This document shows, one piece after another, positions 1 to 64,000 of a stretch of 64,000 nucleotides of DNA. Made by a program: the position numbers and the translations under genes. Position 1 is the stretch's first letter. Each line of letters begins with the position of its first letter. Where the stretch lies: contig NZ_LWBP01000199.1 of NCBI RefSeq assembly GCF_002078015.1, positions 124,001-188,000 on the forward strand, written 5' to 3'. The stretch comes from Niastella populi. Its GTDB lineage: Bacteria; Bacteroidota; Bacteroidia; Chitinophagales; Chitinophagaceae. A model generated the notes under the pieces. That model saw nothing but the letters and a program-made list of their open reading frames with translations. It was not told the DNA's origin and ran no database searches.

Positions 1-141
1 ACTGAAAAAAGATTGTTGGAGTTTATTCGCACCCTGATGTCAAAATATACTTTGTCAGACAATGAAATACTTGAACAGTACATTAGAATTTCTTTCAAGC
101 CGAAGAAGGAATATATTACGATTCGACGTTTTCAAACGTAA
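1..141 (+). CDS. 3' end of an unidentified gene (partial)
   Basis: An open frame runs in from the window edge and stops at TAA 139-141, giving the last 46 residues of a protein. The tail is rich in Lys, Arg and Ile (it contains FKPKKEYITIRR). A loose likeness to the start of Crp/Fnr-type regulators can be imagined, but it is too short to name. No good gene follows on this strand for 1.2 kb, so it may itself be a remnant. Confidence 0.35.
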   Translation, partial: TEKRLLEFIRTLMSKYTLSDNEILEQYIRISFKPKKEYITIRRFQT

Positions 142-265
142 AGGAAAATGAATTAAATATTAGTTATTATACTCAAAGCAGCGATATATCCGTAGAAGTT
201 TCCTTAACTAATTAAATGAGATGTGTGTAATGGGATGAATTGTACTCAAATAGGAAATACAATTC

Positions 266-460
266 TTAGTATAGCGACGAGCTATCAGATCTATTTTCAA
301 CTTTAGGATCAGGCGTTTTATAATCTGACGTCCGGGCCTTATTCCAAAACTGAAACAAAGAAGTATTATCTTCCATAAACTGTTTCAGTCTCTCAGCAGG
401 AGATTTCGAAAGCCATATTTTTAACTGCAGTTCTTTAATGTGTTGTGGTGTATCATTCAT
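266..460 (-). CDS. Small hypothetical protein downstream of a nucleotidyltransferase remnant
   Basis: This is a 64-residue soluble, charged protein beginning MNDTPQHIKEL, with the phrase SPAERLKQFMEDN. Its ATG overlaps the stop codon of the upstream nucleotidyltransferase frame (ATGA, 457-460), the usual sign of translational coupling. Pairs of a small helical protein with a nucleotidyltransferase-like protein are common in accessory DNA and sometimes act as toxin-antitoxin-like modules. Here the partner is broken, so this gene may be a relic. I do not recognise a named family. Confidence 0.5.
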   Translation of the reverse strand: MNDTPQHIKELQLKIWLSKSPAERLKQFMEDNTSLFQFWNKARTSDYKTPDPKVENRSDSSSLY

Positions 461-986
461 GATGGTAATAAATCAAATGTTTTCAAATTCAATTTGCTGA
501 TCCATTTCTTAATATAAGCCCAATCCATATTTTCAATAGCCGTAAAATTTTTAATATCTTCTGCCTGCTGTGCCGATAGATAATCCTGTATCCATATTAC
601 TTTCGAAATAAGCAAATCTTCTGGAGATACCACAAATATGGTTTTATCGAAAAAGTCTACTTTTTTTCTCCTATTAAATTCCTCTTGTCGAAAAGGCTCA
701 TTTTTTAATACAACGAAATCTGCCTTAAAACCAGATGCATGATCGATAATATTGAAAAGACTTCTTCTTTTTACCGCATCTCGTATTGCATCTTTATCGC
801 AGAATAACCTTCCTGAAAATGCTGAATAAATCGATCAATATTTTTTTCTTCAAGATGAATAATAAAATCAAAGTCCCTGGTAGCCCTGGGTACAATGTAT
901 ATACTCATTGCTACACTGCCTTAAAGCATATAGGGTATATTCGATTCATTGAGTACATCTGTTATTTTCTGAAAAAATGCGATCAT
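457..986 (-). pseudogene. Broken nucleotidyltransferase-fold gene (nonsense codon plus frameshift)
   Basis: Three pieces read in order on the minus strand. The first begins at ATG 986-984 (MIAFFQKITDVLNESN) and ends at TAA 923-921. The next resumes directly with GSVAMSIYIVPRATRDFDFI, where the GS and DFDF motifs match nucleotidyltransferase active-site spacing. That frame shifts near 795-805. The last piece continues as DKDAIRDAVKRRSLFNIID and ends with SPEDLLISKVIW to TGA 459-457. Together the pieces make a protein of about 176 residues of the AbiEii/nucleotidyltransferase-like type common in accessory regions. Two independent lesions make it a likely pseudogene; sequencing error would have to explain both. 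Confidence 0.7.
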
Positions 987-1341
987 ACGGAGGACAAGTT
1001 ACTTCAAGTCACTCTATTAAGCAAAAAATATCGCCTAAAAGTTTAGTTATCAGTGTTATACATTGACTTTTCGTCCGGATTCTGCACTAAATTTTGCATG
1101 GTAGCTTAAATCATCGCTTCCTATAACTTATATCCTGCTACTCAAAACAATTACCCGTGACACGGTACTATCTTATACCATTGATTAACTTCTTGACGTC
1201 TGACAATACTGCTGATGCAGAAACTATCTTATAGCTCTCTCTACAACAAATAAGATATAACATTTTGTTACAACAATAGCAGATCCGGTTAGTTCCGTCA
1301 CCAGCAAACATCCCACCTTTGACACCTCAAAACATCATTTC
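987..1341. other. Intergenic, nothing recognised
   Basis: This is 355 bases of AT-rich sequence between the broken nucleotidyltransferase gene and the hydrolase gene. I see no convincing frame, RNA gene, terminator or clear TAnnTTTG promoter. It must hold the promoter for the hydrolase at 1342, but no box matches well. Confidence 0.4.
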
Positions 1342-2073
1342 ATGAAAAAGCTAATTTTCATTTTAAGCATTACTATTTCCTCCATTTGCTATGGACAACA
1401 GCACAATACTTACCTTTTCGTTCCCGGTGCATGGGACGGAGGCTGGGATTATGCAAAAGTAGATTCGATCTTAAGCGCACATGGAAATATCGTCTATCGG
1501 CCAACGCTTACCGGGCTGGGAGAAAGAGTGCATCTGGCAAGCCCTGGGGTTAACCTAACGACCTACATCAACGACATCGTGAATCTGATACAATTTGAGA
1601 ACCTGCATAACGTCATCCTTATAGGACACAGCTACGGAGGAATGGTGATTTCCGGAGTAGCAGAACAAGTTCCCGATCGTATCAAGCAACTTATCTACCT
1701 GGATGCGATGGTTCCAAACGATGGAGAAAGTGCAAAAGATGTATGTGGTGATCTGTGGGCCCCTATGACCAAAGGCAATATCAAAGACAGCATGGTCCTT
1801 TATCCCTTTGGTGTTACTCAAAAAGATGTGCCGCAACCTCTGAACACCTTTACGGAACCCATAAAACTGAACAATCCATTAGTCAAAAAAATCCCTACTG
1901 TATTTCTCCAAATGACCAAAGATGGAAAAGGAAGTCCTGCCCACGATAAAATGGGACTTTTAAGAGCAAAAGCAAGGAATTGGAAGATCTATACCCTGGA
2001 AGGGGGGCATTACGCCATGCGCGAACAACCCCAAAACCTGGTTAAAAAGTTGGAAGAGATCACGCAATATTAA
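1342..2073 (+). CDS. Secreted alpha/beta-hydrolase
   Basis: This is a 243-residue alpha/beta-hydrolase fold protein with a cleavable signal peptide (residues 1 to about 19, ending CYGQQ). It is therefore probably periplasmic or exported. The nucleophile elbow GHSYGG lies at 95-100 (Ser97), and a C-terminal EGGHYAM supplies the catalytic His at about 223. Layout and length fit the small esterase family that includes salicylate-esterase-like and EstC-like enzymes. The substrate cannot be read from sequence. An AraC-type regulator follows after 15 bases and is the likely regulator or co-transcribed partner. Confidence 0.85.
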   Translation: MKKLIFILSITISSICYGQQHNTYLFVPGAWDGGWDYAKVDSILSAHGNIVYRPTLTGLGERVHLASPGVNLTTYINDIVNLIQFENLHNVILIGHSYGGMVISGVAEQVPDRIKQLIYLDAMVPNDGESAKDVCGDLWAPMTKGNIKDSMVLYPFGVTQKDVPQPLNTFTEPIKLNNPLVKKIPTVFLQMTKDGKGSPAHDKMGLLRAKARNWKIYTLEGGHYAMREQPQNLVKKLEEITQY

Positions 2074-2088
2074 TCCTTAATTTAGGGT

Positions 2089-3015
2089 ATGGGAAAAAGG
2101 GTGATCCATAATATAAGAACGATCAGTGAATACCATAAAGTAATGGGGCTTTCCAAGCCGGAACATCCCCTGGTCAGCGTAGTTAATTACGGGTCCATTA
2201 CCTTGCCTTGCAAAGCAAGCATGAGCTTTACATTTGATTTTTACACCATCCTGCTGGACAAAGATTTTAAAGGTAATATGAAATACGGTCAGCAATCCGG
2301 CGACTTTGAAGATGGCGTACTATTTTTTATGGCGCCAGGACAGGTATTCGAAGTTGAGCTGCTAAGCGCAGACCCAATCGATCGCTCCGGCTTGGTATTA
2401 CTCATTCATCCTGATTTTCTGTGGAAAACACCCTTGTCAAAGTCGATCAGGCAATACGAATATTTTGGTTATTCAGTCAATGAGGCATTATTCCTATCTG
2501 ATAAGGAACAAAAATCCATTCAGGGCATTATGGAAATTATGGCACAGGAATATAAAAATAACATTGACAAATTCAGTGAGCCAGTAATTCTGGCGCAGCT
2601 CGAATTACTATTGACCTATTCCGACAGGTTTTATCAACGTCAGTTCATTACCCGTAAAAAGTCAGGCCATTTTATCCTTGATCGTCTGGAAAGTCTGTTG
2701 GACGAGTATTTTAATAAAGAACATCTATCAACTAAGGGCATTCCGACTGTGCAGTATATAGCTTCATCCCTGAACGTTTCGCCAGGCTACCTTAGCAGCT
2801 TGCTAAAATTACTAACAGGAAAAAGCACCCAGCATTACATTCAGGACAGAGTCATTGATCAAGTCAAAGACCAGTTGTCAACGACTGATCGCACCGTAAG
2901 TGAAATTGCCTATGTGTTAGGCTTCGAACACCCACAATCTCTAAGCCGCTTATTCAAAGCAAAGACCAGTTTATCACCTCTGGAATATAAAAAACAACTA
3001 GGTGCCCCAAATTGA
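2089..3015 (+). CDS. AraC-family transcriptional regulator
   Basis: This 308-residue protein has an N-terminal cupin-like sensing region (about 1-190) and a C-terminal double helix-turn-helix (about 205-305). The second helix pair contains TVSEIAYVLGFEHPQSLSRL and the typical tail LSPLEYKK. It probably binds DNA near its own operon in response to a small molecule and controls the hydrolase 15 bases upstream. A broken relative of its DNA-binding half lies at 16081-16302. The start at 2089 fits the spacing; no alternative is preferred. Confidence 0.9.
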   Translation: MGKRVIHNIRTISEYHKVMGLSKPEHPLVSVVNYGSITLPCKASMSFTFDFYTILLDKDFKGNMKYGQQSGDFEDGVLFFMAPGQVFEVELLSADPIDRSGLVLLIHPDFLWKTPLSKSIRQYEYFGYSVNEALFLSDKEQKSIQGIMEIMAQEYKNNIDKFSEPVILAQLELLLTYSDRFYQRQFITRKKSGHFILDRLESLLDEYFNKEHLSTKGIPTVQYIASSLNVSPGYLSSLLKLLTGKSTQHYIQDRVIDQVKDQLSTTDRTVSEIAYVLGFEHPQSLSRLFKAKTSLSPLEYKKQLGAPN

Positions 3016-3030
3016 GGCACCTTCTTTCTT
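3000..3030 (+). terminator. Rho-independent terminator of the hydrolase/AraC unit
   Basis: Stem AGGTGCC (3000-3006) pairs with GGCACCT (3015-3021) around a short loop, followed by a T-rich run. The stem overlaps the stop codon of the AraC gene. Confidence 0.75.
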
Positions 3031-3074
3031 TTGCTTTCTGTAGTATAAGAAGCGCCACGTATTTTATTATACAG

Positions 3075-3398
3075 CTAGCTCGTTACTTTTAAAGTTTGAA
3101 TAAGTCCATCTTTTATATCAAAATGAAATTTTAAGATAATTGGACTTCCATCAAAGGTTCCTGAACACTCTGCAGATAAAACGCTTGTTTTACCTTCATG
3201 AGCTATTGACAGAGGCTTCATTACCGATTTATACTTTTTATTTGCTTCTTCGATCCACTCCTGAATAGCTTTTCTTCCTGTATGCGTTTTCCCTTCGTCA
3301 AACGCAACAGCTGTTTTAGTAAAACAGTTAGCATAAGCCAGACTGTCGTATTGGTTTTGAGCCGTTACTAAGTCAGCTATTACTTTTGGTAAATTCAT
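3075..3398 (-). CDS. SnoaL-like / NTF2-fold small protein
   Basis: This is a 107-residue protein with the NTF2/SnoaL pattern: an N-terminal helix (LPKVIADLVTAQNQYDSLAY), a central GRKAIQEWIEEANKKY segment and C-terminal strands ending DGLIQTLKV. Such proteins form a cone-shaped pocket and act as small isomerases, hydrolases or ligand binders. It begins 22 bases after the SDR gene ends, so the two are very likely one operon and may act on the same compound. The substrate is unknown. Confidence 0.8.
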   Translation of the reverse strand: MNLPKVIADLVTAQNQYDSLAYANCFTKTAVAFDEGKTHTGRKAIQEWIEEANKKYKSVMKPLSIAHEGKTSVLSAECSGTFDGSPIILKFHFDIKDGLIQTLKVTS

Positions 3399-3420
3399 GA
3401 TTTGTTATTTTTATTGGATA

Positions 3421-4203
3421 TTAAATTGTTGGTAGTGTGCCGCCATCGATGACGAATTCTGTCCCTGTTAGATAGTTCGCTCTCGGAGAAACCAGAAACC
3501 CAACCAGTTCAGCTACTTCTTCGGGCTCTGCTGGTCTTCCGAAGGGTATTCCACCCAAGGCATCTATAACGCTTTGTTGAGCCTCCTCAATAGAACAATT
3601 TGAACTCTGGGCGATCCGTTCCAAAAAATATTTGACATTTTCAGTCCTTATCCATCCTGGAGAAACTGTCAGTACCCGCACCCCTTTAGATGTCACCTCT
3701 TTCGATAACCCTTTGCTGTAATTGATCAGACCAGCCTTAGCTGCCGCATATGGAAGCGTTGCATCATATAAGGGAAGCCGCCCCTGGATAGAAGCAATAT
3801 GAATGATCACCCCGTTTTTCTGCTCAAGCATTTGCGGTAAAAATCCCCGGTCTAATCTCACTGGTGCCAGCAGATTTGTTTGCAGGGTTTTCTCCCAGTC
3901 TTTATCGGTTAAAACCGCAAAACCACCTCCCGGGGTTTCCGACGCTCCCAGGTTGTTTACAAGGATGTCGAGTTTTTTGTGTTTTGACAAGACTTCGTCC
4001 ACCACTTTTTGTGTTCCCGATTCCGTACTCATATCTGCTGAAATAAAATGCAGGTTTTTGGCTAGATTTTCAGGTGCGTTTCTTGCGGTAATAATAACCG
4101 TTGCGCCGGCCTGTAGCAGCCTTTCTGCAATTGCCCTTCCGGCTCCCTTTGTTCCTCCTGTTACCAATGCAATTTTACCATTTAACTCATCGTTGTAATT
4201 CAT
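3421..4203 (-). CDS. Short-chain dehydrogenase/reductase (SDR)
   Basis: From the chosen start (MNYNDELNGK) this is a classical SDR of 260 residues. It has the cofactor motif TGGTKGAG at 15-22, NNLG at 83-86, and the catalytic Ser138, Tyr152 and Lys156 (YAAAK). A longer frame reaches 4299, but its first 32 residues do not look like SDR sequence and would leave little promoter space before the divergent HxlR gene, so the ATG at 4203 is preferred. It probably reduces or oxidises a small carbonyl or alcohol with NAD(P), together with the SnoaL-like protein. Confidence 0.9.
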   Translation of the reverse strand: MNYNDELNGKIALVTGGTKGAGRAIAERLLQAGATVIITARNAPENLAKNLHFISADMSTESGTQKVVDEVLSKHKKLDILVNNLGASETPGGGFAVLTDKDWEKTLQTNLLAPVRLDRGFLPQMLEQKNGVIIHIASIQGRLPLYDATLPYAAAKAGLINYSKGLSKEVTSKGVRVLTVSPGWIRTENVKYFLERIAQSSNCSIEEAQQSVIDALGGIPFGRPAEPEEVAELVGFLVSPRANYLTGTEFVIDGGTLPTI

Positions 4204-4281
4204 ACTGTTTTCTTTTAAAATTGATACTGCAATTTCAGACGTATGAGCTACTAAAACAATTACGGGGAATCGAATTGCATA

Positions 4282-4297
4282 GGGATAAATTTGTCCC
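4282..4297. promoter_or_regulatory. Candidate HxlR operator (imperfect palindrome)
   Basis: GGGATAAATTTGTCCC is palindromic at 14 of 16 positions. It lies between the divergent SDR operon and the HxlR gene, 38 bases before the HxlR start. HxlR-type repressors commonly bind such inverted repeats in the divergent promoter they control. That this repressor binds here is an inference. Confidence 0.5.
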
Positions 4298-4335
4298 ATA
4301 TTGTATTTATAAGAACATTAGGTTAATTTTATACA

Positions 4336-4749
4336 ATGCGCGAAAGAAAAACTCCTTTAAATTTGAATTGCGGCCTTGACCTGATAGGCGAGGTTTTGTA
4401 TGGCAAATGGAAGATCCGTTTACTTTGGTTTATTAACGAAGGGCATAAACGTCCGAGTGAATTACAAAGAAAAATCCCAGATGCCTCACGAAGAGTTTTG
4501 AATGTACAGTTAAACGAACTCGAAGCTCACGACTTAATTAAAAAGAAAGTGTTCGCAGTGGTTCCTCCAAAAGTGGAATATTCTTTGACACCTTTTGGAA
4601 AAACAATAATTCCTATCATCGGGGCTTTAGGGAAATGGGGCGATGAAAACGAGAAAAAATTACGTGATCTTATCCTAAATAGTAAAATAAAACTGCATGC
4701 AGAGAATTATAACAGTATTAAACAACGTAAAGCCATCAAACACGATTAA
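4336..4749 (+). CDS. HxlR-family winged-helix regulator
   Basis: This 137-residue protein has the HxlR core: a central GKWKIRLLWFINEG helix, the recognition region RPSELQRKIPDASRRVLN, and a wing ending VPPKVEYSLTPFG. Members are dimeric regulators that often respond to reactive carbonyls, quinones or disulfide stress and control oxidoreductase genes next door. It is transcribed away from the SDR/SnoaL operon, with a palindrome between them, so it probably regulates that operon and itself. Confidence 0.9.
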   Translation: MRERKTPLNLNCGLDLIGEVLYGKWKIRLLWFINEGHKRPSELQRKIPDASRRVLNVQLNELEAHDLIKKKVFAVVPPKVEYSLTPFGKTIIPIIGALGKWGDENEKKLRDLILNSKIKLHAENYNSIKQRKAIKHD

Positions 4750-4856
4750 GCAGTTTAATTCAAGACATCCATCATCGACTGCTCGATATTAGCCACACAA
4801 ACTGATTGAAATTTGACCAGCTATTGCCCCTGGAAAAATCTCCATCTTGCTGCTGA

Positions 4857-4955
4857 TTAAAATGTCCGAATTGAAGGCTTATTTTGCCGGGTAAGTTCAA
4901 AAACCGGGTCGGTAAGCACCCGCTTACGGTTTAACGGCGTTTTTTTCTTCTTCAT
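4857..4955 (-). pseudogene. Short remnant of a small Bacteroidota protein family
   Basis: A 32-codon frame reads MKKKKTPLNRKRVLTDPVFE followed by LTRQN, then stops. The phrase V-x-TDP-x-FE-x-TR-x-N is typical of the N-terminal third of a family of about 150-200 residues often seen in Bacteroidota, written from memory as TDPAFERTREN. The rest of that protein is missing, so this is probably a deletion remnant. The surrounding 4750-5200 shows no other clear feature. Confidence 0.35.
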
Positions 4956-5203
4956 AATGAGTGGTAAATTACTATACTGGCAGTGTTAGGTGATAGTATC
5001 GCAGTTGCTTACAAGATAGCCATTTTCCGCCTGGTAATTGCATAGGAATCGCATAGGAATTGCATAGAACTTGTATGGTAAAGTGCAATTCAGGTGATAA
5101 ACCGGTGTAGAAAGTATGGGTTATTCTGGCTATTTAAGGAGCTGAATTAGTACATTGCCATAACGAGCTTCTCTGCATCCACCGTTCTGCTTATGATAAA
5201 TAT

Positions 5204-5488
5204 CTATATATTTAATCCCTTAAATTTTAACAAGGCTTTGATCAAATAATTCGACAATTGTCTGGTTGTCCCGACGAAATTGGCCAATGCATCCGCTAGC
5301 CGGCAGATGCATTGTTTGTTTTTATCACTTTCTGAAATTATGGGTAATCCCTTATTATCAAATCCAAATTGATGATAATCGATCTCTTCATTTGGCTGTT
5401 GGGTCTGGAAAACGCCTTCCCGATAAGTAGAGAGGGCGTTATTAAAAGATACATATACAGCAAGCTTAATTTTTAAATTGCGGGCCAT
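5204..5488 (-). CDS. Possible small hypothetical protein
   Basis: A 94-residue frame begins MARNLKIKLAVYVSF and contains a paired-cysteine phrase KQCICRLADALANF. Composition is protein-like, but it overlaps the end of the PorP/SprF gene by 23 bases on the same strand and I recognise no family. It could be a coupled small gene or a chance frame. Confidence 0.3.
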   Translation of the reverse strand: MARNLKIKLAVYVSFNNALSTYREGVFQTQQPNEEIDYHQFGFDNKGLPIISESDKNKQCICRLADALANFVGTTRQLSNYLIKALLKFKGLNI

Positions 5489-6527
5489 AACAGTCAACCT
5501 GCCGCAGATCACTATTATGAATATTCAACAGGTCTCTGTACGAAATGGTAAGCTCAAAGCCACCACGATAGTTACTTGCCGCAACCAGTTTGCTTACGTT
5601 AACATCATAACTCAACCCAACTATAAATTTTGAGATCTGCAATTTAATAACAGGTATAACTGCATCCTGCAATCGGTGCAATACCCCAAAAGTGATGGTT
5701 TTTTGCACATCCCCATCTACAAAAAGATCACGGCTGAACATAATACCATATTGAAACGAACCTTTACCTGCAGGCTTAAAGCCAGTTGCAAACTGTTTAA
5801 AGTAATCTGCATATAAAATAAACCGGTCTGTTTCACTGGTTGGGGCCGATACCCCACTGTTCAACGTGAGTTTTCTGTTACGGGTAATTATATTTCCCTC
5901 ATAAAAGCCAACCTTCGGTTTGGTAAGATGGAACAGCCCGGCCCCGGCAAAATATTGTATCTCATTGGCAAATTCACTACTATAACTAATACCCGCTGAA
6001 AGATCTAAATAAGTCACATCAGTTCTATTAAACACCTGGCGCGAAGCCGGTGATACACTTAAGCTGCCGTTGCTTCCCGAAACAAACTGATCATTCATCA
6101 CCAGCTTAGTTGGATCAAATTTTTGTTGCAGTATTCCACCCATAACACCAAACGATAAATAAGCGGGCCGCTCGCTGCTCAAAGGCAAACTGAAATTAGC
6201 TGCAGGCATAATTTGCGTAGTACTGAATTGGGAAGTTCCGGCCACATCTCTGATCAGCTGCAACCCCAACGTAAGGTTATTGTCTGTGAGCACAGGTATC
6301 TTATACTCACCGTTCAGGGCATAGGTCCTATAAGGGATAGTAACGCTTTGCCACTGGTTCCTGAAAGCTGCCGTTACCCGCACATCACCGGTAAACACGC
6401 CCGCCAGGGCCGGGTTGCGCAACAACGGCTGGTCATAAAACTGTGAAAACCCAACATCCTGTGCCTTTCCGGATATAAACGATTGCAATAAGATTACGGT
6501 TAAAAACCACTTCACATTTCTTTTCAT
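5466..6527 (-). CDS. PorP/SprF family type IX secretion outer-membrane protein
   Basis: This 353-residue protein has a signal peptide ending SGKAQ. It then shows the family hallmark near the N-terminus (DVGFSQFYDQPLLRNPALAG), long beta-barrel-like strands and a short C-terminal cysteine motif (DCYGPQF). PorP/SprF proteins sit in the outer membrane and pair with T9SS type B (CHU_C) substrates, often one partner per adhesin. Here the gene starts 11 bases after the giant adhesin gene ends and is surely co-transcribed with it, so it is probably the dedicated attachment or secretion partner. Confidence 0.92.
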   Translation of the reverse strand: MKRNVKWFLTVILLQSFISGKAQDVGFSQFYDQPLLRNPALAGVFTGDVRVTAAFRNQWQSVTIPYRTYALNGEYKIPVLTDNNLTLGLQLIRDVAGTSQFSTTQIMPAANFSLPLSSERPAYLSFGVMGGILQQKFDPTKLVMNDQFVSGSNGSLSVSPASRQVFNRTDVTYLDLSAGISYSSEFANEIQYFAGAGLFHLTKPKVGFYEGNIITRNRKLTLNSGVSAPTSETDRFILYADYFKQFATGFKPAGKGSFQYGIMFSRDLFVDGDVQKTITFGVLHRLQDAVIPVIKLQISKFIVGLSYDVNVSKLVAASNYRGGFELTISYRDLLNIHNSDLRQVDCYGPQFKN

Positions 6528-6538
6528 ACCAGAAGAGT

Positions 6539-9500
6539 TTAAAGTAATGTAACATTCCCTTTATAGGTGTAGGGCACCCCATTCTCACACATCACATCAA
6601 TGGTATAAATATATACACCGCTATCGCCCGGCTTGCCGTTCACCTGCCCATCCCAGCCAAAAGAAGCATCGTTGGGTGGAAAATTATTTCTCTCGAATAC
6701 AATTCTACCCCAGCGATTAAATACCCGGAATGCTTTAACAGAAACAATCCCGGTTGCCCGTACGATCAGTTTTGTATTTTCAGGCACATTGCCACGCGGT
6801 GTAAAAGCATTTGCGATCAGTACCTGTGAATTGTTGCAAAATACTTTCACACAAAGGGTATCACTACCGCTGCAGCCATAGATATTGGTAGCCTTCGCAA
6901 TAAAGCAGGTATTATTTTTTATAGTAGCAATAGGTGAAGCACATACCACATCATTGCAGGCAATATCCTGGGAGGGGGTCCATGCTACATTTTTGATGGG
7001 TAAAATTCCCGGATCGGTAGCATTGGTGATCACGGGCTTTAATGGTAACAAAAAGCCTGTAGGCAAGGTGAGGGAATCCTGAGCAAATTTAACGATGGGG
7101 TACCCGCCTATTTGTATCAGTGTATCAGAAGTGGAACTGCAACCTGTAGCAGGCGAACTCACCGTGATGGAATAGATGCCGCCATCGGCAACTCTTACAT
7201 TATTGATACTGGCAGTAGCTGCATTTACCGGGAAACCAGTGCCGGGACCTTTCCACAAATAATTTAATACCGGGGTAGGGCCCAGCATGGAACTATAGGC
7301 CTGCAGAAAAAGATTATCCCCCACACACAAAGGTGTTCTGGTAACAATTACCGGTTTTGAAGGCGATTGATTTATATCTACAAGGAAACTGGTCGCAGCT
7401 GAAATACAATTGTTCTGCATCGCATATACGACATACGTACCCGCATCTGACACAGCAGCAGAAGGGAACGTAATAGAGGTATTCCTTACCGTATCGGGCG
7501 CGGGCCCAAACGCATGACCGGCCCACACATAGTCAATAGGTCCGGCAAGGGAACTGGTAGGCGACAGTGCGGTCAGTATAAGAGGCGTTTCACTGCAAAT
7601 GGGCGGATTGTACCCTGCAACCGGTTGCGCCGGCGGGTTAGGGTCTTTTAGAACAAAAACATCCGGGATCTGCTGCGATGCACAACCATATGTTTCAACT
7701 GATATTTTAGAATAGACGCCGGCTGTTAAAGGCACGGTAACTGTACCACCCGCACTGGTATTGCCAACAAAAGAAAGTGGCGTTTGAAATATAGTATAGT
7801 GCACGATCAACGGCGCATTGGGAATGGGGTTGCCATTGAGGTCGAGCAGGTTTAAAACAATAGACCCTGATGGAGTGCCGCAAGCCGTTGGATGGGTAAA
7901 TGAAGAACCGGTAACTACCGGCGTGGGATGAACAACCGCAATGGCTTTCGACTTCGGGCTTTCGCATCCACTGGCATAAGACTGGCTCACATAGTACGTG
8001 AATTGTGCAGGGCTTGTGGTAGGTATAATTGGAGCGGCGCTTAACAATACCTGATTTTGATCGTGCCATTTAACTGTTGTACCCGGTAATGAAGAAATGC
8101 TGATGGCAACAGGCGGGGCTCCCATACATAATTGCAGGGTATCAACCAACGGCGCAGCCGGAATTGGATTCACAAGCAGCGTTAAATCATATGGTGCGCC
8201 CGGGCATGGGTTCTGACCCTGATTTACTGGCATTACCTGTATGTTAAGCGATTGACCCGTAGCGCCGGTATTGGTGAAAGACAAAGAGATGGCGTTAGAA
8301 CCCGAAACACTGCCCGATGAAACACCTGTTACCCCCGGCGGCAAAGGCGCAATAACCGACCAGTTATAAATAGTATTGGTAACCGTAGAAGACGGCGCAA
8401 AAACCGCCGTTCCACCCGAACAAATACTTTGTGTAGCTGTGGGGAAAGTGATAACGGGGCTGTCGTCTATTTGTACAGTAGTACTGGTTACAAAACCCGG
8501 GCAAGGTGGTGCTGCAGGAATGGTGTATGTAACTGTATAAATACCCGGCGTGCTAAGCGAAGGATTAATTTCACCGGTAGCTGCATTCAGTGACAATCCC
8601 GCAGGAGCGCTATAGGTTCCACCCGGTGTACCTGACAGGGATATCCGTTGCGGCGTATTGTTTCCACGGCAAAATGGAGAGCCCGGATAACTAATGACTG
8701 CTGTGGGTGAACTGTTAACGGTAACGGTAGTTGTTACATTATAGGTAGTGCAACCACCGGCACCGGGGATTGAATATTTTATTGTATAAGTTCCTGCCTG
8801 GGCACCCGAGGGATTGAGCTCGCCGGTTGTTGTGTTTACAGATAACCCGGCAGGAAATACGGAAAAAGCGCCTCCTGTTGTACCCGTTTGGGTTACAGCC
8901 ACTGGCGCATTTGGCGTGGCAGGGGTATTCACCACATTACAAAGTACTGCCGGATTGTAGCTGATTGCAGCTGAAGGCGCAAGGCTTACTGTAATAGTAG
9001 CGCTGGCAGTAAAGCCGGGACAAGGCGGCGATGACGGAACCGTATACGTAACCGTATATGTTCCCGGCGTGCTGGTAGCAGGGGTAATAGTACCGGTAGT
9101 TTGATCAATTGTTAAACCGGCGGTAGTGGTATATGACCCGCCGGCGGTACCATTGTTGGTTACTCTAACCGGACCATCGCTGGTACAAACAGCCGGATAA
9201 CTTATAGCAGCATTGGGCGTTCCACTTACGGTAACAGTTGCTGTAGCAACAAAATTGGCACAGCCACCAGTTCCGGCAACAGTATATCTTATAGTATAGT
9301 TGCCAGGGATAGCGCCTGAAGGATCTATCTCCCCTGTTGCTGAATTTATTGACAACCCTGATGGCGATACAGTATATACTCCGCCGGAATTACCGGTTTG
9401 TACAACCGCAATAGGCGGATTGGGCGTTGCAGGCGTATTCGTTACGTTACAAAGCACTGCGGGTGTATAGCTGATGCCAGCAGAAGGACTGGCGCTCACT

Positions 9501-11422
9501 ACAACTGTAATACCAGTTCTGGGCCCTTCGCCACAAGCAGTGGTTTGACTAACATAATATGTTATACTACTGGCAGTACCGGTAGCAGGGATTGGCGCAA
9601 CCGGGGAGCCCGCTCCCCCAGCCTGGCCTGTATACCATAACAAGCCGGTGCCCGTTGCCGTTAATGGAGTTGCCGGTTGGTTCTGGCAATAATTTACCGG
9701 CGAATTAACAACCGGCGCCGCCGGCAAAGAACCAACCGTAACTGTTATCATCGCCCGGGGACTTTCACAACCATTTACGGTTTGGCTCACAAAATAATTC
9801 GTATTACCAATATTCGAAGTAACCGGTGTAGGCGGGGTTGATGAGCCGGTACCACCGGTTGCAGCCGTGTACCATAATAAGCCGGTTCCTGTAGCTGCAA
9901 GTGGCGAAGCCGTCTGGTTTTCACAAAGCAATACAGGTGTGGTAACTGCAGGGGCGGCAGGCGTTGCATTAACGGTAACAGTGAGAGGCGTTCTCGGACT
10001 TTCACAGCTATTGGGTAACGTTTGGCTTACATAATAAGTAATGCTTCCAGCCATACTGGTTGAAGGTGTTGGGGCTACAGCAGAACCGGTTCCGCCTGTG
10101 GGACTGGTATACCATAACAAACCTGTGCCGGTTGCTGAAAGCTGAGAAGCAGCCTGCCCCCGGCAATAAATAACCGGGCTCACGACAGCCGGTGGTGGCG
10201 ATGGCGGTGCAACAGTCACTGTTTTTGTTATGGCATCGCTGCCGCAGGCTGTATTGGAAGCAGTTAAAGTAACAGTATACGTACCCGGCGCTGCATAGGT
10301 ATGGCAGGAAGGGTTTTGTTGAGTAGACGTTGTGCCATCACCAAAATCCCAGTTGAAGCTGGTATTCGTATTACAGGAATTGCCACTATAGCCATTCGTA
10401 CTTTGATTGGTGAAACAAACATTACTGTTCACACAAGCCGGTGAAGGTGAAAAACTAAAATTGGCAACGGGTTTCTTTCTAACAATGATCTGATTTAAAG
10501 TATAGGTAGTAGTATAGCACCCATTGTTCGCTTCGAGTTTCGCAGTAAAATCAGGATAAGGACAGGAAGTGGTGTTGTAGATATGCGATAATAACTGGTT
10601 AGTATTGGTGGCGTTTAACGGATGCTGCAATGTAGCGCTGGACGTGCCATCGCCAAAAATAACCTTATAAGTAGTTCCTGCCGAATTGTTGAACCAGTTA
10701 CCAATAACAAATTCAATGGGCGCCGGAATGCATAAACCTGTAGTGGGAGCCGAAGTGGTAAAGCTGGCCAACGGGTTCTTTCCATTATAAAACTTGTAAG
10801 TGGTGGTTTTGGCGCAACCGTTTTGCGGCGTAATGGTAATGGTTACAGTAAAATAACCCTGGGCCGTATAAGTATGAGCAATTTGAGCACCTGCAGGCCA
10901 GTCGGTTTGGGAAAATGCCGGCGTGTTATCGCCCCAGGTAATATGATAGGCATTGCCCGAACCGGAAGCGGAAGAATTATTACTTACTCTAAGCTGATAG
11001 GTGTTATTGCCATCGCAATTGGTAAATGGTGCATCACGGGTGCCAACATCGGTGAGTGCCGGTTTGGGTGTTGGTAAAATGTTTAAAGCGCTGGCACTGG
11101 TCCCCGTACCTGCGGGTGTAATTACAGTTATAACGCCACTTGTAGCAAAGTCAGCAACCACTGCTGTAATGGTATTGGCATTATTAACGGTGAAACTGGC
11201 TGCATCCAGGGAACCGCATTTTACTGCGCTGGCATTGGTAAAATTGACGCCATTTATGGTGACGGTGCTTCCCTGGCAAACAGAATTGGGTGTGAAGGAA
11301 GATATGGAAGGCGCTTGCGCCAGTACGGAAATATGATCGGAAATCAGCAGCACAAACAAAAAGAATGTTCGAAATACATACTTTTTCGTGCCCTGGTTAG
11401 GGTTCAAGTTGCATACACGCAT
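6539..11422 (-). CDS. Giant T9SS type B-sorted adhesin with PKD/Ig-like repeats
   Basis: This is a 1627-residue cell-surface protein. In order it shows: signal peptide (to about 36); an IPT/TIG-like domain 37-117; three PKD-like domains about 120-405, the third containing FDW-type sequence SFNWDFGDGT; three Ig-like repeats 412-642, each with ATGTGLLWYT; four Ig-like repeats 646-986 sharing GLS-x-N-x-x-TGE-x-x-PS; a PKD-like domain about 990-1085; another LLWYT-type relative about 1088-1166; two further Ig-like units about 1265-1437; and the C-terminal gliding-motility/CHU_C sorting domain 1535-1627, with IANAFTPRG and FNRWGRIVFE. The sorting domain directs export by the type IX system and surface attachment. 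The partner porP/sprF gene follows directly. Confidence 0.93.
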   Translation of the reverse strand: MRVCNLNPNQGTKKYVFRTFFLFVLLISDHISVLAQAPSISSFTPNSVCQGSTVTINGVNFTNASAVKCGSLDAASFTVNNANTITAVVADFATSGVITVITPAGTGTSASALNILPTPKPALTDVGTRDAPFTNCDGNNTYQLRVSNNSSASGSGNAYHITWGDNTPAFSQTDWPAGAQIAHTYTAQGYFTVTITITPQNGCAKTTTYKFYNGKNPLASFTTSAPTTGLCIPAPIEFVIGNWFNNSAGTTYKVIFGDGTSSATLQHPLNATNTNQLLSHIYNTTSCPYPDFTAKLEANNGCYTTTYTLNQIIVRKKPVANFSFSPSPACVNSNVCFTNQSTNGYSGNSCNTNTSFNWDFGDGTTSTQQNPSCHTYAAPGTYTVTLTASNTACGSDAITKTVTVAPPSPPPAVVSPVIYCRGQAASQLSATGTGLLWYTSPTGGTGSAVAPTPSTSMAGSITYYVSQTLPNSCESPRTPLTVTVNATPAAPAVTTPVLLCENQTASPLAATGTGLLWYTAATGGTGSSTPPTPVTSNIGNTNYFVSQTVNGCESPRAMITVTVGSLPAAPVVNSPVNYCQNQPATPLTATGTGLLWYTGQAGGAGSPVAPIPATGTASSITYYVSQTTACGEGPRTGITVVVSASPSAGISYTPAVLCNVTNTPATPNPPIAVVQTGNSGGVYTVSPSGLSINSATGEIDPSGAIPGNYTIRYTVAGTGGCANFVATATVTVSGTPNAAISYPAVCTSDGPVRVTNNGTAGGSYTTTAGLTIDQTTGTITPATSTPGTYTVTYTVPSSPPCPGFTASATITVSLAPSAAISYNPAVLCNVVNTPATPNAPVAVTQTGTTGGAFSVFPAGLSVNTTTGELNPSGAQAGTYTIKYSIPGAGGCTTYNVTTTVTVNSSPTAVISYPGSPFCRGNNTPQRISLSGTPGGTYSAPAGLSLNAATGEINPSLSTPGIYTVTYTIPAAPPCPGFVTSTTVQIDDSPVITFPTATQSICSGGTAVFAPSSTVTNTIYNWSVIAPLPPGVTGVSSGSVSGSNAISLSFTNTGATGQSLNIQVMPVNQGQNPCPGAPYDLTLLVNPIPAAPLVDTLQLCMGAPPVAISISSLPGTTVKWHDQNQVLLSAAPIIPTTSPAQFTYYVSQSYASGCESPKSKAIAVVHPTPVVTGSSFTHPTACGTPSGSIVLNLLDLNGNPIPNAPLIVHYTIFQTPLSFVGNTSAGGTVTVPLTAGVYSKISVETYGCASQQIPDVFVLKDPNPPAQPVAGYNPPICSETPLILTALSPTSSLAGPIDYVWAGHAFGPAPDTVRNTSITFPSAAVSDAGTYVVYAMQNNCISAATSFLVDINQSPSKPVIVTRTPLCVGDNLFLQAYSSMLGPTPVLNYLWKGPGTGFPVNAATASINNVRVADGGIYSITVSSPATGCSSTSDTLIQIGGYPIVKFAQDSLTLPTGFLLPLKPVITNATDPGILPIKNVAWTPSQDIACNDVVCASPIATIKNNTCFIAKATNIYGCSGSDTLCVKVFCNNSQVLIANAFTPRGNVPENTKLIVRATGIVSVKAFRVFNRWGRIVFERNNFPPNDASFGWDGQVNGKPGDSGVYIYTIDVMCENGVPYTYKGNVTLL
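8465..10189 (-). repeat. Two families of coding tandem repeats in the adhesin
   Basis: Residues 412-642 hold three units of about 75 residues built on CESPR and TGTGLLWYT. Residues 646-986 hold four units of about 75-88 residues built on GTYT-I-x-YT and a C-terminal TATVTV strand. A fourth, more distant LLWYT relative lies further on. Such units are prone to copy-number change by recombination. Confidence 0.85.
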
Positions 11423-11576
11423 AAAATTCCATTGCAGTTAGGGGGGCATAAGTAACTGTAAGTCAATAAAATTTAAATTAACAACAGCTTACATGCTAAT
11501 AATAAAAACAATGGGATATCTAATTATGGAAGTTGGTTGGGAATATTCGAGGGCGAATGCCTTGTGAATTGCAACG

Positions 11577-11606
11577 CAAAGATATTCTTATTTTTTAAAA
11601 TGCAAA
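11577..11606 (-). promoter_or_regulatory. Bacteroidota-type promoter for the adhesin-porP/sprF operon
   Basis: On the minus strand, TTTG (11606-11603), an 18-base spacer and TATCTTTG (11584-11577) match the Bacteroidota housekeeping consensus TTTG-N19-TAnnTTTG. It would start RNA near 11572, giving a leader of about 150 bases before the adhesin ATG at 11422. Confidence 0.75.
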
Positions 11607-11876
11607 GGAACAATGAGTGATGTCCAGCCGGCAGTAAAGTTTTTGGCAATTGTCAAAAAATTAAAGTTTTTATATTAGCGCACACTCCCGTTCTTACTTC
11701 CTTCATTCCGTTGTAACCCCCTACTCTACTCACTTGTATACATTTTTCAGAAAATCAAGTGAACATATATGATGGTTTTATAAAATATCACAAACAAAAC
11801 TTTTACTTATTTCTTTGTCCCACATTGCTTTTTTGTGATGGCTCGTGGCTTGCCAAGCTGCCCTGTCTAAAAAAAA

Positions 11877-12569
11877 CTACAGGCTGTCAAGGCTGTCTTT
11901 ATAGCCTCTGCCAATTGGAATTGAAATGCCATTTACTTCAATTATTTCAGCTGTATAGGAATCAATTTTATTTACAGCCACTATAAATGACCGGTGTACC
12001 CTTTTGAACAGACTAGCCGGCAACAATTCCTCCATTTCATGGGTACTCATTTTTGAAATATATTCCTGTTTGGTGGTAGCAATTTTTATATACTCCCGCT
12101 GGCTTTCTATATACACGATCTCGGAGAACAATATCTTCACTTTCTTTTTCTGTATGGTAAGAAAGATGAAATCTTTCATCTGCCGGTTTTCGTACAACGG
12201 CTGTTTTCCATTGTCTGCCGGTTTTACCTTGTTTACGGCTACCAGGAACCGTTCAAATTCAATTGGCTTCAACAGGTAATCCGTTACATTCAAATCAAAG
12301 CCTTCCACTGCATACTGATGATAGGCTGTAGTAATGATCACGGCCGGGGAACTGGTAAGCGTTTTTAAAAATGCCATTCCTTTTAGCTTCGGCAAATGGA
12401 TGTCAAGGAAAATCAGCCCGGTACTGGTATTTCGCAGGTAATCGGTTGCCAGGATGGCATCTTTAAAGCTTGCCTGTAGCTGCAGAAAGGGCACCTGCGA
12501 AATATAGTCGGCCAGAACTTTTACAGCCAATGGCTCATCTTCGACTATGATGCATTTGATCTTAGACAT
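11877..12569 (-). CDS. LytTR-family response regulator
   Basis: This 230-residue protein has an N-terminal receiver domain (1 to about 118), with the acidic pair ED at 10-11 and phospho-acceptor Asp56 in LIFLDIHLP. A C-terminal LytTR DNA-binding domain (about 130-230) contains IVYIESQREYIKI and FKRVHRSFIVAVNKI. Its start overlaps the end of the sensor kinase gene by 8 bases. It forms a two-component system with that kinase. The target genes are unknown; the adhesin operon downstream is a possible but unproven one. Confidence 0.93.
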   Translation of the reverse strand: MSKIKCIIVEDEPLAVKVLADYISQVPFLQLQASFKDAILATDYLRNTSTGLIFLDIHLPKLKGMAFLKTLTSSPAVIITTAYHQYAVEGFDLNVTDYLLKPIEFERFLVAVNKVKPADNGKQPLYENRQMKDFIFLTIQKKKVKILFSEIVYIESQREYIKIATTKQEYISKMSTHEMEELLPASLFKRVHRSFIVAVNKIDSYTAEIIEVNGISIPIGRGYKDSLDSL

Positions 12570-13602
12570 GGCTTTTCAAATTAATTTGTAAAGAAGCTGT
12601 AAACACCGATTCGCCCTGTTGCACCGTAAGGTTAAATTCTTTATAAAGCAATTCCAACTGGCGCCGGAGGTTGGCCAACCCTATATTTTCCTTCAGGCTG
12701 CCATCTGCCGGCAACGTTTCTGTGGAATTTTTTACAATGAACTGCAACTGCTGGTTATTCACGGAACAGTGAATATCCACAAAAGGCCGGTTCCTTGTTT
12801 CCGAAACACCATGTTTGAACGCATTCTCAACCAGGGGAATCAGCAACAGGGGTGGCAGCGATTGTTTCATATCCCCGATGTAATAATTAAAATTAACCAA
12901 TAAAGATTCGTCGTAACGCAATTGTTCAAGTGCAATATAATCACTGATGATCTTCAGTTCCTGTTCAATGGCAATATATTCTCCCCCTGCTTCATATAAC
13001 ATATAACGTAAAATTTTCGACAGCCGTAGAATGGATTCCGGGGCCAGATCAGATTTATCTCTTGTCAGCGAATAAATATTATTCAGGGTGTTGAACAGAA
13101 AATGCGGATTGGTTTGTGATTTCAGAAAGTTCAGTTCCGCTTCCTGTTTTTCGATACGCAACCGTTGGGCCGTTTGCTTCAATTTTCGTAGATCATACGT
13201 GTACCTGATAACACCAAAAAAGAGCATGGAAAAGAAGCTGTAGGGAACACTGTATTCAACCGCTTTTTCAAGCGAAGGATGTGTTTTCAATGAAAAACAG
13301 ATGCCCGATGCAACGCCGATATGCCGCCAGGCATAAAAGCCAAAGGAAGCCAGTATCAAATGCCCGAATAATAAAAAGGGGGTTGCCAGCATTCTTGTCC
13401 AGCGCAGCCTGATGAAAGGTATGGTATATTCGAAAAGAATATAATTCATTACTACCAGGTAAATTACCATCCAGGCATTATTCACCATTTTTTTAAGAAC
13501 CGTTTCGGGATGCCGCACCAGATCGATAAACAACAAGAACAATAAATAAGCGGCGCCTATGCGTAAATACAATACCCACCGCTTTTTATTGAATGTGGCC
13601 AT
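12562..13602 (-). CDS. LytS-type sensor histidine kinase
   Basis: This is a 346-residue membrane kinase. It has four predicted membrane helices (about 10-27, 44-60, 70-90, 118-133), a short coiled region and the His_kinase (PF06580-type) domain with the phospho-acceptor in NPHFLFNTLNNIYSL (His167). The ATPase part carries PLLLIPLVENAFKHG and GIGLANLRRQL-like motifs (NIGLANLRRQLE). It is co-transcribed and overlaps with the LytTR regulator. The signal is not evident because there is no large periplasmic domain. Confidence 0.93.
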   Translation of the reverse strand: MATFNKKRWVLYLRIGAAYLLFLLFIDLVRHPETVLKKMVNNAWMVIYLVVMNYILFEYTIPFIRLRWTRMLATPFLLFGHLILASFGFYAWRHIGVASGICFSLKTHPSLEKAVEYSVPYSFFSMLFFGVIRYTYDLRKLKQTAQRLRIEKQEAELNFLKSQTNPHFLFNTLNNIYSLTRDKSDLAPESILRLSKILRYMLYEAGGEYIAIEQELKIISDYIALEQLRYDESLLVNFNYYIGDMKQSLPPLLLIPLVENAFKHGVSETRNRPFVDIHCSVNNQQLQFIVKNSTETLPADGSLKENIGLANLRRQLELLYKEFNLTVQQGESVFTASLQINLKSHV

Positions 13603-13802
13603 GCTGTTCTTTTATGAAGTAAATGTCGTCAAATTGTTCGCTTTTCTTTTTAACGTCTACAGAACAGGGTTTGTGGTAACCCAATAACCGAAAACAGTCA
13701 ATAAACCCATAATAAGTTGTTTGTATACAACAATCCGTTGTGTATCGACAGCTGCTGTATTCGCCGGTATAATTTAAATATTCTTGTGTAAACAATCAAC
13801 AT

Positions 13803-15158
13803 ATGAACAAGCTTTCACTGCTAATTATGACCGTACTGTTAACCGGTGCGGATCTGCAGGCACAGCCCGAGCCTGGCGCCGCAAACTGGAAGACGTGGTT
13901 TATTTCATCGGTCAGCGACCATCGCCTGCCACCGCCCCCCGCTTACAAAAATGAAATTGGGCAGGTATTGCTGGCACAGCAGGCGCTCGATTCTGCAGGC
14001 TGGCAGCAGCTTTTGTATTGGAACGCAGGTGCGCCCGGTTACCATTGGGTTGATATGGTAAAAGATCTATGGATGTCAGACACAGGTTATAACGGGGCAC
14101 TGGCCAATATGCTGGTGGGTGTTGCCATTTATGACGCCACCATTGCTGCCTGGGATACAAAGTATGCATACAATCGCCCCCGCCCCTTTACCGCAGATAA
14201 GCGTATAAAGGTGTACGTGCCGAAGCCGGAAAGTCCTTCATATCCCTGCGAATATTCAGTAGCGGCAGGCGTTGCCGTTACCATCATTGGCCACTACTTT
14301 CCCCACATGCACGATTCGGTAAATAAAATGGCGCAGCAACTCATGACCGCACGCATTGCAGCAGGTGCAGCATTCCCGGGCGATACCCGTGCCGGTTTTG
14401 AATTAGGTAAAACAATTGCGCAAAGGGAAATAGACCGTACCAAAGGTTTTACACCGGGTACTGCCTGGGATGGAAAGATGCCGCAGGGGCCAGGTGTATG
14501 GAAAGGAAAACGGCCCATGTTCCCGCTGGCCGGAACCAACAAAACGGTTGTACTCGACAGCAGCAGTCAGTTTCGCCCTGCCCCACCGCCCGATTTTGCC
14601 AAAGAGATGGAAGAAATGAAGCGCTACAATCAAACGTTCAGTTCACGCGCCAACGCTTTTTATTGGGCAGGCAGCCAATTCTGGTATGATGCACTGAACA
14701 AAAAAATATTTGAGCATAATTTGCACCTGAACCCGCCGCGGGCCGCCAGGATATATGCGCTTACTGCTATTGGAAGCTATGATGGTTTTGTGGCCTGTTG
14801 GGATGCAAAATATGCCTATTGGGGCTTGCGTCCCGACCAATATGATACTACCTGGCATCCGCTGATACCTACGCCGCCATTTCCCGGGTATCCCTCAGGC
14901 CATGCAGCGCTTAGTGGTGTAATGGGTGAGCTGTATGCTTATTTTTTCCCTGCCGACAAAGTTTATTTCCGGAAAAAAGCGAAGGATGCAGCTGAATCCC
15001 GCTTCCAGGCAGGCATTCATTTTCGCAGCGACAATACCGTAGCGCTTGAACTTGGTAGTAAGGTAGCAAACGCGATCATTCAACGGGCAAAACGGGATGG
15101 AGCGGAAGATACCCCGGAAACTAAAGTATTTTTCCCAAAGAAGCCGGTAGGTCATTAG
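13803..15158 (+). CDS. Vanadium-dependent haloperoxidase / PAP2-superfamily protein
   Basis: This 451-residue exported protein (signal peptide ending LQAQP) has the complete acid-phosphatase/vanadium-site signature in its C-terminal half: K336-x6-RP (KYAYWGLRP), PSGH at 364-367, and SR-x5-H-x3-D at 399-410. It therefore probably binds vanadate or phosphate and acts as a haloperoxidase or phosphatase in the periplasm. The N-terminal half repeats a weakened version of the first motif (KYAYNRPRP, 120-128) and a PSYPCEYS phrase, suggesting an internal duplication with one dead site. It is transcribed away from the LytTR system. Confidence 0.85.
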   Translation: MNKLSLLIMTVLLTGADLQAQPEPGAANWKTWFISSVSDHRLPPPPAYKNEIGQVLLAQQALDSAGWQQLLYWNAGAPGYHWVDMVKDLWMSDTGYNGALANMLVGVAIYDATIAAWDTKYAYNRPRPFTADKRIKVYVPKPESPSYPCEYSVAAGVAVTIIGHYFPHMHDSVNKMAQQLMTARIAAGAAFPGDTRAGFELGKTIAQREIDRTKGFTPGTAWDGKMPQGPGVWKGKRPMFPLAGTNKTVVLDSSSQFRPAPPPDFAKEMEEMKRYNQTFSSRANAFYWAGSQFWYDALNKKIFEHNLHLNPPRAARIYALTAIGSYDGFVACWDAKYAYWGLRPDQYDTTWHPLIPTPPFPGYPSGHAALSGVMGELYAYFFPADKVYFRKKAKDAAESRFQAGIHFRSDNTVALELGSKVANAIIQRAKRDGAEDTPETKVFFPKKPVGH

Positions 15159-15206
15159 CCGCTACTAATGCAAAAATGTCAAAGCCCGGGAGTGTGTTGC
15201 ATAATT

Positions 15207-16034
15207 TTACCTGTAAGAAATACCCACCGAACTGTTCATGGTATTGAAAACAGGGTCCATTGTACCGCTGATCAGTTCGGAATTGACTACTATAGAACTG
15301 CCGTAGATCTTGCCGAATAAATTGCAAACAGCCGTGTCGGCGGCATCCCGGCCCATGGCAATTCTTACAAAACCATTCAAAGGTGCCAGTTTGGTGGCAT
15401 CAAACATTATCCAGTAGCCCGATAAATAAGCCTCAAAGCAGGCATGAAAATCCTGCGGAGATAAATCAAATGCATAACCGGAGCAATACCGCGCCGGGAT
15501 ATCCAATGCCCGGCAAAATGCAATTCCCAAATGTGCAAAATCCCTGCATACACCGGCCATTTGAACAATGGTATCACAGGCAGTGGTTTCGCCATTGGTT
15601 GAACCGCTCAGGTATTCAACATGCTGATAGATCCATTCAGTAATGGCAAGAACTTTTTCGAATTCGTTATCTATTTTTCCAAATAAACGCGAAGCCATTC
15701 TTGTCAACTTATCAGACTGGCAATACCTGCTTGGATGCAGGTACAACAAAATTGCAGGGTTCAATTCTGAAACCGGTTGGGGCGAAAGACCTGAGAAATC
15801 TATAAAATCGAACTGGCTTTTTACCACTGACGAGTAGGAAATGCTCACCTCACCGGGTTCTACAACAGGCAATACCAACAGTCTGTCCATATCTGATCGA
15901 TAATCAAGATATGTTATTGTCCCGGGTTCAATGACCAATGATTCGTTGTCCCCCTGTAATGCCCGGATATTCAATACCAGTGTCCCGGGCTCTTCCGCAT
16001 TGTACATCAATTGTGAACTGACTTTGTATTCCAT
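15207..16034 (-). CDS. Transglutaminase-like cysteine protease family protein
   Basis: This 275-residue cytoplasmic protein has an N-terminal beta-rich domain (1 to about 95) typical of bacterial transglutaminase-like proteins and a papain-like transglutaminase core. The triad is visible: Cys163 in GVCRDFAH, His197 in DFHACFEAY and Asp212 in MFDAT. Bacterial members are usually proteases or amidases rather than cross-linkers, and the substrate cannot be told. It converges with the haloperoxidase gene, 48 bases apart. Confidence 0.88.
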   Translation of the reverse strand: MEYKVSSQLMYNAEEPGTLVLNIRALQGDNESLVIEPGTITYLDYRSDMDRLLVLPVVEPGEVSISYSSVVKSQFDFIDFSGLSPQPVSELNPAILLYLHPSRYCQSDKLTRMASRLFGKIDNEFEKVLAITEWIYQHVEYLSGSTNGETTACDTIVQMAGVCRDFAHLGIAFCRALDIPARYCSGYAFDLSPQDFHACFEAYLSGYWIMFDATKLAPLNGFVRIAMGRDAADTAVCNLFGKIYGSSIVVNSELISGTMDPVFNTMNSSVGISYR

Positions 16035-16080
16035 CCCTGAATATAACGAATAAGTTCACTATCGTGATTTTTTCTCTTAA

Positions 16081-16302
16081 AGTTATCTGAGTAGTTTATT
16101 AAAGACTTTGACAGGGCAAAATACACAACAACGTATTCACGGGAAAGTAATTGAAACAACCAAAGAAAAGCTAACAACCAGCAATCGCTCTGTAAGCGAA
16201 ATAGCTTACGAATTATGGTTTGAACACTTACAATCCTTCACAAAGTTATTCAAGTCAAAAACCAGGATGTCACCCACGAAATTCAAAAAGTCCTTTAACT
16301 AA
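16081..16302 (+). pseudogene. C-terminal fragment of an AraC-family regulator
   Basis: Reading from just after an in-frame TAA (16078-16080), the frame gives SYLSSLLKTLTGQNTQQRI and then a second helix-turn-helix with SVSEIAYELWFEHLQSFTKL. It aligns with residues of the AraC protein at 2089-3015 (YLSSLLKLLTGKSTQ; TVSEIAYVLGFEHPQ). The sensing domain and first half are missing, and a conserved Gly is now Trp. This is a decayed paralogue, not a working gene. Confidence 0.75.
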
Positions 16303-16388
16303 TTCATAGGCCAGGAATCATTCAGGTGTTTTTCCTTATTGCGTAAATGGATTTCCCTTTTTTGAAAGCGCCCCCGTTACACGCGAGC

Positions 16389-16396
16389 TACTTTTG
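16389..16396 (+). promoter_or_regulatory. -7 box upstream of the small protein/TonB receptor unit
   Basis: TACTTTTG matches TAnnTTTG. A TTTG lies 24 bases upstream (16361-16364), slightly farther than ideal. Transcription would start near 16402, about 50 bases before the gene at 16454. Confidence 0.45.
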
Positions 16397-16453
16397 CTTT
16401 CCCTTAACCGGGTGCCATATAATGAAATTCCAATGTAAAATCATTAATACCTT

Positions 16454-16789
16454 ATGTGTAATTACCAGACCTTATTTTATGACGATGAATGCGGTTATGT
16501 GATCCTCTGCCGGGGTTGCGATTCAATTCAGGTAGCTTTCGGCAATGTTTTGCTGACCTGGAACCGCCCCGATTTTTACGACTTCTATAACTTCATAAAG
16601 CGGATGTTCAACGAAACGCCCATCGATTCCGCTACCATCAATAAAAAAACACTGGCCATTCCCGTTCCCTGCGAAGGGGTTCGGATATTGTTAAGTTCAC
16701 GGGAATTGCAACAATTGCACAAGATGCTCGACTCGGCCGAAACAGAGCTGCAGTCGCAACAACTGATGAGCATGCTGAGCGGCGCATAA
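16454..16789 (+). CDS. Small conserved Bacteroidota protein with clustered cysteines
   Basis: This 111-residue protein begins MCNYQTLFYDDECGYVILC, with a CRGC motif at 19-22, then FGNVLLTW and a helical C-terminal half (SSRELQQLHKMLDSAE). The cysteine-rich start followed by a small alpha/beta body is a pattern I associate with a conserved Bacteroidota family often placed near metal-uptake genes. The family number is not certain from memory. It precedes the siderophore receptor by 41 bases and may be co-transcribed. Metal binding by the cysteines is an inference. Confidence 0.75.
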   Translation: MCNYQTLFYDDECGYVILCRGCDSIQVAFGNVLLTWNRPDFYDFYNFIKRMFNETPIDSATINKKTLAIPVPCEGVRILLSSRELQQLHKMLDSAETELQSQQLMSMLSGA

Positions 16790-16830
16790 CCGACCAGACC
16801 CTGAAAATATTTTTGAAAACAAGTTCCCCG

Positions 16831-19287
16831 ATGAAAAGGATATCAATAGTTCTGGCATTATTATTAATTGCCATTATTCCCGTTATGGCCAATGACCCCG
16901 ATAATGGGTTCGGCACTATCAAAGGCCGCGTTACCACCGCCGACGGCAAACCGGCCGCATCTGTAACTGTACTGATCAAGGGCACTAAAAAAGCGACCGT
17001 TACCGAAGAGGATGGCTCTTTTTCCTTCAATCGAATTAAGTCTGGAAATTACGAACTCGAAATTACCCAGGTAGGATATGAAACCATTGTACAACAGGTA
17101 CAGGTAGATGGGAATAAAATAACCGCCGTTTCCATTCAACTGAAAATTTCTTCGAAAGAACTGCGCGAAGTGGTGGTTAGCGGCCGCAAGGGATTCGGCA
17201 TCACCGGCAGCGATTATGTGTCGAAGATGCCATTGAAGAATATTGAAAACCCGCAGGTGTATTCAAGCATTTCGAAAACATTGCTCAACGAGCAACTGGT
17301 ACTCTCTGTTGACGACGCCCTGCGTAACGCACCGGGCGTTCAAAAAATGTGGGATGCTACCGGTCGCAGCGGCGATGGCGGCAGCTACTTCAATATGCGC
17401 GGTTTTATTGTACAAAGCACCCTGCGAAATGGTATTGCAGGTAATGTTTCCGGTATTACCGACGCTGCCAACCTCGAGAAACTTGAAGTGATAAAAGGGC
17501 CCTCAGCCACTTTATTCGGTAATGTGCTCACTTCCTATGGCGGTATCATGAACCGGGTTACGAAAAAGCCATACGATCATTTCGGTGGCGAGATCAACTA
17601 TACTGCCGGCAGTTTCCAATATAACCGGGTAGGCATCGATATCAATACCCCGCTCGATTCCGCCCAAAACGTACTCTTGCGCGTAAACGCGGCCTACAGG
17701 TCGGAAGGCAGCTTCACTGACAATGGCTTTAGCCGGGGATTTGTTTTTGCGCCCAGTCTTTCCTATAAAGTAAACGAAAAATTGAACTTCCAGTTCGATG
17801 CAGAATTTTATAGCGGACAAAACACCGGACTGAACGTATACTTCTTCCCCTGGAAAATGAAGATAGCCGACCTCGGCGCCGACAGGGCCGATAAACTCAA
17901 CCTCGACTACAAACGTTCTTACGTGAATGAAGACCTGTATCAGACTTCCAGGAATATCAACTTCTTTGGCCAGATGAATTACACCATCTCTGACAACTGG
18001 AAATCACAAACGATCTTCTCTGCAACCAACGGCTATTCAGATGGACCTTCTCCTTACTTCTACCTGTTATCGAACGGCACGCCGCATGAGGGTACGCTTT
18101 TCTCGCGGAATGATCAGTATACCGACAACAGCAAAGACCAGGTGATTGAACTGCAGCAGAATTTTATCGGTGAATTCAACCTGGGCCGGTTCAGGAACCG
18201 CTTTGTGGGCGGACTGGATTTCACGCATCATTTTTCCGACCAGTACTTCGGCGGTAATACCTGGGATACCATTACAGCTTACAGAGGTGATTTGACAGTA
18301 GATGAGTATAGCAAAAAATACCACAGTTTTAACCGCACCAATATGGACCGGTTATACCAGGAAAAAGGCGATTTCTTCACGTACCCCGCTAACTACATTA
18401 CCAACACGTACAGTGCGTATGTAAGCGACATGTTCAATATCACCGATAATTTTATGGTGCTGGCAGCGGTGCGGTTAGATCATTTCAATAACCGCGGACC
18501 GGCGGATAACATTACCGGCACTTATTTGAATGCCAAAGCATACAGTCAGACCTTCCTGGCGCCTAAATTCGGCATCGTTTTTCAGCCGGTAAAGGACAAA
18601 ATATCGCTGTTTGCCAATTACCAGAACTCGTTTACCAATAAATACGGGGTCAATGGCAACAATGGTGAAGGTGAGGACAATGATTTCAAACCTGAGCAGG
18701 CGAACCAGGTGGAAGGCGGCGTAAAACTCGATGTTTTCGAGGGTAAATTGAGCGCTTCGGTAAGCGTTTATAACATCAGGGTAACCGATGTGATACGCCC
18801 TGATGCGGCCAATCCCGGATTTTCGATCCAGGATGGCACCCAGATAAGCAAAGGGGTTGATGCTGAGTTAATTGCCAACCCGATTGCCGGTTTGAGCCTG
18901 GTTGCCGGACTGGCCTATAACGATTCCAGATTTGAAAAAGCGGATGATGTGAATGTAGAAGGCCTGCGTCCTGGCACCGCCGGTTCGCCCTGGGTGGCCA
19001 ACTGGTGGATCAGCTACCGCCTGCAATGCCCCGGCCTGAAAGGTTGGGGAGCAGGATTTGGCGGCAATTATGCCAGTGACAATAAAGTCATCAATGCAAA
19101 GGACCTCGGCACTTTTACCCTGCCGGAGTATGCCGTGTTGAATGCAGCTGTATTTTATGATCAGCCGAAGTTCAGGCTGTCGGTGAAAATGGATAACCTC
19201 ACCAACAAAAAGTATTGGGTTGGCTACACTACCGTAAACCCGCAAAAGCTCAGGAATTTCGCGGCAGGCATCGCATTTAAGTTCTAA
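16831..19287 (+). CDS. TonB-dependent siderophore receptor
   Basis: This is an 818-residue outer-membrane receptor from ATG 16831 (an upstream TTG at 16813 is less likely). After the signal peptide come a carboxypeptidase-regulatory-like domain (about 25-105, GTIKGRVTTADGKPAASVTV), the plug (about 125-260, with DDALRNAPGVQ and NMRGF) and a 22-strand-type barrel ending FAAGIAFKF. The plug and barrel resemble FhuA/FhuE-type ferric siderophore receptors. It would import an iron chelate using TonB energy. The exact siderophore is unknown. A terminator follows. Confidence 0.9.
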   Translation: MKRISIVLALLLIAIIPVMANDPDNGFGTIKGRVTTADGKPAASVTVLIKGTKKATVTEEDGSFSFNRIKSGNYELEITQVGYETIVQQVQVDGNKITAVSIQLKISSKELREVVVSGRKGFGITGSDYVSKMPLKNIENPQVYSSISKTLLNEQLVLSVDDALRNAPGVQKMWDATGRSGDGGSYFNMRGFIVQSTLRNGIAGNVSGITDAANLEKLEVIKGPSATLFGNVLTSYGGIMNRVTKKPYDHFGGEINYTAGSFQYNRVGIDINTPLDSAQNVLLRVNAAYRSEGSFTDNGFSRGFVFAPSLSYKVNEKLNFQFDAEFYSGQNTGLNVYFFPWKMKIADLGADRADKLNLDYKRSYVNEDLYQTSRNINFFGQMNYTISDNWKSQTIFSATNGYSDGPSPYFYLLSNGTPHEGTLFSRNDQYTDNSKDQVIELQQNFIGEFNLGRFRNRFVGGLDFTHHFSDQYFGGNTWDTITAYRGDLTVDEYSKKYHSFNRTNMDRLYQEKGDFFTYPANYITNTYSAYVSDMFNITDNFMVLAAVRLDHFNNRGPADNITGTYLNAKAYSQTFLAPKFGIVFQPVKDKISLFANYQNSFTNKYGVNGNNGEGEDNDFKPEQANQVEGGVKLDVFEGKLSASVSVYNIRVTDVIRPDAANPGFSIQDGTQISKGVDAELIANPIAGLSLVAGLAYNDSRFEKADDVNVEGLRPGTAGSPWVANWWISYRLQCPGLKGWGAGFGGNYASDNKVINAKDLGTFTLPEYAVLNAAVFYDQPKFRLSVKMDNLTNKKYWVGYTTVNPQKLRNFAAGIAFKF

Positions 19288-19312
19288 AAATTATAACGTA
19301 AACACATAACAG

Positions 19313-19361
19313 GCGTGGCACGGTTCCCCAACTAAATGGTACGGAACAGTGCCACGCTTTA
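19313..19361 (+). terminator. Terminator after the siderophore receptor
   Basis: GCGTGGCAC (19313-19321) pairs with GTGCCACGC (19349-19357), and GTTCC with GGAAC inside it, followed by a short T run. The stem is strong but the T run weak. Confidence 0.6.
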
Positions 19362-19830
19362 TTATGCCCTTTCGCCCCCTTATACCGGTGAGAAAAAAGG
19401 GCATATTCCCCCTATGTAAGCCCTATCCTAACCTCTAAGGCTAAGTATTTGTATTTATTGAGTTAAAGTGTTACTTATCAATATGGTGAAGGAGTAAGCG
19501 CAATACTTGGAATGGGGGTGCCGCGGGGTGTATTTTTACATCGTTATAACAATCCAATGCAAATGAAACCGAAAAACGCCAAACGCTGAACGCAGAAAGC
19601 AAGGCAGAAAACCGAATCCGACCCAGACCTTACAACCGTAGCGAACAAGGAAAGCGTTAAATACAATCCGAACCCGACCGTACCCTATGATGCTGATTTT
19701 GTAGCGAACCGTACCCTGATGATTTTGTAGCGAACAATCCAATGATCCGAAAAACCGAAGAACCTGCCATCCTAAACCGTAAACGACCCCTAAACCCTGA
19801 TACCCCTAAAACAGACCGTACCCTTTAGGG

Positions 19831-19905
19831 CCTGATTTGTAGCAATAATTCGTACCCGAACCCTGATTTGTAGCAATAATTCGTACCCGAACCCTGATTT
19901 GTAGC
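19831..19905 (+). repeat. 31-base tandem repeat
   Basis: Two exact 31-base units start at 19831 and 19862 and begin CCTGATTTGTAGCAATAATT. A 13-base partial third copy starts at 19893. Related but diverged copies lie at about 19692, 19719 and 19962. Confidence 0.9.
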
Positions 19906-20423
19906 TAAGAACCGGCACCAGTCCACCCTTATTTAATCCGAATTGAACCGTACCCTTAAGGCCTGATTTGTAGCAATCCCTAAACGACGCTTAACGCGGA
20001 ACGCAGCGCGAAACCCGACCCTATGAACGCAGTGCCCCAAAAGTTCAACGCTAATGCAAAGAGCCAAATCCAATGAAATCCGAAAAACCCAATCTGAACC
20101 CTGGAAAACCGATCCTTTTATCCTTTGAAACAGAACCAATGAACATGTAGTGTACCCTTAAACGAAATCCTGTACAACGATCCGAATCCATGAAAGCCAA
20201 ACGCGCTGTGCCAACGCAAAAGGCAGCGCGCAAGATCCGAAAAACCAAAGTAAACCCGTCCCTGAAAACAAGAAACACCCTTTCGAAAACGTAATTTGCA
20301 ATCCGTACACCGTGCCGCCCGACTAAAGCCGGGACACGTTATGAAACCGGCTTATAGCCGAAGATCCAATCCGTTGAAAAACACGTAATCAATGATCCTT
20401 TTGGAAACCATCCAAAGAGATTG

Positions 20424-20451
20424 TCCTCCCGGCCTGCCGGGAGGATTTTTT
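20424..20451 (+). terminator. Strong terminator closing the A/C-rich locus
   Basis: TCCTCCCGGC (20424-20433) pairs perfectly with GCCGGGAGGA (20436-20445), followed by six T. No protein gene lies upstream within 1.1 kb on this strand, so it must end a non-coding transcript or read-through from the TonB receptor. Confidence 0.85.
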
Positions 20452-20501
20452 ATTTAAGGAAATTATTTTTTTGTTATATTCGTATCGGAATCCTTACCTT
20501 C

Positions 20502-20806
20502 GGTTCATGGTAAGTGATATACTGGTAGTCAACCTCCCCAACCAGAAATATCGGTAAAGCTTCTGATTGTAGATTTTATCTTTTTGAATTAGACGTAATG
20601 TGTAGAAGGCTGAACTATGTTCAGTAAATATAATTCCCTGCTATAATGCATTTTATAACCGCATTTGGCAAGGCAGCGATTAACGTTATACAGGAAACAA
20701 TAAGTCGGCACGCACATGGAAGCATGCATTTAAGGTATGTGTGAAGTACAGCCTGAAATTAAAAGTTGCTTCCGGCAACAGGCCCTGTTTTTGCGCAGGG
20801 CTTGTT
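20502..20806 (+). other. Possible second non-coding transcript
   Basis: A promoter-like pair, TTTG (20470-20473) and TACCTTCG (20495-20502, one mismatch to TAnnTTTG) 21 bases apart, precedes about 300 bases without a gene, ending at the hairpin 20777-20806. A 16-codon frame starting at 20507 (MVSDILVVNLPNQKYR) begins almost at the predicted RNA start. It could be a tiny leader peptide or chance. Confidence 0.3.
20777..20806. terminator. Hairpin terminator shared by both strands
   Basis: AACA-GCCCTG pairs with CAGGGC-TGTT around a T/G-rich loop. It lies 16 bases beyond the stop of the minus-strand small membrane gene and is followed by T-rich sequence on the plus strand. Confidence 0.6.
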
Positions 20807-20821
20807 TATTTATATGGATCA

Positions 20822-21052
20822 TCATTTTTTCCGTTTCATTATGGACATAACGATAAGCGTTATAGCTGCTGCCGGGAATAGAAAAACAGAAGCGTAGATA
20901 AGAACATAACAGGTGGTGAAAATGACCTCTGAAAGACTGTTTGTCTTCATCATCAATAGAAGTACCAACCGGCAAATGATGATCAGCAGCAGGCTAATGA
21001 CCATTATGCTGACAGCTATTTTTCCGGTTCTGGTTAGTAATAATTCTTTCAT
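20822..21052 (-). CDS. Small integral membrane protein
   Basis: This is a 76-residue, very hydrophobic protein with two predicted membrane spans (about 13-35 and 45-70), a basic N-terminus (MKELLLTRTGK) and a C-terminal MKRKK tail. No family is recognised. It is alone between a non-coding stretch and a divergent lipoprotein gene. Confidence 0.6.
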   Translation of the reverse strand: MKELLLTRTGKIAVSIMVISLLLIIICRLVLLLMMKTNSLSEVIFTTCYVLIYASVFLFPAAAITLIVMSIMKRKK

Positions 21053-21230
21053 TCGTATATAATGTTTTCGGCAGCAAATTAGTTCATGACTTATTTTAAT
21101 TTGTTAATATATTGATGGCATTTTGCGCTGCATATTAGTATTATTATAACAATTCTGCTATTTTGAATATCCTTAATTTTTTACACCTTGAGGACCGTAA
21201 GCCCGAATTCATTACACCGTACTTAAAAAT

Positions 21231-22010
21231 ATGATGAAACCCCTACGCTGTTTATTAGCGCTCGGTATTGTAGTGGCAGGTTGTACCAATAACCAGGAAA
21301 AAGATCAGCCAGTTGCCACCGGCTCTTTAAATGCCAGATCAATAGCCAGGACGAATACAATTGATTCTGCTGTTACGCAGCAAAGTGAGCCAGCAATTGT
21401 TGACCTGCCGTTTGGTCCCAAAAGTGGCGCCAATAAAAATTTCTGTAATGAAACAATGTTTTATTTGAATATAATTGGAGAGAACTACACCGCCGCAAAT
21501 GGCTTTAAGAACCTGAAACCTGCCTATCCCCTTCCACCGATCGACAGATACATATACACGGTAATTGATACCGTATATGATCCCGGAGAGTGCGCTCAGG
21601 ATATATCTATGGATAGTGTTTTCAGGGTTACCAGCTACAAATTACGGCTTCCCGACCATGAAGGTTTTGAAGTGTATTACATGGCTGATGACATGGCCAA
21701 TAACAACCTCACACCTGGCTTTACGGGACGTTGTGCGAATTTCGAATTGAAATTTTATGGTGCGCTGATCTTTTATCAGAAAGCGACAAAAACGGCGCGG
21801 TTACTCCCGGTATATCATAATTATTATAACGAGTCGCAACATGAACGGTATTTTGCTATCGATAAGAATTACCGCATAACCATTTGTAATAAGATATTTT
21901 CTGAAGGTGATTATGATTCAAAAAATGCTGTTGAGATGTGGGATGGACCCCGGTATGAGGTTACCATGAAAAAAAGTGGAGCGTTTGAAATAAAGAGGTT
22001 TGGAGAGTAG
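21231..22010 (+). CDS. Hypothetical lipoprotein
   Basis: This 259-residue protein has a lipoprotein signal ending VVAGC (lipid Cys18), then a low-complexity linker and a folded part from about residue 60. Cysteines fall at intervals (FCNETMF, PGECAQDIS, GRCANFEL, ICNKIF), which could form disulfides in the periplasm or outside. No family is recognised. It is probably anchored to a membrane facing the periplasm or cell surface. Confidence 0.7.
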   Translation: MMKPLRCLLALGIVVAGCTNNQEKDQPVATGSLNARSIARTNTIDSAVTQQSEPAIVDLPFGPKSGANKNFCNETMFYLNIIGENYTAANGFKNLKPAYPLPPIDRYIYTVIDTVYDPGECAQDISMDSVFRVTSYKLRLPDHEGFEVYYMADDMANNNLTPGFTGRCANFELKFYGALIFYQKATKTARLLPVYHNYYNESQHERYFAIDKNYRITICNKIFSEGDYDSKNAVEMWDGPRYEVTMKKSGAFEIKRFGE

Positions 22011-22115
22011 CTATAATGCAATATCCTCCTTTTTTAACCAGCCTCTTATGCGTTTGCCCGAAGGGTTCATATACTCAAATGAAACCCAGTTCTCATTAAT
22101 GGCAACTATTGTTTT
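22011..22115 (-). pseudogene. Remnant of an SH3-like domain C-terminus
   Basis: The minus-strand frame ending at stop 22011-22013 reads INENWVSFEYMNPSGKRIRG then WLKKEDIAL. The pattern W-V-x-x-x-Y-x-x-P-x-GK-x-I-x-GW-x-K-x-E matches the last strands of bacterial SH3-like domains. An in-frame stop lies a few codons upstream, so only the tail survives. Confidence 0.4.
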
Positions 22116-22395
22116 TTAACCGTATAATTTCTTCCTGTCGCTGCTGAACCTTTTTATTCAGATCGATCACATATAAAGTCAGCTCTTCAATTTTCTTTAA
22201 TAGCAAAGCCTGGTTATCGCCCAAATCGATGCCATTTTTTTCTACCTCTGCAGCGGCTGGTATTTCGGGTAAGTGATGTTTAGCGTATATAAATTGCTCG
22301 AGTTCAGACAGTGGGCGTAGTATATATGAAGGATCAAATACATAATCGGCCCAGCCGGCATTTTTATTGAAATAACGTGGCGTCTTTAATTGCTA
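22096..22395 (-). pseudogene. Tail of a large surface/tail-fibre-like protein, out of frame with the epimerase gene
   Basis: A frame ending at TAA 22098-22096 reads TPRYFNKNAGWADYVFDPSY and later EVEKNGIDLGDNQALLLKK, then EELTLYVIDLNKKVQQRQEE. This matches from memory the conserved C-terminal coiled tail of Bacteroidota proteins with an endosialidase-chaperone-like ending (GWADYVFD, HLPEIP, GDNQALLLKKIEELTLY). It has no start of its own, and its upstream part overlaps the last codons of the dipeptide epimerase in another frame, so it is a 3' fragment left by a rearrangement. Confidence 0.65.
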
Positions 22396-23392
22396 TCCCC
22401 AACCCCGGCGCATCGCTGCAGGTTACTTTGCCGTTATCAAATTGTAACCCGGTTGCTATGTCTTCGGCCAACAATAACGGCCCGTCCATATCAACGTAAT
22501 CGAGCAGCGGATTCAGGTGGGCAATGGCGGCGGAACCTACCGTGCTTTCGTTCATACTTCCTACCATTACCTTCATGCCTAACGAGCGGGCATTGGCGAT
22601 CATGCGGCGGGCCGGCGTTATACCGCTGCATTTGGTGAGTTTGATATTGATACCATGAAAATGGCCATGGCATTTTTGTACATCCCCTTCCAGCACGCAG
22701 CTCTCGTCGGCAATGAGGGGTAATGGCGATTCGTTATACAACCGTTTCATTCCCTCCCAATCGTCTTTTGCCAGCGGCTGCTCAACAAACTCAACGCCCA
22801 GTTCTTTTAAGGCAGGCAGTTTTTCCAGTGCTTCGTCAACCGTCCAGGCGGCGTTTGCATCTACCCGTAAAATGGCATTGGTATGTTTTCGCAATGCGGT
22901 AACGATCTCTATATCCTGGTCGGTGCCTAATTTGATCTTGTAAATGGGCCAGGGTTTCTCCTGCATTTTCGCTACCATTTTTTCAATGGTATCTATCCCG
23001 ATGGTGTAATCGGTGGCGGGGGCCTGCTGCATATCGAGACCCCACAACTTGTACAGGGGTTGTTGCCGCAGCTTTCCATACATATCCCAGGCGGCGATAT
23101 CCAGCGCGCAAACGAGAAAGTTATTTTGCGGATAAAGATGGTGCAGGTAATGCCAGTAACGTTCGGGGTCGGTAAAGGCGAATTTTTCTACAAACATTTT
23201 CTTCTGTTCCAGGTCGGCCGCCATTTTTTCAACGGGAATATTGTAATACGTAATGGCCGGCGCCTCGCCATAACCCACATGGCCGCGAAATTCCAATTGC
23301 ACGATCAATGACGGCTGGTGGGTTTTGGTTCCTTTTGAGATGGTAAAAGGGTAACGGAACGGGAGGTTAATTGTTTTGTATGCTACTTTCAT
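22364..23392 (-). CDS. Dipeptide epimerase (enolase superfamily)
   Basis: From MKVAYKTINLP this is a 342-residue enolase-superfamily enzyme. The capping domain occupies about 1-120. The barrel shows YKIKLG (acid/base Lys), three metal ligands in RVDANAAW, EQPL and ADES, and the second Lys in INIKLTKCSG. The set matches L-Ala-D/L-Glu-type dipeptide epimerases, which act on peptides from cell-wall turnover. The longer frame to 23416 adds eight unlikely residues. Its final codons overlap the alien fragment at 22096-22395, so the original C-terminus may have been altered. Confidence 0.87.
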   Translation of the reverse strand: MKVAYKTINLPFRYPFTISKGTKTHQPSLIVQLEFRGHVGYGEAPAITYYNIPVEKMAADLEQKKMFVEKFAFTDPERYWHYLHHLYPQNNFLVCALDIAAWDMYGKLRQQPLYKLWGLDMQQAPATDYTIGIDTIEKMVAKMQEKPWPIYKIKLGTDQDIEIVTALRKHTNAILRVDANAAWTVDEALEKLPALKELGVEFVEQPLAKDDWEGMKRLYNESPLPLIADESCVLEGDVQKCHGHFHGINIKLTKCSGITPARRMIANARSLGMKVMVGSMNESTVGSAAIAHLNPLLDYVDMDGPLLLAEDIATGLQFDNGKVTCSDAPGLGIAIKDATLFQ

Positions 23393-23413
23393 TGGGGTTG
23401 GTTGGTGTATGGG

Positions 23414-23599
23414 CAATGTGACAATGTGATAATTCGATAATGAAATACAAATACAGATTCACGCTACTCGCAGCTCGCGAAATGCTGTTTGCTTTATAAA
23501 TTTTTCCGGTTTCATAGCATTAGCTTTTTCATTTCTATTCAGTATTTATTAGCGGCTTCCAATATCAAATTATCGAATTATCACATTATCAAATTATCG
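23414..23599. repeat. Inverted pair of degenerate 8-mer arms
   Basis: The left arm (23414-23442) is built of 8-mers such as CAATGTGA and TAATTCGA. The right arm (23561-23599) uses AATTATCG, AATTATCA and CATTATCA. They are roughly complementary with about 120 bases between. The right arm contains the stop codon of the glucanotransferase gene (TAA at 23596-23594). Confidence 0.8.
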
Positions 23600-26281
23600 C
23601 CCCGCATCTTTTATAAACTCCTCCAGCTCACTATTGAACTCCTTCTCCTTCAACAACTGCTCCAGCGTAATGTGCATCCTGTACCGCCAGTAATGTTTGG
23701 GCATGGCCGGTATATTGATGCGTTCTTCATTCGGGTTTTCACGGCGCAGGGTTTCGTTCATGCCCAACAGGTCCTGCAGCTGAAAGGTTGCCCACAATGC
23801 CGGTGACTGCAAATGCTGAATCACAATGGCCTTGTTGATCCATGCTTCACAGGTTGGCGGCGCATCGCCCCACTGACCTAAAATATAGTTATAGAACCGT
23901 TGCGTTTTTGTGCGGTCCTCTTCCCACCAGCCGCGGATGGTGCTCATATCGTGTGTTGCCGGCGTAACTACCGATAAATACGGCGCATGCGCGGGATGAA
24001 AGAACTCTGCATGAATATCTTTCGGCATCCGCTGTATTTCGAGGCTCGCAATTCCCAACTGTTTCATTACTTCCGGTACGCAATGCGGCACCATGCCGAG
24101 GTCTTCGCCGCAGATCAGCATGTTGGTCGACCGTTTCAGCGCCGGCAATTTACGTAACCCTTCCTGCATCCAGAAATGTTCCTGCCGATGATAAAAATAA
24201 TTTACGTACAGGTCTTTCAGTTTATCCTGCAGATAACCGTCGAGGTGACGGAACGATGTGGTACTTTCTATGCCTATCCTGAAATGATATTCCGTGCCAT
24301 TTGAACCCGGTTGTTCAAAGAAGATCACGTTTGAAATGAGATCATACAATCCCTGCCGTAAGTGCTGATTCTCCTCACTTCTATCCAGCGCATCGAAATG
24401 CGCTTCTACCTGGCGCTGGGTTGCAAATTCCGGCTTCAACGTGTATTGATTGCCGGCAGCATCGAGATATGGTTTGAACTTTTCTGTGTTCGGCCCGAAC
24501 ATATCCCATAACACCGCATCGTTTATAAAGGGCTGACAATATCTTACCGGGTTGAACCAGATGCCGCGTTGTTCAAACTCCACAACATGTACGGGCACTG
24601 CATGTACAAAGCGGCCCATAATGCCTTCTACAGCGTGTATTGGAATGCTCCAGATGCGAAAGAAACCTAGTATATGATCTATGCGAAAAGCATCGAAATA
24701 GTTACTCATTTGTATGAACCGCCGGTGCCACCATTCATACCCGTCGGCAGCCATACGTTCCCAGTTATACGTAGGAAAGCCCCAGTTCTGTCCGCGTACT
24801 GCAAAATCATCGGGCGGCGCGCCGGCCTGCATTTCCAGATGATACAATTCGGGTTCTACCCAGGCATCGCTGCCATAACGGTACACCCCAATCGGAAGAT
24901 CGCCTTTTAGTATAATGCCATTCTTGTGCGCATACTCAGCCGCCTCCTGCAGTTGCAGGTGTAAATGATACTGTGTAAAATAATGAATGGCTACCTGGTC
25001 GTATTGTTTTCCTTTGGGTGAAGCCAGCTTTTGTATGGCCTCTTTATTATACATATTGTTCGACTTCCATTGGTTAAAATCGGCCGTTCCATAGCGGTCG
25101 CGCAGGCTGCAGAAAACCGCATAGGGTACCAGCCAGTGTTTATTGTTCTCAAAAAATTGCTGGTAGTCCTCATCATTTGCCCATTCATCTTTCTGCACCA
25201 TGTACAGCTCTTTTATGGCAGCGAGTTTTGTATGCATCACGGCTTCATAATCCACATCGGGCAGTTCATTCAACTGTGCCTGTTTTTTCTTCAGGGGTTT
25301 TATAAGGCTGGCAAATTCTTTACCGGCCACTTTGGTGATGTTGAGGTACATAGGATGTAACGCAAATGCCGAGATGGCCGCGTAGGGATACGAATCAACC
25401 CAGGTATGGGTTGCGGTAGTATCGTTAACCGGTAAGATCTGGATCATCTTCATGCCGGTTTTTGCCGCCCAGTCAACAAATAACTTCAGATCGGTGAATT
25501 CACCAACGCCAAATGAGTTCTTACTGCGCAAACTGAACACGGGTATCACTACGCCGGCGCCCTTCCAGGTGGTATTGGGTAAATGCACAAAACCATCGTG
25601 CAGGACGGTGAGCGTATTCATGAGTGCGTCGCCGTGCAGCCAGCGGTTCTCTCCTTCTTCAAACCGTACAAAGGTTTTGGTCTTGATATTGTAAATGCCG
25701 TATTTGTATTGAATGGGGAACGATTCCTTGGGTAAGTCCAGTTTTACCGCCCACCAGTTGTCTTCGCGGTGCAGCAATACAGGACTGGTTTCATCCCAAT
25801 CGGCCATTTCGCGGGTGCCGCCAAGCACACAAATCACTTCATTTTTCTGCAACAGCGGCGCCTTTGCCTTAAAGTAATGGGTGGCATGTTTAACCGCTTT
25901 TGGCTTGGTGCGGGTTTCATTGCTCTTAAGCAGGATCTGCTGAAAAGGATCGGTATAGAAAGCGTTCTCAAATTCGCCAGGGTGGTTCCAGGTATCCAAT
26001 ACCCTTGTCTCCTGCATGGGGCTTTTGGTAATGGTGATGGATTTATTATCGTCCCATTCCTGCACCATACTGCCATCGAGCCCCTTATAGATATAGTTAT
26101 ATTTAATGGCATCGGTTTGCGGATCATTGATCGTAATGGTACCCGTCCAAAGGTCGTTATTGAGCCAGGTTAAAGGGAACGCGTGTTCGATATTGTTGTT
26201 TCCTAACTCGTCGGTATTGCCGGTAACATAAAGCGATTCACCGGGCCGGGTATAAAATCTGAGGTAAAAATGGATCGTCAT
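23594..26281 (-). CDS. malQ: 4-alpha-glucanotransferase (amylomaltase) with two starch-binding domains
   Basis: From MTIHFYLRFYT this is an 895-residue protein. Two CBM20 starch-binding domains (about 1-105 and 125-235) precede a GH77 catalytic domain (about 240-890). Catalytic motifs are visible: YFDAFRIDHILGFFRIW with the nucleophile Asp, ICGEDLGMVP with the acid/base Glu, and ATHDMSTIRGWW. It transfers alpha-1,4-glucan segments in maltodextrin or glycogen metabolism in the cytoplasm. The double-CBM20 form resembles plant DPE2 and Bacteroidota enzymes. Thirteen further residues upstream are unlikely to be coding. The stop codon lies inside a repeat arm. Confidence 0.93.
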   Translation of the reverse strand: MTIHFYLRFYTRPGESLYVTGNTDELGNNNIEHAFPLTWLNNDLWTGTITINDPQTDAIKYNYIYKGLDGSMVQEWDDNKSITITKSPMQETRVLDTWNHPGEFENAFYTDPFQQILLKSNETRTKPKAVKHATHYFKAKAPLLQKNEVICVLGGTREMADWDETSPVLLHREDNWWAVKLDLPKESFPIQYKYGIYNIKTKTFVRFEEGENRWLHGDALMNTLTVLHDGFVHLPNTTWKGAGVVIPVFSLRSKNSFGVGEFTDLKLFVDWAAKTGMKMIQILPVNDTTATHTWVDSYPYAAISAFALHPMYLNITKVAGKEFASLIKPLKKKQAQLNELPDVDYEAVMHTKLAAIKELYMVQKDEWANDEDYQQFFENNKHWLVPYAVFCSLRDRYGTADFNQWKSNNMYNKEAIQKLASPKGKQYDQVAIHYFTQYHLHLQLQEAAEYAHKNGIILKGDLPIGVYRYGSDAWVEPELYHLEMQAGAPPDDFAVRGQNWGFPTYNWERMAADGYEWWHRRFIQMSNYFDAFRIDHILGFFRIWSIPIHAVEGIMGRFVHAVPVHVVEFEQRGIWFNPVRYCQPFINDAVLWDMFGPNTEKFKPYLDAAGNQYTLKPEFATQRQVEAHFDALDRSEENQHLRQGLYDLISNVIFFEQPGSNGTEYHFRIGIESTTSFRHLDGYLQDKLKDLYVNYFYHRQEHFWMQEGLRKLPALKRSTNMLICGEDLGMVPHCVPEVMKQLGIASLEIQRMPKDIHAEFFHPAHAPYLSVVTPATHDMSTIRGWWEEDRTKTQRFYNYILGQWGDAPPTCEAWINKAIVIQHLQSPALWATFQLQDLLGMNETLRRENPNEERINIPAMPKHYWRYRMHITLEQLLKEKEFNSELEEFIKDAGR

Positions 26282-26353
26282 AATGCTTTTTTTATTTATC
26301 ACTGCCGGGTTTTCATGCACGGGTTAAGACAGATAAAGCGTTCATTTTCAGAA

Positions 26354-26389
26354 CAAAATTATAGCAAGCTGGTTGAAAATAACAACAAA
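26354..26389 (-). promoter_or_regulatory. Promoter of the glucanotransferase gene
   Basis: The minus strand carries TAATTTTG (26361-26354) with TTG/TTTG 21-24 bases upstream. The predicted RNA start is near 26348, giving a leader of about 65 bases. Confidence 0.55.
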
Positions 26390-26511
26390 GGCCTTATTGG
26401 TTCGGGATAAATCAAGGACTAAATCAGCAGGCCGTAACCGGATGGGATTCGAGGTTTGAAAGATAGTAAAAAATACACACCCATTTTCTATTAGATCCAG
26501 ATCTTTCGTTT

Positions 26512-26519
26512 TATTTTTG
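26512..26519 (+). promoter_or_regulatory. -7 box of a small membrane-protein gene
   Basis: TATTTTTG matches TAnnTTTG. Transcription would begin near 26525, about 12 bases before the ATG at 26537. No convincing -33 TTTG is present. Confidence 0.45.
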
Positions 26520-26536
26520 CGGCAAAATTTTACCAT

Positions 26537-26689
26537 ATGGCTAAAGGCGCTTCTAAATTTTTGTACTGGATCCTGTTCCTGGTTTCTACTGCTGCATTTC
26601 TTTTTGCTATTGCTATCGGCTGGCCTTATCTGACCATGATCCTGCCTTTCGTTTGTACTTTTTTTGTATTGGCGATGGACATTATTTAA
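26537..26689 (+). CDS. Very small membrane protein
   Basis: A 50-codon frame begins MAKGASKFLYWILFLVSTAA and is hydrophobic throughout, with two likely membrane spans (about 8-28 and 31-48) and a short polar start. A TAnnTTTG box sits just upstream and a perfect terminator hairpin lies 80 bases downstream, so a dedicated short transcript is plausible. No family is recognised. Confidence 0.6.
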   Translation: MAKGASKFLYWILFLVSTAAFLFAIAIGWPYLTMILPFVCTFFVLAMDII

Positions 26690-26771
26690 TCGGCAATGCC
26701 TCATACGCTGCTGATTTTCTGATTTAATTCGTGCTTCATATTATTTGAAATTTTAGAAGTTATTATAAAAA

Positions 26772-26804
26772 ACATGCCCCCGCCAAAAGCGGGGGCATGT
26801 TTTT
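26772..26804. terminator. Strong bidirectional terminator
   Basis: ACATGCCCCCGC (26772-26783) pairs perfectly with GCGGGGGCATGT (26789-26800), flanked by A runs on one side and T runs on the other. It can serve the small membrane gene on the plus strand. Confidence 0.85.
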
Positions 26805-26872
26805 AAGCATATTGATACAATTATCTTGAGACGTCTCGAAATAGATAAGCTGATGAGCTTGCGGCATCCATT

Positions 26873-26905
26873 TGCCGACTGCCGATTCACGATTCACGAT
26901 TCACG
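26873..26905. repeat. Single heptamer arm at the L,D-transpeptidase 3' end
   Basis: Units TGCCGAC, TGCCGAT, TCACGAT, TCACGAT and TCACG follow each other with a 7-base period. The arm ends 3 bases from the stop codon of the minus-strand gene (26908-26910). Confidence 0.75.
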
Positions 26906-26907
26906 CT

Positions 26908-28095
26908 TTACTGCACACTCCCAATCACCTCTTTCTCCGGCTTTTCTATAAAAATGGTTTGTTTCAGTTTCACGCTAACGGTTTGTTCGTGTTTTATGGC
27001 CGGTGTCCATTGCGGCATGTTCTCAAAAGCCTCAATGAGCCTGTCGTTAAGGTCGTCATTGCCGCCTTTGATCACATTGGCATAGATCACTTTTCCTTCC
27101 TTGTTTATTACAAACTCCACCATGGCAAAGGTCTTCGACTGATCTTCTAAAAGATAAGGCGCCATTTCCGTGCTCAGCTTATCAATAAAGGCCTGGAACT
27201 TATCATTTCCACCCGGGAATACCGGCAGGCGCTCAACCACCGCGGAAATTTCAGCCGGGTTATAGGTCTTCAGCGGACGGCGCTCTTTCTTCACTACCAC
27301 ATGTTCCTTTTCTTTTGGTAGAATGCCTTCAACCAGGTAATCGCCTTTTTTCGTTACCATGATGATGGGCAGCTTTTTTGTCTTTTCAAAATATGCATAG
27401 GCATGCCTCAACTCTTCCGACAGCATTTTATATTCCGGAAAATCTTTTACATATTTTCTCAGGAATTCGCTGCTCCGCGGATTCTGGAACCGGATGGGGA
27501 AAATATGCACCGGAATGAAATCCTGTCCGGCATTGCGGGCATGCGCCGCAAGAATATATAATTCCTCTATTTGTTCATTATTTACCGGAATACAACCGGT
27601 GGTAACGCAACTTCCATGAATATAGATATCGCCGCCGGGCATCAGGGAATCGCTGAGGATCCTGTCGGAGGCATTGGGATAATTTAAACCGAGCGACAGG
27701 TGATACTGGCTTTTTGGATTGAATTCATTGATGTAATAAAAACCTTCGGGCACCTGGTAATCGCCCTGCATACGTTTGGGGCCCAATGAACCGGCCAAAG
27801 CGCATACTCTATACGTTTTAAACAGGGAGAATTTTTCATTCATTTCCTGTTTCACCCAAACTTCTATCTGGCTGTCATACTTGAATGAACGAATGTAAAT
27901 GTATTTGGCAGGCCATTCCAGCCGTTTTTCCCGGAACTGCTTCATGAGGGTATCTTCCTTACGTTTCAACGCTTCGTTCATACGCGGAAAGGAACGCTGG
28001 TAATCAATAAAATTAAAACCCGACGCAGCAGTTTGCGCCGTTGCTGTTTTAATCAGGCATAAAGCCCCCAGTAAAAGTATATACGAGTATCTCAT
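26908..28095 (-). CDS. L,D-transpeptidase-family protein fused to a TonB C-terminal domain
   Basis: This 395-residue exported protein (signal peptide to about 20, ending TATAQ) has a YkuD/YafK-type L,D-transpeptidase domain at about 60-230, with IYIHGSCVTTGCIPV giving His160 and catalytic Cys168. Its C-terminal part (about 290-388) resembles the TonB C-terminal domain, with FVINKEGKVIYANVIKGG and MPQWTPAIK. The first part would cross-link or edit peptidoglycan. The second resembles the domain that contacts outer-membrane receptors or peptidoglycan. There is no N-terminal TonB membrane anchor or proline-rich span, so it is unlikely to transmit energy. Confidence 0.85.
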   Translation of the reverse strand: MRYSYILLLGALCLIKTATAQTAASGFNFIDYQRSFPRMNEALKRKEDTLMKQFREKRLEWPAKYIYIRSFKYDSQIEVWVKQEMNEKFSLFKTYRVCALAGSLGPKRMQGDYQVPEGFYYINEFNPKSQYHLSLGLNYPNASDRILSDSLMPGGDIYIHGSCVTTGCIPVNNEQIEELYILAAHARNAGQDFIPVHIFPIRFQNPRSSEFLRKYVKDFPEYKMLSEELRHAYAYFEKTKKLPIIMVTKKGDYLVEGILPKEKEHVVVKKERRPLKTYNPAEISAVVERLPVFPGGNDKFQAFIDKLSTEMAPYLLEDQSKTFAMVEFVINKEGKVIYANVIKGGNDDLNDRLIEAFENMPQWTPAIKHEQTVSVKLKQTIFIEKPEKEVIGSVQ

Positions 28096-28570
28096 GTAAG
28101 GTAACTGGAATTTGAACGCAAAATAGGTTATGATTATTTACTCACTTTTCACAATCGGTGTTAAAATTAATACAAACAAAGCACCAAAAAACACTTTAGC
28201 TTATTCACATTGTGGAAAAACTACAAGTCATTGGCCGTCATCTTACAACGGCTGTAATGCCCGATGGTGCTGCTAATTGCTTATAAATTACATATTAGCA
28301 GGAAGTATTCTTCATTCTCAGGTGATTCAACAAGAAATAGGGAATAATGTTTAGTAAGGGTTACCGGTTGCCAGGGGATACAAAATACAGGAATGAGTTG
28401 CCGGTTGCAGGGGGAAACAAAATACAGTTTGCCCCGCTGATCGGGGTTACAGGTTTCATGGGAGAATGGCTTCGGTTTTAGCGTACTAAGAAACTGGTTT
28501 TGAAGCCTGAGTAGAAGGCTTTTCACGATTCACAGCCTGCCCCGGTACAGTGGGGGATTGCCCGATTCTT
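28096..28570. other. Intergenic with short direct repeats
   Basis: Two copies of a roughly 25-base phrase (GGTTGCCAGGGGATACAAAA-like, starting near 28366 and 28403) stand in tandem, followed by a GCCCCG...CGGGGT hairpin (28431-28447). No believable gene is present. The minus-strand frame at 28281-28526 lacks protein character. Confidence 0.5.
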
Positions 28571-28623
28571 GAAAAAAAGATAGTCCGGCCACAGCCATTT
28601 GTTACCCTGGCTTAGCCGGACCC
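28571..28623 (-). terminator. Terminator of the hpd gene
   Basis: Read on the minus strand, GTCCGGC (28621-28615) pairs with GCCGGAC (28589-28583) and is followed by a T run opposite the A run at 28572-28578. Confidence 0.65.
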
Positions 28624-28655
28624 TCTTCAGAACAGCAGATCTTCTCAATAATAAA

Positions 28656-29783
28656 TTATAAGTTACCTCTCAGTTCCTGCTCCCGCTCAATGGCTTCGAA
28701 GAGGGCTTTGAAGTTCCCTTTTCCAAAACTTTTGGCGCCTTTGCGTTGAATGATCTCGAAGAACAGCGTTGGCCTGTCCTCAACCGGGCGGGTAAATATC
28801 TGTAATAAGTAACCTTCATCGTCTCGATCAACCAAAATGCCCAGTTCTTTCAGCGGCTCCAGGTCTTCATCGATATGCCCTACCCTGTCGAGCAGATCAT
28901 CGTAATATGTGCTGGGCACTTTCAGGAATTCAACACCCCGGTCGCGCAGCGTTGTTACCGTTTCCACAATATCGTTAGTTGCCAGGGCTACGTGCTGGCA
29001 GCCTTCGCCATCGTAATACTCGAGGTATTCTTCTACCTGTGATTTCTTTTTGCCTTCTGCAGGTTCGTTGATGGGGAATTTCACAAAGCCATTGCCATTG
29101 CTCATTACCTTACTCATCAGGGCTGAATATTCGGTTGAAATATCATTGTCGTCAAAGCTCAGGATGTTGCGAAAGCCCAGCACTTCTTCATAAAAGCTTA
29201 CCCATTTGTTCATCTGGTTCCAGCCTACATTGCCCACGCAATGGTCAACATACTGCAAGCCGGTGGAGGCAGGATTATATACCGTTTTCCATTCTTTGAA
29301 ACCGGGCATAAAAGCGCCGGTATAGTTCTTTCTTTCAACAAAGAGGTGCACGGTTTCGCCATAGGTATGAATACCGCTGAGCACCACTTCGCCATGTTCA
29401 TCATTGAAGCGGGTGGGTTCCATGTAGCTTTTACCACCGCGTTTGGTAGTTTCTTCCCAGGCTTTGGCGGCATCCTGCACCCGAAGGGCCAGTACTTTTA
29501 CGCCATCGCCATGTTTGTAAATATGATCGGCAATGGGATTGCCGGCCCGTAAAGGAGTGGTGAGCACAAAGGTGAGCTTGTTCTGACGGATGGCGTAACT
29601 GGCGCGGTCTTTTACGCCTGTTTCCGGACCGGCATATGCCAGCGACTGAAAGCCGAAAGCCGTTTTGTAGAAGTGGGCGGCCTGTTTGGCATTCCCTACA
29701 TAAAACTCAACATAATCGGTTCCTTCGAGCGGTAGAAAATCGGTTTGCGTGTTTGGCGCAGCCGCCATTGATGTCTTTGACAT
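28656..29783 (-). CDS. hpd: 4-hydroxyphenylpyruvate dioxygenase
   Basis: From MSKTSMAAAP this is a 375-residue Fe(II) enzyme of tyrosine breakdown that converts 4-hydroxyphenylpyruvate to homogentisate. It has two glyoxalase-like halves (about 18-155 and 175-350). The iron ligands are in place: His181 in YVDHCVGNVG, His264 in GCQHVALAT and Glu343 in LFFEIIQRKG. A longer frame to 29828 adds 15 residues without family likeness. No homogentisate dioxygenase lies next to it, so the pathway is scattered. A terminator follows. Confidence 0.95.
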   Translation of the reverse strand: MSKTSMAAAPNTQTDFLPLEGTDYVEFYVGNAKQAAHFYKTAFGFQSLAYAGPETGVKDRASYAIRQNKLTFVLTTPLRAGNPIADHIYKHGDGVKVLALRVQDAAKAWEETTKRGGKSYMEPTRFNDEHGEVVLSGIHTYGETVHLFVERKNYTGAFMPGFKEWKTVYNPASTGLQYVDHCVGNVGWNQMNKWVSFYEEVLGFRNILSFDDNDISTEYSALMSKVMSNGNGFVKFPINEPAEGKKKSQVEEYLEYYDGEGCQHVALATNDIVETVTTLRDRGVEFLKVPSTYYDDLLDRVGHIDEDLEPLKELGILVDRDDEGYLLQIFTRPVEDRPTLFFEIIQRKGAKSFGKGNFKALFEAIEREQELRGNL

Positions 29784-29883
29784 GCTATTTTGTTTAAATG
29801 ATATTAAAGCACTATGCTGGCAGAACAATCAAAACAATTGCAGCCGGCAGTAAAAGAATAGAAATGTAAGTGGTGGGAATTTC

Positions 29884-29982
29884 CTACTTCATAAAAGGGC
29901 TGCCCATGGCCAATGCCTCCATCAACAGGCAGTAGCCCATGCGTTTATCGTTAAAAACCTTATGTGGGTAATCGGGTTTCAT
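29884..29982 (-). CDS. Possible 32-residue peptide upstream of hpd
   Basis: A short frame begins MKPDYPHKVFNDKRMGYCLL and ends SPFMK. It starts about 15 bases after a TAnnTTTG box, between that promoter and hpd. It could be a small protein, an upstream peptide in the hpd leader, or chance. No family is recognised. Confidence 0.25.
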   Translation of the reverse strand: MKPDYPHKVFNDKRMGYCLLMEALAMGSPFMK

Positions 29983-29996
29983 TCGTATTGATACGG

Positions 29997-30004
29997 CAAA
30001 TATA
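29997..30004 (-). promoter_or_regulatory. -7 box upstream of hpd
   Basis: TATATTTG on the minus strand matches TAnnTTTG. No clear -33 element is seen. The leader to hpd would be about 200 bases and include the short frame at 29884-29982. Confidence 0.4.
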
Positions 30005-30041
30005 GAATAATTACTCCTCTTCCCCTACACCCCGACTTCCC

Positions 30042-30049
30042 TATCTTTG
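30042..30049 (+). promoter_or_regulatory. -7 box of purK
   Basis: TATCTTTG fits TAnnTTTG exactly and lies 21 bases before the purK ATG. No TTTG is seen at -33. Confidence 0.5.
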
Positions 30050-30070
30050 CCGCTTAATTAAAAACTAACC

Positions 30071-31192
30071 ATGCAAAAAATCGGAATCCTTGGTGGCGGA
30101 CAATTAGGTAGAATGTTATTACAGGCCGCTGCCAACTATCCTGTTGAAACCTTTATCCTTGAAAACGATGAACAATGCCCCTCAGCTCATTTATGCCACC
30201 ATTTCATAAAAGGAGATATCCGCAATTTTGATGATGTGTACAATTTTGGAAAAGGATTGAACGCCATTACCATTGAAATTGAGTCGGTGAACGTGGATGC
30301 CCTTGAAAAACTGGAACAGGAAGGCGTTCGGGTATACCCCCGCCCCGCAGCCCTTCGTACCATAAAAAACAAAATACATCAGAAAGAATTCTATAAACAA
30401 CATCAAATTCCTACTTCCGCCTTTGTAGTTACCCAAAACCTGGGCGAACTGCGGGCCAATGCGAACTTTCTGCCGGCCGTTCACAAAGTGGGCGAAGGCG
30501 GTTATGATGGCAAGGGCGTTCAGTTACTGAATAGCGCTGCCGATATAGAAAAAGGTTTCGACGCGCCGGCCGTACTGGAAAAAATGGTAACCATTCAGCG
30601 CGAAATATCAATGATCATTGCCGTCAATGAAAAAAACGAAACTGCTCTTTACCCGCCTGTTGATATGGTCGTTGACCCCCGCCTCAACCTGCTCGATTAC
30701 CAGATCAGTCCGGCCGAACTCACGGAAAAGGTATTATGGAAAGTGGAAGCTATTTCACTGGCTGTAGTAAAAGGTTTGAAAAGCCCGGGAATTTTTGCAG
30801 TTGAACTGTTTGTCGACAAACAGGGTGACGTATTCGTGAACGAAACCGCTCCGCGTGTGCATAACAGTGGCCATCATACTATAGAAGCCAATTACAGTTC
30901 GCAGTTCGATATGTTATGGCGCATTATGTTACAGTATCCGTTGGGGAACACCGATCCTATTTTACCAGCCGCCATCGTGAATCTTGTAGGCGCTGCCGGT
31001 TTTGAGGGAGAAGCGAAATATGAAGGCCTGGTAGAAGTTTTGCAAATGGATAATGTATTCGTTCACCTCTATGGTAAAAAACAAACCAAACCCGGCCGCA
31101 AGATGGGGCATGTAACTATCGTCAGTAAAGAGAAACAGGATTTAACGTATAAAGCGAACAGGATTAAAAACATATTAAAAGTAGTGAGTTAG
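30071..31192 (+). CDS. purK: 5-(carboxyamino)imidazole ribonucleotide synthase
   Basis: This is a 373-residue ATP-grasp enzyme of purine synthesis that makes N5-CAIR from AIR, bicarbonate and ATP in the cytoplasm. It starts with the nucleotide-fold signature KIGILGGGQLGRML, contains the ATP-grasp loop KVGEGGYDGKGVQLL at about 137-151 and the characteristic VNETAPRVHNSGHHTIEA near 255-272. Length is typical. Its partner purE lies 6.3 kb downstream on the same strand, separated by an efflux operon and an S23-family gene. Confidence 0.96.
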   Translation: MQKIGILGGGQLGRMLLQAAANYPVETFILENDEQCPSAHLCHHFIKGDIRNFDDVYNFGKGLNAITIEIESVNVDALEKLEQEGVRVYPRPAALRTIKNKIHQKEFYKQHQIPTSAFVVTQNLGELRANANFLPAVHKVGEGGYDGKGVQLLNSAADIEKGFDAPAVLEKMVTIQREISMIIAVNEKNETALYPPVDMVVDPRLNLLDYQISPAELTEKVLWKVEAISLAVVKGLKSPGIFAVELFVDKQGDVFVNETAPRVHNSGHHTIEANYSSQFDMLWRIMLQYPLGNTDPILPAAIVNLVGAAGFEGEAKYEGLVEVLQMDNVFVHLYGKKQTKPGRKMGHVTIVSKEKQDLTYKANRIKNILKVVS

Positions 31193-31221
31193 TATCTGTT
31201 CTGCCTGCCGTTCATACCCTT

Positions 31222-31256
31222 TTTGGTTATGGTCCTTAGTTAAAACATTAATTTTG
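31222..31256 (+). promoter_or_regulatory. Likely promoter of the RND efflux operon
   Basis: TTTG (31222-31225) and TAATTTTG (31249-31256) are 23 bases apart, at the long end of the accepted spacing. The leader to the adaptor gene would be about 125 bases. Confidence 0.45.
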
Positions 31257-31388
31257 CGGGCGTGAAACAAGTAACATTTAACGGTAAACAAGGAAAAGTA
31301 TATCCCGGATTAAGAATGGATTAATACGGAATATTTTTTCTCGTTTGCCGTTTCCTGTTTTGCGCTAAAACAAACTATAAACACTCAG

Positions 31389-32444
31389 ATGAACCGTAAA
31401 AGCCGGATTGTAATTGGAATAATTCTGTCCTTCATTTTTGTATCCTGCAAAGACGAAAAAAAAGAAGCCCCTGCAGGAAATGCCGGCCGTACCGGCGGTA
31501 ATCGTCCCGTACAGGCTGAAGCATTTATTGTAAAGACAAAAGCCCTTAGTGAGAACCTTGAAATTCCCGGCACCCTGTTACCTTTTGAAGTTACGGAGAT
31601 CAGGCCAGAGATCTCGGGCCGTGTGATATCTTTAAATATTCCGGAAGGAAGTTTTGTACAAAAAGGAACTTTGCTGGTAAAGTTGTTCGACAGTGACCTG
31701 CAGGCACAGTTAAAGAAATTACAGGTGCAGTTGGAGATCGCTCAGAAAACAGCCGAACGCCAGGAGGCTTTGTTAAAGATAGAAGGTATCAGCAAACAGG
31801 AAGTTGACCTTAGCCAGTTGCAGGTGAGCAACCTGAAAGCGGATATTGAACTGGTGAAAGTCGATATCGGCAAAACGGAAATAAGAGCGCCATATACAGG
31901 CCGTATAGGGTTGAAGAGCATTAGCAATGGCGCCTATATTACACCGGCTACCCTTATAACTACCATTAGCCAGGTGAGCCAGTTGAAACTGGAGTTTTCG
32001 GTACCTGAGAAATACAGCGAAGCCATGCACAAAGGCAGGAAGGTGAACTTCAATATCGCAGGCTCCGATAGTAAATTCAATGCTTCGATATTGGCAACCG
32101 AATCGAACATAGAGGCCAACACGCGTACATTGAAAGTACGGGCGGTAGTACAGGGTAATCACAACCTGCTGGTGCCCGGTGCTTTTGCCAAAGTGAATTT
32201 GCAGTTGGGTAAGAACGACCATTCGCTGATCGTTCCTTCGCAGGCAGTGATTCCGCAGGCGCGTAACAAACGGGTGATCGTTTATAAAGATGGTAAAGCC
32301 GATTTTGCCGTAGTTACTACCGGCATTCGCGATTCGTCGTATGTGCAGGTACTGGATGGCGTGAAGGAAGGAGATACAGTGTTGACAACGGCTTTGCTGG
32401 CAATACGCCCTGATAGTAAAATTAAATTAACCAAAGTACAATAA
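31389..32444 (+). CDS. RND efflux periplasmic adaptor (membrane fusion) lipoprotein
   Basis: This 351-residue protein has a lipoprotein signal ending FVSC (Cys22). It shows the order barrel/lipoyl/helical hairpin/lipoyl/barrel: PEISGRVISLNIPEGSFVQK (lipoyl half), a coiled hairpin about 95-150 and APYTGRIGLKSISNG (second half). It bridges the inner-membrane pump and TolC channel in the periplasm. The pump gene begins 9 bases later. No local regulator gene is present. Confidence 0.93.
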   Translation: MNRKSRIVIGIILSFIFVSCKDEKKEAPAGNAGRTGGNRPVQAEAFIVKTKALSENLEIPGTLLPFEVTEIRPEISGRVISLNIPEGSFVQKGTLLVKLFDSDLQAQLKKLQVQLEIAQKTAERQEALLKIEGISKQEVDLSQLQVSNLKADIELVKVDIGKTEIRAPYTGRIGLKSISNGAYITPATLITTISQVSQLKLEFSVPEKYSEAMHKGRKVNFNIAGSDSKFNASILATESNIEANTRTLKVRAVVQGNHNLLVPGAFAKVNLQLGKNDHSLIVPSQAVIPQARNKRVIVYKDGKADFAVVTTGIRDSSYVQVLDGVKEGDTVLTTALLAIRPDSKIKLTKVQ

Positions 32445-32453
32445 GCGATTTTC

Positions 32454-35400
32454 ATGAACATTTCGGAACTGAGTTTACGGCGACCGGTGTTGGCAACGGT
32501 ACTGAACATCCTGATCGTGCTGTTTGGGGTGATCGGTTTTACCTACCTGGGCGTTCGTGATTATCCTGCTATTGACCCGCCCAACGTAAGCGTACGAACG
32601 CAATATCCTGGCGCCAATGCAGAGATCGTAGAATCACAAATAACCGAACCACTCGAAAAAGCCATCAATGGTATTGCGGGTGTAAGAAATATAACGTCAA
32701 CCAATAGCCAGGGAGTAAGCAGCATCAACGTAGAGTTCGACCTGAGCATCGACCTCGAAGCTGCGGCCAATGACGTGCGCGATAAAGTGTCGCAGGCGCA
32801 GCGCTCGTTACCCGATGACCTTCCTGCCCCGCCGGTGGTATCGAAGGCCGATGCGAGCTCCGATGCCATCATTTCCATGACGGTGCAAAGCAATACCCGC
32901 AATCAGCTGCAGATAACCGAGTATGCCACCAACGTACTGGTTGAACGGCTGCAAACCATTCCCGGGGTAAGCGGTATTCAGATCTGGGGCGAGAAGCGGT
33001 ATGCCATGCGCATCTGGTTCAACCCGGCCAAACTGAGTGCATACGGTTTAACACCCGGTGATGTACAGGCGGCGCTGAACAGGGAAAATGTGGAACTGCC
33101 TTCAGGTAAGATCACCGGTAATTCAACCGAGTTAACGGTTCGTACATTCGGCCGGCTTACAACGGAAGAGGATTTCAATAATGTTATCGTAAAGAATGTA
33201 AATGGCAGCGATATCCGGCTGAAAGATGTGGCCGAAGCAGTGCAGGGCCCCGAGAATGAAGAAACCATTCTGAAAGAAAGCCGTATTCCCATGATAGCGC
33301 TGGCGCTGGTGCCGCAGCCGGGAAGTAATTATGTTGCTATTTCAAACGAGTTCTACAAACGGCTCGATCAGCTGAAAAAAGAAGTGCCCGACGATATAAA
33401 ACTGGGTATAGCGCTCGATCAAACCAAATTCATCAAGAAGTCGATCTCGGAAGTAGAGGAAACACTGATCATTGCCCTGATTTTGGTGGTGCTGATCATT
33501 TATTTGTTCTTCCGCAGCTGGCTGATAGCCCTGAGGCCGCTGGTTGATATCCCCGTATCATTGATTGGCGCCTTCTTCATCATGTACCTGAGCGGGTTTA
33601 CGGTGAATGTATTGTCGCTGCTGGGTATTGTACTGGCAACCGGCCTGGTGGTGGATGATGGTATTGTGGTTACCGAGAACATCTTTAAAAAGATGGAAGA
33701 AGGAATGAACAAATACCAGGCGGCAAAAGAAGGTTCGAAGGAAATATATTTTGCGGTTATCGCAACCTCCATCACACTGGCCATTATCTTTTTACCCATC
33801 ATCTTCCTGCAGGGCTTTACCGGCCGGCTGTTCCGTGAGTTCGGTATTGTGGTAGCCGGTGCGGTGCTGATCTCTGCCGTGGTGTCGCTTACGCTTACAC
33901 CGGTACTTAACGTAAAGCTTACCCGCAATGTGCATAAACATGGCTGGTTCTATCATAAGACAGAGCCTTTCTTCCGCTGGATGGAAACCGGTTACTACAA
34001 TTCGTTGAAGCGGTTTATGCGTGTAAGATGGGTGGCCGGCATAATTGTGTTGGGTTGTATTACGCTTATCGTATTAATTTTCGGGAACATAAAATCTGAA
34101 CTGGCGCCATTGGAAGACCGCAGCCAGTTCCGTTTACAGGTAACGGCGCCCGAGGGTACATCGTTCGATTATATGGATGCCTATGTTGACCGGCTTGCGC
34201 AGTTTGTTATGGATTCGGTTCCTGAAGCCAGAACAGTGCTTACCGTTACCGCGCCCGGTTTCAGCGGTTCGGGCGCAACCAATACCGGTTTTGTTCGCGC
34301 AACGTTATCTGAACCCGGTGAACGTACCCGTTCACAACAGCAGATCGTCGATATGATCAACCGGAACCTGAGTAAATTCTCCGACGGTAAAGCATTTGCC
34401 ATTCAGGAACAAACCATTTCGGTGAACCGGCGCGCTGGCTTGCCGGTACAGTTCGTTATACAGAATAATGATTTCAATAAACTTGCCGAGGTATTGCCTA
34501 AATTCCTTGAACAGGCAAACAGGAACCCTGCATTCCAGGGCGTGGATGTAGATCTGAAGTTCAACAAACCGGAAGTTAGTTTACAGATAGACCGTCTTAA
34601 AGCCGCCCAGCTGGGTGTAAGTGTGGCCGATGTGTCGCAAACCCTGCAACTGGCGTTGAGTAACCTGCAGCTGGGGTATTTTTACCGTGCCGGTAAACAG
34701 TATTCAGTGATTGGCCAGGTAGCGCGGAACGACCGCGACGACCCCACCGATCTTAAGAATATTTATGTACGTAATAACCGGGGAGAGATCATTTCGCTCG
34801 ATAACCTGGTGACCATGCAGGAGCAAACCACCCCGCCTACCCTGTATCACTTCAACCGGTATAAATCGGCTACGGTTTCTGCCGGTGTGGCCCCGGGGCA
34901 TACCCTTGGCGAAGGTATTCAGGCGATGAAAGACATTGCCCAACCTTTACTCGATGAAACTTTTTCAACGGCACTGGCAGGCGCCAGCCGCGATTTTGAA
35001 GAAAGCTCCGGTAATATCATGTTCGCATTGGGACTGGCCATTCTGCTGATCTTTTTAGTTCTGGCGGCCCAGTTCGAAAGCTTTATAGACCCTATTATCA
35101 TCATTATTACGGTGCCCCTGGCCTTTGCCGGCGCCTTGCTGTCACTATGGTTGTTTGATCAGACCTTTAATATATTTTCACAAATCGGGATGATCATGCT
35201 GGTGGGGCTCGTTACCAAGAACGGGATCCTTATTGTGGAGTTTGCCAACCAGAAACAACATGCGGGCATGTCGAAGCGCGATGCGGTAATTGAAGCGGCC
35301 AGCGCCCGTTTGCGTCCCATTCTCATGACGAGCCTTGCTATGGCCCTGGGCGCATTGCCCATTGCATTGTCGCTGGGCGCGGCATCAACCAGCCGTATAC

Positions 35401-35546
35401 CCCTGGGTATTGTAATTGTAGGTGGTATCATGTTCTCGCTGATCCTGACGCTTTATGTGGTACCGGCCGTTTATTCGTTCCTGTCGCGCAAAAAACACAA
35501 AAGCGAAATGGAGCTGATGGACGAAAAAGAAGTTAGCAGAGCATAA
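32454..35546 (+). CDS. RND-type multidrug efflux pump, inner-membrane subunit
   Basis: This is a 1030-residue AcrB/MexB-like HAE1 transporter with 12 membrane spans. The proton-relay pair Asp-Asp is in GLVVDDGIVVTENI (about 401-414), and the relay Lys is in LVGLVTKNGILIVEF. It uses the proton gradient to export small molecules with the adaptor upstream and TolC protein downstream. The substrates are not predictable. Length is normal and there are no lesions. Confidence 0.95.
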   Translation: MNISELSLRRPVLATVLNILIVLFGVIGFTYLGVRDYPAIDPPNVSVRTQYPGANAEIVESQITEPLEKAINGIAGVRNITSTNSQGVSSINVEFDLSIDLEAAANDVRDKVSQAQRSLPDDLPAPPVVSKADASSDAIISMTVQSNTRNQLQITEYATNVLVERLQTIPGVSGIQIWGEKRYAMRIWFNPAKLSAYGLTPGDVQAALNRENVELPSGKITGNSTELTVRTFGRLTTEEDFNNVIVKNVNGSDIRLKDVAEAVQGPENEETILKESRIPMIALALVPQPGSNYVAISNEFYKRLDQLKKEVPDDIKLGIALDQTKFIKKSISEVEETLIIALILVVLIIYLFFRSWLIALRPLVDIPVSLIGAFFIMYLSGFTVNVLSLLGIVLATGLVVDDGIVVTENIFKKMEEGMNKYQAAKEGSKEIYFAVIATSITLAIIFLPIIFLQGFTGRLFREFGIVVAGAVLISAVVSLTLTPVLNVKLTRNVHKHGWFYHKTEPFFRWMETGYYNSLKRFMRVRWVAGIIVLGCITLIVLIFGNIKSELAPLEDRSQFRLQVTAPEGTSFDYMDAYVDRLAQFVMDSVPEARTVLTVTAPGFSGSGATNTGFVRATLSEPGERTRSQQQIVDMINRNLSKFSDGKAFAIQEQTISVNRRAGLPVQFVIQNNDFNKLAEVLPKFLEQANRNPAFQGVDVDLKFNKPEVSLQIDRLKAAQLGVSVADVSQTLQLALSNLQLGYFYRAGKQYSVIGQVARNDRDDPTDLKNIYVRNNRGEIISLDNLVTMQEQTTPPTLYHFNRYKSATVSAGVAPGHTLGEGIQAMKDIAQPLLDETFSTALAGASRDFEESSGNIMFALGLAILLIFLVLAAQFESFIDPIIIIITVPLAFAGALLSLWLFDQTFNIFSQIGMIMLVGLVTKNGILIVEFANQKQHAGMSKRDAVIEAASARLRPILMTSLAMALGALPIALSLGAASTSRIPLGIVIVGGIMFSLILTLYVVPAVYSFLSRKKHKSEMELMDEKEVSRA

Positions 35547-35547
35547 A

Positions 35548-35635
35548 TACAGGTTACATGTTACAGGTTTCAGGGCTTGCCCCGCGCTGCGGGGTTACCC
35601 GGTTAAAACAGCCATTTCCCTGGAACCTGTAACAG
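35548..35635. repeat. Inverted arms with a GC hairpin between pump and TolC genes
   Basis: The left arm (35548-35575, ACAGGTTACATGTTACAGG) and right arm (35618-35635, CCTGGAACCTGTAACAG-like) are complementary. Between them lies a GCCCCGC...GCGGGG hairpin (35579-35594). The left arm begins two bases after the pump stop codon. Confidence 0.7.
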
Positions 35636-35663
35636 TTTCAATAAACAAACAGTTTCTCCTTAT

Positions 35664-36992
35664 ATGAAATATGTTTCAATAATCTTCATTTGCCTTTTCA
35701 GTTCCGTACTGGCAAATGCGCAACAGCAACTTACCCTTCAGGATGCCATTGCTGCTGCTTTGAAAAACAACTACGACATATTACTGACCCGTAACGATTC
35801 TACTTCCTATGCGCTGGACCGGTATTATTCATTTGCCGCTTTTCTGCCACAGGTGAATGGTGCTGCCAATGCGATCTGGAACACCAATAATCAACAGTTG
35901 AAATTTCAGAACCGCAACACCGGCAAAGACAGCCTGGTTATCCGTAACGGCGTACGCACCACCAATATGAACTACTCGGTTAACCTTAACTGGACGCTCT
36001 TCGACGGTATGCGCATGTTCGCTACCCGTGAAAGGCTGTATGAACTGGAGCAACTGGGCGGTTTAAGCGTTAAAGGGCAGATCGTGAACAGCGTGGCTGC
36101 GGTGATCAACAATTACTATAATATCGTTCGGCAAAAACTGCAGTTGAAGGCGGTGGAAGAACAGATGTCGCTCACCGAAGAACGCATGAAACTGGCCGAT
36201 AAGAAATTGTCGGTGGGCCTTGGCAGCAAACCTGAATTGTTACAGGCGAAAGTTGACTACAATGCCCAACGGGCGGCACAGCTGAACCAGCTTACGTTAA
36301 TTGCCCAATTGCGTGATCAGCTGAGCCAGCTGATAGGTTTTAAAACAGGTTCGGTGTTTGAAGTAGCCGATACCATACCAACCAATATGGGATTACAGTA
36401 TGGCGAACTGGCCACAAAGTATGAGGAAACCAATTTCGACCTGCTGATTGCCAAAAAGAGTATCGATATAGCCAATATCACTGTAAAGGAAGCCAGGGCC
36501 GGTTTGTGGCCTACCCTTTCCTTTAACTCGGCCTACAATTTTACCAGATCCGATAACAGCGTTGTGGTAAACCAGAACCAGCCCTTTTTCAACCAGAACA
36601 AGGGCTTCAATTATGGGTTTGGGTTGAATGTACCCATTCTGAATGGTTTCAATACCCGCCGCCTTATTAAACAGGCGAAGCTCGATGTGGAATATCAAAA
36701 GATCAATTATGAAAAGCAACGCACGCTGGTTGATGTGGGATTAACCAATTCGTTCAAGAATTATGAACTGCAAAAGCAATTACTCACGCTTGAGAACGAC
36801 AATATAGTACAGGCCGAAGAGAACGTATCCATTGCCCGGGAAAGATGGAAACAGGGCGTGGCCACTTTTATCGAATACCGCGAAGCGCAATTCAGCCTGC
36901 AGGACGCCCGCAACCGTCTTTATGCCGCCCAGTACAACTTAAAACTGGCCGAAACGGAATTGTTGAGGTTGAAGGGAGATTTGTTGAAATAG
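35664..36992 (+). CDS. TolC-family outer-membrane efflux protein
   Basis: This 442-residue protein has a signal peptide ending ANAQQ and two duplicated OEP halves rich in long coiled helices (about 140-235 and 340-440), with the typical NYYNIVRQKLQL and ENVSIARERWKQG segments. It forms the trimeric exit channel of the RND pump encoded upstream. The gap to the pump gene (117 bases) holds an inverted-arm repeat, but the three genes are surely functionally one unit. Confidence 0.93.
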   Translation: MKYVSIIFICLFSSVLANAQQQLTLQDAIAAALKNNYDILLTRNDSTSYALDRYYSFAAFLPQVNGAANAIWNTNNQQLKFQNRNTGKDSLVIRNGVRTTNMNYSVNLNWTLFDGMRMFATRERLYELEQLGGLSVKGQIVNSVAAVINNYYNIVRQKLQLKAVEEQMSLTEERMKLADKKLSVGLGSKPELLQAKVDYNAQRAAQLNQLTLIAQLRDQLSQLIGFKTGSVFEVADTIPTNMGLQYGELATKYEETNFDLLIAKKSIDIANITVKEARAGLWPTLSFNSAYNFTRSDNSVVVNQNQPFFNQNKGFNYGFGLNVPILNGFNTRRLIKQAKLDVEYQKINYEKQRTLVDVGLTNSFKNYELQKQLLTLENDNIVQAEENVSIARERWKQGVATFIEYREAQFSLQDARNRLYAAQYNLKLAETELLRLKGDLLK

Positions 36993-36997
36993 ATTAT

Positions 36998-37563
36998 GTT
37001 TGTGGTTTGTAGTTTGTTGTTTGTGGTTGTTTTCCACCGGCAGCAGACTATTCTTTTTTAGATCTTAATACGGGTTTAAGGTTTTGAAGTAGCCATTTAT
37101 ACCATTAAAAACTGTATTTATGGCAACTATTACAAAATTTGAAGATCTTGAGATCTGGCAATTGGCAAGGACCTTAAGTAAAAAGGTTTATGCTTTAACT
37201 ACTAAGGAACCATTAGCATTGGATTTCAGGCTAAAAGATCAAATGCGCGGAAGTAGCGGTTCCATAATGGATAATATCGCGGAAGGATTTGAAAGGGGCA
37301 GCCGGTTTGAATTCATAAATTCTTTATCGATCTCTAAAGGAGAAACCGGAGAATTGAAATCGCAATTGTACCGTTCATTTGACAATGCATATATTTCAGA
37401 AGCAATTTTCAATGAATTATATCAGGATGCTGATATTCTGACCAAAAAGACGACCAATTTTATATTATACCTGAATTCAACAAAATTCAAAGGGCAAAAA
37501 TTTAAAAACAGGGACCGCAAATGAGCCAACCACAAACAACAAACAATAAACAACAAACAATAC
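36998..37563. mobile_element. Inverted-arm element enclosing an S23-family gene
   Basis: The left arm 36998-37029 is a run of TTTGTGG, TTTGTAG, TTTGTTG, TTTGTGG. The right arm 37527-37563 is the complementary type, ACAAACA, ACAAACA, ATAAACA, ACAAACA. They enclose the four-helix-bundle gene. The left arm starts 6 bases after the tolC stop, and the right arm lies inside the start of purE. I infer a transposed or template-copied unit. No transposase or target duplication is visible. Confidence 0.5.
37120..37524 (+). CDS. Four-helix-bundle protein, S23/23S rRNA intervening-sequence family
   Basis: This 134-residue all-helical protein shows the family signature: [18 protein letters not shown] at the N-terminus, [20 protein letters not shown] in the centre and a C-terminal helix pair. 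The family includes proteins encoded in rRNA intervening sequences and is structurally related to Avd of diversity-generating retroelements. Its function is unknown; nucleic-acid binding is suspected. It sits alone between tolC and purE. Its stop overlaps the purE start (ATGA, 37521-37524), and inverted heptamer arms flank it. No reverse transcriptase is near. Confidence 0.88.
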
Positions 37564-38066
37564 ATGTGGGAATAATCATGGGCAGCGACAGCGACCTGCC
37601 GGTTATGCAGGCTGCAGCCGATATATTGAAAGATTTTGGCATTGCGTACGAATTAACCGTGGTTTCGGCTCATCGTACACCGGTGCGCATGATGGAATAT
37701 GCTACAAAGGCCCGTGAAAGAGGACTGAAAGTGATCATTGCCGGGGCCGGTGGCGCCGCTCATTTGCCGGGAATGGTTGCCTCTCTGACCCCACTTCCGG
37801 TTATTGGAGTGCCCATTAAGTCGTCAAACTCGATAGATGGCTGGGATTCCGTTTTATCGATACTTCAAATGCCTAATGGCATACCAGTTGCAACAGTAGC
37901 ATTGAATGCTGCTAAAAATGCTGGCATCCTCGCGGCTTCCATAATTGGTTCTTTTAATGAACATATTGGAAATCAGGTGGCAGCCTATAAGCAGAAATTG
38001 GAAGATGAGGTATTGGTAAAAGTTGAAAATCTGAAAAAACAAGGGTGGGAAAACAAATTTGATTAG
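37521..38066 (+). CDS. purE: N5-carboxyaminoimidazole ribonucleotide mutase
   Basis: This is a 181-residue class I PurE, which rearranges N5-CAIR to CAIR in purine synthesis. The signature [15 protein letters not shown] and [10 protein letters not shown] is intact. The first 13 or so residues ([13 protein letters not shown]) are not PurE sequence: they are the translation of the ACAAACA repeat arm. A later GTG at 37564 could instead be the start and give a normal-length enzyme. In the long version, translation would be coupled to the S23-family gene. Confidence 0.93.
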
Positions 38067-38101
38067 GGAATCTTAGCTCATCCTTGTAATTTGCGCACGG
38101 T

Positions 38102-38971
38102 ATGAAACTCAAATTGCTCGACTACAGAGAAATTCCGGATTTGCCCGTTGGCTCAAACCTTGAATTTTTTAACGACACGCTGTACCTGGTGGATGATGAT
38201 GCCAGCGATATGATGGCCATCAACAAAAAATGGCAAACACTCGCCAATCATCAGTTACTGAGGTACGATGATCCGAAAATACTTCCCGGGACAAAATCCG
38301 ATTTCGAAGCAACTACCATAGTTGAGGTGAATAGCATTCCCCGCCTGCTGGTATTGGGTTTCGATGTAAAAGACAGTCATCATAAAGCCATTCTGGTTAA
38401 CCTCGATGACTATACCAAAGAAGAATACGATATCACACATTTTTACAACCGGTTAAAAGAAACCGTTGGCGTTATAAATATCGAGTCGGCCGCGATCGTT
38501 CTCGGCAAACTGATATTATGTAACCGCGACCATAAAACCGCACCGGAAAATCATATCATCGTTACCGATGCCGAATTCTGGAAGAACCAGGACAAGGCCG
38601 AGATCACTACCGTAAGTTTCGATCTGCCCCAAACGTCGAACCAGGTAGTAGGTTTATCGGGCCTCACCTATTCGTACAAAAACGACTGGCTGGTTGTTAC
38701 CTTAATATCTGAAAGCAATGATAAAGAGCACCAGTCCACTGGTGACAGCTATCTTGCCGTGATAGAGAACGCTTCGCGTAAAGTGGTGCGCAAAAAAATG
38801 AAGGTAAATGCCCTGTTCCATCTGAATGAAACAAACAGTGATTTTTCCGGTTTCAATATGCTTTCCGTTTGTATTCGCTCGGAAAAAAGCAGCCGGTTAA
38901 AACTCTTACTGCTTGCAGATGGTAGTAAAGTCGGAAAAAGCGGTGTGTTTACCGTACGAATAAAGGAATGA
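38102..38971 (+). CDS. Conserved hypothetical protein, beta-propeller-like
   Basis: This 289-residue cytoplasmic protein has no signal peptide and repeated strand pairs with short phrases such as GSNLEFFNDTLYLVDDDASD, PRLLVLGFDVKDSHH and VVGLSGLTYSYKNDWLVV. They suggest a beta-propeller of the kind seen in Bacteroidota proteins of unknown role. It follows purE by 35 bases and may be co-transcribed. No catalytic motif is visible. Confidence 0.75.
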   Translation: MKLKLLDYREIPDLPVGSNLEFFNDTLYLVDDDASDMMAINKKWQTLANHQLLRYDDPKILPGTKSDFEATTIVEVNSIPRLLVLGFDVKDSHHKAILVNLDDYTKEEYDITHFYNRLKETVGVINIESAAIVLGKLILCNRDHKTAPENHIIVTDAEFWKNQDKAEITTVSFDLPQTSNQVVGLSGLTYSYKNDWLVVTLISESNDKEHQSTGDSYLAVIENASRKVVRKKMKVNALFHLNETNSDFSGFNMLSVCIRSEKSSRLKLLLLADGSKVGKSGVFTVRIKE

Positions 38972-39137
38972 TGTGCTAATGTGCTAATTCACCAGGTGCG
39001 GCAGTCCCTATAATTTGCAAAGCCCCCGCGGGGCACTCACCAAAATTGCATTCCATTATCGATAATGTGCTAATTGTTTATTCCCAATTGCGTAAACTGT
39101 TTTCCCGATTGTGAAGGCCAATACATAGTGGCTCCTT

Positions 39138-39224
39138 TATTTTTGCTTCATTCGGGAAAGTTTTAGTTCACACGTATAGAAAAAGTAACAGTGCCATTCC
39201 ATAATACGGGATGGCGCTTTTTTT
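39138..39224 (+). other. Possible small RNA
   Basis: TATTTTTG (39138-39145), a match to TAnnTTTG, is followed about 75 bases later by a hairpin and T run, with no frame between. This could be an independent short RNA. Equally, the hairpin may only end the transcript from 38102-38971. Confidence 0.3.
39191..39224 (+). terminator. Rho-independent terminator
   Basis: GCCATTCC (39193-39200) pairs with GGGATGGC (39208-39215, one G-U pair), followed by seven T. Confidence 0.7.
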
Positions 39225-39246
39225 AATGTGCTAATGGGATAATTAG

Positions 39247-40848
39247 CTAATTAGCAAATTGTATTACCGTGAATGCCTGCTCTAATGTTAGTGAATGGTT
39301 ATATACCATATGAATAAACTCTTTCCCATACCCGGCATACCAGGGCATAAAGTTCTCAACCCTTTCCTGCAAACCGTTCCGGGGGAACAGGGCCTGCCTT
39401 ATGGTCTGTATCTGCCGTTGTTCGGCTTCATATTTCCTTTTTTCCGCGCGAAGCATTTTCTTTTCCAGCTCCTGTAATGGTTTCAGCGTTCTGGCCTGTA
39501 ATGCTTCCACGTGTTGTAGCAACGACCTGTCGATATTAGCAGCTTTGTCTTTTAAAAGATCGTATACCCGAATGGCTGCATCCAGTTCATTCTTCAATTT
39601 CAGTTCCCCGTTCCTGTGCCGGCTTACCAGCGCAGTAAGCAATTGTTGTTCGCTTTGAAAGAGGTCTTCTGCATTCAAACCCAGCCGCCGGATCTTTTCC
39701 TGCCACTTGTTCTCTATTATCAAAAACGAATTCCGCACTATCAATACCGGGAACGGCGTGCTGTAATGGGTGAACAGGTCTTTCAACTCGAGCCAGTAAG
39801 CCGTTTCGCCGCCACCGCCTATAAAGGCAATATTGGGAAGAACCGTTTCCTGGTACAGTCCGCGCAGGATCACGTTCGGACTAAACCGTTCAGGATGAGC
39901 TTCCAGTTCTGCCAGTATTTCTTCCCGGCTAAAGCTAAGTGTAGTATTTCTCACTTCGTACTTATCCCCATTCAGCGCTATCAGTTCCCTCACATTATCT
40001 TTCAGGTAGAACAAATTTATCTCGCGGGGATGCGCCTGTACTTTGTGTTCCTGCTGCGTTAACTGCTCGATGGTCTTATTCACCACGCCTGCGGGAGTGT
40101 GTTGCAGCAGGTCATCGCGGAAGACCGGCGCCATTACCCTTTTCAGGTTGGCGTTATCGGGCATAATTACGACCAGCCCATATTCGGCAAATAAGGTATT
40201 GATGAGTTTGAACGTGGCGGTTTGTATATCGGAACTTCGTAAATAACAGTTGCGCAGTAATTGTATCAGCTCCTTACCAAAGGGCTGAACCGATAATTCG
40301 CCTTCTATGCGATGGATCAGTTTTTCGAGCCCCTTCGTGTTCATACGCCCTACAGCGCCTGTTTGTTTTGTTTCCCACACCAGCTTTTCGCCGCCGAGGT
40401 AAACATGCCCCAGTTCGTCGAGGTCGGCATCTTCGCTGCCCATCCAGAATACCGGCACAAAATGATTACCGGGATGTTCTTTTTTTAACCGGTCGGCCAG
40501 TTTTATTACATGTACTATTTTGTATATAAAGTACAGGTTGCCGGTAAAAATAGCCGGCTGGTGCGCTGTGGTGATCGTAAATGTATTGGGTTGTAAAAGG
40601 CTTTGAATATTATTTGATACATATTCTGCGGTTTCAACGCCCTTATATTGTTCCTGTAATTCTTTTACCAGCAAATGGCGATCGGGTTGTGCCGACTGCC
40701 GGGCCTGTATAGCGGCGGCAATGCCTTCCGGCGAAACCGGGTGCGTATAAAATGGCCGTAACGAAGGCGACTGATTAAGATAATCGATGATGATCTTTGA
40801 AAAATAACCGGTTTGCCCGAACGATAAATTGGTAGAATTACAATCCAT
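39247..40848 (-). CDS. bshC: Bacillithiol biosynthesis cysteine-adding enzyme
   Basis: This 533-residue protein matches BshC (YllA family): the TTAHQPAIFTGNLYFIYKI motif, FVPVFWMGSEDADLDEL, the central GGGGETAYWLELKDLF, and a long C-terminal coiled coil (about 395-475). It is thought to add cysteine to GlcN-malate in the last step of bacillithiol synthesis in the cytoplasm. No bshA or bshB lies in the window. The last codons and stop fall inside a repeat arm. Confidence 0.93.
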   Translation of the reverse strand: MDCNSTNLSFGQTGYFSKIIIDYLNQSPSLRPFYTHPVSPEGIAAAIQARQSAQPDRHLLVKELQEQYKGVETAEYVSNNIQSLLQPNTFTITTAHQPAIFTGNLYFIYKIVHVIKLADRLKKEHPGNHFVPVFWMGSEDADLDELGHVYLGGEKLVWETKQTGAVGRMNTKGLEKLIHRIEGELSVQPFGKELIQLLRNCYLRSSDIQTATFKLINTLFAEYGLVVIMPDNANLKRVMAPVFRDDLLQHTPAGVVNKTIEQLTQQEHKVQAHPREINLFYLKDNVRELIALNGDKYEVRNTTLSFSREEILAELEAHPERFSPNVILRGLYQETVLPNIAFIGGGGETAYWLELKDLFTHYSTPFPVLIVRNSFLIIENKWQEKIRRLGLNAEDLFQSEQQLLTALVSRHRNGELKLKNELDAAIRVYDLLKDKAANIDRSLLQHVEALQARTLKPLQELEKKMLRAEKRKYEAEQRQIQTIRQALFPRNGLQERVENFMPWYAGYGKEFIHMVYNHSLTLEQAFTVIQFAN

Positions 40849-40925
40849 AAATTAAGAAATGCAACATAAAAGTACTATCAATCACACGATTGCCATAACT
40901 GATCGTCATTTTTAACGTTCCATTC

Positions 40926-41753
40926 TTACTTTAGTTCGTAGGCTACTATTTTATTTTTCCAGAAGGTGGGAACATAAACGATCCTGTTTTTGGCGTCATA
41001 GCCAATATCTGCGGTGTTGATCTTTTGTTCGCGTGTATCGAGCAGGTTTTGTTTGGTGCCGTCGCCGTTTACGTACCAGATAGAACCGGCCCAGCAGCTT
41101 ACCAAATATTCGTTACCTTTTACATGTTCTACCCCATCGGTGCCGCCTTCCATGCCTTCGGCCAGTTTAGTGAGCGATTTGTCTTTTTCAACTTTGTATA
41201 AACCGCCGGCATCCAGCACAAACAGGTCTTTTCCCTTTACCAGAACACCATTGGGCCCTTTCAGGTTATCGAGCCATAAGGTAACCTGGCCGTTTTCGAT
41301 ACGATGTACTTTTTTGTTCTTTGAGTCAGAAACGTATAACACGCCTTTTTTGTCGACGGTGATATCGTTTAAGGCCAGTGCGCCTTCAACCGGGATGGTT
41401 TGTGAAAGAACGCCTTTTTTTATATCTATAATGCCTACTTTATCTACATCGGCAACATATAAGTTGTTTTTATACAGGGCCATTCCTTTGGGCGCCTGAA
41501 AGCCGCTTACCCAGTCAACCGTAATGATGCTGCCATCGAGGCCCACCTTGCCAACAGAGCCCTTATTGTCTTTTTCCCAGGGTTGTCCGTCAATATTGGT
41601 AACATAGAGCACCTTATTATCAGCATCGTACAGAACCGATTCGGGTACTTTCAGCAGCGTATCTGTTTCCCATTTTTTAACAAGCTGGTGTTCCTGGGCA
41701 TACGAAAGAAAAGTTCCTGCAATGAACACCCCCGAAATAAGGTATTTTTTCAT
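40926..41753 (-). CDS. Secreted SMP-30/NHL-like beta-propeller protein
   Basis: From MKKYLISGVF this is a 275-residue exported protein (signal peptide to about 19, ending LSYAQ). Six repeated blade motifs are visible (VPESVLYDADNKVLYVTN, APKGMALYKNNLYVADV, LNDITVDKKGVLYVSDS, GPNGVLVKGKDLFVLD and others). This is the gluconolactonase/SMP-30-like or NHL-type propeller. Metal-binding residues needed for lactonase activity are not certain, so the role is open. It lies downstream of the hydroxyproline genes on the same strand. Confidence 0.8.
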   Translation of the reverse strand: MKKYLISGVFIAGTFLSYAQEHQLVKKWETDTLLKVPESVLYDADNKVLYVTNIDGQPWEKDNKGSVGKVGLDGSIITVDWVSGFQAPKGMALYKNNLYVADVDKVGIIDIKKGVLSQTIPVEGALALNDITVDKKGVLYVSDSKNKKVHRIENGQVTLWLDNLKGPNGVLVKGKDLFVLDAGGLYKVEKDKSLTKLAEGMEGGTDGVEHVKGNEYLVSCWAGSIWYVNGDGTKQNLLDTREQKINTADIGYDAKNRIVYVPTFWKNKIVAYELK

Positions 41754-41788
41754 ATTAAGCATATTTAGAGGGGCTAAGATACAAAACG

Positions 41789-41938
41789 GTTTGTGGTTTG
41801 TGGTTTATGGTTTGTTGTTCTTTTATTTCAGACTCGCGGTAAACGCTTACAGCCAGAGATTATCAGAGAGCCGAAATTCGCAGCGAACCATAAAGCGCGG
41901 CAGCAACCACAAACAACAAACTACAAACCCCAAACCGT
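41789..41938. repeat. Inverted heptamer arms between two minus-strand genes
   Basis: The left arm (41789-41819) consists of TTTGTGG/TTTATGG-type units and the right arm (41903-41938) of ACAAACA/ACAAACC-type units. The right arm ends at the base before the oxidoreductase stop codon. Bases 41892-41921 are an exact 30-base inverted copy of 44423-44452. Confidence 0.85.
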
Positions 41939-43186
41939 TCAAAATCGTTCGGGGTTGAATGCTTTTACATCTATCGTGGTTTTCTTCTTTGAAACTAATT
42001 CTTCTACCAGCTTTCCGGTTGCGGCGGCCAGTGACAAACCAAGCATGGCATGGCCGCCGGCGATAACGAGGTTGTTGTATTTGCTGTGATTGCCGATGTA
42101 TGGCAAACCATCCGGGGTAAGCGGCCGCAGGCCATACCAGATCTTTTCCTTTGGCATTACATCTACCGGCAGATCGGGGTAATAAGCTTTGGCACCATTG
42201 TAAATGGCATGTGCACGTTTTACCAGTATGGGCGAATTGAGCCCGCTGATCTCCATGGTACCGCCCATGCGCAGGTCGGGGCCCATAGGCGTCATGGCCA
42301 CTCTTTTATCAACCAGTATGGCGGGGTAACGCAGGTTGCGGGCAACGTTCTCATACGTCATGCTATAGCCTTTACCGGCCTGCAGTAAAATCGAAACGCC
42401 CAGCTTTTCGCTAACTACCGGCAGCCACGAACCACTGGCCAGCACAAGTTGCGAACAGTTGAACTTTCCTTTATCTGTTATCACCGCCGTTATGGTGTTG
42501 CCTTTCTTCTCAAAACCGGTTACCGTTGTATTCAACTGCAGTTTTACCCCTGCTTTTTGTAAATGGGTTTTCAGCGTGCGCATAAAATCGCCGGGATGCA
42601 GGTGACAGTCTATCGGGTACAAAACCCCTCCTTTTACATCAACCTGTACATCTGGCTCCATGGCCTGCACTTCCTGTGCATTCAATATTCGGGTATCTAT
42701 TTTAAATTGTGCTGCTTCTTTGGCCAGTTCTATTTCGTGTTTTTCAACTGCGGCCGACTTGTATAACATAAAGCAACCTGCTTCCTGCATCCGGAAATGA
42801 TTGCCCAGTTCATTTTTTATATCGCCTGTCAGCTCGCGGCTTAACTGAAGAATATCATTTAAAGGGGGAACGTTGCGTTGCAGGGTTTGTGCATTGGCCT
42901 GCTTCCAGAAGGTCATCAACCATTTTATAAGATCGACATTGAGGCGGGGTTTTATGTAAAACGGGCTGGTTGAACTCAACATCCAGCGTAGTCCCTGTGC
43001 TACTATACCGGGCGATGCAAGCGGCACGAAATGGCTGGGCGATACATAACCGGCATTACCAAAAGAAGTACCATCGGTAATATCACCTTTTTCTATAACC
43101 GTAACTTCATAGCCCGCTTTCTGCAAATAAAAAGCGCAGCATAGACCGATAACGCCCCCTCCGATAATAGTGACCTGTTTACTCAT
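41939..43186 (-). CDS. FAD-dependent D-amino-acid (D-hydroxyproline) dehydrogenase
   Basis: From MSKQVTIIGGG this is a 415-residue DadA-type oxidoreductase with the FAD motif GGGVIGLCCAFYLQKAGYEV at about 8-27, a second nucleotide motif and the C-terminal NLVIAGGHAMLGLSLAAATG. With a 4-hydroxyproline epimerase and a ketoglutarate-semialdehyde dehydrogenase upstream on the same strand, it probably oxidises cis-4-hydroxy-D-proline to the pyrroline. A longer frame to 43258 adds 24 residues without likeness. Confidence 0.88.
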   Translation of the reverse strand: MSKQVTIIGGGVIGLCCAFYLQKAGYEVTVIEKGDITDGTSFGNAGYVSPSHFVPLASPGIVAQGLRWMLSSTSPFYIKPRLNVDLIKWLMTFWKQANAQTLQRNVPPLNDILQLSRELTGDIKNELGNHFRMQEAGCFMLYKSAAVEKHEIELAKEAAQFKIDTRILNAQEVQAMEPDVQVDVKGGVLYPIDCHLHPGDFMRTLKTHLQKAGVKLQLNTTVTGFEKKGNTITAVITDKGKFNCSQLVLASGSWLPVVSEKLGVSILLQAGKGYSMTYENVARNLRYPAILVDKRVAMTPMGPDLRMGGTMEISGLNSPILVKRAHAIYNGAKAYYPDLPVDVMPKEKIWYGLRPLTPDGLPYIGNHSKYNNLVIAGGHAMLGLSLAAATGKLVEELVSKKKTTIDVKAFNPERF

Positions 43187-43309
43187 GTGTATTTTTGGGT
43201 TGTTTAAGAACAGAGCTAGTGGCAAGTGGTAAATGGCTGGCAGGGCTGTAATTCTCAAAATTATTTGCGGCCTTCCTCACGAGCCCCCCGCTATTTACTT
43301 CTCGCCATT

Positions 43310-44323
43310 TTAAATAACCTGGAAGCCATAAGCATACGGATCATCTTCCGGATCGATGGTAATGGTGTTGTACCCGTACACTTTTGCCCAGCCTTCTATA
43401 CCCGGGCGGATGGCCGGTTTTCCAGCTATCCCGAAAGCATTCGGGATTTCTTCTTCTATTCTTCCCACAAACTGCGACCCGATGATGCTTTCATGCACAA
43501 AGGCATCGCCTTTCTTCAATTTACCCTTTGCATACCATTGCGCCATTCGCGCCGATGTGCCTGTACCGCAGGGTGAGCGGTCGATGGCTTTGTCGCCATA
43601 AAACACCGCGTTGCGGGCGGTAGCGTTTTTATCGATCACACTGCCCGTCCATAAAATATGCGAACATCCATTGATGGTTGGGTTCTCAGGATGTACAAAC
43701 TGGTATTGTGCGTTTATTCTTTTGCGTAATTCCCTTGCCCAGGCGATCAGTTGATCGGCGCCGTAATGTTCAAGCCCTTTGAAATTGGGTTGTACATCAA
43801 CAATAGCATAGAAATTACCTCCATAAGCCACATCAACCGTCAGGTCACCCAATTCGGGCGCTGTTACTTTCAGGCCTTCTGCCGCCAGGTATGCCGGCAC
43901 GTTCGTAAGTTTTACGCTTTTTACTTTTTTGCCTTCCTGTTTGTAACTGATCATCACCAGTCCGGCCGGTGTTTCAAGCCTGATGGTACCCGGTACTTTG
44001 GGCGTAATCAAACCTTCTTCAACGGCAATAGTTATGGTGCCGATGGTACCATGGCCGCACATTGGCAAACAACCGCTGGTTTCAATGAACAAAACTGCCA
44101 TATCATTTTCAGGGTCATGCGCGGGGTACAGGATACTTCCGCTCATCATATCGTGACCGCGCGGCTCAAACATCAGCCCTTTGCGGATCCAGTCATAATC
44201 TTTTAAAAAATGCTGGCGTTTTTCACTCATGTTCTTTCCTTCCAGTACCGGACCGCCGCCGGCAACCAGCCTTACGGGATTACCGCAGGTATGTGCATCG
44301 ATACAGAAAAAAGTTTTCTTCAT
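43310..44323 (-). CDS. 4-hydroxyproline 2-epimerase (proline racemase superfamily)
   Basis: This is a 337-residue enzyme with both catalytic cysteines of the epimerase type: Cys89 in PMCGHGTIG and Cys252 in SPCGTGTSA. That pair is found in proline racemase and 4-hydroxyproline 2-epimerase, not in the Thr-containing dehydratases. The neighbours (D-amino-acid dehydrogenase, ketoglutarate-semialdehyde dehydrogenase) favour the hydroxyproline role: trans-4-hydroxy-L-proline to cis-4-hydroxy-D-proline. Confidence 0.9.
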   Translation of the reverse strand: MKKTFFCIDAHTCGNPVRLVAGGGPVLEGKNMSEKRQHFLKDYDWIRKGLMFEPRGHDMMSGSILYPAHDPENDMAVLFIETSGCLPMCGHGTIGTITIAVEEGLITPKVPGTIRLETPAGLVMISYKQEGKKVKSVKLTNVPAYLAAEGLKVTAPELGDLTVDVAYGGNFYAIVDVQPNFKGLEHYGADQLIAWARELRKRINAQYQFVHPENPTINGCSHILWTGSVIDKNATARNAVFYGDKAIDRSPCGTGTSARMAQWYAKGKLKKGDAFVHESIIGSQFVGRIEEEIPNAFGIAGKPAIRPGIEGWAKVYGYNTITIDPEDDPYAYGFQVI

Positions 44324-44393
44324 GAACCGGGAGTAAAGTAATTAAAAATTGGTAATGGCAATATTTTTCTATGCCGCATAAAGCAGCAACGAT

Positions 44394-44543
44394 TGTTTAT
44401 TGTTTATGGTTTATGGTTTATGGTTTGTTGTTTGTGGTTGCTGCCGCGCTTTGGTGTTCGCTATTAATTTTCAATAGCCCAAATTCCCGGGCAGCAGCCA
44501 TTTAACAGAAAGCTGCATATGCAGAACCATAAACTATAAACTG
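44394..44543. repeat. Inverted heptamer arms between epimerase and aldehyde dehydrogenase genes
   Basis: The left arm (44394-44440) is a run of TTTATGG/TTTGTTG-type heptamers. The shorter right arm (44525-44543) has ACCATAA and ACTATAA and contains the aldehyde dehydrogenase stop codon (44534-44536). Bases 44423-44452 match 41892-41921 exactly in reverse complement. Confidence 0.85.
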
Positions 44544-46015
44544 TCTTTCGTTAATGAATCATTCACCGTTCTCCATATTCCCAACGGATTGCTGTTCTTC
44601 AACTCATCAGGCAACAGGTTATCTGACCAGTTCTGGTATGACAATGGGCGGGCAAAACGTTTAATACCGTCGGCCCCAACCGAAGTAAACCTTGAATCGG
44701 TAGTTGCGGGAAACGGACCGCCATGATGCATGCTCAAACATACCTCCACACCGGTGGGCACACCATTCACTATAAAGCGGCCGCAGATATTTTTTATGGC
44801 TTCTACCAGTTCTTCGTTTTGAAGAATATCATTATCGGTTGCCATCAGGGTGGCTGTCAGTTGTCCTTCGAGGTGACGAACTGCTTCCAGCAATTCGTTG
44901 CTGTCTTTACAACGGATAACAATTGAATAGGGGCCGAACACTTCCTGGTGTAAGACGGGGTTGTTGAGGAAGGCTTCGCCGGTGGCAGACGCTATGGTAG
45001 GCATTCCCTGGTTATCGGCAGGTTGTACATCGCTTGTGGCAACTGTTTGTACCTGTTGCTGCGATAAGGCGCGTGCCCTGTTTTCGGCGTAATTCTTCGA
45101 AATGCCGGCATGCAACATGGTACCGGGGCTCACGGCTTTTATTTCATTGCCCAGGGTGGTAATGAACTGCTGCAGGTCATCGCCTTCAATACCGAAGATC
45201 AAACCCGGGTTGGTACAGAATTGTCCAACCCCCAGGGTAATGGAGCCTGCATACAATTTGGCCACATCGGCGGCCGATTGTTTCAGTTTTTCGGGCAGCA
45301 GGAATACGGGGTTCACGCTGCCCATTTCTGAAAATACGGGTATCGGCTCTTTGCGTTGGTTTGCCCAGTCGAACAACGCTTTGCCGCCTAGATAAGAACC
45401 GGTAAAACCAACCGCTTTAGTATGCGGGTGGGTAACCAGCGCCTTTCCAACTTCCTGTGAAGCGCCGTGCACGTGGGCAAACACGCCTTTGGGAAGGTTG
45501 CATTTTTCAGCAGCTTTCAAAATAGCCTGCGCTACCATTTCCGAGGTTTGTGCGTGGGCCGGATGGGCCTTTACAATAACCGGGCAACCGGCTGCAAAGG
45601 CACAGGCTGTATCGCCGCCAGCGGTTGAATAGGCGAAAGGGAAATTACTGGCGCCAAATACTACCACGGGGCCTAACGGCACCAGCATTTTGCGTATATC
45701 GGGTTTGGGAGGCGTTTTAGTCGTATTTGCCGTATCGATCCGTGCTTCCAGCCATTCGCCGCGTTCGCAGGCGTCGGCATAGCTGGTTAACTGGAACATG
45801 GTACGCGCCCGCTCATTGCGCAGCCGCGCTTCGGGCAAATTGGTTTCCCGCATGGCGGTCTGAATCAGTTCATCGCCTGCATTTTCCAGTTCTGCGGCAA
45901 TGCTGCGCATGAATTGTGCTCTTTCTTTTAACGAACACTTCCGGTACTGATGAAAGGCCTGCCAGGCGTTGTTCAGTGTTTTATCTATTTCCTGTGAAGT
46001 TGCGTCTTTAAACAT
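44534..46015 (-). CDS. Aldehyde dehydrogenase (NADP+), alpha-ketoglutarate semialdehyde type
   Basis: This 493-residue enzyme of the ALDH superfamily has general-base Glu230 in FSEMGSVNPVF and nucleophile Cys267 in GVGQFCTNPGL. The FGASNFPFAYSTAGGDTACA motif is typical of the ketoglutarate-semialdehyde dehydrogenase group. It would oxidise 2,5-dioxovalerate to 2-oxoglutarate, the last step of hydroxyproline (or sugar acid) breakdown. It is the first gene of the likely three-gene operon. Its last residues (SL) and stop are encoded by a repeat arm. Confidence 0.9.
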   Translation of the reverse strand: MFKDATSQEIDKTLNNAWQAFHQYRKCSLKERAQFMRSIAAELENAGDELIQTAMRETNLPEARLRNERARTMFQLTSYADACERGEWLEARIDTANTTKTPPKPDIRKMLVPLGPVVVFGASNFPFAYSTAGGDTACAFAAGCPVIVKAHPAHAQTSEMVAQAILKAAEKCNLPKGVFAHVHGASQEVGKALVTHPHTKAVGFTGSYLGGKALFDWANQRKEPIPVFSEMGSVNPVFLLPEKLKQSAADVAKLYAGSITLGVGQFCTNPGLIFGIEGDDLQQFITTLGNEIKAVSPGTMLHAGISKNYAENRARALSQQQVQTVATSDVQPADNQGMPTIASATGEAFLNNPVLHQEVFGPYSIVIRCKDSNELLEAVRHLEGQLTATLMATDNDILQNEELVEAIKNICGRFIVNGVPTGVEVCLSMHHGGPFPATTDSRFTSVGADGIKRFARPLSYQNWSDNLLPDELKNSNPLGIWRTVNDSLTKDSL

Positions 46016-46044
46016 AGTTCATGTATTTACCGTGAATCGGGTTA

Positions 46045-46052
46045 CAAAGGTA
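46045..46052 (-). promoter_or_regulatory. -7 box of the hydroxyproline operon
   Basis: TACCTTTG on the minus strand matches TAnnTTTG exactly, about 30 bases before the ATG at 46015. No TTTG is found at -33, which may point to activator dependence (inference). Confidence 0.5.
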
Positions 46053-46513
46053 TTATACATTCCTTTAACCCATATACCCGCGTGAAATAATGAAGATAAT
46101 ATGATAATAATGGTAAAGTGGAGAAAATCAGGCATTTCAACCAGACAAAAAACGGAAAGTGTCACTTTTTGACGGCGGCTGGCACCTCGCCGGGGCTTCG
46201 GCCATACATTACCAAAGGCTTGCCGGCGGTGCGCGCCCAACACCGGATTTAACAGGAAAGAAAGAGCTGATCTTTCTTTCGCTGTTAAATTACTCCGGCG
46301 ATGCTGTAAGCACAGCATAATTAATCAGAACCTAAACCCTCTTTGTAAGGGTTGCTACTAAAAAGTGAATCAAAGCGTTTTAACCTGATTTCAAATTTAC
46401 CGGCTTATTAATTTACTTACACATTTTGCCGGCCTATTTATTATATTTTTTTGTTAATGGTATGTGACAATTATCTAATTAATTAGGACTGCAAACGTTC
46501 ATTTAACAGTTAT
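46053..46513. other. Intergenic, no gene recognised
   Basis: About 460 AT-rich bases lie upstream of the hydroxyproline operon. The minus-strand frame at 46019-46318 overlaps the promoter and has no family likeness. The stretch presumably holds regulator sites. I see none clearly. Confidence 0.4.
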
Positions 46514-46514
46514 A

Positions 46515-46545
46515 AAATAAAAAACCCCGACGGTGCCGTCGGGGC
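46515..46545 (-). terminator. Strong minus-strand terminator with no gene upstream
   Basis: CCCCGACGG (46525-46533) pairs perfectly with CCGTCGGGG (46536-46544). The A run at 46514-46524 becomes the T tail on the minus strand. The nearest minus-strand gene, rimO, already has its own terminator at 46966-46999. Confidence 0.85.
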
Positions 46546-46700
46546 TATTGTGGATAATGTTCAGTAAAATATTGTCGCACTACCTGATTATCCACTCAAT
46601 GCCGGAAGATCTGTTTTTCACAGACCATCCGGATTTGCCATTGCCTCACATTGAGCTTTTATAGAAACCGCCGACGAAAAATCAATTGAATCAAGTAAGA
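46546..46700 (-). ncRNA. Candidate structured non-coding RNA
   Basis: Between two minus-strand terminators lies about 400 bases with no frame. Near its 3' end is a nested stem: CTCAATG (46595-46601) pairs with CATTGAG (46649-46655), CCGGA (46602-46606) with TCCGG (46628-46632), and ATCTGT with ACAGA around a T-rich loop. A free-standing transcript with a folded 3' part is the simplest reading. The 5' end is not determined and no TAnnTTTG box was found. The Bacteroidota 6S RNA family is one candidate to test. Confidence 0.4.
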
Positions 46701-46965
46701 CTAATGGCGATTAGTACCGGGTAGGAAATGCGGGGATGTAAAAGATGTAAAATATATTCACGGGTTAAAAACCAGGCCCCACCGGCTATTTACCACTAAC
46801 CGCCAGCTGTTCAATAATCTCAATGCGAAGGTATCGCTTAATTAAAGCGACAACAATACAACTTTGTGGTAATTCACGCAGAACGATAAACGCAAAAGAA
46901 AACTACCGCCGCAAGCTGCAATGCAGTATGCAAATAACAGTATGAATGCCGTAGATAAGTATACA

Positions 46966-46999
46966 AACAAAAAAGCTGCATCCAAAGTTGATGCAGCTT
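46966..46999 (-). terminator. Terminator of rimO
   Basis: AAGCTGCATC (46973-46982) pairs perfectly with GATGCAGCTT (46990-46999). The A-rich flank at 46966-46974 gives the T tail on the minus strand. Confidence 0.8.
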
Positions 47000-47045
47000 C
47001 CCTTATACATGTTTTTTATATTAAAGCCGGTTATCGATGTATTCC

Positions 47046-47066
47046 TTTATCACATTATCAAATTAA
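47046..47066. repeat. 8-mer arm covering the rimO stop codon
   Basis: Units TTTATCA, CATTATCA and AATTAACC resemble the arm at 23561-23599. The rimO stop codon (47063-47065) is part of it. Confidence 0.6.
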
Positions 47067-48373
47067 CCAACTACTTCGCCTTCCAGGTCGTAATCGTACG
47101 CCTTCGTGATCTTTACATTCACAAACTGGCCGATCGGTAATTTTTTACTGCTGTTGATGATCACTTCATTGTCTACTTCCACACTATCGAATTCGGTACG
47201 GCCCAGGTAACGGCCCGATTCTTTTTTATCGATCAGTGTTTTAAAAGTTTTGCCAACCAGTTCCTGGTTCTTTTCAAAACTGATCTCCTGCTGCACTTCC
47301 ATCACCTCCTGTGCTCTTGCTTCTTTTTCCTCATGCGGGATATTATCTTCCAGGCCGTGTGCTGTTGTGCCTTCTTCATGCGAATAGGTAAAGATGCCTA
47401 CGCGTTCGAAGCGGTGATGTTGCAGGAACGACTTTAACGACTCCACATCATCTCTTGTTTCACCGGGGAAACCGGCAATAAGCGTTGTTCGTAATGCAAT
47501 ACCCGGCACTTTCTCCCTGATGGCACTGATAAGTTCATTCATTTCCGCCTGGGTTATCTGGCGTTTCATGGCCCTGAGCATATTATCGCTGGCATGTTGC
47601 AGCGGCATGTCGAGATAGTTGCAGATGTTATCGCGGTCACGCATCACATCCAGTATATCGAGCGGGAATTTTGAAGGATATGCATAGTGTAAACGGATCC
47701 ATTCCAGCCCATTTACATCTGCCAGCCGGTTCAACAGGTCGGGCAGCATGCGTTTTTTATAGATGTCCAGGCCATAATAGGTTAGCTCCTGCGCAATAAG
47801 CATAACTTCCTTTACTCCTTTCTTTACAAGGTTTTCCGCTTCTTTCACCAGTTCTTCTATGGGACGGCTGATATGTTGTCCGCGCATAAGCGGAATAGCG
47901 CAAAATGAACAGGTGCGGTTGCAACCTTCCGATATTTTCAGATACGCATAATGGGTAGGCGTAGCCAGTAAACGTTCGCCCAGCAGTTCCGCCTTGTAGT
48001 CGGCCTCGAACTGCTTCAGGATCATCGGCAGCTCCATGGTGCCGAAATAGGCATCCACTTCGGGAATTTCCTGTTCGAGGTTATTCTTGTAGCGCTCGCT
48101 CAAACAGCCGGTAACATATACTTTATCGAGCTGGCCGCGGCGTTTGCGTTCAACCTGGGCCAGAATGGTATTTACCGATTCTTCCTTTGCCTTATCAATA
48201 AAACCGCAGGTGTTTACGATCACTATGTTGTGATCTGATTTTTTATTCTCATGAACCACGTCAATATCATTGGCCATCAGCTGACCGCTCAATACTTCAC
48301 TGTCGACCATGTTTTTACTGCAGCCGAGGGTAATGATATTTACCTTATCCTTTTTATGTGATCTTACTTTCAT
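47063..48373 (-). CDS. rimO: Ribosomal protein S12 methylthiotransferase
   Basis: This 436-residue radical-SAM enzyme methylthiolates an Asp of ribosomal protein S12. Three N-terminal cysteines for one Fe-S cluster lie at 18, 56 and 90 (TLGCSKN, VNTCGF, VTGCLSE). The radical-SAM CxxxCxxC is at 151-158 (SEGCNRTCSFC), and a TRAM domain ends the protein. The opening LGCSKNMVDSE distinguishes RimO from MiaB. It has a very close promoter and its own terminator. Confidence 0.95.
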   Translation of the reverse strand: MKVRSHKKDKVNIITLGCSKNMVDSEVLSGQLMANDIDVVHENKKSDHNIVIVNTCGFIDKAKEESVNTILAQVERKRRGQLDKVYVTGCLSERYKNNLEQEIPEVDAYFGTMELPMILKQFEADYKAELLGERLLATPTHYAYLKISEGCNRTCSFCAIPLMRGQHISRPIEELVKEAENLVKKGVKEVMLIAQELTYYGLDIYKKRMLPDLLNRLADVNGLEWIRLHYAYPSKFPLDILDVMRDRDNICNYLDMPLQHASDNMLRAMKRQITQAEMNELISAIREKVPGIALRTTLIAGFPGETRDDVESLKSFLQHHRFERVGIFTYSHEEGTTAHGLEDNIPHEEKEARAQEVMEVQQEISFEKNQELVGKTFKTLIDKKESGRYLGRTEFDSVEVDNEVIINSSKKLPIGQFVNVKITKAYDYDLEGEVVG

Positions 48374-48383
48374 ATTAAGGGCG

Positions 48384-48413
48384 CAAAGGTACTAAAGAAA
48401 GGCAACAAGGCAA
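48384..48413 (-). promoter_or_regulatory. Promoter of rimO, nearly leaderless
   Basis: The minus strand reads TTG (48413-48411), exactly 19 bases, then TACCTTTG (48391-48384). RNA should begin only about 5-7 bases before the ATG at 48373. Confidence 0.75.
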
Positions 48414-48667
48414 CAGGGCATAGGGGCAAAAGAAAAACCTGATAAGTTATTACCCGTATTGCCATTAATATATTTATAATTCATTAATATTAAGTATGCA
48501 ACCTTCAACAGTTGTTAACGCCTTTGTATTTTAACCGTTTTAGCATTAATATTGCTCCGCATTTTGCCAAAAAAGCATTTGAAAATTAAGTGTTTATACT
48601 ATGTTTTTCGATAAATGTGGATTTGGCATAGTTTTTTAAAATGTTAAAGACCAAACAATAGATATTT

Positions 48668-49150
48668 ATGAAAAGAATCGTTGCTCTTTTAGGTTTATTG
48701 GCCCTTTTAACTGTAACCCGTACACAGGCCCAGTCAATGGGTTCTGATTACCGTACTGCCATTGGCGCCAAATTCTGGCCTGGCGGTCTTACCATCAAGC
48801 ATTTTATTCGCGATAACCGTGCGCTGGAAGGAATTTTATATTTCTGGGGACATGGTTTTCGTTTTACCGGTTTATATGAATTTCACGGCGATATTAATGG
48901 CGCACCCGGCCTGAAATGGTATGCCGGACCAGGCGCCCACATCGGCGTTTATAACGATCATTACTGGCGCGGCCGCGACCATTATGAAGACGGGTCTGCT
49001 TCTTTTGGTATCGATGGCGTTTTAGGACTGGATTACAAGATCAAAGGCGCTCCAATTGCAATCAGCCTCGATATAAACCCTTACTTCGAGTTATTGCACC
49101 ACCCATATGCCGACGTTTGGGGTGGATTAGGTTTCAAGTTTACCTTCTAA
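48668..49150 (+). CDS. Small outer-membrane beta-barrel-like protein
   Basis: This 160-residue protein has a signal peptide (to about 22, ending TQAQS) and a body of alternating strands rich in Gly, Tyr, Phe and Trp, ending GGLGFKFTF with a terminal aromatic, typical of outer-membrane barrels. There is no named family from memory, but similar short OmpW/OmpX-sized proteins are common in Bacteroidota. It is the only plus-strand gene in the rpmB-ftsY-rimO block and shares a bidirectional terminator with ftsY. Confidence 0.75.
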   Translation: MKRIVALLGLLALLTVTRTQAQSMGSDYRTAIGAKFWPGGLTIKHFIRDNRALEGILYFWGHGFRFTGLYEFHGDINGAPGLKWYAGPGAHIGVYNDHYWRGRDHYEDGSASFGIDGVLGLDYKIKGAPIAISLDINPYFELLHHPYADVWGGLGFKFTF

Positions 49151-49171
49151 ACAACTAAGAACACATAAAAT

Positions 49172-49210
49172 AAAAGAAAGGGTCCCGGCTAAGCCGGGAC
49201 CCTTTCTTTT
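49172..49210. terminator. Bidirectional terminator between the barrel gene and ftsY
   Basis: AAAAGAAAGGGTCCCGGC (49172-49189) and its perfect complement (49193-49210) form an 18-base stem with a 3-base loop, with A runs before and T runs after. It serves both converging genes. Confidence 0.9.
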
Positions 49211-49226
49211 ATAAAAACGATTGTTG

Positions 49227-50189
49227 TTAGTTGCTTAATTTGAACAGGCTGTCTACGAACTCATGTTTGTCGAACACCAGCAGGTCTTCCATCTTCTCTC
49301 CCATGCCAATAAATTTCACCGGTATTTTAAACTGGTTGGCAATGGCCAGCACTACCCCGCCCTTGGCGGTTCCATCGAGTTTGGTAATGGCAAGAGCGGT
49401 AACATCGGTGGTTGCGGTAAAATGTTTGGCCTGCTCCAGGGCGTTTTGCCCGGTTGAACCATCCAGCACCAGCAGCGCTTCGTGCGGGGCTTCGGGAATC
49501 AGTTTTTGAACAACCCGGCGGATCTTGCCCAGCTCATCCATCAGGTGGGCTTTGTTATGTAACCGCCCGGCGGTATCGATAATGATCACTTCAGCGCCTT
49601 TGGCCAATCCGCTTTGTACGGTATCGAAAGCTACGGAGGCTGGGTCGCTGCCCATGGCCTGTTTTACGATGGGTACGCCTACCCGTTCGCTCCAGATCGT
49701 AAGCTGGTCAACCGCAGCGGCCCGGAAGGTATCGGCCGCGCCCAGTAATACCGATTTACCGGCTTTTTTGAAATTATAGGCCAGCTTGCCGATGGTGGTG
49801 GTCTTTCCAACCCCGTTTACGCCAACCACCAGTATCACAAATGGCTTTGCAGGAAGCTCGGTATTGAAACTATACGAGTTATTTTCAGGCGCATCAACCA
49901 GCACGGCTTCAATTTCCTGCTGTAACAGCTTGTTAAGTTCGCTGGTATTGAGGTATTTATCTTTTGCAACACGTTGTTCTATGCGTTCAATGATCTTAAC
50001 GGTGGTATCGATGCCCACATCGGCGCTTACCAGGGCGTCTTCGAGGTTATCGAGCACTTCTTCATCGACCGTGCTTTTGCCGGCGATGGCCTTGGTGATC
50101 TTCGATAAAAAACCTTCTTTAGTTTTCTGCAACCCCTGGTCGAGTGTTTCTTTTTCTTTTTTACCAAACAACTTCCCGAAAAAACTCAT
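49227..50189 (-). CDS. ftsY: Signal recognition particle receptor FtsY
   Basis: From MSFFGKLFGKK this is a 320-residue SRP GTPase that docks ribosome-SRP complexes at the inner membrane. An N domain (about 20-95) precedes the G domain with the P-loop VGVNGVGKTTTIGKLA, DTFRAAAVDQL, DTAGRLHNKAHLMDEL and TKLDGTAKGG. The acidic A domain is almost absent, replaced by a short amphipathic, basic start, as in many Bacteroidota. The longer frame to 50237 is unlikely. Confidence 0.95.
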   Translation of the reverse strand: MSFFGKLFGKKEKETLDQGLQKTKEGFLSKITKAIAGKSTVDEEVLDNLEDALVSADVGIDTTVKIIERIEQRVAKDKYLNTSELNKLLQQEIEAVLVDAPENNSYSFNTELPAKPFVILVVGVNGVGKTTTIGKLAYNFKKAGKSVLLGAADTFRAAAVDQLTIWSERVGVPIVKQAMGSDPASVAFDTVQSGLAKGAEVIIIDTAGRLHNKAHLMDELGKIRRVVQKLIPEAPHEALLVLDGSTGQNALEQAKHFTATTDVTALAITKLDGTAKGGVVLAIANQFKIPVKFIGMGEKMEDLLVFDKHEFVDSLFKLSN

Positions 50190-50239
50190 TTTCCTGATTT
50201 TAAGGCTAAGATAGATAATGTAATCGTGAAACGGCAAAG

Positions 50240-50349
50240 TTCCCAGTTGCCGGGTACCAGTTGCCTTGGCTTAAATTAATGACTGCCCGATTGTTGGCGG
50301 GCAGCCTGGCATTAAGGTTATGGCAACCGGAAATTGGTATCCTGAAACC
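50240..50349. repeat. Inverted arms with GC hairpin upstream of ftsY
   Basis: The left arm (50240-50266; AGTTGCC, GGGTACC, AGTTGCC) and right arm (50321-50349; GGCAACC, GGTATCC) are complementary in type. A GCCCG...CGGGC hairpin (about 50285-50302) lies between. Confidence 0.6.
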
Positions 50350-50403
50350 TGTATCTGTCCCTGCTGTAATCCCGTAAATATTGGGCGGTTGCAGTACAGC
50401 AAA

Positions 50404-50436
50404 GCAAAAAAGCCTCCCGATACATCGGGAAGCTTC
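50404..50436 (-). terminator. Terminator of the rpmB-rpmG-DUF4295 operon
   Basis: AGCCTCCCGAT (50411-50421) pairs with ATCGGGAAGCT (50424-50434). The A run at 50406-50411 becomes the T tail on the minus strand. Confidence 0.75.
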
Positions 50437-50493
50437 TTATAAATATCAGGTACTTACGTACTAACCTTAATAATTAAATTGAAAGAAGGTCAA

Positions 50494-50667
50494 TTATTTT
50501 CCAGCTAAGAAATCCTTAACCTTGTCTTTGTGCACGATATTCTCTTTGAAAGTATATGCACCAGTTTTTTCGCTGCGTACCGCACGAATTACTTTGGTCC
50601 AGTTTTTTGCTTCAGCTGCTGCTTTAGCATCTTTGGTTTTCGCGTTCTTTGAAGCTGCTTTTGCCAT
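50494..50667 (-). CDS. DUF4295 small basic protein
   Basis: This 57-residue protein, MAKAASKNAKTKDAKAAAEA followed by KNWTKVIRAVRSEKTGAYTF, has the conserved SPKTGAYTF-like core (SEKTGAYTFKE) and ending DKVKDFLAGK. Such short basic proteins follow rpmG in nearly all Bacteroidota and are probably ribosome-associated. It is the third gene of the rpmB-rpmG operon. Confidence 0.88.
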   Translation of the reverse strand: MAKAASKNAKTKDAKAAAEAKNWTKVIRAVRSEKTGAYTFKENIVHKDKVKDFLAGK

Positions 50668-50671
50668 GACT

Positions 50672-50715
50672 CGCTAATTTGATAATGTGATAATTCGATT
50701 ATGTGATAATGCAAT
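50672..50715. repeat. 8-mer arm between rpmG and DUF4295
   Basis: TGATAATG, TGATAATT, CGATTATG, TGATAATG and CAATAACG follow with an 8-base period. A GTCCCGC...GCGGGA hairpin lies nearby at 50758-50773. Confidence 0.75.
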
Positions 50716-50781
50716 AACGGCAGTAAACCTGTTATACAATACCTATCAGCATAACTTGTCCCGCTCTGCGGGATTGGCTAA

Positions 50782-50964
50782 TTATTTAATTTCTTTATGA
50801 ACCGTTACCTTCTTCAGGATCGGGTTGTATTTTTTCAGCTCCAGGCGCTCTGGAGTGTTCTTTTTGTTCTTGTTAGAAATATACCGGCTGGTACCAGGCT
50901 GTCCACTGTTTTTGTGCTCAGTACATTCCAATATAACCTGAACTCGGTTACCTTTCTTTGCCAT
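50782..50964 (-). CDS. rpmG: 50S ribosomal protein L33
   Basis: This 60-residue basic protein is typical of L33: [20 protein letters not shown] at the start, [20 protein letters not shown] in the middle and LKKVTVHKE at the end. It lacks the second cysteine pair of the zinc-binding form, so it is the Zn-independent type. It lies 23 bases downstream of rpmB. Confidence 0.97.
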
Positions 50965-50987
50965 TGTTATAACGCTTTAAAAGTTAA

Positions 50988-51224
50988 TTAGATTTTTTCA
51001 CCCTTAGCGCGCAGCTCTTTTACTACGGGCAATAATCCTCTTTTGTTAATAGTACGAATTCCTTCAGTTGATAACTTCAGGGTGATCCATTTATCTTCTT
51101 CGGCCAGGTAAAAACGTTTTGTTTGCAAATTCGGTAAAAACCTACGTTTGGTTTTAATGTTAGAATGCGAAACTTTGTGTCCTGTTACTGGAACTTTACC
51201 TGTCACCTGACATACTCTAGCCAT
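50988..51224 (-). CDS. rpmB: 50S ribosomal protein L28
   Basis: From [20 protein letters not shown] this is a 78-residue L28 with the usual [16 protein letters not shown] and [13 protein letters not shown]. The reading frame extends 21 residues further, but a well-placed promoter makes the ATG at 51224 the clear start. It is first in the rpmB-rpmG-DUF4295 operon. Confidence 0.97.
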
Positions 51225-51246
51225 GACGCATAAAAATTTAGGACGG

Positions 51247-51277
51247 CAAAGGTCGGAAAATCTATGGATTTCACAAA
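51247..51277 (-). promoter_or_regulatory. Promoter of the rpmB operon
   Basis: The minus strand carries TTTG (51277-51274), 19 bases, then GACCTTTG (51254-51247), one mismatch from TAnnTTTG. Predicted RNA start is near 51241, giving a leader of about 17 bases. Confidence 0.65.
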
Positions 51278-51289
51278 CTCTAACCAAAC

Positions 51290-51804
51290 TTTTTTTAAGA
51301 GTTTTTCAACATCTGTGGATATGTAGTGCTTGGAATTGTGCAAATTAGCCAATTTCAGCCGGTTATTCACATTCCCGGGTCCCATGGCGCCCTTTCATAC
51401 TCGTAAATCTACGAACAATTGGCATTCACCCGGTTAAACCGGTTTTATCTGAACCAGGCAAAACCCGGTTCGGTGCTCCCCCATTTCTCCTTTTACTACC
51501 CTTTTACAGGTTCTGTTTGCCCGTTGTTCCGGGCGGCACAATACCCGGGTATCCTTTTCCCGGTAGTTTTTTGTATAATATATCAGGTAAAAACGGCCCC
51601 TATATCATTAAAACTGCCATCTTTATGATCAGATTTCCCCTGCCCGATTTAATAATTACTTAATTTAATTTTAATTTACGCCTTCTCACCTTTGGCAGAA
51701 CATATTCATACCCAACCGTATGAAGTGATGAACCGGGCACAGGAATTAAATGTATTTCTTAAACCTTAAATCGGATTTCAGGGGGAATTCTGCCAAAACA
51801 AATT
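51290..51804. other. Intergenic between rpmB and ppk1
   Basis: About 515 AT-rich bases carry no believable gene. Both divergent promoters should lie here. A weak CACCTTTG near 51687-51694 could be the ppk1 -7 box. Nothing else is recognised. Confidence 0.4.
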
Positions 51805-53937
51805 ATGATCATACAGATGAAACGTAAAACAATAGCGCGTGATATAAGCTGGTTATCTTTTAATGCCAGGGTGTTACAGGAAGCCGCTGACCCCAGTGTG
51901 CCACTGCGGGAACGGATCAAATTTTTAGGCATTTTCTCCAATAACCTCGATGAATTCTTCCGCGTGCGGGTGGCTACCCTTAAACGTATGACCGAAGTGG
52001 GTAAAAAGAATATGCATATGGAGATCGCTCCGGGGAAGATCCTCGATGAAATTCAACAGATCGTTCTGGAACAGCAGGCCGAGTTCAACCGCATTTGGGA
52101 AGCCCTGCACCGCGAACTGGAAAAAGAAAAGATCTACCTCATTACCGAAAAAGCGCTGAATAAAGAACAACAGAAATTCGTTCTTTCCTATTTCGAGGAA
52201 GAAGTGCGGAGCAATACCATTCCGCTCATGATCGAAAGCATTACGCATTTCCCGTACCTGCGTGAAAAATCAATTTACCTCGGCGTGGTGCTGAGCCGCA
52301 AAGACGCTACGCTTAAGCGGAAATACTCCATCGTTGAAATACCCGCCAAGGCCAACGGCCGTTTTATTCAATTGCCCTCACCTCCCGGTGAGCACCATAT
52401 AATATTACTCGAAGATGTGATCAGGTTCAACCTGAAAAGCATTTACTCCTATTTTGGTTACGATCGCTATGCCTCCTGGGTATTTAAAGTAACCAAGGAT
52501 GCTGAAATTGATATGGACAGCGATATCTCCACCACCCTTATTCAAAAAATTGAAAAGGGAGTAAAGAACCGGCGAAAAGGTAAACCCGTGCGTTTTGTGT
52601 TCGATAAACAAATGGATGCCGGACTGCTCGATTACCTGATACGCAAGCTGAACCTGTCGCGGAAAGACAGCCTTATTCCCGGCGGCCGCATTCATAACTT
52701 CCGCCATTTTATGGATTTCCCCGATGTTTTTGAGAAAAGAGGGCACCGTAAAAGGCCGTTTGTGCATCCTTTATTAAAAGGCGCGCAGCGGGTGACCGAT
52801 GTGGTGCAACAAACGGATGTGATGCTGAACTTCCCCTACCATTCCTTCCATTCCATTATCGACCTGTTGCGCGAGGCCGCCATTGACCCCGATGTAACGG
52901 TAATTAAAATAACCGCCTACCGGCTGGCCAGCAATTCAAAAGTGGTGAATGCCCTTATAAATGCGGTTCGCAACGGTAAACAGGTAACGGTAATGCTCGA
53001 GCTGCGGGCCCGGTTCGATGAGGAGGCCAACCTCGAATGGAAAGAAAGACTGGAGATCGAAGGCGTAAAGGTTTTGATCAGCATTCCCGACATGAAAGTG
53101 CATGCCAAGGCCTGTTTGATAAAAAAACGGGTGAACAACCATACCATTCATTACGGCTTTATCAGCACCGGCAACCTGAATGAAAAAACGGCGACGGTTT
53201 ACGGCGATCACTGCCTGCTTACCGCCGACCGGCATATTATGGCCGATGTGAACCGGATCTTTAATTACCTCGAGAAGCCGAAGGAAGGCATCCAGTTCTT
53301 AAAAAGCTGTAAAACCATCATACCCTGCCCCACCGATCTGCGCAAAGAGCTGTTGAAGCTTATCAGCCGCGAAATAAAAAATGCCAAAGAAAAGAAACCG
53401 GCAGCTATCATTTTAAAGATGAATTCGCTCTCTGACGAAACGCTTATCGAAAAATTATACGAGGCGGCGCGCTCGGGTGTGGAAATAAAACTCATCATCC
53501 GGGGAATATTCTGTATGTATTCGGAAAATGCGAAGTTCATAAAACCCGTAAAAGCGGTAAGTATAATTGACGAGTATCTGGAACATGCGCGGGTATTTAT
53601 TTTTCATAACAATGGAAGCGAAAAGGTATTTATTTCGTCGGCCGACTGGATGGTGCGCAACCTCGACCATCGTGTAGAGGCTACTTGTCCGGTTTTTGAC
53701 GAGAATATTAAAAAAGTGTTGAAAAATATTCTGGAAATACAACTGAGTGATAATGTAAAAGCCAGAATTTTGGATAATGAATTAAGTAACCGGTATGTGC
53801 GCGACCGGAAACATAAAAAAATACGGTCACAATTAGAGATATATAATTACTTACATCAAAAAAGCAACGCTATCCCCGGCCTGCCCAGTTTTGTAGATAC
53901 AGAACCTACAATAATAGGCGAAGCTCCGGCGGTATAA
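51805..53937 (+). CDS. ppk1: Polyphosphate kinase 1
   Basis: This 710-residue enzyme makes polyphosphate reversibly from ATP. Domains in order: an N-terminal helical domain with WLSFNARVLQEAADPSVPL and SNNLDEFFRVRV; a head domain; and two phospholipase D-like catalytic domains containing MKVHAKACLI with IHYGFISTGNLNEKTA (active-site His region) and HRVEATCPVFDE. Start at 51805 or 51817 cannot be separated. The exopolyphosphatase gene follows after 8 bases. Confidence 0.96.
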   Translation: MIIQMKRKTIARDISWLSFNARVLQEAADPSVPLRERIKFLGIFSNNLDEFFRVRVATLKRMTEVGKKNMHMEIAPGKILDEIQQIVLEQQAEFNRIWEALHRELEKEKIYLITEKALNKEQQKFVLSYFEEEVRSNTIPLMIESITHFPYLREKSIYLGVVLSRKDATLKRKYSIVEIPAKANGRFIQLPSPPGEHHIILLEDVIRFNLKSIYSYFGYDRYASWVFKVTKDAEIDMDSDISTTLIQKIEKGVKNRRKGKPVRFVFDKQMDAGLLDYLIRKLNLSRKDSLIPGGRIHNFRHFMDFPDVFEKRGHRKRPFVHPLLKGAQRVTDVVQQTDVMLNFPYHSFHSIIDLLREAAIDPDVTVIKITAYRLASNSKVVNALINAVRNGKQVTVMLELRARFDEEANLEWKERLEIEGVKVLISIPDMKVHAKACLIKKRVNNHTIHYGFISTGNLNEKTATVYGDHCLLTADRHIMADVNRIFNYLEKPKEGIQFLKSCKTIIPCPTDLRKELLKLISREIKNAKEKKPAAIILKMNSLSDETLIEKLYEAARSGVEIKLIIRGIFCMYSENAKFIKPVKAVSIIDEYLEHARVFIFHNNGSEKVFISSADWMVRNLDHRVEATCPVFDENIKKVLKNILEIQLSDNVKARILDNELSNRYVRDRKHKKIRSQLEIYNYLHQKSNAIPGLPSFVDTEPTIIGEAPAV

Positions 53938-53945
53938 ACCAACAC

Positions 53946-54842
53946 ATGAAACTGGCGGCTATCGATATAGGAAGTAATGCGGCAAGATTGCTGATCTCTG
54001 ATGTTATTTCGTCTAATAACAGGCGACCGCAATTTCAGAAGGTGAACCTGGTGCGTGTACCGTTGCGTTTGGGGTTCGATGTGTTTGAGAAGAATGAGAT
54101 CTCGAAGGAAAAGGAAGAAATGATCATCAACACCATCAAGGCTTATAAACTACTGATGGATGCCTATGGCGTGCAATATTGCAAAGCAGCCGCCACTTCG
54201 GCCATGCGCGATGCATCGAATGCGCACCGGATCCTCGAAAGGGTGAAAAGGGAAACCGGTATAGGCATCGAGGTGATCACCGGCGACGCCGAGGCTTCAT
54301 TCATTTATGAAAATCACATTGCCGAGAACCTCGATAAAAACCACACCTATTTATACATCGATGTAGGTGGTGGCAGCACCGAACTCACTTTCTTTGCCGG
54401 TGGCAAACTTATCTTCAAACGTTCATTCGATATTGGCACCATCAGGCTGCTGAAGAACCAGGTTGATGATTTTCTGTGGGGTGAAATAAAGGATTTCATA
54501 AAACGCGAAACAAAACCCTACCAGGATATTGTGGCCATTGGTTCGGGCGGTAACATAAACAAAGTGTTTTCGCTTTCCAAACGAAAAGAAGGCAAACCTT
54601 TGCCGTTGGAACTATTGAAAGACTATTATAAAGAATTAAGCAGTTTTTCGGTTGAGGACAGAATACGCATGTATAAACTGCGTGAAGACCGCGCCGATGT
54701 AATTGTGCCGGCCCTGTTCATATATATCAATATAATGCGCTGGGCTAATATAGAAGATATATTTGTACCCAAGATCGGTTTGGCCGACGGGCTTATTCAG
54801 CATTTGTACGATGAGTTGAAGATGAAACAGTTGACCAGTTGA
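53946..54842 (+). CDS. ppx: Exopolyphosphatase (Ppx/GppA family)
   Basis: This is a 298-residue short-form Ppx/GppA phosphatase of the actin-like ATPase fold. It has LAAIDIGSNAARLLI (phosphate loop 1), YIDVGGGSTELTFF (loop 2) and VAIGSGGNINKVF. It degrades polyphosphate or removes a phosphate from pppGpp. Its place 8 bases after ppk1 favours the polyphosphate role. The last four codons (QLTS) and the stop lie in a repeat arm of 8-mers, so the C-terminus may have been altered. Confidence 0.92.
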   Translation: MKLAAIDIGSNAARLLISDVISSNNRRPQFQKVNLVRVPLRLGFDVFEKNEISKEKEEMIINTIKAYKLLMDAYGVQYCKAAATSAMRDASNAHRILERVKRETGIGIEVITGDAEASFIYENHIAENLDKNHTYLYIDVGGGSTELTFFAGGKLIFKRSFDIGTIRLLKNQVDDFLWGEIKDFIKRETKPYQDIVAIGSGGNINKVFSLSKRKEGKPLPLELLKDYYKELSSFSVEDRIRMYKLREDRADVIVPALFIYINIMRWANIEDIFVPKIGLADGLIQHLYDELKMKQLTS

Positions 54843-54877
54843 CTTGTTAACGAGTTAACTAGTTAACCCGTTAACTA
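54828..54877. repeat. Six-unit 8-mer arm covering the ppx stop codon
   Basis: CAGTTGAC, CAGTTGAC, TTGTTAAC, GAGTTAAC, TAGTTAAC and CCGTTAAC run with an exact 8-base period: two variable bases then GTTRAC. The ppx stop TGA (54840-54842) is inside. Confidence 0.9.
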
Positions 54878-55079
54878 TCTCACTTCTAGTCACTTAGATT
54901 TTCATTAACCAACATGCGACATGTCATATCAGGCATTTTGTTTTACTTCATTTTTCATTTCTAATTTACTTTTCCCTTACCTTAGCAGGCGCTAACAACT
55001 GCGAGGAGCATTATGAATGTGTTTTATTCTAATGCAGAGCCATATTCCCTCCCGCCATACTTGCACTAAACTCTCAGTT

Positions 55080-55901
55080 ATGTCGGTACACGTTAACAAA
55101 GAAGTAAAAAAAGTAACGACCCATACGTTACAAAGAATGAAAGCCGTAGGAGAAAAGATCTCAATGATAACGGCTTATGATTTTTCCTTTGCCCGTTTGT
55201 TCGATGATGCCGGTATCGATGTGATACTGGTTGGCGACTCTGCTTCAAATGTAATGGCTGGTCATGAAACCACCCTGCCCATTACGCTCGATCAAATGAT
55301 CTATCATGCCTCTTCGGTTATCCGTGGCATCAACCGTTGTTTTGTAGTGGTTGATCTGCCCTTCGGTACCTACCAGGCGAACTCGAAGGAAGCGCTGGCC
55401 TCAGCCATTCGTATTATGAAAGAAACGGGTGCGCATGCCGTTAAGCTCGAAGGCGGCGAGGAAGTGCTGGAATCGGTAAAACGTATTGTGGCGGCCGGTA
55501 TACCGGTAATGGGGCACCTCGGTTTAACGCCGCAAAGCATTTACAAATTCGGTACCTATACGGTTCGGGCACGCGAAGAGGCCGAAGCCAATAAATTACG
55601 CAACGATGCCAAAATGCTGCAGGATGCAGGTTGTTTTGGCGTGGTGCTTGAAAAAATACCGGCCATACTGGCAAAAGAAGTGTCTGAATCGCTTGTAATA
55701 CCAACCATTGGTATAGGCGCCGGTATGTATTGCGACGGGCAGGTACTGGTAATGCACGATATGCTGGGCATCAATACCGAGTTCAAGCCCCGGTTTTTGC
55801 GGCAATACCTGAACCTGCATGAGCAAATTACAGGCGCTGTAAAGAATTATATCACCGATGTGAAAGCAAAGAATTTTCCCAACGATAAAGAGCAATATTA
55901 A
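55080..55901 (+). CDS. panB: 3-methyl-2-oxobutanoate hydroxymethyltransferase
   Basis: From [11 protein letters not shown] this is a 273-residue class II-aldolase-like barrel enzyme that makes ketopantoate for pantothenate and CoA synthesis. It has the Mg-binding [19 protein letters not shown] near 45-65, VKLEGG at about 122, GHLGLTPQS at about 145 and TIGIGAG at about 211. The frame extends 21 residues upstream without likeness. Other pan genes are not nearby. Confidence 0.95.
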
Positions 55902-55963
55902 AACGCCGAGCACTTAATGCTAAACCCTGGACAAGTCAAACAGGTGGCGTTTAGCGTTTAGCG
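55901..55963. repeat. Short inverted arms between panB and the next gene
   Basis: AAAACGCCGAGCACTTAATG... begins at the last base of the panB stop. GGCGTTTAGCGTTTAGCG (55945-55962) is its inverted counterpart and contains the stop codon of the minus-strand gene ending at 55958. Confidence 0.6.
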
Positions 55964-56413
55964 TATCACAATATCGGCATTCAAAACTTCATAGAGAAGC
56001 AGATTATCCTGCTTCTTTTTTAATTGCATGAACAGCGTATTGCAATCGGTAGCGGCTGTTGTTTTTGCTATTACTTCTATCTTATTATAAAAGAGTAACC
56101 GCAGCATGCGCTTTTCTTTTTCGAGCCGCGTTTGGGCTTTTGCGAGATCCTCCTGCCCTTCACTATTTGTTTTCTCGGCAAATACCACTGCATTCTTTAC
56201 ATAATGATTGTTTGACTGCAGGTTGAGGATCTGGCAGGCGCATACCTTGGCAGTAGCATTGACCGCAATGATGGAGTCAATCTTTTTTGCCGAAGCCAGA
56301 AAACGGGTGGTGGTAAATGGTGATGGTGCCATACGGCCATCGTTAGCGAGTGTAGAATTGCCGATTGCAATACATGCAATCACCAGGAAACAGGTTTGCG
56401 TAAAAGTGTTCAT
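55958..56413 (-). CDS. Exported hypothetical protein
   Basis: This 151-residue protein has a signal peptide (to about 23, ending STLAN). A helical, charged region at about 88-107 (EDLAKAQTRLEKEKRML) could form a short coiled coil. Three cysteines in the mature part (VCACQ, TDCNT) might pair. No family is recognised. Confidence 0.6.
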   Translation of the reverse strand: MNTFTQTCFLVIACIAIGNSTLANDGRMAPSPFTTTRFLASAKKIDSIIAVNATAKVCACQILNLQSNNHYVKNAVVFAEKTNSEGQEDLAKAQTRLEKEKRMLRLLFYNKIEVIAKTTAATDCNTLFMQLKKKQDNLLLYEVLNADIVIR

Positions 56414-57222
56414 TGGTACGAATAATCAAGTTAACAATGTGGTTGAGGTTTTTACAGGAACACCGGAACTTGATTAGAGAATTCTGATTTCGGGAGAGAT
56501 TTCGAGATTTGCTTATGAGCCGCATTCATTACATGTTTCTGCCCTAATAATTATTAATAAATACCGAAATCTCAGGAGCGTATTTCTGATTTCGTGATTT
56601 AGAGATTTTGATATTTGCTTATGTAGGTCTTCTGATTGTAATTAAATCATAAATCTAAAAATCGTAAATCAGCAATTGTATTTGTGCGGGTCTCTCAAAG
56701 GATACGTGTGCAAAGAATGCAACTTTATCCGGTATTTCATAGCCTTTGCGGAAAACTTTTTTTTATCGGTATATACCGGCAAACATTTTCGGGTTTTTAC
56801 GTGGTGAACTTTCGCAGGCGTATATGTTATAACCTTGTTCAGGTACATAAAATAAAGAAGCCCTTTGTAGAAACAAAAGGCTCAAACGATTGCTTGCCAT
56901 ATGAAAGTGCAAATGTAAGTCAATCAGAATAACGACGTATTACCGTAGTGTTAAATGTTACTAAAAATAAGTGTTCATTGAACGTTTGTGAGTACTGGCG
57001 CTCAGTACAGGAGTTGCATGTATCGTATCTGACGCTTATGTGGTCAATGGTGAATGGTCAATGGTCAATTTGCTGAACGCCTGTTCGCGGCATCTTAAAT
57101 GTAATAAAATCTGGAACGCTATTCGTTACTCAATGGCTTAGGAAATTACAATTAATGGAGCAGGTTGTAAGATCCCGAGGCCCCACTCACCATTCACGAT
57201 TCACCATTGACCATTCACCTCT
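56414..57222. other. Gene-free stretch rich in small repeats
   Basis: About 800 bases have no gene. Two direct copies of a GATTTCG...GATTTGCTTATG phrase lie at 56489-56516 and 56587-56625, with an inverted arm AAATCAT, AAATCTA, AAAATCG, TAAATCA at 56649-56671. A weak minus-strand hairpin terminator (56853-56885) follows a lone TAnnTTTG-type box (TACATTTG, 56917-56910). The inverted-arm element at 57041-57219 is listed separately. Confidence 0.55.
57041..57219. repeat. Inverted heptamer arms beside the Spy-like gene
   Basis: The left arm 57041-57070 is ATGGTCA, ATGGTGA, ATGGTCA, ATGGTCA. The right arm 57184-57219 is CACCATT, CACGATT, CACCATT, GACCATT, CACC. They are complementary, with about 113 bases between. 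The right arm ends 3 bases from the stop codon of the gene at 57223. Confidence 0.85.
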
Positions 57223-57603
57223 CTACTCTCTGTTCGCTCTTCTTTCCTTAAACTCATCCTTCATTTCTTTCTGTTGTTCTTTATATATTTTAAACTGTTC
57301 CTTTGTCAATACTTCTTTCATTTTTTTATCTCTTTCAGCATTCAGTGATTTGAACTTTTTATATTTCGCCATTTTGCCGGCGCCTGAATTCTTAATTTCC
57401 GCTAAGCCTTCAAACCAGGTGGTATTGATAGCATCTACCTGTTTGCTTTGTTCTTCATTCAGGTTTAGTTTTTCCTTATAGGCCTGGTATTTTGCCCGGG
57501 CCTCTTTCTTTTGTTCTTCCGTCATTTTCGATTGGGCCGATGCCTGGTTCGCAACCAGCGTTACCAAAACCAGCATTACCGTTGTGCAGATGATCTTTTT
57601 CAT
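57223..57603 (-). CDS. Spy/CpxP-like periplasmic helical protein
   Basis: From MKKIICTTVML this is a 126-residue exported protein (signal peptide ending ASAQS). The mature part is almost entirely helical and highly charged, with an LNLNEEQSKQVDAI segment and a VLTKEQFKIYKEQQKE repeat of the LTxxQ type. Such proteins act as periplasmic chaperones or stress sensors. The longer frame upstream overlaps the response regulator and is not coding. It lies downstream of the LytTR pair and may be among its targets. Confidence 0.75.
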   Translation of the reverse strand: MKKIICTTVMLVLVTLVANQASAQSKMTEEQKKEARAKYQAYKEKLNLNEEQSKQVDAINTTWFEGLAEIKNSGAGKMAKYKKFKSLNAERDKKMKEVLTKEQFKIYKEQQKEMKDEFKERRANRE

Positions 57604-57683
57604 AATTATTATATTATATACAAAATTCGGGTTTGGTATTGTACTGTTAATTGCATAACACTTGAAGCTGACAAATATCGTAT

Positions 57684-58448
57684 TCAACCTGCTATCCAAT
57701 CCCTGAAACGGCCGGCCTTTGCTTTGCTGATAAGCACCGGTTCTTCGGGAATAGGCGACATATGCAAACAAAAGCGCCCGTTGAAATAGTATTCAACTTC
57801 TTTAATGGCTTTACGGCTTACCAGGTATTGGCGGTTCGCCCGGTAAAACGTTTCGGGGTTTAACGATTCAGCCAGTTCATCGAGGCTTTCTTCCAGCAGC
57901 CAGTGCTTTTTATCGAAAGTAATACCCCGCACTACCCCACCCTTTATTTCAAACCACGCAAACTCATCTGCCTGCACGGGAATAAGCCTGTCTTTATAAG
58001 GAATAAGGAAATGTTGTTTGTAACCGGGGGCCTGCGTTATGTGCCGGGTGATAAGGCGAAGCTGCTGCTCACTCAGGGCTATCTGGCTGGTAAGACGCTG
58101 AAATTTATCAAGGGCTTGCTGTAACCTTTCTTTTCTTACCGGTTTTAAAAGATAATCGATGCTGTTCACCTCAAAGGCCTGAATGGCATACCGGTCGTAA
58201 GCGGTTACGAAAATAACCGGCACCTCGATCTTACACTGTTGAAAGATGGCAAAACAGGAACCATCGGCAAGGTGAATATCGATAAAGATAAGGTCAACCA
58301 CCGGGCGGGTATTCAGCCATTCAACAGCTTCCTCCACCGTATCAATAACAGCTGTCACTTCGGCGTTTGTTACCGTTGCCGGCAACAGGCTTTTCAATTG
58401 TTGCACGGCCATTTCTTCATCTTCAATAATTGCGATCTTCATAGTCAT
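57684..58448 (-). CDS. LytTR-family response regulator
   Basis: This 254-residue regulator has a receiver domain with Asp57 in LIFIDIHLADG, acidic residues in IIEDEE and a conserved Lys in LLKPVRKERL. A C-terminal LytTR domain follows, with FAWFEIKGGVVRGI and FYRANRQYLVSRKAI. Its start overlaps the sensor kinase stop (ATGA, 58445-58448). It forms a two-component system with the kinase. The target genes are unknown. Confidence 0.93.
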   Translation of the reverse strand: MTMKIAIIEDEEMAVQQLKSLLPATVTNAEVTAVIDTVEEAVEWLNTRPVVDLIFIDIHLADGSCFAIFQQCKIEVPVIFVTAYDRYAIQAFEVNSIDYLLKPVRKERLQQALDKFQRLTSQIALSEQQLRLITRHITQAPGYKQHFLIPYKDRLIPVQADEFAWFEIKGGVVRGITFDKKHWLLEESLDELAESLNPETFYRANRQYLVSRKAIKEVEYYFNGRFCLHMSPIPEEPVLISKAKAGRFRDWIAG

Positions 58449-59476
58449 GAATGCATTAATGGAACAGTTACAGAAAAACTGCTTTGGGTTTGTTGTATTA
58501 TAAGCTGGTTGTTCGATAAATATTTACAACGCTGGTTTAAGTTGTGCAAACCCACACCGGTTGAAGGCGCAGGGTCGTTTCGCTTTTGAAGATTGTTCTC
58601 CACTACCAGCATGGCGCTGTCGTTTGTATAAATGCGAATGTTCAACGGTTTGTTGTTCGATGCTATATTGTGTTTTACCGCATTTTCAACAAGTATTTGC
58701 AACGCCATTGGCGGCACCTGGTATTGCCGGCATGCATCAGGTATTGTACAGTCAACCTGTATCTTGTTGCCGTAACGGCCCCTCAGCATATGCGTATAAG
58801 CGGTAATAAAGCGAAGCTCTTCATCGAGCGCAATGGCATTCAGCTCATGGCTTTTCAATACATACCGGTATACATCAGACATATTGTTTACATAATTCAC
58901 CGCAGCCTGCTGATCGGTTATTATAAGTGAGTTGATCGTATTTAAAGAATTGAAAAGGAAATGCGGGTTCACCTGGTTCTTCAGCACTTCGAACTTTGTT
59001 TCTGCATTTGTTCTCAACAACGATGCATTCGATAAACGCATCTGGTAATTGTTCAGTAAAAGGCGGAAGATATGCGCTGCAAGAATGGTTATAATAACGG
59101 TTATAACCATATTGATATTAAAAATGAATTTAAACAGTTGTTCGTTTACCTGTGGACGAAACAACATTTTGTGGAAACGGATCAACAGCGGTTCTATAAT
59201 AAGAAAAAGTATAATACTTACTGGTAACCGTTGCCAGAAACTATTGGTGTTTATCGTTATTAAACCTATCCTGAAGGAATGGGTTTGCAGGTGGATAATA
59301 AAAAACAATACGGAGGTAATGAATATATAAACGGCTCTTAATAAAATATCTGCAACAGTGGTTGCCAATGAATGCCCCTGCACTATCCGTTGCAACAGCA
59401 ACAACCGGGGTAATAGAACCAGCACGGTAATAGCGGTTGCCGTAAGCAGTATTAAATTGGTGCGGGAGGGTATCAT
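58445..59476 (-). CDS. LytS-type sensor histidine kinase
   Basis: This 343-residue kinase has four predicted membrane helices (about 8-29, 42-63, 82-101, 117-140), then the His_kinase domain with NPHFLFNSLNTINSL (His172). An ATPase part follows, with PMALQILVENAVKHN and TGVGLHNLNQRC. No separate sensor domain is visible. It is co-transcribed and overlaps with the LytTR regulator. Confidence 0.93.
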   Translation of the reverse strand: MIPSRTNLILLTATAITVLVLLPRLLLLQRIVQGHSLATTVADILLRAVYIFITSVLFFIIHLQTHSFRIGLITINTNSFWQRLPVSIILFLIIEPLLIRFHKMLFRPQVNEQLFKFIFNINMVITVIITILAAHIFRLLLNNYQMRLSNASLLRTNAETKFEVLKNQVNPHFLFNSLNTINSLIITDQQAAVNYVNNMSDVYRYVLKSHELNAIALDEELRFITAYTHMLRGRYGNKIQVDCTIPDACRQYQVPPMALQILVENAVKHNIASNNKPLNIRIYTNDSAMLVVENNLQKRNDPAPSTGVGLHNLNQRCKYLSNNQLIIQQTQSSFSVTVPLMHS

Positions 59477-59688
59477 GTGCCATATGACTACCCGCTACCC
59501 ATGATGTTTATTTACATGGCATAATATTTTTTAAGATCGTACATTGGAAGGTGTGCCACATTTACCGGCGACGTCGAAAGGAATTGTGGCACAACCTTAT
59601 CCCGGCTTTGCAGCTTTAACAAAATTGTTGTTACAGGTAACGTAAAAATTACGCAGTTTTAACCCTGCATTAAGGCCCTGAACGTAAA

Positions 59689-59991
59689 ATGATATACTTA
59701 ACCCAGCTGATTTATATACACGAAGGCCAGGAAGAAGCTTTCTATGAGTTTGAAAATGTTGTTCTTCCACTATTGTGGAAATATAACGGACAACTTCTTT
59801 TACGTTTACGGCCAACAAGTAGTACATTTGTTGATAATTCAATAGAACCGCCATTCGAAATCCACCTGGTAGCTTTTGAAAATGAGGATGGTCTTGCGGG
59901 ATATACACAGGATGAAACACGAAAAAGCTACTTACATCTTAAAGAACAATCCGTTAAGTCGGTTGTTCTGATAAAAGGTTCACAGGTCTGA
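59689..59991 (+). CDS. Small dimeric alpha/beta-barrel protein (DUF1330-like)
   Basis: This 100-residue protein has a ferredoxin-like fold pattern: LTQLIYIHEGQEEAFYEFEN, strand LLLRLRPTS, EIHLVAFENEDGLAGYTQDE and a final VLIKGSQV. It resembles the DUF1330 / antibiotic-biosynthesis-monooxygenase-like superfamily. Its function is not known. It stands alone. Confidence 0.65.
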   Translation: MIYLTQLIYIHEGQEEAFYEFENVVLPLLWKYNGQLLLRLRPTSSTFVDNSIEPPFEIHLVAFENEDGLAGYTQDETRKSYLHLKEQSVKSVVLIKGSQV

Positions 59992-60170
59992 TAAATCCAG
60001 TTTATTCTACATTTTTTACAATTCACCGGGTAATCCAACGGTAAGTGAGTCAGGAATGTCAATTTTGGAAAAACCTGTCCAAATATGGGACGGACTTTTT
60101 TGATATGCCTGTAGTAATTCATTAAGAATCATTTATAAGGAATATGGTATGGCGATTGGGTATTTTAGGC

Positions 60171-60304
60171 AGAACGCTTAAGGCAAAAGGCTGAAGGCCA
60201 AACCGAATTATGCTAGCCGGCTTTTTTTCTCTGAAGTTCGCGGGGATGCAGTAACAAGCAAAGACCGAATTTCGGGAGCAAGCGTTAAGCATTAAGCCTT
60301 CAGC
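60171..60304. repeat. Inverted heptamer arms
   Basis: The left arm 60171-60199 contains GCTTAAG, GCAAAAG and GCTGAAG. The right arm 60280-60304 contains GTTAAGC, ATTAAGC and CTTCAGC. They are complementary, with about 80 bases between. No gene 3' end is adjacent here. Confidence 0.7.
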
Positions 60305-60352
60305 ATGATCCATACCGTTGTTTCTTTTTCTATTTAATATAAAACGGAATCT

Positions 60353-60826
60353 ATGAATACTAATTTACCCGGTAAATTACTGAAGAGGAAGTTGGCTGAA
60401 CTGAACAGCGCTTTGTTTTTTGCAGAAGGAGATTCTTTATTCAAACTCCCTAACCACCTGGTTACCGAAATGGAAATTAATGACGATGGCGAGATCAGGT
60501 TCGTTATTCCCAAGCCAGCCCAGGATATTGAAGCATTCGACAAAGAATTTCCTGTAAGGCTGGAATTTTTCAAAAAGGGCATCGCATACCGGTTGAAATT
60601 ACAGGGTAAGGGCGCCATTGTTGAGGATAGCGCAGAAATGGAAACATGGTTAGCGGCTTCTGAAAGCAGACAGGAAAAAGCAAAAAACGAAACCATGATC
60701 ATGATTAAAGTGATGGTAAAGTATGTTGACTATACCGGCAATGCTCCTGGTTCTTTCCCCAGCCGGTTGAAAACACAACTGACAGAGTGGTTATTTTCAG
60801 GTAAAAGCGCCAGTGTTTCAGTTTAA
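60353..60826 (+). CDS. Hypothetical protein, split-barrel flavin-binding-like
   Basis: This 157-residue cytoplasmic protein has LPGKLLKRKLAELNSALFFA then a strand-rich middle (EINDDGEIRFVIPKP, FPVRLEFFKKGIAYRLKLQG) that resembles the pyridoxamine-phosphate-oxidase-like split barrel of general stress proteins. The C-terminal part is helical. The assignment is by pattern only. A terminator follows. Confidence 0.6.
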   Translation: MNTNLPGKLLKRKLAELNSALFFAEGDSLFKLPNHLVTEMEINDDGEIRFVIPKPAQDIEAFDKEFPVRLEFFKKGIAYRLKLQGKGAIVEDSAEMETWLAASESRQEKAKNETMIMIKVMVKYVDYTGNAPGSFPSRLKTQLTEWLFSGKSASVSV

Positions 60827-60857
60827 ACATTGATTATACGGCTATAGAATGTATATC

Positions 60858-60886
60858 AGGTGGGTCGCCTTCAATGCGACCCACCT
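60858..60886 (+). terminator. Rho-independent terminator
   Basis: AGGTGGGTCGC (60858-60868) pairs perfectly with GCGACCCACCT (60876-60886), followed by TTTGCTTT. Confidence 0.8.
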
Positions 60887-60918
60887 TTGCTTTATAGAGG
60901 AGCTAATGGGAATATATC

Positions 60919-60926
60919 TATCTTTG
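60919..60926 (+). promoter_or_regulatory. -7 box of the DoxX gene
   Basis: TATCTTTG matches TAnnTTTG exactly, about 38 bases before the DoxX ATG. The nearest TTTG is too far upstream to be a normal -33 element. Confidence 0.5.
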
Positions 60927-60963
60927 TGATGCTCTTTCATTTATTTACTCAAAAAATTGCCAT

Positions 60964-61425
60964 ATGAATCTACTCCAACGACTTGAGTATTGGGGTGACA
61001 GGCATCATCCCAAATGGGCAGATATCCTCCGCTTTGCCCTTGGTATATTCCTCTTCTACAAAGGGATCGAGTTTCTTGAGAATATGAGTACCATGATCAG
61101 CCGCATGAGCGGTTTCCTGCCAAACAGTTATTTCGCTTTAAGCATTCTTGGCCACTATATTGTATTCGCTCACCTTGTAGGCGGGCTTATGCTCGCATTT
61201 GGCCTGCTTACGAGGGCCGCCTGTCTCATGCAGATCCCGATACTTATCGGCGCCATTTTCTTTATAAACCAGGCTGAAGGCATGTTCCGCCCCTTCTCGC
61301 AGTTGATAATAACACTCCTGAGCCTGGCCGGGCTTATTTACTTCCTGATTGCCGGCAATGGACCATGGTCGGTAGACAGGTATTTTGACGAAAAGAAAGA
61401 TAAAGGAGATGTGCGGGTACCTTGA
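60964..61425 (+). CDS. DoxX-family inner-membrane protein
   Basis: This 153-residue protein has four predicted membrane spans (about 22-38, 62-80, 84-101, 110-128), the N-terminal ILRFALGIFLFYKGIEFLEN and the central GHYIVFAHLVGGLMLAFGLL typical of the DoxX/DoxD family. Members sit in the membrane and are linked to redox or stress functions. No precise role can be given. Confidence 0.85.
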   Translation: MNLLQRLEYWGDRHHPKWADILRFALGIFLFYKGIEFLENMSTMISRMSGFLPNSYFALSILGHYIVFAHLVGGLMLAFGLLTRAACLMQIPILIGAIFFINQAEGMFRPFSQLIITLLSLAGLIYFLIAGNGPWSVDRYFDEKKDKGDVRVP

Positions 61426-61462
61426 TGTTGTTTTCAGATCTGCTACGTACCACGCTATAAAA

Positions 61463-61496
61463 TATAAAGGGCCGGCACAACGCCAGCCCCTTTATA
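61463..61496. terminator. Imperfect bidirectional terminator
   Basis: TATAAAGGG-CCGGC pairs with GCCAG-CCCCTTTATA with mismatches. It lies between the DoxX gene and the converging immunity gene. Confidence 0.5.
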
Positions 61497-61525
61497 AGAA
61501 TCATTTTCATGCTATTTAGTGAAGG

Positions 61526-62341
61526 CTATTTTGCATTTTGCAAAATCAGTTGCAATACCTCGTCTCTTTCCGCATCATAGGTACTGGTATTTCCCTGAAA
61601 CTGCGCCAGTGGAGTTTTCATAAGCTCGTGGTCTATTACTGGCGTTTCAAAACCCAATTTCTGTCTTGTTTTTAAGAGCAACAGGATCTCATATGGCACC
61701 AGTTCAAAATAAGAAAACTCAATAAAGTTTCTGTCGGCCGCCAGTGTAGTATGCATTAAATGATAATCGCAGGCTTCCTGCAGCAATGGTGCATACTCGT
61801 TATTCGGTAAATTGATCGAGTTGATAAGCCGGCGGTAAATATGATCTTCTTTTAAAAAATCAACCGGTAACCCGGCTTGATTATCGTTGAAGTAGATCTC
61901 ATACAACGATACCAACAGTTCTTTATGAACTACGTACTCATGTGCCTTTTCTTTCTTCAAATTCCACCTGCGTCTTAACAGCGAAACGGCGTCATCGGTA
62001 ATATCTTTTTTATCAAACAGCCAGCTCATTCCTATTACCGCGGCAAATGGCTCGTCGGTCAATGAAAAGTTAGTGGGTTTAGACTTTTTTATATAGTTAT
62101 ATATCCAGACCATGGCCCGTTCAAAATTCGTCCACCCTTCGGCCGTTCTGTTATTCAGTACAAAATTATTAGCCGGGGCCAGCAAGGTCTTTCCAATTTC
62201 AAAAGTCAGTTCGTCAACAAGGGCTTCCTTATCATCTTCATCTTCTATATTCTCTATTTTTTCCTGTTCATAAGCTGCTATATCCGTTGGTGCATCTAAA
62301 AAAAACTGCATCTTCTTTTTCAGTATCTGATTTGGCTTCAT
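61526..62341 (-). CDS. Probable immunity protein for the RHS toxin
   Basis: This 271-residue soluble, acidic, mostly helical protein has no signal peptide. Phrases include EGWTNFERAMVWIYNYIKKS and FELVPYEILLLLKTRQKLGF. It begins 10 bases after the RHS gene ends, the standard place for a cognate immunity gene, so I infer that it binds and blocks the nuclease tip. It could belong to the PoNi-like group that pairs with PD-(D/E)XK toxins, but I cannot confirm this from motifs. Confidence 0.65.
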   Translation of the reverse strand: MKPNQILKKKMQFFLDAPTDIAAYEQEKIENIEDEDDKEALVDELTFEIGKTLLAPANNFVLNNRTAEGWTNFERAMVWIYNYIKKSKPTNFSLTDEPFAAVIGMSWLFDKKDITDDAVSLLRRRWNLKKEKAHEYVVHKELLVSLYEIYFNDNQAGLPVDFLKEDHIYRRLINSINLPNNEYAPLLQEACDYHLMHTTLAADRNFIEFSYFELVPYEILLLLKTRQKLGFETPVIDHELMKTPLAQFQGNTSTYDAERDEVLQLILQNAK

Positions 62342-62351
62342 AAAAAATATA

Positions 62352-64000
62352 TTATGGACATTTTACCCATTTTTTGACACCCCGCTTTCTGGGTTTCAGC
62401 GTTACCACATATTTACCTCTTACCTTTTTCACTTTATACCTCACCACATACCGCCTCATGCCATGTTTATCTATTTCTCTCAATATCTGGCGGGCGGCCC
62501 TGCTGGTACCCGGCGGCGTTTGTTTACCACATATAGTTCCAAAATCCCTCGCTTCGGTTAACCGGTCTGCAATATATTTTTCAGGATCTTTTTGCAGATC
62601 CGACAACCGCGATGTATTCGCTTTTACTTCAAACACATATACCTTATTATTTTTGGGATGCTGCGCCACGATATCCAACCCGTTCTCGCTACCATTTTTA
62701 ATGTCGGGAAATACTTTCCATTTGTGTTTATTAAGCACCGCCCTTAAATGATTCTCTGCCGCATCACCAATGGGTGTATTATTGGCCAGCCCCCATGCAT
62801 CTATCCACGAATTGGGATCATGCGCATACGAATATACATTAAACCCACCCAGTACCGACATCGGGTCTTTGCTTATATAAAGCCCTTCGCCGGGATTGTA
62901 ATACCTGTACCTGTTATAATACAAACCCGTTTCCTCATCTTCGTACTGCCCCTGAAACCGGAAAGGTATAAAATTTTTACTTCCATTGATCATCGATGCC
63001 CGTCCATAAATATCCAATACGCATTCCCAAACTTTTTTCCCGGTATCATCATACGCTTCTACCGGAGTGCCGAGGTGATCGGTGATGATGCTGTACGTAT
63101 TACCACCTTGTATTTTTGCACAGGGAACAAAGCTGTCGTCATCAAAGATCCAGGTAATGCCTTCGCCCGACAATTTATTTTGCGGGTTTGGTTCTTCTTT
63201 ATCAAAGGTCATTTCACCCCATTCGTTCACTATTGCGCGGGGTCTTTCCTGTTCATTGTAACTCCACTCATGCAGGGGCACATTGGCATGCCACACCCAC
63301 CGGGTAAGCACTCCGTTACAACTTTTTGCGATCCGCCTGCCCAATGCATCGTATGTAAATTGTATTGTTTTCCCATCGGGGCGAATCACCTTTTTCAACA
63401 TGCCGTTAGCATACCAGGTATAGCGGGTTTTCTTATGCGTAACCTTATCGGTTTTACTTACCAGGAAGCCTTCTTCATCATATTTGTAAATATATTTCCT
63501 GCTCTCCAGTGGTGCGCCGGCACTGTTATAACTGCGGTCGCTTTTGTCGGTTGTTTCATAAATATTACCCGTAGCATCAGCCGTTCTGTGGAGTATGCTG
63601 TTGTTGGCATACTGGGCAAATACAAGGTTACCCAACTGGTCGTGTTTGAAATGGGTGTTACCCTGGCTCAGGGCATCAAAAATATCGGTAAGCCGGGTAT
63701 CCGAATCCCAGGTATATTTTTTCCAGCTTTGCACCACGCCTTTCCTGCTTACCTTCAGTTCGCCGGGCCTTCCGCCCTGGTCATACTTCCATTCACTGCA
63801 CAGGCCGCCGGGTAATATCCTTTCTATTTCAGCGCCTTCGCGGTTATATTTCATCTGTGCCTGCCAGTCATCGATCTGCATACTGGTTACGGCTCCCGTT
63901 TCATTTCGCGTCATAAGCATATCGGCGCCCAAACTGCTGGTAAGCCGTATACGGTTGCCCCATTTGTCATATGTGCTTTCTACCTTATATCCATCCTGGT
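62352..64000 (-). CDS. RHS-repeat polymorphic toxin with nuclease-like C-terminus (5' end outside window)
   Basis: The open frame continues past the window edge; 549 codons are visible. It contains many YD repeats (YDALGRRIAK, YKYDEEGFLVSK), the RHS core end FRFQGQYEDEETGLYYNRYR with YYNPGEGLYISKDP and the boundary DPNSWIDAWGL. The last 143 residues (about 62355-62783) are a separate toxin domain with GLDIV and YVFEVKAN, a D-x14-E-x-K arrangement of the PD-(D/E)XK nuclease fold, and a strongly basic tail ending KKWVKCP. It is probably a contact-dependent antibacterial toxin. The delivery route is not visible here. Confidence 0.88.
   Translation of the reverse strand, partial: QDGYKVESTYDKWGNRIRLTSSLGADMLMTRNETGAVTSMQIDDWQAQMKYNREGAEIERILPGGLCSEWKYDQGGRPGELKVSRKGVVQSWKKYTWDSDTRLTDIFDALSQGNTHFKHDQLGNLVFAQYANNSILHRTADATGNIYETTDKSDRSYNSAGAPLESRKYIYKYDEEGFLVSKTDKVTHKKTRYTWYANGMLKKVIRPDGKTIQFTYDALGRRIAKSCNGVLTRWVWHANVPLHEWSYNEQERPRAIVNEWGEMTFDKEEPNPQNKLSGEGITWIFDDDSFVPCAKIQGGNTYSIITDHLGTPVEAYDDTGKKVWECVLDIYGRASMINGSKNFIPFRFQGQYEDEETGLYYNRYRYYNPGEGLYISKDPMSVLGGFNVYSYAHDPNSWIDAWGLANNTPIGDAAENHLRAVLNKHKWKVFPDIKNGSENGLDIVAQHPKNNKVYVFEVKANTSRLSDLQKDPEKYIADRLTEARDFGTICGKQTPPGTSRAARQILREIDKHGMRRYVVRYKVKKVRGKYVVTLKPRKRGVKKWVKCP

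Follow-up and report, generated by a model that had tools for sequence, protein, structure and literature searches.

Repeat arms and an S23 gene in the window

The window, that is, the whole stretch of 64,000 nucleotides analysed here, carries on its forward strand a gene for an S23 (23S_rRNA_IVP) four-helix-bundle protein of 134 aa (37120..37524), recognized by a PF05635 profile match above the curated cut-off (E 2.9e-30) and by the S23 fold. Its neighbors are an efflux-protein gene (tolC) and an AIR carboxylase gene (purE); these three names were checked in this analysis, and any other gene names are those of the earlier note, which was made from the sequence alone. Together with two flanking arms of short tandem units, the S23 gene forms a coding element. 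The 5′ arm (36998..37028, forward strand; unit GTTTGTN) begins 6 bp past the stop codon at 36992, and the 3′ arm (37528..37560, forward strand; unit AACaAcA) separates the S23 stop from the likely start of purE, the two arms being paired in the predicted RNA fold (z −5.07). In the relative G071, the corresponding place also holds S23, with a GTTTAT-type arm pair.

Many arms of the window enclose no S23 gene, and no strand is assigned to them. Gene-less inverted pairs of octamers are found at 23414..23598 (23414-23441 and 23563-23598; complementarity score 23), at the stop codon 23594, where the G071 counterpart has the same unit and a different interior, and at 38958..39260, between the stops 38971 and 39247. 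Those of heptamers include a pair with the unit GTTTGTG (41788..41936; 41788-41819 and 41905-41936; RNA fold z −3.35), which has 65 matches across the genome, mostly to its arms, and is represented in G071 by octamer arms with other units. In addition, inspection and comparison with G071 revealed a heptamer pair at the stop 44534 (44392..44542; 44392-44439 and 44525-44542) and a heptamer arm TACAGGT past the stop 35546, with an inverted partner from 35619 (35548..35645). Two more heptamer pairs, one over the stop 57223 (57041..57242; 57041-57069 and 57174-57242) and one at 60167..60306, have shorter, armless counterparts in G071. A heptamer arm lies over the stop 26908 (26873..26911), with a heptamer arm in G071 too. 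The octamer arm TAATGTGA (50675..50717) is conserved in G071, an octamer arm over the stop 47063 (47040..47073) is missing from G071, and the octamer arms AAGGCAAC upstream of the start 48373 (48399..48428) and AGTTAACN over the stop 54842 (54828..54875) are replaced there by a heptamer arm with another unit and by arms with other units, respectively. The stop 55958 is covered by another heptamer arm, GCGTTTA (55947..55964).

The earlier note had described 7- and 8-base arms in this region, and the counts bear this out. The 22 intergenic stretches of 23414-60304 contain 20 arms of period 7 or 8, compared with an average of 0.16 and never more than 2 across 100 shuffles, and a single arm in total at periods 4-6 and 9-13. 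Across 459 kb of the genome, period 7 accounts for 145 arms (128 intergenic) and period 8 for 55 (53 intergenic), with 1-9 arms at each of the periods 4-6 and 9-13 and 1-12 at non-multiple periods overall; the high counts at periods 14, 16, 21, and 24 are multiples of 7 or 8. Intergenic and stop-codon counts are based on codon-model ORF calls made in this analysis. When distances to stop codons were set against random placement within the same gap, a comparison of the kind the earlier note had proposed, 58 of 180 non-coding arms had a stop codon no more than 15 bp away (24.4 expected) and 12 had a start codon at that distance or less (17.6 expected); 19 more arms, mostly within a called gene, fall outside the 180. 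Thirteen of the 14 stop codons named earlier have an arm over them or at most 6 bp away. The exception is the stop 55901, where the nearest arm (55947-55964) is 46 bp off and covers the facing stop 55958 instead.

Inverted partners, noted earlier at many arms, exceed the control: 48 pairs, including those flanking S23 genes, occur among 225 arms, compared with 11.3 ± 2.9 after redealing of the arm sequences. Both arms have the same period in 48/48 pairs, an agreement that the complementarity criterion favors. The first 23 kb of the window, where the earlier note had noticed no arms, contain one at the survey threshold; the scarcity is regional, since C198:1-80000 also has only three. The earlier claim that the unit differs at each site was too strong, as units recur and many sites have one in common. 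An Rfam search of the window gave no match, and promoter-like sites are as frequent as in shuffles (16 vs 16.9).

S23 genes between inverted arms

The arrangement seen in the window is widespread. An inverted flanking match of at least 14 was found at 90 of 111 S23 loci, compared with 1/111 after shuffling and 9/191 for genes of 240-1200 bp taken from this genome as controls, leaving 21/111 S23 loci without such a match. Period-7/8 arms are located upstream of 74, downstream of 75, and on both sides of 54 of the 111 S23 genes (43, 63, and 20 of the 191 control genes), and in 54/54 two-arm loci both arms have the same period. In other phyla, inverted arms flank 25/36 S23 loci (1/36 shuffled). 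On plasmids, an inverted match of at least 24 is present in 9 of 15 S23-bearing records, sampled from 33 with an S23 match, two of the nine being near-identical. Identical proteins were collapsed for the flank test (125 to 117), in which a profile search set the gene orientation, and for the orientation test (142 to 134), and loci with short flanks were left out (6/117, 6/134, and 2/80 in the flank, orientation, and other-phyla tests). It should be noted that a broken S23 gene may be counted twice, as at L027, and that L314 scores only 8, an effect of the overlap between its 3′ arm and the S23 stop, although both arms are visible.

Among S23 elements, 84/96 are sense-oriented between co-directional genes, and the median distance between the upstream stop codon and the 5′ arm is 1 bp (n = 90; median taken by eye from the list). 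Of 296 genomes sampled from the window's phylum, 232 encode S23 proteins. Within the family, S23-free genomes have 2 arms in 180 kb and S23-rich genomes 11 in 200 kb, with 5/10 stretches from the latter being armless.

Units and periods follow the S23 protein. The period-7 5′ arms (n = 57) have a unit core of G (0.95) and A (0.80), scoring 241.7 against 181.0 ± 6.7 with permuted unit positions. On the S23 tree, built from 123 of 128 rows that passed a length filter, with period labels for 91 of the 123, the period changes 9 times (shuffled minimum 15). In a larger set, with labels for 142 of 197 rows, loci counted as Bacteroidota by membership of the window's phylum group, and some elements retained (such as L172) whose scored arm is a neighboring array, it changes 12 times (shuffled minimum 30); unlabelled rows were left out of both tests. 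Across phyla, the correlation of S23 identity with unit likeness is weak (rho 0.127; permutation maximum 0.092), and among same-period pairs with S23 identity of at least 0.6, 16/47 reach a unit likeness of 0.65. Given that 191 locus pairs have both neighbors in common, many elements are old and have been inherited vertically, and the agreement of unit and protein is in part common descent. Among the S23 lineages, one has the unit AGGCAACA and another the unit GTTTGTG. Two other ideas on the arms were dropped: that they act as stops in all frames, 7 and 8 not being multiples of 3, is unconvincing (41/93 5′ arms vs 0.34 permuted), and uncontrolled k-mer counts for a motif within arms suggested AT-richness only.

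Filled and empty sites and gene-less relatives

Between two congeneric genomes, four S23 sites are filled in one and empty in the other, and a solo arm occurs in one genome where a relative carries the entire element; the tentative reading of the arms as insertion scars in the earlier note is supported by such sites. Nine related Nostoc plasmids show the same at two junctions. At B|C, one has an S23 element and the other eight have −1 to 4 bp; at A|B, three have S23 and five have 3 bp. No clean target-site duplication was found at either junction: at A|B the element is flanked by TTCTA, which however fits the register of the 3′ arm, and only ATG is repeated at B|C.

Gene-less arms resemble those of resident S23 elements at 0.75 or more in 62 of 149 cases, compared with a mean of 11.1 (max 33) for 60 foreign sets and 17.9 (max 30) for permuted units; the other 87 fall below 0.75 to any resident S23 arm. 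Few of the 48 arm pairs have an interior in common. One gene-less family does (143 bp of interior in the copy used as query), and it gives 62 matches on ~25 contigs, many overlapping or partial. The view that the arms did not arise by simple copying thus holds only in part.

The elements have terminal inverted repeats, as MITEs and transposons do, and no transposase or reverse transcriptase was found tied to them. Y1_Tnp has two matches in the genome and none in the window, one locus (L307) having five arms within 3.3 kb and the other being armless. The three RVT_1 loci of the genome are all armless, and no RVT_1 match lies on the contig of any S23 gene, save one ~131 kb away, so that the arrangement is not that of a diversity-generating retroelement.

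Proposed mode of action and known systems

The arms are probably the terminal inverted repeats of small intercistronic S23 elements, which are accompanied by gene-less derivatives and solo arms. A coding element of ~0.4-0.6 kb consists of a 5′ arm, an S23 (PF05635) gene, and a 3′ arm, each arm being made of a few tandem units of 7 or 8 bp, in which a conserved AG (at times GG) of the 5′ arm is matched by its complement in the 3′ arm. Such an element sits in sense between two co-directional genes, beginning at the upstream stop codon, and S23 lineages tend to retain both unit and period. The gene-less pairs and solo arms, plentiful in this genus, are probably non-autonomous derivatives or deletion remnants. 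The S23 protein, an Avd-like four-helix bundle, may recognize the arms of its own lineage. Once transcribed, the arms could pair into a stem cleavable by RNase III, as in the intervening sequence (IVS) of Coxiella 23S rRNA, and the element would then be harmless where a break in the RNA is harmless, i.e., between cistrons. This tolerance, together with insertion at the junction itself, would account for the hugging of stop codons. Intercistronic S23 elements quite likely behave as the S23-bearing intervening sequences do in 23S rRNA, with presumed excision by RNase III. The common machinery suspected in the earlier note behind differing sequences of one architecture is supported and has a candidate in the family of S23 elements, in which every lineage has a unit of its own.

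Alternatively, the arms could be functional 3′-end RNA structures (terminators, RNase III processing sites, or stability hairpins) that selection favors at operon junctions, with S23 as a bystander. Placement at stop codons, the stable stems of the two folded pairs, and the rarity of arm pairs between divergent genes (2/44, while divergent pairs make up 40/289 of all neighboring gene pairs) would suit this reading, which is nonetheless unlikely given that the flanking is specific to S23 genes, that period and unit track the S23 lineage, and that relatives have sites without arms. Terminator-like signals in 35500-45000 are just mildly above shuffles (17 vs 11.6 ± 3.4), and arm-pairing mismatches comprise 126 G-U and 148 A-C. 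With no G-U excess, the RNA stem is not what preserves arm likeness, and RNA-strand selection on the arms was rejected; the role at RNA 3′ ends suggested earlier is not supported by these tests.

Replication slippage with foldback template switching, involving no element, is a highly improbable source of the arms. It would fit degenerate units of variable copy number and the greater likeness of an element's own two arms than of like-unit arms of other elements (40/54), but no periods other than 7 and 8 are prominent, the family's S23-free genomes are nearly armless, and the arms enclose an S23 gene. A mirrored order of unit variants beats shuffling (70/89 S23 elements, 31/36 gene-less pairs) but fails a rotation control (48 vs 31, p 0.12) and was set aside as evidence. 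Just as doubtful is that the gene-less pairs, and S23 elements too, are mobilized by another enzyme, such as a REP-associated tyrosine transposase, for which the five arms at L307 and the MITE-like dispersal of one gene-less family can be cited, and against which stand the rarity of Y1_Tnp, its absence from the window, its armless second locus, and the three armless reverse-transcriptase loci.

The S23 element reading finds a parallel in the Coxiella 23S rRNA IVS, described in PMC4990558 as an S23 ORF with a stem and tandem heptamers, excised by RNase III. The likeness extends to an S23 ORF within complementary, stem-forming ends, to tandem heptamers of variable copy number ahead of the S23 start, and to a sense orientation in a transcript that tolerates a break (PMC4990558). 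Unlike the 23S IVS, the present elements lie between protein genes and have many units, two periods, and many gene-less relatives; because the window element lies between protein genes and not in 23S rRNA, it is likened to a 23S IVS in its mode of action but not classed as one. S23 proteins have no known function according to PMC4990558, and their function becomes testable because the unit follows the protein lineage. Avd of diversity-generating retroelements (4dwl, 8ub7, 8ub8) is among the closest known systems, S23 (solved structures 2gsc and 2rld) being a four-helix bundle like Avd; a literature search for bAvd yielded unrelated papers.

Intergenic heptamers have been described separately in several bacteria. 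According to PMC4692102, Xanthomonas has GGGAATC repeats and Nostoc GGGGA(C/T)T repeats, both intergenic and nearer the upstream gene (mean 28 vs 160 nt), with 70 and 75 convergent inverted GGGAATC pairs in two Xanthomonas genomes and few inverted pairs in Nostoc; they were read as quadruplex repeats, with no association with mobile elements found, and, unlike the arms here, are of one unit type per studied genome. Tandem heptanucleotides of the cyanobacterium Calothrix are also covered there, and S23 does not occur in its main text. Likewise, the TAACTGA direct repeats of Beggiatoaceae form intergenic heptamer arrays, some over stop codons, and extend to cyanobacteria and Bacteroidetes; unlike the arms here, they are mostly single arrays upstream of starts, with one inverted repeat, and S23 has no occurrence in the consulted text (PMC4679880).

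No link between S23 and heptamer repeats was found in the literature searched, most subscription papers being out of reach, and an earlier description is possible. S23 elements may tie together several of these repeats: they offer a single origin for heptamers reported separately from Xanthomonas, Nostoc, Beggiatoaceae, and the rRNA intervening sequence, and a reason why intergenic heptamers hug gene ends. A more speculative proposal, less likely than not, is that S23 elements are a distinct mobile class without a known recombinase, in which an Avd-like oligomer would read a lineage-specific 7-/8-bp arm code and insert the element in sense at cistron junctions, perhaps via a borrowed reverse transcriptase or replication, the heptamers of cyanobacteria, Xanthomonas, Beggiatoaceae, and this genus being its ends and non-autonomous offspring. 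The tandem heptanucleotides of cyanobacteria go by the name STRR. No link of theirs to S23 was found in the literature searched; the plasmid S23 genes of Nostoc, Anabaena, and relatives are flanked by tandem heptamer arrays.

Repeat arms along the genome

The arms that the earlier note had described between 23414 and 60304, each a short tandem array of 7- or 8-bp units, were found at the places it named, and their periodicity stands far above that of shuffled sequence: 23414-60304 has 20 intergenic arms (score at least 11), whereas 100 shuffles gave 0.16 on average and never more than 2. In a 459-kb sample of the surrounding genome (8.6 Mb, 263 contigs), made up of the window and 20 stretches, some picked around S23 genes, period 7 accounts for 145 arms and period 8 for 55, and every other period up to 24, multiples of 7 and 8 aside, for 1 to 12. 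The first 23 kb of the window, where the earlier note had noticed no arms, are nearly free of them: 1 arm is counted in 1-23413, a region of genes for PorP/SprF, a CHU_C protein, a TonB receptor, and a LytTR/histidine-kinase pair. On C198, the contig on which the window spans 124001-188000, positions 1-80000 hold 3 arms. Some regions may be avoided by arms.

The proposed inverted partners and attachment to stop codons are borne out as well. The 225 arms form 48 inverted pairs, compared with 11.3 ± 2.9 after re-dealing of arm sequences, and, of 180 non-coding arms, 58 are no more than 15 bp away from a stop codon (24.4 expected) and 12 equally close to a start codon (17.6 expected). At co-directional junctions, pairs occupy the stop-adjacent space, the stop-side fraction of free space averaging 0.08 (n = 31, p = 9e-7), or 0.25 once 20 bp beside the start are reserved (n = 23, p = 0.01).

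S23 genes between inverted arms

One pair in the window encloses an S23 gene (PF05635, four-helix-bundle protein; 37120-37524, +). The best named S23 match comes from Chitinophagaceae, which together with the PorP/SprF and CHU_C genes points to Bacteroidota. Among the 13 PF05635 matches of the genome, all 12 loci with full flanks have an inverted flank match of at least 14, 11 of them with 7/8 arms on both sides, and the 13th, at a contig end, has arms on both sides as well. Such a match is present at 90 of 111 S23 loci, compared with 1/111 after shuffling and 9/191 control genes: 13/13 rows in this genome (the broken gene L027 making two rows), and 43/48 in the family and 34/50 in the phylum, mostly top-scoring matches rather than random samples. 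Both arms pass the period test at 54/111 S23 loci vs 20/191 control genes. Within 80 named loci, a non-random set of top hits to seven S23 proteins, the inverted match occurs in 29/42 from Bacteroidota (shuffled, 4) and 25/36 from outside the phylum (shuffled, 1), these 25 including Acidobacteriota, Bacillota, Planctomycetota, Nitrospirota, Verrucomicrobiota, Omnitrophota, SAR324, Cyanobacteriota, and two CPR lineages. The architecture is real, strong, and found in many phyla, and most likely represents a family of mobile intervening elements.

S23 lies on the strand of both neighbors in 84 of the 96 elements with arms and both neighbors known. The median distance is 1 bp between the upstream stop and the start of the 5' arm, and 8 bp between the end of the 3' arm and the following start codon (n = 90 for either, medians read from lists). 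Both neighbors are common to 191 S23 locus pairs, with groups of 14, 8, and 8 loci, so many elements are old. In the window, at 37521-37577, the longest purE frame, whose ATG overlaps the S23 stop, would read the 3' arm as a Gln/Asn/Thr-rich N-terminal extension; the purE start is likely near 37566-37578. At locus L314, the S23 reading frame ends inside the 3' arm, which overlaps its stop codon and hence encodes the end of the S23 protein. Arms of ~200 bp surround S23 in L227 of Planctomycetota (inverted match score 154), and on two cyanobacterial plasmids (L255, L259) S23 elements with long heptamer arrays lie between cas6 and cas4.

Filled and empty sites

Nine Nostoc plasmids, the nine long matches listed, share the gene row Z-A-B-C. 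The B|C junction measures -1 to 4 bp in eight of them and holds a ~0.5-kb S23 element in pNsp_c; because eight of nine are without it, insertion is the parsimonious reading. The A|B junction is 3 bp in five plasmids, contains S23 in three (a short frame in pNPM1), and a small armless gene in one; its stop codon is TAA with S23 present and TAG in the five 3-bp junctions. At Z|A, gene-less arms with the A|B unit occur in 5/9 plasmids, with differing interiors.

Niastella populi and G071, a genome of the same genus (DNA identity 68-87% in matched blocks), differ at four S23 sites, each occupied by S23 in just one of the two genomes; G071 retains a solo 3' arm at one of these sites and has arms with a different unit at another. 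Fourteen window sites were compared with G071, 38971 and 55901 being not comparable. The unit is the same at malQ, RND-tolC, S23, 44323, and 50675, with differing interiors wherever paired, and differs at 41762, 48373, and 54842; at 26873, both genomes have partially similar heptamer arms. The G071 counterparts of rimO, 57041, and 60167 have no arm.

Arm units, S23 lineage, and gene-less arms

Period-7 5' arms (n = 57) follow the unit T-N-A-G-N-N-N (G 0.95, A 0.80, T 0.60), and 3' arms a similar pattern on the opposite strand. On a FastTree S23 tree of 123 rows and few columns, arm period changes 9 times (shuffled mean 19.9, minimum 15) and the base following AG 30 times (mean 43.5, minimum 37); with other phyla included, period changes 12 times (mean 35.4, minimum 30). 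Units are more alike where the S23 proteins are: likeness is 0.47 for S23 identity below 0.3 and 0.63 for identity of at least 0.6, the cross-phylum value at the latter identity being 0.57, and 16 of 47 such cross-phylum pairs of the same period reach 0.65. An AGGCAC-type octamer is common to ~62-67% identical S23 of Bacteroidota, Nitrospirota, SAR324, and Thermodesulfobacteriota. As far as our literature search shows, this link between S23 lineage and heptamer unit, like the intercistronic setting, is new.

Arms without S23 resemble those of resident elements: 62 of 149 reach a likeness of at least 0.75 to an S23 arm of the same genome, compared with a mean of 11.1 (maximum 33) for 60 foreign S23 arm sets and 17.9 (maximum 30) for permuted resident units, the resident set being without two of the 13 S23 loci. 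Only 2 arms were counted in 180 kb from nine S23-free genomes of the family and 11 in 200 kb from ten S23-rich genomes (none in five), compared with 38 in 80 kb of G071, so that, of the genera sampled, only this one shows the expansion of gene-less arms. One gene-less family (L021:16601-16802) has 62 matches on ~25 contigs. Four loci (L016, L017, L018, L027) carry long arrays of a AACTGAAC-type octamer with no similar resident S23 arm in the sample, and in L027:49-612 arms repeat every 134 bp, four times.
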